Below, piece after piece: positions 1 through 25,925 of a stretch of 25,925 nucleotides of DNA. The position numbers and the translations under genes were made by a program. Positions within the stretch are counted from its first letter, which is position 1; each line of letters begins with the position of its first letter. Below the pieces are notes generated by a model, which saw only the letters and a list, made by a program, of their open reading frames with translations, was not told the DNA's origin and did no database searches. The DNA comes from a virus. The stretch spans positions 1 through 25,925 of the IMG/VR virus record IMGVR_UViG_3300036846_001541. One strand, 5' to 3'.

Positions 1-475
1 CCAGCACCTTGTACTCGTAGCTGGTGAGGTCGACATTGCTGCCGGCCACGCTGACGGTCTGCGCTGCCAGGTCCAGGGCGACCGGGCCGCATTCCAGGGT
101 CGGCTTGCTCCAGCCTGCGGCGCGGCGCAGCAGCGCGTTGACGCGGGCCAGCAGCTCTTCCACATGGAACGGCTTGACCAGGTAATCGTCGGCGCCCTGC
201 TTCAGGCCCTCGACCTTGTCCTGCCAGCTCGAACGCGCGGTCAGGATCAGCACCGGGAACTTCTTGCCTTCGTCGCGCAGGGCCTTGATCAGCTCCATGC
301 CCGACATCTTTGGCAGGCCAAGGTCGATGATGCCAACGTCGAACGGTACTTCGCGGCCCATGTACAGGCCTTCTTCGCCGTCCTGCGCTGCATCGACGGC
401 AAAACCTTCGCGCTTGAGCCGGGCTGCCAGGGTCTCACGCAGCGGGGCTTCGTCTTCGACCAGAAGGATACGCAT
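1..475 (-). CDS. phoP: PhoP-like OmpR-family response regulator (3' end cut by window edge)
   Basis: This is the N-terminal 158 residues of a two-component response regulator; the rest lies beyond position 1. The receiver domain is complete: acidic pocket E7/D8, phospho-acceptor D51 in 'IIDLGLP', T79 in 'LILTA' and K101 in 'DDYLVKPF'. From about residue 118 the OmpR/PhoB-type winged-helix domain begins ('LECGPVALDLAAQTV', then 'LTSYEYKVL'). ATG at 473-475 opens directly into the canonical 'MRILLVEDE'. Members of this family act as cytoplasmic, DNA-binding partners of a membrane histidine kinase, which would lie further left. The overall sequence resembles PhoP of Xanthomonas and Stenotrophomonas; that symbol rests on memory of the family and is less certain than the class. 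The PepSY-like gene ends 72 bp upstream on the same strand, so the two are probably co-transcribed. Confidence 0.9.
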   Translation of the reverse strand, partial: MRILLVEDEAPLRETLAARLKREGFAVDAAQDGEEGLYMGREVPFDVGIIDLGLPKMSGMELIKALRDEGKKFPVLILTARSSWQDKVEGLKQGADDYLVKPFHVEELLARVNALLRRAAGWSKPTLECGPVALDLAAQTVSVAGSNVDLTSYEYKVL

Positions 476-547
476 GAACTCTCCCTAGTGTGCTGGGTGC
501 GGCCCGGAGGCCTGTGGGTACGGGTTGATAGCGACAACTATCCCTGT

Positions 548-916
548 TCAGGGGTTATCGCCGCGTAGTGATGACATATCCGACCGCGGCGTGCGCGGTT
601 GTGAACGTGCCGGGGCGGGGTCGTCCATGTAGCGGACCCGACCGCGGTCGTCCATGTATTTGACCCGGTTGATGTCACGACCATCGAACGGCACCCGCTC
701 GGCGCCCAGGATGTGGCCGCCGGTGGTGCGCTGCACGCGGCGCACGGCATCGGACAGCGAGCGCTCGTTGTTGGCCGCACGGCCACCGCGCTCCATCATT
801 TCAGCCCGCCCCTGCTCCCGCTGCGGGTCCTGCGCCAGCGCCGAAGACAGCGGGGCAGCCGCCAGGACCACACAGGTGGCCAGGGCAATACAGCGGTGGA
901 AGGGAGCGGAAGACAT
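548..916 (-). CDS. Small exported PepSY-like protein upstream of the response regulator
   Basis: A 122-residue protein with a Sec signal peptide: charged start, hydrophobic 'IALATCVVLAAAPLSSALA', predicted cleavage near residue 28. The mature part is polar. It has one conserved-looking block, about residues 52-100 (SLSDAVRRVQRTTGGHIL, a GAERV strand, then two 'YMDD' strands separated by 'RGRVR'), which fits a degenerate single PepSY-type fold. PepSY proteins are periplasmic and are often encoded beside two-component systems, where they may modulate the sensor; that role is inferred here from position only. ATG at 914-916 is chosen because AGGA lies 8 nt upstream and the signal peptide begins properly; an in-frame TTG at 950-952 would add 12 residues. 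It lies 72 bp upstream of the regulator on the same strand. Confidence 0.75.
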   Translation of the reverse strand: MSSAPFHRCIALATCVVLAAAPLSSALAQDPQREQGRAEMMERGGRAANNERSLSDAVRRVQRTTGGHILGAERVPFDGRDINRVKYMDDRGRVRYMDDPAPARSQPRTPRSDMSSLRGDNP

Positions 917-991
917 CGATGCGATCCTAGCCGAGCACGGCGATTTGTTCAAAAGTCGTAAATCCGGGCACCGGAATGGAACCCGGCGTTT

Positions 992-1008
992 TACAAATCT
1001 TTTGCAAA
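992..1008 (-). promoter_or_regulatory. Direct hexamer repeat, possible PhoP-type box
   Basis: On the minus strand TTTGCA and TTTGTA are separated by five bases (AAAGA), an 11-bp period. OmpR/PhoP-family regulators bind such direct repeats; the enteric PhoP box is (T/G)GTTTA-N5-(T/G)GTTTA, so the match is only approximate. It lies 76 bp upstream of the PepSY-like start and could be an autoregulatory site for the downstream response regulator. An inverted repeat with GTTCA/TGAAC arms lies further upstream at 1065-1080. Confidence 0.35.
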
Positions 1009-1080
1009 TTCTTGGTTTCGGGCGGTGAATCCGGTCTGAACTTTTCGGGAGGCTCCGTCGTGTCGTTCAGCTAAGTGAAC

Positions 1081-1109
1081 ATTCGGAACGAATCCGCTCC
1101 GCTTGTCAA
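1081..1109 (-). promoter_or_regulatory. Candidate sigma-70 promoter for the PepSY-regulator operon
   Basis: A perfect -35 hexamer TTGACA (plus-strand tgtcaa, 1104-1109) is followed after 17 bp by CCGAAT (1081-1086), which matches the -10 consensus at only three positions. It lies about 165 bp upstream of the PepSY-like start and just past the dusA stop codon. The -35 is convincing; the -10 is weak, so activator dependence is possible. Confidence 0.3.
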
Positions 1110-1128
1110 GTCAGGAATGTGACGACTG

Positions 1129-2133
1129 TCACGCTGCAGCGCGATCAGCGCCGCGATCGGTCACTTCCAGCGCCTGCTCGATCAGGGCCCAGCCGGCGCC
1201 CGGGCGGTGTGCGCCCTCGCTCAGCACCTGGCGGAATGCGCGGCCACCGGGCTGGCCGTGGAACAGGCCGAGGATGTGGCGGGTGACGTGCTTCAGGGCC
1301 AGGCCCTCGCCCAGGCGGGCTTCGATGTACGGACGCAGGGCGCGCAGCAGTTCAGCACGCGGTCGCAGCGGCGCGCCACTGTGCAGGGCCTCCAGCTGAT
1401 GCAGCAGGTAGGGGTCGTGGTAGGCCGCGCGGCCGAGCATCACGCCATCGACGTGCGCGGTCTGCGCCTGCACCGCCTCGATGCTGGCCAGGCCGCCATT
1501 GAGCACCACCGGCAGCGCCGGGCGCTCCTGCTTCAGGCGATAGGCCCAGTCGTACTTCAGCGGCGGAACCTCGCGGTTCTCCTTCGGCGACAGGCCCTTC
1601 AGCCAGGCATTGCGGGCGTGCACCACCACCATCGCGGCACCGGCCTCGACCTGGCGGTCGACGAAGCTGGCGAATACGTCGTAGTTGTCGTCCTCGTCCA
1701 CGCCCAGGCGGCACTTCACCGTCACCGGGATGTCCACCGCCTCGACCATGGCCGATACGCACTCGGCCACCAGCACCGGCTCGCGCATCAGGCAGGCACC
1801 GAAACGACCGGCCTGCACGCGGTCGGACGGGCAGCCGCAGTTGAGATTGACCTCGTCATAGCCCCACTCGGCGGCGATGCGCGCGGCCTGTGCCAACAGG
1901 GCCGGATCGCTGCCACCGAGCTGCAGCGCCAGCGGTTGTTCGCTGGCATCGAAACCGAGCAGGCGCTGGCGATCGCCGTGGATCACCGCGTTGGCGTGCA
2001 CCATTTCGGTGTACAGCCGCGCACCCGGCGCCAGCAGGCGGTGGAACACCCGGCAATGGCGGTCGGTCCAGTCCATCATGGGGGCAACGGACAGGCGCAG
2101 GGAATCAGCGTAACGGGCGGTGGCGGACGTCAT
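1129..2133 (-). CDS. dusA: tRNA-dihydrouridine synthase DusA
   Basis: A 334-residue FMN-dependent enzyme that reduces uridine in the D-loop of tRNA (positions 20/20a for DusA) using NADPH. Signature elements are the N-terminal 'LSVAPMMDWTD', then 'YTEMVHANAVI', 'PLALQLGGSDP', and the active-site segment 'NLNCGCPSDRV' (catalytic Cys about residue 101, in GCP). 'HARNAWLKGLSPKENR' and 'PVVLNGGLAS' follow, and then 'VDGVMLGRAAYHDPYLL'; the last two are FMN-phosphate-binding loops. 'SPKENR' and overall similarity favour DusA over DusB or DusC. The start is uncertain: ATG at 2131-2133 leads straight into the conserved region, while ATG 2158-2160 and TTG 2173-2175 are in-frame alternatives with no clear ribosome site. 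The 5' end of dusA is a known phage integration site, but no integrase is present here. Confidence 0.93.
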   Translation of the reverse strand: MTSATARYADSLRLSVAPMMDWTDRHCRVFHRLLAPGARLYTEMVHANAVIHGDRQRLLGFDASEQPLALQLGGSDPALLAQAARIAAEWGYDEVNLNCGCPSDRVQAGRFGACLMREPVLVAECVSAMVEAVDIPVTVKCRLGVDEDDNYDVFASFVDRQVEAGAAMVVVHARNAWLKGLSPKENREVPPLKYDWAYRLKQERPALPVVLNGGLASIEAVQAQTAHVDGVMLGRAAYHDPYLLHQLEALHSGAPLRPRAELLRALRPYIEARLGEGLALKHVTRHILGLFHGQPGGRAFRQVLSEGAHRPGAGWALIEQALEVTDRGADRAAA

Positions 2134-2152
2134 CGGGCGGTTGATCGTGGAG

Positions 2153-2167
2153 ACTGGCATTGCCAGT
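2153..2167. promoter_or_regulatory. 15-bp perfect hyphenated palindrome upstream of dusA
   Basis: ACTGGCA-T-TGCCAGT is a perfect inverted repeat with 7-bp arms. On the minus strand a TAAACT hexamer at 2177-2182 lies just upstream, so if that acts as a -10 box the palindrome would sit at about +3 to +17 of the dusA transcript, a typical repressor position. No known operator was recognised. It also overlaps the alternative ATG at 2158-2160. Confidence 0.35.
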
Positions 2168-2268
2168 GAGATCAATAGTTTACACCGCCGGGCTGAACGG
2201 CGACGGCGGGGCCCGGAGTACTGCCCGGAGCCGCGTACGACCGGCCCCGGGTACCCACAGCGGCGACC

Positions 2269-5043
2269 TTACTGCGCGCGCCCCTTCACCTGCTCCTGCT
2301 GCTGTTCCTGCACGCGCTGGTTGAACTGGATATCCAGTTCCTCGGTCTGGCGGGTGCTGGCCTCGACCGACTGCGACACGGCCTGTCGGCTGTCGACGAA
2401 GGTGCGCTGCGCGGCCGGGTCGCCGACGTTGCCCTGCACGGCGAACAGACCGCTGCCATCCGGGCGCGCGACCACGTGGTCGATCTGGCGCATGCCGGCG
2501 ACCTTGCTCTCGTAGGCCAGCTGGCCGGCGGCACGTTCGGTTTCCTGCGCGTTGGCGAACAGCGGGCAGAGCCCGGCCTGCACGCGCTGCTGTTGCAGCA
2601 CCTGCAGTTTCTCCAGCGCCTGGTTAAAGCGCGGATTCTCTGCATGCGAAGGGTCGCGCATGCTGGGAGCTGCCGGTGCGGTCGGCTCCGCCTTTGCCGG
2701 CGCAGCAGGCTGGCCTGCGGCCTTCACTGCGGCCGGGTCATCCAATCGGCCCAGGGTCTGGCGGCCGGCCTTGCCATCCTGCTCCAGGCCGTTGTTGGCC
2801 TGGAACTGCTTGACCGCCGCAAAGGTGTCCTTGCCGTAGATGCCATCAGTAGCCAGCGGCTTGCCGTCGGCGCCCACGTGGCCCAGGGCTGCCAGCTTGC
2901 CCTGCAGCGCCTTGACCTCGTCACCGCGTTCGCCCTGCACCAGCATGCCATCGGCCATCGGCGCCTGCTGCGTGGCGCGTGCGGCCTGCGCGGCTTCGGG
3001 CCCCTGCGCGTGCACCTTGCCACCGAGGGTGATGCGGTCGTTGAGCATGTCGCCGAGGTAACGCCGGAACTGCGCCGGCTCCACTTCGATATGCGCGTGC
3101 ACCGCGCCGGGCGATCCCACATCGGACTGGCGCACCAGCGGCGCACCGTACTCGACGAAATCGCCAGTCTTGTACGGGATGGAGCCGACGGCGCCGTGCA
3201 ACACCTGGCCCACCAGCTCGCGGCGGGCATCGCCGACCGGATGGCTGTAGATGCTGATGGAATTGGTGCCGTCGTTGTTGAGCTTGACGTAGCCGGCCAC
3301 CGGACTGGGAATCATCAGGCTGCGCCCGCCGGCACGGTCGGTCAGGATCAGGTCCTTCTGCACCAGCGGAATGCCGTTGATGTCCTCGCGCTTGCGCACG
3401 GCCTCCAGTTCGCCGTCAACCATGTCCGCCGTGCGGTCAACCTTGCTGGCATCGCCGGCGCGCACGGCGGCGGCATTGGTTTTGGGATGGTGGATCTTCA
3501 GCTCGCGGAACGCGTCGTCGCCGCTGATGCCATGGCGAAGGACGCGGTTGCTGCTGCCGTTGCCGAAGGGCTCCACCACGGAAATGCGCCCGCCACCGGG
3601 CGCTGCGCCGCCGGCAGGACCGGTGTGCTGCTGCGCTGCGGGTGCCGCGGCCCTCGTCGGGGCTGTCGGCGCTGTCGGGGCGGCCGGGGCGGCCGGGGCA
3701 GCAGGCGAAGGCACAGCAGGGCGATGCTGTGCAGCTTCGGCATCGATGGCCCGGCGCGTCTGTGCGTCGGCCATGCCGGTGGCCGGCAGATGGTGCTGCT
3801 GCTGGAACACGTTGATGGCGTGCTGGCTGCCAGCCCCCAGGTAGCCATCTGCGGTGATCGCTTTGCCATGCGCATCGGTCAAGCCCAGCGCGGCCATGTC
3901 ACGCTGCAGCGCGCGCGCCTCGCGGTCGATCGCACCCAGCGTCGCAGGCCCCACCTTGCCATCGACCGGATTCAGACGGTGGTCGCGCTGGAAGGCTTCG
4001 ACGGCCTGCCGGGTGCTGGCATCGAACTGGCGATCAGGGTGGATCGCCTGGGCGCCTGCACCGCCGTAACCCAAGGCATGCAGGTTGTGCTCCAGCTTCT
4101 CCACCGCGCGGCCGGTAGAGCCCTCTTTCAGCACCTGCGGGCCAGCGCCACCGTGCTTGTGCGAGCGCGCCTGTTCCAGCGCTACGCGGATGTCGGGATC
4201 GCTTGCTTCGTTGGCCGGTGCGAAGTCACGGCGACCCACTTTCAGGTGCGCGCGATCCATCTCCGCTGAGTGGCGGGGATAGGCGTCTTCATAACCAGCG
4301 GCGACGTCAGCGGCCGCCAGGCCGGCATAGTATTTCTTGTCCTGGCGGATCTCGGCCGCCTTGTCGCGCAGGTCCTGGTAGTCGCCGCCCCGCTTCAGTA
4401 CCGCTTCCAGCTGCGGCAGTGTCCCTGGCAACTGGTTGGCGGACTTGGCGATCAGCGCGATCGCTTCGAAACGCTTGTCTTCTGCAATGCCACTACCGTG
4501 CGTGTCCAGCATGGTCATGGCGATGCGGGTGGCGTTGCGCACCTGCGGGTAGTCCACGTGGGTGTGGATCCACTGCTTGCCTTCGGGCGACCCGGCCCAA
4601 GCGTTGATGCTGTCGCGGGTCGGGACATCGATGAAGCGGATCGAGGAGCGCTTGCCCTCGCCGTCGCCGTGGCTGAGCAGGTCCGCACGCAGGTCGGCAC
4701 GGTCGTTGGTGAAGGGCAGCCGATGTGCCTTGGCATAGGCGCTGGCCTGGTCGATGACTGCATCCACGTACGTCGTCTCGCCGGCCTTCAGCGTGCGCTC
4801 TGCGGTAGCGCCCAGTGGCCAGGTACCACGCTGGCCGAAGTCGACCTGGATGGTCCCCAGCGAATAGCCACTGTTGGCGGCCACCGCGCTGACCGTGCCC
4901 CACTTCGGCTCTTCCAGTCCCTTGGTGATGCCGGCGATGCTGAGGTGGTACGACGATCCGCCACCTTCGGTGCCGCGTCCGACGGCGAAAAACACCGCGC
5001 CGGCGGTTGCGTCCAGGTTACGGGTATCGATGTTGTTTGGCAT
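2269..5043 (-). CDS. Xanthomonadales type IV secretion antibacterial effector (X-Tfe) with M23-like and peptidoglycan-binding domains
   Basis: A 924-residue multidomain protein. Residues 1-290 form an N-terminal domain of unclear fold ('SGYSLGTIQVDFGQRG' is reminiscent of lysozyme-like enzymes but not diagnostic). Two PG_binding_1-type repeats follow (about 304-373 and 376-437), then a Pro/Ala/Thr linker (441-485). About 550-665 resembles an M23 peptidase fold, with an HxH motif at H649/H651. A third PG_binding_1 repeat spans about 700-768. The last 120 residues are a clear XVIPCD, the signal recognised by VirD4 of the X-T4SS: 'GMRQIDHV' (850-857), 'FAVQGNVGDPAAQR' (867-880) and a Gln-rich tail. 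Such proteins are injected into rival bacteria and attack the cell wall. ATG 5041-5043 has AGGA 8 nt upstream. The full M23 metal set (HxxxD plus HxH) was not confirmed, so that domain may be binding-only. Two putative immunity genes lie directly upstream. Confidence 0.85.
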   Translation of the reverse strand: MPNNIDTRNLDATAGAVFFAVGRGTEGGGSSYHLSIAGITKGLEEPKWGTVSAVAANSGYSLGTIQVDFGQRGTWPLGATAERTLKAGETTYVDAVIDQASAYAKAHRLPFTNDRADLRADLLSHGDGEGKRSSIRFIDVPTRDSINAWAGSPEGKQWIHTHVDYPQVRNATRIAMTMLDTHGSGIAEDKRFEAIALIAKSANQLPGTLPQLEAVLKRGGDYQDLRDKAAEIRQDKKYYAGLAAADVAAGYEDAYPRHSAEMDRAHLKVGRRDFAPANEASDPDIRVALEQARSHKHGGAGPQVLKEGSTGRAVEKLEHNLHALGYGGAGAQAIHPDRQFDASTRQAVEAFQRDHRLNPVDGKVGPATLGAIDREARALQRDMAALGLTDAHGKAITADGYLGAGSQHAINVFQQQHHLPATGMADAQTRRAIDAEAAQHRPAVPSPAAPAAPAAPTAPTAPTRAAAPAAQQHTGPAGGAAPGGGRISVVEPFGNGSSNRVLRHGISGDDAFRELKIHHPKTNAAAVRAGDASKVDRTADMVDGELEAVRKREDINGIPLVQKDLILTDRAGGRSLMIPSPVAGYVKLNNDGTNSISIYSHPVGDARRELVGQVLHGAVGSIPYKTGDFVEYGAPLVRQSDVGSPGAVHAHIEVEPAQFRRYLGDMLNDRITLGGKVHAQGPEAAQAARATQQAPMADGMLVQGERGDEVKALQGKLAALGHVGADGKPLATDGIYGKDTFAAVKQFQANNGLEQDGKAGRQTLGRLDDPAAVKAAGQPAAPAKAEPTAPAAPSMRDPSHAENPRFNQALEKLQVLQQQRVQAGLCPLFANAQETERAAGQLAYESKVAGMRQIDHVVARPDGSGLFAVQGNVGDPAAQRTFVDSRQAVSQSVEASTRQTEELDIQFNQRVQEQQQEQVKGRAQ

Positions 5044-5084
5044 GGCTCACTTCCTGGTCCGTGGAGGGATGACCGTGTTGCGGA

Positions 5085-5489
5085 TTACGGACCGATCAGG
5101 CGCAGGTAGGTTTCCAGCTGATCGGCGCGCGCGCGCAGGCGCTCGGTGTCATTCAATTTCTGTTGCAGGTTGCCCGGCTGCGAATCGTCGTACAGCACGG
5201 TTTCCAGTTCGCCATCGCGCTGGCGCGACTGCAGCCACGCCCGTTGTGCGGCCAGCAGGTGGGCCTTGGCCGTGGCGTCGAGGCGTCCCTGCAACTGCCG
5301 GTACGCCTGGTTCAACCGGCGGTCCTGCCGGTCCGATTCGCTGGACAGGCAGGCGGCTTCTTCGATGGTGCCCTGCGCGCGGCCTGAGCACGCCTGGTAA
5401 GCCGCGCTCAGCGCGGACGCGGCATGCACCTGGCCAGTGCACAGCACTGCAATCACCGCCACCACAATGCCCAAGGTCCCGCTCGCCAT
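5085..5489 (-). CDS. LprI/DUF1311-like periplasmic protein, putative effector immunity protein
   Basis: A 134-residue exported protein with a signal peptide of about 23 residues ('GTLGIVVAVIAVLCTG...VHA'). The mature part carries the LprI/DUF1311 pattern: a Cys pair ('YQACSGRAQ' and 'EEAACLSSES'), 'DRRLNQAYRQLQGRL', then 'LLAAQRAWLQSRQRD'. The family includes a lysozyme inhibitor (mycobacterial LprI) and occurs beside peptidoglycan-degrading effectors. With the effector starting 41 bp downstream, the likely role is protection of the producer's periplasm. ATG 5487-5489 is preferred over the in-frame GTG at 5526-5528 because AGGA lies 7 nt before it and the signal peptide then begins at residue 1. 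Immunity function is inferred from fold and neighbourhood. Confidence 0.75.
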   Translation of the reverse strand: MASGTLGIVVAVIAVLCTGQVHAASALSAAYQACSGRAQGTIEEAACLSSESDRQDRRLNQAYRQLQGRLDATAKAHLLAAQRAWLQSRQRDGELETVLYDDSQPGNLQQKLNDTERLRARADQLETYLRLIGP

Positions 5490-5543
5490 GGCCTGCTTCC
5501 TACCGGTCAATGTTTCGATGCGTTGCACACGCCGGAGGCCCCG

Positions 5544-6422
5544 TCAGGGGGTCAGCATGCGCTTCTGCAGTTCCACTGCGCGGTTGGCGTAGCGGTTGAT
5601 GCGGCACGACTGCGCGTCCAGCGCCTGACCCACGCTCTCCGTGGCCGCACTGCAGCGCTTGTCGGTGTCCTCAGCCCAGTTGGCCTGCTCGTCCATCCAG
5701 CGGTCCTTGGCCGGGCCGTCAGGGCTGTCCATCAGCCGCGCAACCTGTGCTTCCAGCAGCGCTTTGTGGTGGGCGAGCTCGGTCGTGTCGCAGACTTCCA
5801 GCTGGTCGTCCATGCCCCGGGCATCCTGCACGCAACGGGTGTATTCGGGCCGCAGCGTTGCCTGGGTATAGGAGGTATCGGGCGGCGCACTCTGCGCCAG
5901 CAATGCGTCAGCGCGGTTGGCCACGCGGAACAGGCGGCACTCATGTGCCTTCTGCAGGTCATCCACAGCGGCATTGGCCGGAGCGGCGCAATGACGGTCG
6001 GTATCGCTGCGCCAGGTCGCCTGGGTGGCCAGGAACGCATTCTTCGCAGCAGCATCGAGCCCGGTCACGGCTTTGCTGGCACCATCCTGCAGGCGCCCTT
6101 CCTGATAGGCCAGTTCGTCCTTGCCGCAGGCCTGCAGCTTGCCCGCATCCTCCACGCCATCCACGCACCAGCCATAAGCCGGGCGCAGGCGACCGTCCGT
6201 GTAGGACGCATCGGGGTACCCGGAGGAATCACCGGACGCTGGGTTGGGGGTCGCTGCCGGCGCGGCCGCGGCGAGCGGTGCCGGGGTGGGCGCCGCTTCG
6301 GCCGATGCAGGGGAAGAAGGTGCCTGGCACGCGGTGAGCGCCAGGCACAGGGCCAGCACCTTCCAGTACCGACGGCCGGAGGCGATCTGTTCATTGCCCC
6401 GACGGGCATCCATTGCCTGCAT
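5544..6422 (-). CDS. Lipoprotein with two tandem LprI/DUF1311-like domains, putative immunity lipoprotein
   Basis: A 292-residue protein with a lipoprotein signal: 'KVLALCLALTAC' ends in the lipobox LTAC, with Cys32 as the lipidated residue, followed by a Pro/Ala-rich tether (about 33-65). Two homologous units follow, about 75-176 and 185-288, each with four Cys at matching spacing (C86, C99, C145, C162 and C197, C211, C257, C273; offset 111-112). Both carry 'LRPxY..CV', an 'LE/Q.C...EL' segment and a 'W..DTDxxC' segment, then 'CR..R.ANRA'. This is a tandem duplication of a disulfide-bonded LprI-like module. ATG 6420-6422 has GGGAG 9 nt upstream. It is the first gene of a minus-strand set with the second LprI-like gene and the effector. 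The expected site is the periplasmic face of a membrane; immunity is inferred. Confidence 0.7.
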   Translation of the reverse strand: MQAMDARRGNEQIASGRRYWKVLALCLALTACQAPSSPASAEAAPTPAPLAAAAPAATPNPASGDSSGYPDASYTDGRLRPAYGWCVDGVEDAGKLQACGKDELAYQEGRLQDGASKAVTGLDAAAKNAFLATQATWRSDTDRHCAAPANAAVDDLQKAHECRLFRVANRADALLAQSAPPDTSYTQATLRPEYTRCVQDARGMDDQLEVCDTTELAHHKALLEAQVARLMDSPDGPAKDRWMDEQANWAEDTDKRCSAATESVGQALDAQSCRINRYANRAVELQKRMLTP

Positions 6423-6620
6423 TGCCTGTATCTCCCTTGCGTGTCGCCAGCGGTCGCCGGCAGGGAGGGGCCCTCCATCGGCCCCATCACGGTGGCAATC
6501 CTACGACAGCGGCGGTTTCAGATGGCTGACTGGATTCAGCTTGCGCGCACGGCATCGCAGAAATCCGGCTTGCCAGACCGATGCCTGGATCCCCGGCACC
6601 GGTTTGGACCGGGCGCACGG

Positions 6621-8075
6621 TCAATGTGCGCCGCCGCGCCCTCCCACCCGTTCGATCAGCGTCTGGCTGGCGGCGTTGAGGCCGACAACGCTGACCTCGG
6701 CGCCGTGCGCGGCGAGCTTTTCCTGCGCGCGTTGCAGCGCGGCGACGGCAGTCAGATCCCACAGATGGGCCTCGCACAGGTCGATCTGCACCTTCGGCGA
6801 CACATGCTGGTAATCGAAGGCCGCACCCAGCTGTCCGGCCGAGGCGAAGAACACCTGGCCGCGCACACGGTAGACCTGCATGTCCGCAAGGTCTTCGCGC
6901 TGCACGTCCAGCATGCGCCCCACCTTGCGGGCGAAGAACAGGGCAGACAACAGCACGCCGCTGAGCACGCCTTTGGCCAGGTCGTGGGTGGCCACAGTGA
7001 CCACCACGGTCAGCAGCATCACCGCCGATGAACTGCGCGGATGCGTGCGCAGGTCGCGCAGCGAGCGCCAGCTGAAGGTACCGATGCTGACCATGATCAT
7101 CACCGCCACCAACGCCGCCATCGGAATCTGCTCCACCAGATCGCTGCCGTACACCACCAGCACCAGCAGCAGTACACCGGCCACCAGGCAGGACAGCCGG
7201 CCTCGACCGCCGGAGGTCACGTTGATGACCGACTGGCCGATCATCGCGCAGCCGGCCATGCCACCGAGGAAACCGGTGACCGTGTTGGCCAGGCCCTGGC
7301 CGACGCATTCGCGGTTGCGCTCGCTGGGCGTCTCGGTGATGTCCTCGACGATCTGCAGGGTCATCATCGATTCGAGCAGCCCGACCACCGCCAGCGTCGC
7401 CGACACCGGCAGCAGGATGCGCAGGGTGTCCCACGTCATCGGCACGTCGGGGATGAAGAAGTGCGGCAGGCTGTCGGGCAGCCGGCCCATGTCGCCGACA
7501 CTGCGTACGTCGATGCCGAACCCCATCACCACCGCTGTCAACACGGCGATGGCCACCAGCGGCGAAGGCACAGCGCGGGTAACGCGCGGCAGCAGGTAGA
7601 TGATCGCCAGCGCGGCGGCGCACAGGACGTAGACGATGGGGCCGCGGCCGATCAGTTCCGGCATCTGCGCCAGGAAGATCAGTATGGCCAGTGCGTTGAC
7701 GAAGCCGGTGATGACCGAGCGCGAAACGAAGCGCATCAACGAACCGAGTTTGAACACGCCGGCCACTACCTGCAGCAGGCCGGCCAGGATGCTGGCGGCG
7801 AACAGGTACTGCAGGCCGTAATCACGAACGAGGTCGACCATCACCAGTGCCATCGCACCGGTGGCAGCGGAAATCATGCCCGGCCGGCCACCGGCGATGG
7901 CGGTGATCACGGCGATGGAGAACGCGGCATACAGGCCGACCTTGGGGTCGACGCCAGCGATCAGCGAGAACGCGATGGCTTCGGGAATCAGCGCCAGGGC
8001 GACAACGGCACCGGACAGCAGATCACCACGGAGGTTGCCGAGCCATTGCTGGCGCAGGGGATAGGACATTTGCAT
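6621..8075 (-). CDS. SulP-family inorganic anion transporter with STAS domain
   Basis: A 484-residue inner-membrane protein of the SLC26/SulP family, which moves sulfate, bicarbonate or other small anions. The first 390 or so residues hold multiple hydrophobic helices, beginning with the family signature 'LSGAVVALALIPEAIAFSL' then 'GLYAAFSIAVITAIAGGRPG' and 'ISAATGAMALVMVDLV'. 'GGMAGCAMIGQSVINVTSGG' in the second half is also typical. The C-terminal part (about 405-484) is a cytoplasmic STAS domain ('VQIDLCEAHLWDLTAVAALQ'). ATG 8073-8075 is chosen because GGAG lies 7 nt upstream; GTG at 8106-8108 and ATG at 8067-8069 are alternatives. The substrate cannot be told from sequence. The gene separates the effector operon from the tail locus and is probably host-derived. 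Confidence 0.9.
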   Translation of the reverse strand: MQMSYPLRQQWLGNLRGDLLSGAVVALALIPEAIAFSLIAGVDPKVGLYAAFSIAVITAIAGGRPGMISAATGAMALVMVDLVRDYGLQYLFAASILAGLLQVVAGVFKLGSLMRFVSRSVITGFVNALAILIFLAQMPELIGRGPIVYVLCAAALAIIYLLPRVTRAVPSPLVAIAVLTAVVMGFGIDVRSVGDMGRLPDSLPHFFIPDVPMTWDTLRILLPVSATLAVVGLLESMMTLQIVEDITETPSERNRECVGQGLANTVTGFLGGMAGCAMIGQSVINVTSGGRGRLSCLVAGVLLLVLVVYGSDLVEQIPMAALVAVMIMVSIGTFSWRSLRDLRTHPRSSSAVMLLTVVVTVATHDLAKGVLSGVLLSALFFARKVGRMLDVQREDLADMQVYRVRGQVFFASAGQLGAAFDYQHVSPKVQIDLCEAHLWDLTAVAALQRAQEKLAAHGAEVSVVGLNAASQTLIERVGGRGGAH

Positions 8076-8239
8076 GGAAAAGCTCCGCGCACACGCGGGC
8101 GAGGCCACGTGGCGCTGCAGTGGAAAGACACGGGTTCCTGAGCCGGATGGGCCGGCTGCCGAAGGGCGGCAAGGTTCAGGGTGGCGTGATCACTGCAGTG
8201 CGTCGTCGGGGAGCGTGGAAGGGGCGGAGTTTACGGGAA

Positions 8240-8273
8240 GGGGCCGGGCGGCTCAAATGGCCAGCCAGGCCCC
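8240..8273 (-). terminator. Possible terminator at the end of the tail operon
   Basis: On the minus strand GGGGCC and GGCCCC arms enclose an inner GGCT/AGCC stem, 31 nt past the last tail gene's stop codon. Only two T residues follow, so it is a strong hairpin but a poor intrinsic terminator. The rest of 8076-8303 is the SulP upstream region, where no convincing promoter was recognised. Confidence 0.35.
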
Positions 8274-8303
8274 GTTCGCTCCCTATGTTGCGCGCCCGCT
8301 GCG

Positions 8304-8981
8304 TTAGTAGCCGGTCACGTCAAGCACCGCGAGGGCTGCATTGTTCGCGGTATAGGTGAACCCGGTGGGCAGAGGCAGGCCGTAGTTGGGTCCATAGGTG
8401 CGACGAGCCTTGGACGTCATCCCGAAGGTGATGGTGCCACCGTTCACAGCCCCTCCGGAAACACTCACGTCCTCGTATTGCAGGTACTCCTGTGGATCGC
8501 CCCATCGCCGGAACGTGTTCACCGAATCGAACGCGGAGACCAGAGGCATCACTGCCCACGCCCGACCAGGATCGAACTGTGCACTGCCCTGCCAGCCGGG
8601 GCGCGTCGATGCCGAGCGCAGGCCAGCCACCCGCGCGGCCTTCCTGCCCGCGTCGAACATCAGACGGCCAGCACTGTCACGGATGATCAGGCCAAAACTG
8701 CTCGGCGGTTCCTGCGGTGGCGCGTAGACATACCACTGCACCACTGCACCGGGTGGACCCAACAGATACAACCCAGCTGGATAGCCGTCGATCTCGTTGA
8801 AGTACTGGCTACCCACCACTGCGGTCGAGCGCACAGCCACGGAACCCGCATGGTTGCCGATGTAGCGGCTGCCTTCACCGTCCAGCGTAGTGGTGCCCTG
8901 AGCGAGTATCGCCAGTGTCGGGAAGGCATCGTCGATCAGCACCGTGCCCCAGTCATTGATGATCTTGATTCCTGCGGTCAT
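8304..8981 (-). CDS. Post-J tail-associated protein (225 aa)
   Basis: Function is not recognised beyond position: it is the last gene of the tail operon, after J and a 92-residue protein, where flexible-tailed phages keep small tail-tip or fibre-associated proteins. The N-terminus 'MTAGIKIINDWGTVLIDD' is related to the start of its neighbour ('SAGIQVFNADGSLGYD') and to the last residues of J ('IQVFDAAGTLRVQMG'). The rest is rich in Gly, Ser and aromatic residues with predicted beta character and no signal peptide or membrane helix. ATG 8979-8981 begins 1 nt after the upstream stop codon, consistent with translational coupling. It could be a tip accessory or a small receptor-binding protein. 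Confidence 0.65.
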   Translation of the reverse strand: MTAGIKIINDWGTVLIDDAFPTLAILAQGTTTLDGEGSRYIGNHAGSVAVRSTAVVGSQYFNEIDGYPAGLYLLGPPGAVVQWYVYAPPQEPPSSFGLIIRDSAGRLMFDAGRKAARVAGLRSASTRPGWQGSAQFDPGRAWAVMPLVSAFDSVNTFRRWGDPQEYLQYEDVSVSGGAVNGGTITFGMTSKARRTYGPNYGLPLPTGFTYTANNAALAVLDVTGY

Positions 8982-8982
8982 G

Positions 8983-9261
8983 TCAGCGCGCCCATATTTC
9001 GACAGTGCCGGGATAGCGGTCTTTGAGGGGAACGTTGACGTGGCGCCAGCTGATGGTGCCGGAGGCCATGTCGATGGTGAAGTCCGGGGCATACCAGCCG
9101 CGAGCGACCGCCGTTAGATCGGTATCCTCCGGTTGCCGTGAGAAGGCGGCGCTGCTGTCCACCGTGCTGTACTGCACGCGTGCAAGCACGCGGAACAACC
9201 GTCCCTGCGGGTCGTAACCCAGGCTGCCGTCGGCATTGAATACTTGAATTCCTGCAGACAT
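8983..9261 (-). CDS. Small post-J tail protein (92 aa)
   Basis: A 92-residue protein whose ATG (9259-9261) overlaps the J stop codon as ATGA, so it is probably translationally coupled to J. It begins 'MSAGIQVFNADGSLGYDPQG', very close to the C-terminal motif of J and to the N-terminus of the next gene. The remainder ('FTIDMASGTISWRH' and so on) looks like a small beta-rich domain. A GTG two codons upstream (9265-9267) is an alternative start. No enzymatic motif is visible. A structural or adaptor role at the tail tip is inferred from position and the shared motif. Confidence 0.65.
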   Translation of the reverse strand: MSAGIQVFNADGSLGYDPQGRLFRVLARVQYSTVDSSAAFSRQPEDTDLTAVARGWYAPDFTIDMASGTISWRHVNVPLKDRYPGTVEIWAR

Positions 9262-12200
9262 CACCACACCCCCATCTGCACACGCAGCGTTCCGGCTGCA
9301 TCAAATACCTGGATCACGTTGTTGACGATGGTCAGATAGCCCCCGTTGTCCGGGCCGGTCATCGTCATCGCGCCGCTCTTGTCCAACCGCCAACGCGGCA
9401 AGCCCTTGGCGCCCACCGCGTTGGACTGGATGAAGTCACCGATCATCGCGTTCTGGATCCTGCCGTTGCCGATCAACGCCTGGCTGATGAAGGTCTGCCC
9501 GTTCTCGACTACGAAGGGCGTGGTGATCTGCCCGTTCCTCTCATTGATAAGCGCGAAGCGATCCGCCTGCATCAGGATCTGGCTCTGGTAGCTGCCATCA
9601 GGCTGCTGCTCCACGCCCAGGCCCATACCGGCCATGTAGATCTGCCCGGCGCTGGTGATCTGTGCCTTGACCGTATAGGTCGCACTGACCTTCCCATCCA
9701 GGTTGACCACGGCCTGCGAGACCTGCTGGACCGCGGCACTGACACCCTCGATCTTGCCGGGAACACCATCGATGGATGCCTCGACCGTATCCACCCGCTT
9801 GGCCAGTGCCGCGTCCTTCTCCGCCATTACGCTGTAGACGGTGATGGCGCCGGCAGTAACGTCGTTCTCACCGACGTTGTAGTCCTCCTCGCCCGCGCTG
9901 TGGTCGCTGACCTGGGCGAACAATCCGTCGACCTTCTGACCCTGCGCGGCCACCTTGCCATCGACCTCGGTGACGTCCATCTCAAGCTGATCGACACGAC
10001 CAACAACGGCACCAGCGTCAGCGATGGCATCACCCACATCCTTCCAGTGGGTACCGGGAGGCGTTTCGTTGCCTGCTGCGCCTCCCTGCCAGCTCCAGAT
10101 CCGGCCGCCATGGATGACGGTCTGGCCCGGACTGTACGAAGCAGCCGCGTCCCATACCAGCGGCAGTACCTCGGTGACGCGCTCGATCTTGTGCTGCAGC
10201 TGCTGACCCAAGGCACTTTCGTTGATGCGGCCAGCGAAGTAGCTGTCGTAGTCGTCTGGGTTGCTGCTCGATTCGCCGAGCACCCCGACATCCAGTGGAT
10301 ACCAGGGCCCGATGTTGCCGCTGCGATCCACCAGGCGCCCCCAGAACCAGAAACGCACGCCTGCGGCCAGACCGTTCATCTGGTGCTGCGCCTGCGGATA
10401 GGCGAAGTCACCGAGCTTGATCGCGCTCTCACGGTTGGTACCGGTGCTGTACCAGAGCTCGGTACGCTCGGTATCGGTTGCGCCTTGGGGGAAGCCCCAG
10501 GACAGTGCGATGCCGAAGGGGTGACTGGTGCTGGTCAACGACGAGAGCGACGGCGGTGGCGTGGTCTTGCCCTCAATCGTCGTCAGTGCGCTGACCATCG
10601 GCTGCGACACCGCACCCAGCGCATTGACCGCACGCACCCGGGCCAGGTACTGGCCGGCATACACGCCACGCACTTCCAGGCTCTGCGTACCCACGCGACC
10701 GGCGCGTACCCAGTTGAGATCGCCACGACGCCATTCCACGTCATAGGCGATCGCCTTGTCTGCCGCATCCCACTCGATGGTAAGCATCGACGTGGCAATA
10801 CCCTGATCGACCACGACATGCGAGGCCATCCGCACGTTGCTCGGTGGCGGCTGCACACTGGGTGGCACGATGCTGATCGGCAGTTGCTCCAGGCGCGTAC
10901 CATCATCGATGGCGGCATACTTGCCCGGCACATGCTTGAGCGCGGTGATCTGGTAGGTCAGCTCTTCGCCTTCACTGATCGACAGCACGCGGTACTGCTG
11001 CAGTGCCAGCTCCGGCGACTCCAATGCCCAGACCGACTGCGCGACCGGCACTGCCGACCACGGTGCAGTGACCATGACCGTATTGCCGTCAACCGACTGC
11101 ACCGTACGCGCTTCGGAATGGCCGTTGGGGAGCGTGGCGCGCAGGATGTCACCTGCTTCAATCTTCTCTGGCAGCTGGTCCAGCACCATGGTACGGGCAC
11201 CCGCGCTGCGGATACGTCCCGCGTTGCGGCGACCGGCGCGGTTCGGGTCGGCCACCTGGATCACGTCACCCGGCATGCAGCCCAGTGCATCAAGCCCTAC
11301 GGAGAAGCTGATCGTCTCGGTTTCCAGCATCTCGGTATGCAGGATATGGTTGCCCACCCGCTGCGCCTGCGAGCGCGAATGGCAACCCACCGCCGTTACT
11401 TCAGTCTGGTTGATGCCATAGCGGGCAACACCAGGCAGGTGCTGCACCACTTCAACCTTCTGCCGACCGAAGTCATCCGGATCGATCCAGGACACCAGAG
11501 CGACGGTATGTCGCGCCGTACGGCTGCTGCCCGCATAGTGGAAGCGGCCCTCGATGACGTTGGCCTGGCTGTAGGTCAGCAACGGGTCCTTGGGCATATC
11601 GGCCGAAGCCATGACCTGACCGGCCGCATAGAAGCTGATGCCACGGAACATGGTGGCGATGTCCTGCAGCACCCTGTACGCCTCAGCGCGGGTCTGCAGG
11701 TACAGGCTGCAGGTGAAGCGCGGCTCCTTGCCGCCTTGGCCGTTGCTGACCAGCTCATCGCAGTAGCCTGCAATCTGGTACAGGCGCCACTTGTCCACCC
11801 AGTCCAGCGGGATGCGATGGCCCAGGCCGAAGCGATCGTTGGTGACGATGTCGAAGAACACCCACGCCGGATTGTTGGTCCAGCCGCTCTTGAAGGTGCC
11901 ATCCCATACACCGCTGTAGACTCGGGTGAGCGGGTCGTAGTTGGACGGGATACGGACGATGCGCCCCCACAACTGATACGAGCGTGTGGGAATGTTCTGG
12001 AACTGGCTGGCATCGACCTGCACCGCCGCCAGCGCGCAGTTCGGATAGCGCAGCTTGGCATCGATGATCTCGGTCATCGACAGCACATTGATGGTGTCGG
12101 CGATGGTGCTGCTGTTGGCATTCGCAGTCAGTCGGCGGATGCGCACCTGCCACTGGCTGCCCGCCGGAAGATCGATGCGGCGGCTGCGCTCGTACTGGCT

Positions 12201-12749
12201 GGTGGTCTTGCCACTGAAGGCATCGTTCAGCACGGTGCTGAACGGGCCACCATCGGTGGACAGGTCCACCGCATACATGATGCGGTAGCCCTCGGTATCA
12301 CCGTTTTCGGTGTTGGTCTTCTGCAGCGCAGGCACCGCAAAACGGATACGGACCGCTGACAGATCGGCACCGGACACGGTGCGTACCACGGGCGCATCGC
12401 TGCGCAGTTCGACGTTGACGCCGACTTCGTTCTCGATCGAGGGGAAGCCGCTGATGTGCTCCTGGTCCTGGGCGCCCGAACGCGTTTGTACGTCCACGCC
12501 GGAGAAGTTCAGCGTGCCGTCCGGATTCTCGATCGGTACCTGGTCCAGGTAGATGGACTGCTTGCCCGCTACCAGACCGCGGATCTCACCTTCACTGGCA
12601 AGATCGATGATGCGGGCAACCGCCATCGAGTGCAGGCTGTCCGGCGTTTCCACCGGCGTGCGTGCATTGCTGGAGCCCTTTTTTGCGCCGGCCAGCGTGG
12701 GCATGGGTGCACTGCGCTCACGCTGTGCGGATTGAATTATCTGGTTCAA
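9261..12749 (-). CDS. J: Tail tip / host specificity protein J (lambda gpJ-like)
   Basis: A 1162-residue central tail-tip protein that, in lambda-like phages, forms the tip and contacts the receptor. The N-terminal half has the gpJ core: 'DSLHSMAVARIIDLASEGEI' near residue 40, then 'VFFDIVTNDRFGLGHRIP' and 'RFTCSLYLQTRAEAYRVLQD'. About 640-830 holds two fibronectin III-like units ('MLTIEWDAADKAIAYDVEW', 'IALSWGF'). About 990-1090 matches the J C-terminal (DUF1983-type) region ('IYMAGMGLGVEQQPDGSYQS'). The extreme C-terminus ends in 'IQVFDAAGTLRVQMGVW'. The start is a TTG (12747-12749) supported by GGAGG at 12757-12761, 7 nt upstream, and overlaps the gpI stop as TTGA; the next ATG (12702-12704) has no good ribosome site. 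Receptor specificity cannot be read from sequence. Confidence 0.93.
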   Translation of the reverse strand: MNQIIQSAQRERSAPMPTLAGAKKGSSNARTPVETPDSLHSMAVARIIDLASEGEIRGLVAGKQSIYLDQVPIENPDGTLNFSGVDVQTRSGAQDQEHISGFPSIENEVGVNVELRSDAPVVRTVSGADLSAVRIRFAVPALQKTNTENGDTEGYRIMYAVDLSTDGGPFSTVLNDAFSGKTTSQYERSRRIDLPAGSQWQVRIRRLTANANSSTIADTINVLSMTEIIDAKLRYPNCALAAVQVDASQFQNIPTRSYQLWGRIVRIPSNYDPLTRVYSGVWDGTFKSGWTNNPAWVFFDIVTNDRFGLGHRIPLDWVDKWRLYQIAGYCDELVSNGQGGKEPRFTCSLYLQTRAEAYRVLQDIATMFRGISFYAAGQVMASADMPKDPLLTYSQANVIEGRFHYAGSSRTARHTVALVSWIDPDDFGRQKVEVVQHLPGVARYGINQTEVTAVGCHSRSQAQRVGNHILHTEMLETETISFSVGLDALGCMPGDVIQVADPNRAGRRNAGRIRSAGARTMVLDQLPEKIEAGDILRATLPNGHSEARTVQSVDGNTVMVTAPWSAVPVAQSVWALESPELALQQYRVLSISEGEELTYQITALKHVPGKYAAIDDGTRLEQLPISIVPPSVQPPPSNVRMASHVVVDQGIATSMLTIEWDAADKAIAYDVEWRRGDLNWVRAGRVGTQSLEVRGVYAGQYLARVRAVNALGAVSQPMVSALTTIEGKTTPPPSLSSLTSTSHPFGIALSWGFPQGATDTERTELWYSTGTNRESAIKLGDFAYPQAQHQMNGLAAGVRFWFWGRLVDRSGNIGPWYPLDVGVLGESSSNPDDYDSYFAGRINESALGQQLQHKIERVTEVLPLVWDAAASYSPGQTVIHGGRIWSWQGGAAGNETPPGTHWKDVGDAIADAGAVVGRVDQLEMDVTEVDGKVAAQGQKVDGLFAQVSDHSAGEEDYNVGENDVTAGAITVYSVMAEKDAALAKRVDTVEASIDGVPGKIEGVSAAVQQVSQAVVNLDGKVSATYTVKAQITSAGQIYMAGMGLGVEQQPDGSYQSQILMQADRFALINERNGQITTPFVVENGQTFISQALIGNGRIQNAMIGDFIQSNAVGAKGLPRWRLDKSGAMTMTGPDNGGYLTIVNNVIQVFDAAGTLRVQMGVW

Positions 12750-13351
12750 AACTGGTCCTCCGCCAGGATGCCGCCGCTGATCACGGCCGAGCCGATGAAC
12801 ATGCCTTTCTTGTCATGCCCGCCGTAAGCGACCGGTACGGGATTGCCCTGCGCCTGTGTGTTGACGGTGCCGTTCATGCTGTAGCTGGGGGTGTTGTCGG
12901 GCGAGTCTTTTGCTGCCAGCCCCTTGGGCTGGGGAGAGAGCATCTGCGTTACGCCGCCAATGACCATGGACACGCCCATCTTGATCATTGGCTCGCCGAT
13001 TGCTCCGTATCCATAGGCCGATGCAATCGCGCCGACGACGATCAGAACGACACCCGCAATCGTCTGCAGCACACCGCCTCGTTTGCTGCCCACCATCACC
13101 GGCGCGATACGGATATCGTCCTGGCCAGGCGGATCGTGCAACTGTTCCTTCGACAAGTTCTGCCTGCCAGCGAAAACGGCGAATTCAATGCCCTTGGACT
13201 TTGCACCCATCAGGTACTGCTGGAAGCCGGGCAGCATTACGCACAGCGCATGCACGGCTTCGGCGGGGCTGTTCACCGCCAGCCGGAATTTGCGCCCGAA
13301 GCGCGCACCCAGCTTGCCGTACAGGCGGATGGTACGAAGACGGTCAGTCAT
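12746..13351 (-). CDS. I: Tail assembly protein I (lambda gpI-like)
   Basis: A 201-residue protein with the gpI layout. The N-terminal half is a ubiquitin-like beta-grasp ('IRLYGKLGARFGRKFRLAV' through 'AFAVFAGRQ'-like strands). A hydrophobic Gly/Ala segment follows (about 100-150, 'IAGVVLIVVGAIASAYGYG' and 'MGVSMVIGGVTQML'), then a polar tail ending 'PVPVAYGGHDKKGMFIGS'. In lambda, I acts with K, L and J in forming the tail-tip initiator. ATG 13349-13351 is chosen because the family sequence 'MTDRLRTIRLYG' starts there; it overlaps the K coding end by 8 nt. Its own stop overlaps the TTG of J. The tight overlaps indicate coupled translation of K, I and J. Confidence 0.9.
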   Translation of the reverse strand: MTDRLRTIRLYGKLGARFGRKFRLAVNSPAEAVHALCVMLPGFQQYLMGAKSKGIEFAVFAGRQNLSKEQLHDPPGQDDIRIAPVMVGSKRGGVLQTIAGVVLIVVGAIASAYGYGAIGEPMIKMGVSMVIGGVTQMLSPQPKGLAAKDSPDNTPSYSMNGTVNTQAQGNPVPVAYGGHDKKGMFIGSAVISGGILAEDQF

Positions 13352-14084
13352 GGTGCACCTCGCGATGGCGGACGATGCAACGGGTGCGCTCGGCCCACAT
13401 CCCGCCGTAGGGCACGGTTTCGGACAGGCGGCCATGCAGGTGATGCAGCATCTGCCCGTCGCCCAGGTAGACGCCGGCGTGATTGGTCACCGGCGAGCGG
13501 ATCTGCATCAGGATCATGTCGCCCCGCCGCGGCTCGCCTTCGATCAGGTCGAAGCCTTCCGCATGCAGTCGCTCAAGGCTGTACAGGTCCTGGCCCTTGT
13601 CCCACCAGTCGTCGTCGCGGGTGTAGTCGGACAAGGAAATGCCCAGTTCACGCGCGTGGAAGTCGCGTACCAGGCTGTAGCAGTCCAGCACACCATGGGC
13701 GAACTGGCGGCCGACCAGCGGCGCGGCATAGCCATTCGGGTGGATGGTCTGCAGATCACCGCATTCCGGCGCATCACCGTCCACTTGGCCGACGCTGACA
13801 ATGTGCCAGGTCAGGCCACTGTGCTCGCACATCACCCGATCCGCGTCCGACGGTGTGGCTGCCGCGTCCGGATGGCTGTGCACCAGTGCCAGCACCTCGC
13901 CCTTGTCCTCGGCGACGGCATAGTCCTCGGCCGGCAGGCGGAAGTGTTCACTGGGCGTGCCCGCGAGGTTGCGGCACGGCAGATAGTGCTCGCGGCCTTC
14001 GATGGCCACGATCAGCCCGCAGCACTCGCGCGGGTACTCGGCCACGGCATGTGCCTGTATGGCCTGCAGGGTTGTTGGTTGCAT
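13344..14084 (-). CDS. K: Tail protein K: JAMM protease-like plus NlpC/P60 peptidase
   Basis: A 246-residue two-domain tail protein. The first half (about 1-105) is a JAB/MPN domain with an intact JAMM set: E20 in 'YPRECCGLI', H69 and H71 in 'LVHSHPD', and S79/D82 in 'TPSDAD'. The second half (about 115-240) is an NlpC/P60 domain with C135 in 'GVLDCYSLVRDF' and H202 in 'VTNHAGVYLGDG'. In lambda-like phages K works in tip assembly and may cut peptidoglycan during DNA entry. Both active sites look complete, which argues against decay of this locus. ATG 14082-14084 follows 'GGGTGAAAC'. An intrinsic terminator ends just upstream, so expression of K probably depends on read-through. Confidence 0.93.
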   Translation of the reverse strand: MQPTTLQAIQAHAVAEYPRECCGLIVAIEGREHYLPCRNLAGTPSEHFRLPAEDYAVAEDKGEVLALVHSHPDAAATPSDADRVMCEHSGLTWHIVSVGQVDGDAPECGDLQTIHPNGYAAPLVGRQFAHGVLDCYSLVRDFHARELGISLSDYTRDDDWWDKGQDLYSLERLHAEGFDLIEGEPRRGDMILMQIRSPVTNHAGVYLGDGQMLHHLHGRLSETVPYGGMWAERTRCIVRHREVHHD

Positions 14085-14093
14085 GTTTCACCC

Positions 14094-14118
14094 AAAAAAA
14101 TAGCCCGCGCGAGCGGGC
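14094..14118 (-). terminator. Intrinsic terminator between L and K
   Basis: On the minus strand GCCCGC-TCGC-GCGGGC forms a 6-bp all-GC stem with a 4-nt loop (14103-14118), followed by TA and seven T residues (14094-14100). It sits inside the operon: the T-run ends 9 nt before the K start codon, next to its ribosome site. The plus strand has no T-run, so it acts in the direction of the tail genes. Confidence 0.75.
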
Positions 14119-14146
14119 CTGGAAGTGGAGAATCGGAAGCGCTGGA

Positions 14147-14842
14147 TCAGGAGCGGAGCAGGCCGGCCGCCGGGAAGCCGCCATAGGGCAAAGGCTTGTC
14201 CTGGCCGAAGCGCATCTTGCAGCTGCGCACACGGCCGCCGCACTGGTCGCGGGCGGGATCATCGGTGGCAACGTCGTCGCCATCGGCAACTGCGGGACCG
14301 TTGTAGCCGCAGTAAGGGCCGCGGTAGCCACCGCGTACCAGCCAACCACACATGCCGGCGATGATCTGCCGGCCGGGCAGCTGTTCGCCGTTGAGATCGA
14401 TGGCTGTAGTCAGCTCGAACTCCACCATCTGCTTGTCTTCACCGACCTTGCGCTCGATGAACCAGACCTCGTCAGGGAAGTGCTCTGCCGGATCGGCGCT
14501 GGGATTGCCCTCTTCGAAGTTGGCAGCATCCAGGTACTTGGCCAGCGTCTGCCGACGGATGACGCGGGCGCCGACCAGATCATCGAACAGCAGGCACATC
14601 GCGGTGATGCGGCCATCGATGTTGCTGACCCGAAGCTTCGGGTTCGGCGGCTGGTCGCTGGTTCGTTCAAAGCCGCTGGCTTCGATCGGCCAGGGGCCGT
14701 ACTCCTGACCCTGCCAGGTGATCACACCGCTCTGCAGGTGCGCGTGGAAGAACAGCTGGTCGGCACCGAAACTGCTGGCGTCCAGTTCGAAGACAGTAAT
14801 GCGGCCACCCGGCTCAAGTTGCTGGGCATCGGCGGTGATCAT
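14147..14842 (-). CDS. L: Minor tail protein L (lambda gpL-like)
   Basis: A 231-residue minor tail protein. The N-terminal part carries 'GGRITVFELDASSFGAD' and 'ITWQGQEYGPWPIEASGFE', typical of gpL. The C-terminal third has four Cys (C165, C178, C201, C208 in 'GMCGW', 'YCGYNG', 'DQCGG', 'SCKMRFG'), the pattern that in lambda gpL binds an iron-sulfur cluster needed for tail assembly. All four are kept here. ATG 14840-14842 overlaps the stop of the preceding 58-residue ORF as ATGA. In most lambda-type tails L follows M directly; here about 5 kb with four fibre genes separates them. Confidence 0.93.
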   Translation of the reverse strand: MITADAQQLEPGGRITVFELDASSFGADQLFFHAHLQSGVITWQGQEYGPWPIEASGFERTSDQPPNPKLRVSNIDGRITAMCLLFDDLVGARVIRRQTLAKYLDAANFEEGNPSADPAEHFPDEVWFIERKVGEDKQMVEFELTTAIDLNGEQLPGRQIIAGMCGWLVRGGYRGPYCGYNGPAVADGDDVATDDPARDQCGGRVRSCKMRFGQDKPLPYGGFPAAGLLRS

Positions 14843-15015
14843 GAGTAGGTCTCCTGTGTTGCGGCACGCAGTTCGCGTGAAAGTGGCAGGCCGGATGGTT
14901 CATTGCTGGGTGCCGGTCTCCCGGCGCCGCAAACGAGGACACGATGACCAGGCGGCAGGGAGGTATTGGTGGTGAAGCAGTGAAGCTGGTTGTGCTGGAT
15001 GGCGGGTTTCTTCAT
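14839..15015 (-). CDS. Small ORF (58 aa) coupled to L
   Basis: A 58-residue ORF beginning 'MKKPAIQHNQLHCFTTNTSL'. The support is contextual: GGAG lies 7 nt before ATG 15013-15015, the start comes 1 nt after the stop of the last fibre gene, and the stop overlaps the L start as ATGA. It fills the gap exactly. No signal peptide, membrane helix or known domain is visible; it contains two Cys and several Pro. It could be a small fibre chaperone or assembly protein, or only a translational link that couples L to the fibre genes. No function is claimed. Confidence 0.55.
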   Translation of the reverse strand: MKKPAIQHNQLHCFTTNTSLPPGHRVLVCGAGRPAPSNEPSGLPLSRELRAATQETYS

Positions 15016-15016
15016 G

Positions 15017-16153
15017 TCAAAGCTCCGCATCGCCGAAGACCAGGATCTGCGAAGTGGTGGACCACACCAGAACCGCGCCTGCGCCCTGCATGTTGCTGGA
15101 GAGGGATGCCATCACCGCCATATCGGGAGTGCCTTGCCACCCAGGCATGCCGCCGTCGAAATTGACGAGCTCGGCCACCCGTCCGAAGCCGACAAGGTTC
15201 AAGTGGCTGGATGATGAGGTAACAACGGGCGAGACGCGCTTGCGCACTTTGAACGGCACGCAGGCACGCGTGTCACCGTTGGCGGTATAGGTGATACCCA
15301 CCAGGCGATTCACATCAACCACTTCGTAGTAGCGCTGGCACAACAGCAGTTCCAGCGCCTCCGGTCGGCGATCGAAGTCGGTCGCGGTATCGCCCTCCTC
15401 AATCTGTACTTCAGCCAGATAGACCACGCCACTCTTCTGCCCCGCCCCGAAGGCACGGCCGGCGAAGGTGGCGCCGGCGTCAAGCCACAGGCTGAGCTGC
15501 AGGTAGTCACTGGATCCAAGGGTTCTGCCGGCGATACCAGGGACGTCCACGGTCAACTGATGCCAACGCCACATCGTGTCGAGCGAGATCGCACCACCAA
15601 TGCTGTCAGCGGCCGTCGATCCATTGACGCCGAAGGATTGCTGGAACTCAAGACCCACCTTGAAATTGTCGACCGTGGCCCGCGCCTTGAAGCTGATCGT
15701 GACCCGTTTCCCGGCGAACGTCCGCACGTCCTCGATGCGCTGCTGGACCAGTGCCATGTTGTCCGCACCTGCAGCGCTTTCAACGGCGAGCTTCAGCATG
15801 TGCCTGGAGCCAGCAAGCAACCTTCCACTTGCACCGCCACCTGCGGCGATATCGTCGCGTGACGCTGAGATGGTGCTGCCCTGCGCATTCACCAGCCATC
15901 GATCTGCGGTGTAGCGCGCACCTGTCGCGGCCGCGAAGGTGCTTCCACGTTGCCACACCCGGAAGTCGCCATTGATCAGGCGGTTGCGGCCTGCCATGCG
16001 GCTGTCCAGGCTGTCGACCGCTGCCTGGACCTCGTCCAGGCCCGCGTAGACTTCAGCGAAATTCTCGTTGACCTTGGTGAACGCCGGGCGCTGTGTTTCC
16101 CCTCGTTTACCATTCGCCTGAATGGTATCGAGGTCGATTGTCTTTCTAGCCAT
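15017..16153 (-). CDS. Tail fibre / receptor-binding protein paralog 4
   Basis: A 378-residue member of a four-gene paralogous set. The N-terminal 35 residues ('RKTIDLDTIQANGKRGETQ', 'PAFTKVNENFAEVY') are nearly the same in all four and probably form the tail-attachment segment. After a short helical linker come 'GRNRLINGDFRVWQRG' and 'YTADRW', followed by a predicted beta-sandwich region resembling carbohydrate-binding-like domains of phage fibres. The shared 'LLLCQRYYE' lies near residue 260. The C-terminal 100 residues differ most and end in 'GDAEL'. ATG 16151-16153 has AAGGAA upstream; an upstream in-frame extension lacks this support. Compared with its sisters it lacks the 'GRWGGW' C-terminal motif, so it may recognise a different ligand. 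Confidence 0.8.
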   Translation of the reverse strand: MARKTIDLDTIQANGKRGETQRPAFTKVNENFAEVYAGLDEVQAAVDSLDSRMAGRNRLINGDFRVWQRGSTFAAATGARYTADRWLVNAQGSTISASRDDIAAGGGASGRLLAGSRHMLKLAVESAAGADNMALVQQRIEDVRTFAGKRVTISFKARATVDNFKVGLEFQQSFGVNGSTAADSIGGAISLDTMWRWHQLTVDVPGIAGRTLGSSDYLQLSLWLDAGATFAGRAFGAGQKSGVVYLAEVQIEEGDTATDFDRRPEALELLLCQRYYEVVDVNRLVGITYTANGDTRACVPFKVRKRVSPVVTSSSSHLNLVGFGRVAELVNFDGGMPGWQGTPDMAVMASLSSNMQGAGAVLVWSTTSQILVFGDAEL

Positions 16154-16251
16154 TGACTTTCCTTGCCGCACTGGTGGAAACCTGCGGCCATGTTGTGTTT
16201 CGGCAGACTCATTCCGCGTGGATCGAAGAGGCCCTGGCACGCCCGGGATAG

Positions 16252-17406
16252 TCAGTAGATCTCTGCATCCGCCGTCCAGTGGAACCATCCGCCCCAACGC
16301 CCCGGCGCATTGCCCCAGGCAACTTCGAAGACATTCGTCGCGATGGTGGGAACCGATGCAGGAGTGCGGCTGCTGTCGTCCTGGTTGACGTAACCGGGTT
16401 CGACCACATTGTTGTTGGGCCTGACCACAATCGCCGGCGTCACCCGCTTGCGCGTCTTGAACGGCACCGACACGTAGGTGGTTGCCCCCGTCGCAGCCGA
16501 GTTGCCCCAGCTGTAGCGTCCGCTGTTGGTCGCAGTCCCAGGAATGACGTCATCGTCGTAGGACTTCTCGTAGTAGCGTTGGCACAGCTGCAGCTCCTGG
16601 GCCAATGGGCGAAGATCGAACGCCGTCGCCAGAATTCCGCGCTCCAGCTGCATCATGGCGATGCCGAACTCCCCGCTCTGGCCAGAGATGACGCCACCAT
16701 AGGCATCAGCGCACAGGTCCACCACCAACCAGAGGAAGTCGCTGCCGGCATTGCTTCCCAACGACTTGCCTTTAACCGATGGCAATCGCGCACTGAGCTG
16801 GAAGTAGGTCCAGGACGCGGCAGTGACTGCGACGGTACCCAGCTCCACACTGACCGCAGCTGACGGCGCGCCGCCGGTTCCGAAGTGCTGGATGAGGCGG
16901 ATGCCGATGCGCTTGCCTACTGGGCCATAGGCAAAGCCGGAGACGGTCACCTCGCCGTCAGACAGCGTGGCCGCGCCTTCGACCTTCTGCGCGACATAGG
17001 CGCTGCTGCCCGCGCGCGTGCCGGAGACAATGCTGTTGAGGAAGCGGCGCGACTCCGGTGCGGCACCGCCCGCGGGCAGGTTGGCTCCGCGATTGACGGT
17101 ATGCGTGCAACCCAGCGCTGCCGCTGTCCAACGATCGGCCACATGGATCTCACCGCCCTGGGTGGTGCCGGTGGTGGCTCGCTGCCAGAAATCGAAATTG
17201 CCGTTGATCAGGCGATTTCTGCCGGGGACCGCGCTTCTGAGCGCAGCTTCCAGCGACTCCACGCGCTGTCCAATTGCGTTCACGCCATCCAGTGCGCCAT
17301 ACACTTCGGCGAAGTTCTCGTTGACCTTGGTGAATGCCGGGCGTTGCGTTTCACCCCGCATCCCGTTCGGTTGAACGGAATCGAGGTCGATGATCTTTCT
17401 CGTCAT
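16252..17406 (-). CDS. Tail fibre / receptor-binding protein paralog 3
   Basis: A 384-residue paralog with the shared N-terminal segment ('RKIIDLDSVQPNGMRGETQ', 'PAFTKVNENFAEVY'), a short helical linker, then 'GRNRLINGNFDFWQRA' and 'VADRW'. The middle carries 'IRLIQHFGTGG' and a Gly-rich beta region, followed by 'LQLCQRYYEKSYDDDVIP'. The C-terminal domain resembles that of paralog 2: both contain 'NxPGRWGGW' and end in 'ADAE' plus an aromatic. ATG 17404-17406 starts the conserved N-terminus. It is separated from paralog 4 by 98 bp, the largest gap in the array, and from paralog 2 by 38 bp. Ligand unknown; cell-surface glycan binding is inferred from domain style. Confidence 0.82.
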   Translation of the reverse strand: MTRKIIDLDSVQPNGMRGETQRPAFTKVNENFAEVYGALDGVNAIGQRVESLEAALRSAVPGRNRLINGNFDFWQRATTGTTQGGEIHVADRWTAAALGCTHTVNRGANLPAGGAAPESRRFLNSIVSGTRAGSSAYVAQKVEGAATLSDGEVTVSGFAYGPVGKRIGIRLIQHFGTGGAPSAAVSVELGTVAVTAASWTYFQLSARLPSVKGKSLGSNAGSDFLWLVVDLCADAYGGVISGQSGEFGIAMMQLERGILATAFDLRPLAQELQLCQRYYEKSYDDDVIPGTATNSGRYSWGNSAATGATTYVSVPFKTRKRVTPAIVVRPNNNVVEPGYVNQDDSSRTPASVPTIATNVFEVAWGNAPGRWGGWFHWTADAEIY

Positions 17407-17444
17407 TGTGGGTTCCTGGAATTCGATCTGGAAGCGGCTGGAGA

Positions 17445-18596
17445 TCAGAACTCAGCGTCGGCCCACCAGTGCCACCACCCACCCCAGCGGCCTGGATTGT
17501 TGGTCCAGCTGACTTCGTAACCGGAGGGCGAGGCGTAGTTGACCAGGCAGGGAACGCGGGAGATGTTGTCTTCCGCGATGTGTCCATCCTGCTGAATGTT
17601 GTCGGCCGAGATGATCATCACGTAAGGATGGCCACGCTTGGCCGCATGGAATCGCACACTCTGATAGTGGGCCACTCCCGGTGAGTTGATCGAGAATGCC
17701 TCGCGCCCTTCGTTGTGCGCGGTATTGGGCACGATGTCGAGGTTGTAGCTTTTCTCGTAGTAGCGCTGGCACAGTGCCAGTTCAACACCGGGTGGTCGCC
17801 AGTCAAAGCGCGTCGCTGCACTCCCGGATTCGACCTGGAACTGGGTGAAGCCGAACGAGCCGTTCTGGGCCACCAGCTCGCCCTTCTGACCGATGCCGCA
17901 CAGGTCGAACACCACATAGAGATGATCGTTGCCATTACTGCCGAGTACCTTGCCCCTGGTGCTCGGCAAAGTGACGGTGATGCTCTTGTGCGTGGCCGAG
18001 GTACCCAGCGTAAGCACGCCCGCTTCGATCACCACTTCCCGCGCAGGCGAGCCGCCCGTGCCGAAGTTCTGGATGACGCGCACACCGACCTTGCGGTCTG
18101 GTGCATCGCTGTTTGCCCACACAGAGATGGTGATGTCACCGCTCGCGCTGCGGACCCCCTCGATCTTCTGGCCCATCCATGCGCCACTGCCAGCGGTGGC
18201 ACCCGATACGGTACATACCAGGATTGATCGGGTGTCCTCCGGATAGCCGATCTGTCCTTCGTAGGCCACCCGCTGCACATCCTGGTTGCAGGTCAGGGCC
18301 GAGTTGGTGAAGCGATCGGCGAAGAAGGTCTCTGCCCCCAACGTACCTGACCCGCTGCCGACGCGTCCGGAAGTGCGGCGCTGCCAGAACTGCAGGCCGC
18401 CGTTGATGAGGAGATTCCTGCCCGGGACGCGCTGGGTGATCGCATTGCCTACCGTCTCTGGAATCTTCGCTACATCCGCCAGGGCATCGTAGACCTCCGC
18501 GAAGTTCTCGTTGATCTTGGTGAATGCCGGGCGCTGTGTTTCACCCCGCTTTCCGTTCGGCTGAATGGAATCGAGGTCGATTGTCTTTCTCGCCAT
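17445..18596 (-). CDS. Tail fibre / receptor-binding protein paralog 2
   Basis: A 383-residue paralog. The shared N-terminus is 'RKTIDLDSIQPNGKRGETQ' and 'PAFTKINENFAEVY'. Then come 'GRNLLINGGLQFWQRR', a beta-rich middle with 'VRVIQNFGTGGSP', the shared 'LALCQRYYEKSYNLDIVP', and a C-terminal part with 'NNPGRWGGWWHWWADAEF'. This C-terminus is clearly related to paralog 3 and less so to paralogs 1 and 4. ATG 18594-18596 has AAGGAG 6 nt upstream, a strong ribosome site. The 54-bp gap before it holds a 20-bp palindrome. Likely a receptor-binding fibre or fibre-tip adhesin of the tail. Confidence 0.82.
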   Translation of the reverse strand: MARKTIDLDSIQPNGKRGETQRPAFTKINENFAEVYDALADVAKIPETVGNAITQRVPGRNLLINGGLQFWQRRTSGRVGSGSGTLGAETFFADRFTNSALTCNQDVQRVAYEGQIGYPEDTRSILVCTVSGATAGSGAWMGQKIEGVRSASGDITISVWANSDAPDRKVGVRVIQNFGTGGSPAREVVIEAGVLTLGTSATHKSITVTLPSTRGKVLGSNGNDHLYVVFDLCGIGQKGELVAQNGSFGFTQFQVESGSAATRFDWRPPGVELALCQRYYEKSYNLDIVPNTAHNEGREAFSINSPGVAHYQSVRFHAAKRGHPYVMIISADNIQQDGHIAEDNISRVPCLVNYASPSGYEVSWTNNPGRWGGWWHWWADAEF

Positions 18597-18619
18597 TTCA
18601 GGCTCCTTGAACGTGGTGA

Positions 18620-18639
18620 CGCGGCCGATGTCGGCCGCG
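18620..18639. repeat. 20-bp near-perfect palindrome between fibre paralogs 1 and 2
   Basis: CGCGGCCGA-TG-TCGGCCGCG has perfect 9-bp arms around two bases. It lies in the 54-bp gap after the paralog 1 stop and ends 23 bp before the paralog 2 start. No T-run follows on either strand, so it is an RNA hairpin or processing signal rather than an intrinsic terminator. The other fibre gaps lack an equivalent of this strength. Confidence 0.55.
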
Positions 18640-18650
18640 ATATCGAACCT

Positions 18651-19817
18651 TCAGAGTTCGGCGTCGGCGGTGTAGTGACCTGCAAGCAGTACTCCGCCAC
18701 TGACCGGAAAGGACATGCCACCGATGTCGGCCATCAGGGTCTGGCTGGTCGCCATGACAACGTTGGTCAGCGTCGACGCGCGCCAGGCGCCGCCGACGGC
18801 GTCGTAGTAGCGCCAGGTACTGGGAGAGCCCAGATTTCCGCCTTCGCCGCTGGCATAGAAGGTCACGCGGGGGGTGTCCCGCATGGTTGCCTTGAGTTCG
18901 GCGACGACACGGCACGTACCGCTGTTGAATGCCGTCGCGGTTCGATGCATGGCGCTGTTGCTGTTGCTGTTTGGTACCTCTGCAACAGGGAAACTCTTCT
19001 GGAAGTAGCGCTGGCAGAGTGCCAGTTCCAAGCCGATGGGTCTCCACTCGAAGGTGGTCGCACGCGCCCCGGCTTCCCATTGCAGCTCGCCGAAGTACAA
19101 CTGGCCGCTTTGCGCGCCGAGGCCGCCAGAGCGGGCCGTGAAGCTGCTGCCTGCGGACAGCCATATCGCGCAGATCACCGAATCATCGCCGCCGACAATG
19201 GTCTTTCCATAGACAGAAGGCAAACTGACGGTCTTGCTGATCCTGTTCAACCCCTGGGAGAGCGTAAAGACCTCGGATTGGATGCCCGACACGGTCGCGC
19301 TGCCACCCGTTCCAAAGCGCTGCAGGAATTCCACGGCGATCTTCCGCCCGTTTGCTCCGGCGTTGTAGACGAGGAAGGACAAGGTACTTTCGGATGCGGC
19401 AAAGGTATGGACACCTTCCACGCGCTGCTCGAACAGGAAGTAGTGGCCGGCCGCGTCGGAGCTTCCGCTTGAGTTGGCAGCCAGCGTGCTGCGGCTTCGC
19501 GGAAAATTGGAATCGCCCGCCACGACGGAAGACCTGAAGATGGCTGCCCCGGTCATGCCTCCTTGTTGGCCAATGAACCGGTCTGCCGTGTACCCAGCCA
19601 CAGCGGTGAAGCTGTCTCCCCGCTGCCATATATCGAAGTTGCCGTTGATCAGACGATTCCTGCCTGAGAACGCATGCGCGATAGCGGCTGGAATCTCGTC
19701 CAGAGTGCGCCCTATTTCCTTGAAGTTCTGGTTGATCTTGGTGAATGCGGGGCGCTGGGTTTCACCCCGTTTGCCATTGGGCTGGATGGTGTCCAGGTCG
19801 ATCTGGCTAAGATCCAT
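18651..19817 (-). CDS. Tail fibre / receptor-binding protein paralog 1
   Basis: A 388-residue protein and the first of the four fibre genes in transcription order. The shared N-terminal segment is 'SQIDLDTIQPNGKRGETQ' and 'PAFTKINQNFKEIG'. 'GRNRLINGNFDIWQRGDSF' (residues 52-70) and 'YTADRF' follow. The middle has 'FEQRVEGVHTF' and 'LQRFGTGGS', then 'LALCQRYFQKSF' at about 265-276; the C-terminus ends 'GHYTADAEL'. The ATG at 19815-19817 is preferred to the ATG two codons upstream (19821-19823) because AGGAG then lies 6 nt before it instead of touching it. The gene begins 9 nt after the M stop codon. Its N-terminus is the most divergent of the four, so it may be the ancestral or separately attached fibre. 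Confidence 0.82.
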   Translation of the reverse strand: MDLSQIDLDTIQPNGKRGETQRPAFTKINQNFKEIGRTLDEIPAAIAHAFSGRNRLINGNFDIWQRGDSFTAVAGYTADRFIGQQGGMTGAAIFRSSVVAGDSNFPRSRSTLAANSSGSSDAAGHYFLFEQRVEGVHTFAASESTLSFLVYNAGANGRKIAVEFLQRFGTGGSATVSGIQSEVFTLSQGLNRISKTVSLPSVYGKTIVGGDDSVICAIWLSAGSSFTARSGGLGAQSGQLYFGELQWEAGARATTFEWRPIGLELALCQRYFQKSFPVAEVPNSNSNSAMHRTATAFNSGTCRVVAELKATMRDTPRVTFYASGEGGNLGSPSTWRYYDAVGGAWRASTLTNVVMATSQTLMADIGGMSFPVSGGVLLAGHYTADAEL

Positions 19818-19826
19818 GTCCATCTC

Positions 19827-20156
19827 CTACGGCTGGTACGTCTGTTCGAACGTCGCGGTGATACTGAACACCGATCCACCCAGATGGCTGTCGGTATAGG
19901 TGTCGCAGCCGTATAGACCGGTTCCCAGCGGGCCTCGCCAGAAGAAGCTCTGGCCCACATGGCCATCCAGGAAGGCCACGATCTCGCTGATCGTCCTGCG
20001 GTTGCCGACGAACTGCAGCTGGTAGCTGCGCAGGCGGGCGTTGAGCCCATCCGGCGCGGCCTGTGCGTATCCATCGCCGAAGCGCGCACGCTTGACGGTG
20101 GCAGTGGTGGTGCCCGTGCTCTGGCTGGTTGCTGCCCAGGTAAAGGTGTCGGTCAT
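19827..20156 (-). CDS. M: Minor tail protein M (lambda gpM-like)
   Basis: A 109-residue protein of the lambda M / Phage_min_tail family. Typical segments are 'TFTWAATSQST', 'RARFGDGYAQAAPDGLNARL', 'ISEIVAFLDGHVGQSFFWRG' and a C-terminal 'SVFSITATFEQTY'. M acts with the tape measure at the tail tip during assembly. ATG 20154-20156 overlaps the tape-measure stop as ATGA, so translation is coupled. The length matches the family. The next gene in the operon is a fibre paralog rather than L. Confidence 0.92.
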   Translation of the reverse strand: MTDTFTWAATSQSTGTTTATVKRARFGDGYAQAAPDGLNARLRSYQLQFVGNRRTISEIVAFLDGHVGQSFFWRGPLGTGLYGCDTYTDSHLGGSVFSITATFEQTYQP

Positions 20157-21502
20157 CGTGCTGCACTCCTGCTGAGGACGCCGCCAGCCTTCATGTCACG
20201 CATCTGCAGGTCGCGGTACTTGCGTTCCACGAACTGGCCGATCTCGTTGCCGAACTGCTGCAGCATGCTTTCGTTGCTGGTGACTTCCTTGCCGCCGTTG
20301 TTGTCGATGCGGATGCTCACACCCACTCCACCGCCACCGCCGCCGTGCGCGGCCACACCCAGGCGACCGTCCGGGCCACGCTGCAGCGGCATGATCGCTT
20401 CCGGTCCCGCTTCACCGAATACGCCGGCGCCTTTGGCGAAGGCGAACAGTTGCGGGGTGTTGTAGACACCGCCGGAGTAGGCCGACAGGCTGGGCGACTG
20501 GTAGACGCCACCGTTGGCATTGGCCTCCACTCCCGTGCCATAACCGAGCAGGCCCGTGATCTTTTTGACGCCCCAGACGATTGCCTGCTGGATGGCGATC
20601 ATCTTGAGGTCGGCGATGATCGACTTGGCCAGTTCCTTGTAATTGGACTTGCCCGTCTTCACGAAGCTCTGCAATGCCGCCTCGGCGCCGGTGAATGCCT
20701 TGGAAAATGCATCCTGGGTGGACTTGGCGGAGTTCTCGGCCTTTTCCATGTAGTCGCCGAGCGCACTGCCGAAACCCTTGCGGAACCCCGACAGCCCCTT
20801 GGCGTCCTTGTCATCCTTGCCGCCCTTGCTATCGCCGGCCTTGGCGTCCTTGGGAGCTGTCAGGGCCGCTGTGGCCGCGGTCGCCGCCTCCGTCGCCGTG
20901 TCCTTGGGCGTCAGGTCGACCCCCATCAGGCCGGCGATCTTCCTCGCCCCCCAGACCAGCGCCTGCTGTGCGGCAATCATTTTCAGGTCGGACAGGATGG
21001 ACTGGGCCAGCTCCTTGTACTTGGACTTGCCGGTAGTCACGAAGCTGCGCAGGGCTTCGTCGGCGCCGGTGAACGCCTTGTCGAAGGCCTTCTTGGCGGC
21101 CGTGGCGGTGTTTTCGGTCTTCCCGATGTAGTCACCGAGCGCGCCACCCAGGCCCTTGCGGATGCCCGCCAGGCCCATGTCGTCCTTTTCCGCCTTCTCT
21201 TCCTTCTTCGCGGCCTTGCCTGCGTCACCGCCCGCTGCAGCCGCGCCGCCCTTCGCTGTCGCCTGCATCTGTGTGCTCAGGGCGGCCAACTGCGTGGACA
21301 GTGCGGTGACCAACGAGGCGCTGGTGGTCAGCACAGCATTGAATGCCTGCTGCACCGTATTGATCTTTTCCAGCTGTCGCTGGAACTCCTGTGTGCTGCT
21401 GGTCATCTCGGTCATGCTGCGCCTTGCCGCCTGCATGGCTGTTTCCAGTGCGTTGCTGGCCTCCACGGTGGCCCGTGTGCTGCCAGGCGATGTAGTGCTC
21501 AT
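20153..21502 (-). CDS. Tail tape measure protein (short, with internal duplication)
   Basis: A 449-residue tape measure, identified by position between GT and M and by the C-terminal features of lambda-type tape measures: 'KELAKSIIADLKMIAIQQA', 'NGGVYQSPSLSAYSGGVY', and 'FGEAGPEAIMPL' (359-372) leading to a basic end. Residues 20-80 are a predicted coiled coil; 84-108 is an Ala/Gly/Lys/Glu-rich linker. Two 85-residue copies of one unit follow (110-194 and 236-320) with about two thirds identity and no gaps. Since each residue spans about 1.5 A in the tail, a tube of roughly 65-70 nm is expected, well short of lambda (853 residues). ATG 21500-21502 has GAGGA upstream. No membrane helix is evident. 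Confidence 0.85.
   Translation of the reverse strand: MSTTSPGSTRATVEASNALETAMQAARRSMTEMTSSTQEFQRQLEKINTVQQAFNAVLTTSASLVTALSTQLAALSTQMQATAKGGAAAAGGDAGKAAKKEEKAEKDDMGLAGIRKGLGGALGDYIGKTENTATAAKKAFDKAFTGADEALRSFVTTGKSKYKELAQSILSDLKMIAAQQALVWGARKIAGLMGVDLTPKDTATEAATAATAALTAPKDAKAGDSKGGKDDKDAKGLSGFRKGFGSALGDYMEKAENSAKSTQDAFSKAFTGAEAALQSFVKTGKSNYKELAKSIIADLKMIAIQQAIVWGVKKITGLLGYGTGVEANANGGVYQSPSLSAYSGGVYNTPQLFAFAKGAGVFGEAGPEAIMPLQRGPDGRLGVAAHGGGGGGVGVSIRIDNNGGKEVTSNESMLQQFGNEIGQFVERKYRDLQMRDMKAGGVLSRSAAR
20543..21175 (-). repeat. Tandem duplication within the tape measure gene
   Basis: Two 255-nt units (20921-21175 and 20543-20797) encode residues 110-194 and 236-320 of the tape measure. They align without gaps, with 57 of 85 residues identical by eye. 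Shared blocks include 'SALGDY/GALGDY', 'KAFTGA', 'TGKS.YKELA.SI' and 'DLKMIA.QQA.VWG'. They are separated by a 41-residue Ala/Thr/Lys/Asp-rich linker. Confidence 0.85.
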
Positions 21503-21547
21503 TGAGTGTTCCTCGGGAGAGTCGGCTCCGCATCGGCGGAGTCGGGA

Positions 21548-21576
21548 CCGGCCATCGGCGTTGCCGCGATGGCCGG
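21548..21576 (-). other. Strong stem-loop between GT and the tape measure gene
   Basis: CCGGCCATCG and CGATGGCCGG form a perfect 10-bp stem around a 9-nt loop. It begins 1 nt after the GT stop codon and lies in the 75-nt gap before the tape measure. No T-run follows. A second hairpin with CTCCGC/GCGGAG arms follows it toward the start codon. A translation or mRNA-stability element is more likely than a terminator. Confidence 0.6.
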
Positions 21577-21577
21577 C

Positions 21578-21889
21578 TCATTCCTGTTGCATCTGCTCCA
21601 GGGCAGCGCGTTCGATGACGCGGATGGCCGCCATCACCTCGTCGTACTGGTCGCTGTCGAGCGTTTCGCGCTCCAGCTCCCGGTAGACCACGTTGTAGTC
21701 CAACCCGATCGGGCCACCTGCGCCGACGCGCCACTGGGTGGCAACCCGCGAGAAAAGTTCGATGGGAAGCACGCACTCCGGCCACAACTCGACCTGTGGC
21801 GGCGGAAAGTGCTTTGCCTTCAATCCAAGCTGCATCAGCTCGGATTCGGTGGGGGCCCGCCAGTACAGGGCCCCCACCGCCTCGATCAG
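21578..21889 (-). CDS. T extension of the tail assembly chaperone GT (made by -1 frameshift)
   Basis: The T part has no start codon of its own that fits; it is reached from G by a -1 shift at 21889-21895, giving a 205-residue GT protein (102 from G plus 103 here). After the shift it reads 'LIEAVGALYWRAPTESEL', then 'VELWPECVLPIELFSRVATQ', 'GLDYNVVYRELERE' and 'AAIRVIERAALEQMQQE', a DUF1799-like sequence. In lambda, G and GT together coat the tape measure and recruit tube subunits; T contacts the tube protein. The coding join is 22194 to 21889, then 21889 (re-read) to 21578 on the minus strand. A separate ATG-started protein in this frame would have an odd Arg-rich N-terminus and is unlikely. 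Confidence 0.85.
   Translation of the reverse strand: MIEAVGALYWRAPTESELMQLGLKAKHFPPPQVELWPECVLPIELFSRVATQWRVGAGGPIGLDYNVVYRELERETLDSDQYDEVMAAIRVIERAALEQMQQE
21847..21879 (-). promoter_or_regulatory. Frameshift-stimulating stem-loop
   Basis: A perfect 12-bp GC-rich stem (CGGTGGGGGCCC with GGGCCCCCACCG) closes a 9-nt loop. It starts 9 nt downstream of the slippery heptamer on the minus strand, the range known for stimulators of -1 frameshifting. It lies within the T coding part, where a 12-bp perfect stem would be unlikely unless selected. Confidence 0.85.
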
Positions 21890-22194
21890 TTTCCCTTGCG
21901 TGCGACCTGCAGGGCCTGGGTGTAGCCACCGATGATCGCGCCATCCAGGCCGGCCTGCTGCTGCAGCGCCAGCTCGACGCCGGCGGTGTCCAGCGCCACA
22001 TCGGCATCCCAATCCACCACGATGTCCAGGATCGCCTGTGCCACGCTCAGCTCGTCCTCGGCCAACCGCTCCAGCAGACTGGCGTAGTCAGCCACCGGCA
22101 GATGACGGTAGGTCAGGTTGAGCTTCTGCTCGCGACCGTGACCGATGATGGTCAGGGTGCTCCTGAAGCTCTCCGGCGCCTTTACCTGGAACAT
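21886..22194 (-). CDS. G: Tail assembly chaperone G (lambda gpG-like)
   Basis: A 102-residue protein starting 'MFQVKAPESFRSTLTIIGHG', placed between the tube protein and tape measure as in lambda. It contains 'RHLPVADYASLLERLAEDEL' and 'ILDIVVDWDADVAL', typical of short tail chaperones that bind the tape measure before tube polymerisation. ATG 22192-22194 overlaps the tube protein stop as ATGA. The last codons read K-G-N-stop over a GGGAAAC slippery site, so most ribosomes end here and some enter T. The family is assigned mainly by gene order and the frameshift site. Confidence 0.88.
   Translation of the reverse strand: MFQVKAPESFRSTLTIIGHGREQKLNLTYRHLPVADYASLLERLAEDELSVAQAILDIVVDWDADVALDTAGVELALQQQAGLDGAIIGGYTQALQVARKGN
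21889..21895 (-). promoter_or_regulatory. -1 frameshift slippery heptamer GGGAAAC
   Basis: In the G frame the bases read G GGA AAC followed directly by the TGA stop (21886-21888), a canonical X XXY YYZ site closely related to lambda's GGGAAAG. Slipping back by one base continues as CTG ATC GAG into the T frame. A 12-bp stem-loop follows at the proper distance. Confidence 0.92.
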
Positions 22195-22853
22195 CAGGCG
22201 CCCTCGACCAGGATGGAGTCGGCCAGCGCGGTGAAGGTCGCGGTGGTGCCCATCGGGGTGTTGGCGGCCATGGTCGGGTCGCCGTTGTAGCTCAGGTAGC
22301 CGTACCAGTACAGCACGTCGCCGCCGACCAGCCTGGCACGCAGGATCACCGGTTCGCCCTTGGCGTCGACGTTCTTCAGGGCCGAGTACCACGGCTTCTT
22401 CGGATCGTAGAACAGCGGCAGGGTGATGGTCTTGGCGTTCTTGAAGGTCGGCATCTGCACCTGGCGACCGGTCGGGTCCTCCAGCAGCGTGCCGCTCCAG
22501 TACTGCTGCTCGCCACCGGCGGTGGTCGGGTCGCCCTGCTGGTCCAGGTCGACGAAGACACCGGCCTTGCGCAGCACGCCGGCACCGCTGGTGGCGGGGA
22601 ACAGCACGTTGTCGGTGGTGTCGATGCCAAGCAGTTCAACGCTGCCGGTGGCTTCAGCACCGGCACGGGTCGCGCGGTTGTTCAGGGCCGGCCAGCCCGG
22701 CAGTTCAATGACCACCACATCGCCGGTGTCGACGCTGTTGGCAGCGACGCTGGCCAGTGCCGGCGCGGCCTTGGAGATGGCGGTGGTAGCGATAGCGGTG
22801 GAGATGACCGGTGCGAAGCCGAACTGGGTGCCCTTGGGAAGCTTGAGTGCCAT
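22194..22853 (-). CDS. Major tail tube protein
   Basis: A 219-residue protein in the V/tube position. It starts 'MALKLPKGTQFGFAPVIST' and has alternating beta strands, 'VVVIELPGWPALNNRAT' and 'VQMPTFKNAKTITLPLFYDP' (typical of siphophage tube proteins), and a C-terminal 'GTTATFTALADSILVEGA'. It should form the tube as stacked hexameric rings around the tape measure. ATG 22851-22853 has GAGGA 8 nt upstream; upstream in-frame codons cross an intrinsic terminator and are rejected. No C-terminal Ig-like domain is present. Just upstream lies a perfect terminator hairpin, odd for what should be the most abundant tail protein. Confidence 0.9.
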   Translation of the reverse strand: MALKLPKGTQFGFAPVISTAIATTAISKAAPALASVAANSVDTGDVVVIELPGWPALNNRATRAGAEATGSVELLGIDTTDNVLFPATSGAGVLRKAGVFVDLDQQGDPTTAGGEQQYWSGTLLEDPTGRQVQMPTFKNAKTITLPLFYDPKKPWYSALKNVDAKGEPVILRARLVGGDVLYWYGYLSYNGDPTMAANTPMGTTATFTALADSILVEGA

Positions 22854-22876
22854 GGTGTATTTCCTCGTTGGATAAG

Positions 22877-22899
22877 AAAAACCCGGCGGTTGCCGGGTT
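22877..22899 (-). terminator. Intrinsic terminator before the major tail protein
   Basis: On the minus strand AACCCGGC-AACC-GCCGGGTT gives a perfect 8-bp stem with a 4-nt loop (22880-22899), followed by TTTC. It lies 24 nt upstream of the tube gene start and 25 nt after the previous stop. A plus-strand reading has no comparable T-run. Confidence 0.65.
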
Positions 22900-22923
22900 G
22901 GGGTGTTGCACGGATGAAGCGGT

Positions 22924-23280
22924 TTACAGGTCGGCGTACCACAGGCCGAAATCGAGCCGCGCGCCGTACTTGCGCAGCACGGGTTCATGCACGGCGACTG
23001 CAGCACCGAATGACTCGGCCGTCGGCAGTCCCGCGCAGACCTTGTCTTCGATGTCGCGGATCAGGGTGTTGGCCTGGGCGCGACTGTCTGCCCAGACGGT
23101 CAGCTGCACGCGAGCGTGCTTCTGTCCGGGAATGGAACCTTCGTTGAACCACACGGACTGTCCACCCACCTGCTGGTAGACAGCACACGGGTAGATGACC
23201 GGTTCCGGGGGAACATCGGGATGCAGCCGGCCCTGCAGCAGGGGGCCCAGCAGCGCGTGCAGCTGTGCTTCGTAACTCAT
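22924..23280 (-). CDS. Tail terminator / tail completion protein (DUF3168-like)
   Basis: A 118-residue protein with the DUF3168 pattern: 'YEAQLHALLGPLLQGRLHPD', 'VIYPCAVYQQVGG', 'ARVQLTVWADSRAQANTLIR' and a C-terminal beta strand 'RLDFGLWYADL'. In HK97- and lambda-type phages the counterpart (gpU-like) caps the finished tail and joins it to the head. ATG 23278-23280 has AGGA 7 nt upstream. It follows the head-closure gene after 23 nt. A gp10/Z-like gene that often lies between these two is missing. Confidence 0.88.
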   Translation of the reverse strand: MSYEAQLHALLGPLLQGRLHPDVPPEPVIYPCAVYQQVGGQSVWFNEGSIPGQKHARVQLTVWADSRAQANTLIRDIEDKVCAGLPTAESFGAAVAVHEPVLRKYGARLDFGLWYADL

Positions 23281-23303
23281 TGCAGTGTCCTGGTTGGCGT
23301 CAC

Positions 23304-23654
23304 TCAGGCCGTGCCTGAAGACTGTTCGGTGAACAGCACCGTGGTCTGGCGCCGACTGAAGTCCGGGGCAACACCGGTGATGTCGAAGACCCTGCCGTCG
23401 TGCACGATGCGCATGCCTGCCTGGATGCCGGCCTGCCGCGCGGCCGCAAGGCGGACATGGAACCGCTGGCGGCGGATCGTTGCCGGCAGTCGGCTGTCAA
23501 GCGTCAGCCGCTGCACACTGTCGGTGGCATCGGCGGTGATGGCGGTCCATAGTTCCGCCACCGGCTGCCAGGCATCCAGTGGTTGCCCCCAGGCATCGAG
23601 TCGACCGTCCTGGCGCTCGACCCGGATGCGGCGGTTGAAGTGGCCAGCGTTCAT
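23304..23654 (-). CDS. Head-closure protein (SPP1 gp16 / HK97 gp7-like)
   Basis: A 116-residue protein with the Phage_H_T_join pattern: 'NRRIRVERQDGRLDAWGQPL', 'WQPVAELWTAITADATDS' and 'AGMRIVHDGRVFDITGVAPD', ending in short strands 'TTVLFTEQ'. The family closes the portal channel after DNA packaging and forms the head face of the head-tail joint. ATG 23652-23654 overlaps the upstream stop as ATGA. It is kept intact although no capsid or portal gene is nearby. In a tail-only particle it could serve as part of a tail cap. Confidence 0.88.
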   Translation of the reverse strand: MNAGHFNRRIRVERQDGRLDAWGQPLDAWQPVAELWTAITADATDSVQRLTLDSRLPATIRRQRFHVRLAAARQAGIQAGMRIVHDGRVFDITGVAPDFSRRQTTVLFTEQSSGTA

Positions 23655-24163
23655 GGGATCGCCGCCAGTCGGTAGGGATCGAGCAGCGCGGCGACGCCAA
23701 ACGGCAGCGCCATCGCGATGGCGACACTGCCGATCGGCACGTCGATGGCGGACGTGGAAACCACCACCGCTTCCCGGTGCGCATACAGATGGCCCAGCAG
23801 CAGGCGCACCGCAGCGCGGATGCTGTCGTTGGCCGGCAGGCCCTGCAGCAGCTGCGCGCTGCGCTCGGTGGCCACGGCCAAGCGGCGATCAGCAACGTCG
23901 CGCATGGCCTTGGCCTTGGCCGCGTTGGTCTCGGCATTGGCGGCGGCAACCGCGGCTTCATGCCCGGTCACCGCCGCCGCCATGTCCTGCGGCAACTGGT
24001 CAAGCGCCAGGTCCAGTGCCGGCTGGTCGGCAAACAGCGTCCGTCCCAGGTAGGCCGACGCCGCGTCGGTTGCGGCCGCCAGCAGGTCGCCCAGGATGGT
24101 GTCGTCGTAGTCGCCGTCGATACGGCAGTGCGTGCGGCACTGCTCAAGTGTCAGCAGGGGCAT
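23651..24163 (-). CDS. Head-tail connector protein (HK97 gp6-like)
   Basis: A 170-residue protein, the first gene of the tail operon. The N-terminus 'LLTLEQCRTHCRIDGDYDDT' followed by 'LLAAATDAASAYLGRTLF' is typical of gp6-like connectors (Phage_connect_1), and 'IRAAVRLLLGHLYAHREAVV' is the matching C-terminal helix. The central segment (about 60-105) is an Ala-rich helical insertion, longer than in many members. ATG 24161-24163 has a strong AGGAGG 5 nt upstream. No portal, protease or capsid gene precedes it; instead there is a 383-bp region with promoter and terminator signals, then a host transporter on the other strand. Confidence 0.88.
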   Translation of the reverse strand: MPLLTLEQCRTHCRIDGDYDDTILGDLLAAATDAASAYLGRTLFADQPALDLALDQLPQDMAAAVTGHEAAVAAANAETNAAKAKAMRDVADRRLAVATERSAQLLQGLPANDSIRAAVRLLLGHLYAHREAVVVSTSAIDVPIGSVAIAMALPFGVAALLDPYRLAAIP

Positions 24164-24342
24164 CGAATCCTCCTTCGTTGATGGATGTTGGATGCCCCGA
24201 CCCTGCGCACGCGGCTACGCCGCACGCTGTCATCAAGGACGGCGCGAAAAGGGGCAGGATCGGGGCGGAAACAGAAACGGCCCCACCAGGAATGGCAGGG
24301 CCGCAAGCACGATGACAAGGCGCCGACGGACGGCGTAAACGC
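24164..24342 (-). other. Untranslated leader of the tail operon
   Basis: This 179-bp stretch lies between the upstream terminator and the connector start. It holds small hairpins (GCGGC-TAC-GCCGC at 24211-24223; a GGCCC/GGGCC stem around 24280-24303) and ends with the AGGAGG ribosome site. An ORF opening at 24380 runs through it into the connector gene in another frame, but its composition does not look coding. Antitermination or RNA-structure signals would be expected here. Confidence 0.45.
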
Positions 24343-24371
24343 AAAAAGCCCCCGGCGGTCGCCAGAGGCTT
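24343..24371 (-). terminator. Intrinsic terminator just after the tail-operon promoter
   Basis: On the minus strand AAGCC-T-CTGGC, loop GACC, GCCGG-G-GGCTT forms an 11-pair stem with two G-T pairs, followed by a T-run (the last two stem T plus TTT, 24343-24347). It starts about 13 nt beyond the predicted transcript start, so a transcript from the promoter at 24391-24419 would end after about 40 nt unless terminated RNA polymerase is modified. The layout resembles phage late promoter/terminator pairs controlled by antitermination. Confidence 0.75.
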
Positions 24372-24390
24372 GTATGTCATCGTGGTTGAA

Positions 24391-24419
24391 AAGATACGCT
24401 GCAGGTGCGCACCCGTCAA
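24391..24419 (-). promoter_or_regulatory. Sigma-70-type promoter of the tail operon
   Basis: TTGACG (24414-24419) and TATCTT (24391-24396) are separated by exactly 17 bp on the minus strand, each one substitution from consensus. Ten of the spacer bases form a perfect palindrome, GGTGCGCACC (24404-24413), a plausible operator between the -35 and -10. The predicted start is near 24384. It points at the first tail gene. Confidence 0.65.
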
Positions 24420-24429
24420 TCCGTAAACC

Positions 24430-24446
24430 GTCACCAGTCTGGTGAC
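24430..24446. promoter_or_regulatory. 17-bp perfect hyphenated palindrome upstream of the promoter
   Basis: GTCACCAG-T-CTGGTGAC has perfect 8-bp arms. It lies 10 bp upstream of the -35 box of the tail promoter, and also in the shared region before the plus-strand transporter. In plus orientation TTTT follows, so a weak bidirectional role cannot be excluded. It is a candidate operator for a regulator not encoded in this window. Confidence 0.55.
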
Positions 24447-24496
24447 TTTTCCGGGGCCTGCGTCAGTGCGGTCACAGAGGCGTGCGGTGGTCTGGA

Positions 24497-24502
24497 TAGA
24501 AT
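24497..24502 (+). promoter_or_regulatory. Possible -10 box of the transporter gene
   Basis: TAGAAT lies 44 bp upstream of the transporter ATG. No clear -35 hexamer is seen at the usual distance, so the call is weak. Confidence 0.25.
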
Positions 24503-24546
24503 GGTGTGGCGCCGCTTCCGCAGCGCGTTCACCGCTGGATTCCCGC

Positions 24547-25503
24547 ATGCCTGCCACCACCGAACGCTACTTCGATACACGCACCGAACAAGGCGTGCTG
24601 CGCCTGTCCATCGTCGGCTCGCTGCTGTTGGCTGCAGCGGCGGTGGTGTTCGGCCTGCTGGCCAATTCTTCGCTGATCATCTTCGACGGCATCTACGGGC
24701 TGATCGACGTGGTGATGACCTGGTTGTCGCTGCTGGTCGCGCGGCTGATCGCCCTGTCCACGCAGACCGATGCCGTGCAGTCGCGCCTCAACCAGCGCTT
24801 CACCATGGGGTTCTGGCACCTGGAACCGATCGTGCTGGGAGTGAGCGGAACGTTGATGATCGGTGCGGCGTTGTACGCGCTGGTCAATGCGGTCGATGCG
24901 CTGATGTCGGGCGGGCGCCAGATCGCACTTGGCCCCGCGATCATTTTCGCGGCGCTGTCGATCGTGGCCGAGAGCGCGCTGGCCTGGTTCGTGCTGCGTG
25001 CTAACCGGCGCATCGGCTCGGAGTTCATCGCGCTGGACGCGAAGAACTGGGTGATCGCTGCGAGCATGTCGGCCTGCTACCTGGCGGCCTTCCTCGGTGG
25101 TGTGCTGGTCCACGGCACGTCGTGGGCGTGGGTCGGACCGTACATCGATCCGGCCATCCTGGCGTTCGTCTGCGTGCTGGTGATGATCGCGCCGCTGGGC
25201 ACGGTGCGGCGCGCGCTGGCCGGCATCCTGCTGGTCACGCCGCCGGAACTGCAGGCGCATGTTGATGCGGTGGCGCGGGCGATCGTTGCAAAGCACGGCT
25301 TCGTCGAACACCGCAGCTACGTGGCCCAGGTTGGCCGTGGTGAACAGATCGAGCTGTTCTTCGTGGTGCGCGAGGACGACCCACCGCGGCCCCTGCTGGA
25401 GTGGGACCACCTGCGCGACGAAATCGGTGATGCGCTGGGCGAATCGTCGCCGGACCGCTGGCTGACCATCATGTTCACCACTGACCGGGAATGGACGATC
25501 TAG
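24547..25503 (+). CDS. Cation diffusion facilitator-like transporter with altered metal site
   Basis: A 318-residue inner-membrane protein with six predicted helices in the first 225 residues and a cytoplasmic C-terminal domain (about 232-318), the layout of cation diffusion facilitators that export Zn, Fe or similar ions in exchange for protons. 'LLANSSLIIFDGIYGLID' aligns with the TM2 signature and 'FIALDAKNWVIAA' with TM5. Of the four usual metal ligands only D54 appears kept: Y50, N167 and A171 replace the expected His/Asp residues. Metal choice may therefore differ, or transport may be lost. ATG 24547-24549 is used because the family sequence starts there; in-frame codons back to 24442 look non-coding, though no good ribosome site precedes the ATG. 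It runs opposite to the tail operon. Confidence 0.8.
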   Translation: MPATTERYFDTRTEQGVLRLSIVGSLLLAAAAVVFGLLANSSLIIFDGIYGLIDVVMTWLSLLVARLIALSTQTDAVQSRLNQRFTMGFWHLEPIVLGVSGTLMIGAALYALVNAVDALMSGGRQIALGPAIIFAALSIVAESALAWFVLRANRRIGSEFIALDAKNWVIAASMSACYLAAFLGGVLVHGTSWAWVGPYIDPAILAFVCVLVMIAPLGTVRRALAGILLVTPPELQAHVDAVARAIVAKHGFVEHRSYVAQVGRGEQIELFFVVREDDPPRPLLEWDHLRDEIGDALGESSPDRWLTIMFTTDREWTI

Positions 25504-25614
25504 GCTGGCAGGACGTTCAATCAAATTTCTCGGACTTGTTGTAACCCAACGTGTGCAGAATCCGGGCAAAGTAGGCTCCAACGCACCACCCACCCACTGA
25601 CCAGGAGCATCCCG

Positions 25615-25925
25615 ATGTCCATCGAAAAGGTTCTGTACACCGCCCAGGCCACCTCCACCGGCGGCCGCGAAGGCCGTTCCGTGTCCTCCGACAACGTGCT
25701 GGACATCCAGCTGTCGACCCCGCGCGAGCTGGGCGGCGCTGGCGGCCCGGGCACCAACCCGGAACAGCTGTTCGCTGCGGGCTATTCGGCCTGCTTCCTC
25801 GGCGCACTGAAGTTCGTTGCCGGCCAGGCCAAGGTCGCGCTGCCGGCCGACACCACCGTGACCGGCAAGGTCGGCATCGGCCAGATCCCGACCGGTTTCG
25901 GCATCGAAGCCGAGCTGACCATCAA
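25615..25925 (+). CDS. ohr: Organic hydroperoxide resistance protein Ohr (3' end cut by window edge)
   Basis: The first 103 residues of a thiol peroxidase of the Ohr/OsmC family, which reduces organic hydroperoxides in the cytoplasm using lipoylated proteins as electron donors. Diagnostic residues are R18 in 'TGGREGR', E50 in '[16 protein letters not shown]' and the peroxidatic C60 in the same segment. The second conserved Cys should lie beyond the window. '[14 protein letters not shown]' and 'LSTPRELGG' are typical of Ohr rather than OsmC. ATG 25615-25617 has AGGAG 7 nt upstream. The 111-bp gap before it probably carries the promoter; GTTG/CAAC arms at about 25540-25552 are present, but no clear OhrR operator was recognised. 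Confidence 0.93.

Follow-up and report, generated by a model that had tools for sequence, protein, structure and literature searches.

To our knowledge, tailocins have so far been described as single clusters carrying their own switch and lysis genes. The pyocin cluster of Pseudomonas aeruginosa includes separate regulatory genes, a holin and lytic genes (PA0610-PA0614 and PA0629-PA0631; PMC8262887). The F-type pyocins of the same species (PA0633-PA0648) are encoded, at a fixed position in the host, by an operon for a headless, flexible tail of lambda type. Rhizoviticin, an F-type tailocin of Allorhizobium vitis, likewise pairs a flexible, headless tail with genes for regulation and lysis and lacks head genes, all within a single 22.7-kb prophage-like region that retains an integrase remnant and replication genes (PMC10811719). 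In Stenotrophomonas, maltocins P28 and S16 and the maltocin cluster of K279a are R-type, contractile tailocins with their own endolysin (PMC13393414). For control, lambda Q and the P. aeruginosa AlpA system both work at a promoter whose binding element lies between -35 and -10 and which has an intrinsic terminator just downstream, and in the AlpA system one antiterminator governs two unlinked operons, lysis genes included (PMC7969949).

Here we describe a Stenotrophomonas locus that shares with the F-type pyocins both the headless, lambda-like flexible tail operon and the fixed site, but in which this operon (tail A), a second tail (tail B) and a control-lysis hub lie far apart on the chromosome; tail A also keeps connector genes and has its fibre array between M and L. 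Unlike rhizoviticin, tail A has neither an integrase remnant nor replication genes and its system is dispersed, and unlike the maltocins, its operon has no sheath gene. Its promoter region carries an element like that of AlpA and lambda Q, whereas the protein in the Q position belongs to another, undescribed family and the operons that it would govern are those of phage tails. We consider it probable that this locus serves as the tail operon of a dispersed F-type tailocin, with its other genes spread across the chromosome, a judgement that takes in the proposed control and killing mechanism.

Gene content and site of tail A

The window, the whole stretch of 25,925 nucleotides that was analysed (IMG/VR virus record IMGVR_UViG_3300036846_001541), carries between 24163 and 8304 on the minus strand an intact lambda-type tail operon without a head, packaging, integrase or lysis gene. 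PHROG scans and gene content confirm the initial annotation in this respect, and give a complete, non-contractile, lambda-like gene set in the following order. No head, portal, terminase, integrase or capsid gene was found in the tail A locus, in the window or in seven relatives.

24346-24422, minus strand: control element; promoter TTGACG-17-TATCTT (24419-24391), then intrinsic terminator hairpin (24371-24346)
23651-24163, minus strand: head-tail adaptor, Ad1-like connector (PHROG 40, E 2e-21); intact in 8 genomes
23304-23654, minus strand: head closure, Hc1-like (PHROG 25, E 5e-10)
22924-23280, minus strand: tail terminator (PHROG 347, E 3e-7)
22880-22899, minus strand: internal intrinsic terminator in the gap between tail terminator and major tail protein
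22194-22853, minus strand: major tail (tube) protein, 219 aa (PHROG 584, E 9e-61)
21886-22194, minus strand: tail assembly chaperone G (PHROG 569)
21889-21895, minus strand: -1 frameshift heptamer GGGAAAC, hairpin downstream
21578-22012, minus strand: T part of the G-T fusion (GT), read by frameshift (PHROG 680, E 3e-27)
20153-21502, minus strand: tape measure, 449 aa (PF09718, PHROG 1716)
19827-20156, minus strand: tail tip protein M (PHROG 14)
18651-19823, minus strand: fibre paralogue F1 (PHROG 4492, tail fibre)
17445-18596, minus strand: fibre paralogue F2 (PHROG 4492)
16252-17406, minus strand: fibre paralogue F3 (PHROG 4492)
15017-16153, minus strand: fibre paralogue F4, 378 aa (PHROG 4492)
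14147-14842, minus strand: tail tip protein L, four C-terminal Cys (PHROG 18, E 2e-115)
14102-14119, minus strand: internal intrinsic terminator in the L-K gap
13344-14084, minus strand: tail protein K, JAMM and NlpC/P60 (PF14464, PF00877)
12746-13435, minus strand: tail assembly protein I (PF06805, PHROG 32)
9261-12749, minus strand: central tail fibre/tip J, 1162 aa (PHROG 31, 1299 bits)
8983-9267, minus strand: post-J gene 1 (PHROG 2427)
8304-8981, minus strand: post-J gene 2, probable start within the longest open reading frame (PHROG 4062)

The extent first proposed, 8304-24446, was roughly right, the inserted segment being slightly wider (about 8240-24570), and the JAMM and NlpC/P60 domains claimed for K and the four cysteines claimed for L are borne out by domain matches and by translation, respectively. 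The suggested frameshift site with a stimulator is also real: GGGAAAC starts at 21895 in the correct phase for a -1 shift, a hairpin (GGGGGCCC...GGGCCCCC) lies downstream, and across eight genomes the heptamer is invariant and the block in its entirety nearly so. The earlier gene account holds for the tail operon but left unmentioned the four fibre paralogues, which fill about 4.8 kb between M and L; tail A loci carry from two to six such genes, and the Kintu fibre genes gp18 and gp19 show no similarity to the array or to each other. The short tape measure has an internal repeat and varies in length by strain, with frames of 406-911 aa in orthologous loci, and post-J gene 1 is exchanged for other genes in three of the eight genomes. 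J matches those of phages CUB19, Kintu and SBP at 57-59%. An Rfam scan of the window gave no match; an insertion in the L gene of prophages, considered as an RNA intron, had no Rfam match either, and the open reading frame that it keeps in L007 shows it to be an inserted domain.

Relatives were reached via D457 (G002); of the 91 genomes of Stenotrophomonas species, 7 have tail A, always at the same site, flanked by a CDF transporter on one side and SulP or dus on the other. The eight copies discussed here are the window and these seven carriers. All 20 locus-free genomes examined have the site without an insert, and in host-gene trees the eight carriers fall into three or more distinct groups, each with non-carriers beside it.

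Control element, tail B and the unlinked hub

Ahead of its first gene, the tail A operon has a promoter with a terminator immediately behind it. Within this control element GGTGCGCACC lies just past the -35, an invariant GATGACATA lies near the expected start, with the terminator hairpin next, and GGTGCACACC is the presumed site at which the Q-positioned protein acts. Near-identical elements (14 sites above 90 bits) occur in seven genomes, all of them carriers: upstream of tail A (7), upstream of tail B (5), and, both in carrier G082, upstream of the hub lysis genes and of one prophage-like locus. One-mismatch matches in other genomes, from a first motif search, appear chance-like, the terminator part being absent where downstream sequence was read. 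The internal terminators of tail A are kept in all eight genomes, with stem and T-run retained and base changes that preserve pairing.

Tail B, a second tail-only locus unlinked to tail A, is present in five of the seven carrier genomes; S. maltophilia D457 has tail A, tail B and the hub described next. The hub, also unlinked, is present in all seven and encodes an HTH repressor (PHROG 12107) in which no self-cleavage domain was detected, a Cro-like protein, the Q-positioned protein, a holin (PHROG 920) and a lysozyme (PF00959); in six of the seven hubs the lysis genes follow Q without an element, which counts against the proposed mechanism. Lysis and regulation genes of the proposed tailocin are present in trans, not in cis, in the seven carriers. 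The initial annotation was therefore wrong to call the locus self-contained, control and lysis being encoded elsewhere on the chromosome, and right that release would need lysis genes elsewhere, as the hub co-occurs strictly with tail A. For the window's own genome a hub is only inferred, from the similarity of the nearest genome (G028; CDF protein 99%, J 97.5%). An R-type maltocin cannot generally supply lysis, because sheath genes (PF04984) are missing from five of the seven carriers; the other two have PF04984 in a P2-like prophage. PrtN is ruled out as regulator by the absence of PF11112 from all seven carriers, so that the locus is not an F-type pyocin in the narrow sense of one under PrtN/PrtR control. 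Two E. coli-type LexA-like matches (CTGT-N8-ACAG) lie near hubs, in two genomes only.

The Q-positioned protein (at least 84% identity) occurs in 7 of 7 carriers and in 0 of 84 other genomes. The exact p for its co-occurrence with tail A, about 1e-10, is valid only if genomes are independent, and through shared ancestry such counts are not fully so. Four genomes have a 51-64% homologue; the same four, and no others, have an element of intermediate score (48-67 bits), which lies within about 0.7 kb downstream of the homologue. Across the 91 genomes, all 11 that encode a full-length Q homologue have an element above 45 bits, against 0 of the other 80. In IMG/VR phages the same Q-like gene precedes the same element in 16 loci, several of them with Ad homologues about 8 kb beyond it, as expected of a late promoter. 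A search of the phage collection with the control element alone gave no match.

No Pfam or PDB relative of the Q-like family was found, nor any sequence relation to known antiterminators; its sole NCBIfam match, PA0613, the regulatory-region gene beside the holin in P. aeruginosa, is weak (E 0.0004-0.04, far below the cut-off). The structural model has low confidence (pLDDT 66), too weak for the fold search, which returned no significant match. Without a homologue or fold match, the case for antitermination is built on where the gene lies and how the promoter is arranged, and a dispersed tailocin regulon under antitermination control is an inference, antitermination itself not having been shown. 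This lack of relatives leaves room for an ordinary transcription activator, with the hairpin as a short leader RNA or insulator, and the tailocin reading would be unaffected; we hold this possible but unlikely, since promoter-terminator adjacency and conserved internal terminators together match the arrangement of operons under Q or AlpA control (PMC7969949).

Selection on the tail and its possible uses

A different use of the tail is suggested by the retained adaptor and head-closure genes (dN/dS 0.08-0.29), by intact phages that share the element and the Q family, and by the prophage-like locus with the element in G082: a Q of this family encoded by a phage could activate the tail loci, which would provide alternative tails or fibres for the real virion of co-resident prophages or satellites. 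Yet terminase PF03237, the only terminase family searched, is found nowhere in five of the seven carriers, which leaves them without an evident source of heads of that kind; in the remaining two it lies inside the P2-like prophage, megabases from tail A. The dedicated hub, with lysis genes of its own in every carrier, also tells against donation, which we think improbable.

The core genes are open in all eight tail A copies, which are separated by synonymous distances of about 0.2-0.8. Values of dN/dS are 0.06-0.14 for J, 0.03-0.09 for L, 0.09-0.17 for K and 0.06-0.18 for the major tail protein. A full prophage at the same position, with the present copy decaying, had been named as the case that would refute selection for the tail; the seven other species genomes gave the opposite, and synteny at one site with low dN/dS supports that selection. 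Although by sequence comparison the tail genes clearly derive from lambda-like siphophages of Stenotrophomonas and Xanthomonas, and head and integration genes are gone, a decaying remnant of intact appearance is very improbable, being largely refuted by intact frames and dN/dS in a headless form that eight lineages share at one site, with control element and frameshift site conserved. Intact core genes under purifying selection thus argue against decay and make an F-type tailocin, as initially suggested, the best reading of this headless locus at its fixed site; particles and killing have not been shown.

For such a tailocin, relief of the repressor, by an unidentified inducer, would allow the Q-positioned protein to act, which may bind the element between -35 and -10 and load on RNA polymerase. 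It would then carry the polymerase past the terminator in the leader and those conserved within the operon, a read-through not yet shown, and tails would be made. Holin and lysozyme would lyse the cell and free the tails, which are predicted to adsorb to competing bacteria via J together with at least one of their two to six kinds of fibre and to damage the competitor envelope, for which no killing data exist.

Implications for tailocin biology

We put at about even the chance that this is a new tailocin architecture, in which two unlinked headless tails and a stand-alone repressor-Cro-antiterminator-holin-lysozyme hub are linked through a promoter-terminator element in common and an antiterminator family not previously described. 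The parts of the apparently split tailocin stay matched across lineages, as would a domesticated phage run as a regulon, and the control hypothesis is simple: one small protein reads through terminators at several sites. The work also offers a starting point for PA0613, a gene without an assigned role in the pyocin cluster; should the weak similarity prove genuine, PA0613 would be that cluster's missing antiterminator. For an opportunistic pathogen in which an open-access literature search gave contractile tailocins only, it contributes a flexible one that has a repertoire of fibres. The conserved headless tail and the remote cluster that apparently controls and releases it point to a protein weapon against other bacteria, not a dead virus.

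Gene content, position and conservation of tail A

Tail A, the headless lambda-type tail operon of the window, lies beside an effector-immunity segment, and the features of both are as follows.

24163-8304, minus strand: tail A, in the order adaptor, head closure, tail terminator, major tail protein, G/GT, tape measure, M, four fibre paralogues, L, K, I, J and two post-J proteins
5544-6422, minus strand: LprI-domain protein (PF07007)
5085-5528, minus strand: LprI-domain protein (PF07007)
2269-5043, minus strand: 924-aa protein, with three domains for peptidoglycan binding and XVIPCD (PF20410) at the C-terminus

The 924-aa protein is an effector (X-Tfe) of the bacteria-killing Xanthomonadales type IV secretion system, and the LprI-domain proteins encoded beside it are probably its immunity proteins; this adjoining segment is rearranged, absent or duplicated among species.

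Domain matches within tail A are JAMM and NlpC/P60 in K, Lambda_tail_I in I and Tape_meas_lam_C in the tape measure. The initial annotation had reported a frameshift site with a stimulator and a lack of head, packaging, integration, repressor and lysis genes, and both observations hold: none of these genes is present in the window, and the G-GT heptamer GGGAAAC, which begins at 21895, is followed 3' by a strong hairpin in a block that is near-invariant across eight genomes (the window and seven carriers of tail A) while the codons around it vary.

A genome scan detected Stenotrophomonas tail loci related via L, and a tape-measure search found tail A in seven of 91 Stenotrophomonas species genomes, namely G001 (EA1), G002 (D457), G028, G040, G064, G082 and G089. 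All seven carry it in identical orientation between the host genes for a CDF transporter and SulP (dus instead in G082), with no phage head genes at the locus. The insert is absent from 20 other genomes, most of which have CDF-SulP or CDF-dus directly adjacent, and junction comparison bounds the insertion at approximately 8240-24570 of the window. The tree built from neighbouring host genes splits the carriers into at least three groups, each adjoining non-carriers, so tail A has been gained or lost more than once; the caveat is that the genes in this tree border the insertion and may have travelled with it.

Core reading frames are all open, and pairwise Nei-Gojobori estimates of dN/dS, with the window as reference, are low for J (0.06-0.14), L (0.03-0.09), K (0.09-0.17) and the major tail protein (0.06-0.18), similar to those of the flanking CDF (0.03-0.24) and SulP (0.10-0.15) genes; the estimate for GT is noisy because its dS is very low. 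The comparison of synteny and dN/dS proposed initially thus came out in favor of a maintained locus. Three carriers have unrelated small genes in place of the post-J genes, just 3' of J (loci examined in G002, G064, G089 and G082), and both sets are present in tandem in G082. Tape-measure frames in orthologous loci are 406, 425, 477-481 and 911 aa, so tail length may differ between strains, an inference from the tape-measure principle.

A control element and its probable 142-aa partner

A promoter, TTGACG-17-TATC(T/G)T, is kept 5' of the first tail A gene in all eight genomes, as are GGTGCACACC directly 3' of the -35 and an invariant GATGACATA, followed by an intrinsic terminator ahead of the operon. 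Two more terminators, 5' of the major tail gene and 5' of K, are likewise present in every one of the eight, and their base changes leave the stems intact. An operon arranged like this, with a terminator right after the promoter, depends on some kind of read-through.

Across the 91 genomes, exact matches to TTGACNGGTGCACACC occur in carriers only. A covariance model of the element gave 14 sites above 90 bits, none outside the seven carriers. Tail A accounts for seven of them and a second, unlinked tail-only locus (tail B) for five; the other two are in G082, one at the unlinked regulatory and lysis cluster (the hub) and one in a prophage-like locus. The next scores were four sites of 48-67 bits, in G041, G043, G023 and G030, above a 35-bit background. 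In the G082 prophage-like locus (L118; G082:C1:3562000-3580000), a further tail locus, the element directly precedes a fibre gene and L-K-I-J. L in this and two other prophage-like loci (L118 7725-8984, L007 9089-10357, L008 10001-11248) carries about 190 extra codons at residue 110, and these vary from phage to phage; since the L007 frame is open across the stretch, it looks like an inserted domain.

Each of the seven carriers keeps the five hub genes together. A divergent HTH repressor (PHROG 12107) and a Cro/YdaS-like gene lie upstream of a gene for a 142-aa protein in G082, where the element sits between the latter and a holin (PHROG 920) and lysozyme (PF00959) pair; the remaining six carriers have the lysis genes directly after the 142-aa gene. 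The repressor shows no S24 domain, none of the carriers has PrtN, and the hub surroundings hold no head or tail genes in the three genomes listed. Two carriers, G002 and G028, have a P2-like prophage, no more than about 25 kb away from the hub regions (L249, L246), with sheath and terminase matches at G002:C1:3.65-3.66 Mb and G028:C1:3.06-3.07 Mb.

In Stenotrophomonas, the 142-aa protein at 84% identity or more is found in exactly the seven carriers; the four genomes with intermediate elements, and no others, have forms of 51-64%, encoded a short distance upstream of the element. We take this pairing, with its matched divergence, as the strongest evidence for joint function. Among IMG/VR phages with the element, 16 loci encode a family member about 1.3-0.7 kb upstream of it, and in several of these an adaptor gene lies about 8 kb further on, as expected for a late promoter ahead of lysis, packaging and head genes. 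Lying between Cro and the late promoter, the 142-aa gene is in the place of Q. Searches gave the family neither a Pfam match nor a relative of solved structure, and its AlphaFold model is all-helical and weak, with no significant fold match. The sole NCBIfam match of note, PA0613_fam (E 0.0004-0.04; 14-20 bits against a cut-off of 100), is a lead and not evidence of membership; PA0613 sits with regulatory genes beside the holin PA0614 in the pyocin cluster (PMC8262887).

The second tail locus

In G002, G040 and G064, the element lies 5' of a headless operon whose end adjoins a rimO-like gene (named by eye). This operon, tail B, encodes a major tail protein (PHROG 158), a chaperone (PHROG 344), a tape measure (about 770 aa), two more tail proteins, an NlpC/P60-like protein (identified by eye) and a J-like protein (about 2760 aa). 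A tape-measure search recovered it at 57% identity or more in G002, G040, G064 and G082, with no match in non-carriers at that level, and in a shorter related form in G028. As only some carriers have tail B, it is optional, and tail A and the hub form the core.

Proposed regulation and the fibre array

AlpA acts on a pair of unlinked operons, lysis genes among them, by binding between -35 and -10 and taking polymerase past intrinsic terminators (PMC7969949). By analogy, tail A, tail B and the lysis genes would form one regulon with the 142-aa protein as its antiterminator, holin and lysozyme would release the tails, and the freed tails would act on competitors. Gene content, conservation, the element-protein pairing, the conserved terminators and co-occurrence are demonstrated; antitermination, release and killing are inferred, without direct demonstration.

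By gene content, we class the tail A locus as a variant of the F-type tailocin, with particle formation only predicted. F-type tailocins of P. aeruginosa are described as one cluster, unlike the unlinked loci here, and rhizoviticin of A. vitis is also one cluster (PMC10811719). Contractile maltocins are known from Stenotrophomonas (PMC13393414), and no F-type tailocin of the genus was found in the open-access literature (subscription papers were outside the scope). Many IMG/VR "viral" records (L162, L165, L168, L171, L173, L178, L181, L186, L197, L206, L218) are fragments of the tail A locus, several also holding host CDF/OsmC genes, and virus catalogues therefore list this putative tailocin as a virus.

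Between M and L, the number of fibre genes, which the initial annotation did not mention, is two in G082, four in the window, G028, G064 and G089, five in G002 and G040, and six in G001, leaving out a 296-aa G002 entry that is an overlapping non-coding frame. Across the paralogues (about 373-412 aa), IDLDxxQxNGKRGETQRPAFTK in the N-terminal part and the final ...DAEL/DAEI are shared and the region between is divergent, from which we infer a single attachment domain combined with alternative parts for receptor binding. One producer may therefore hold several specificities, with the fibre array as its repertoire.
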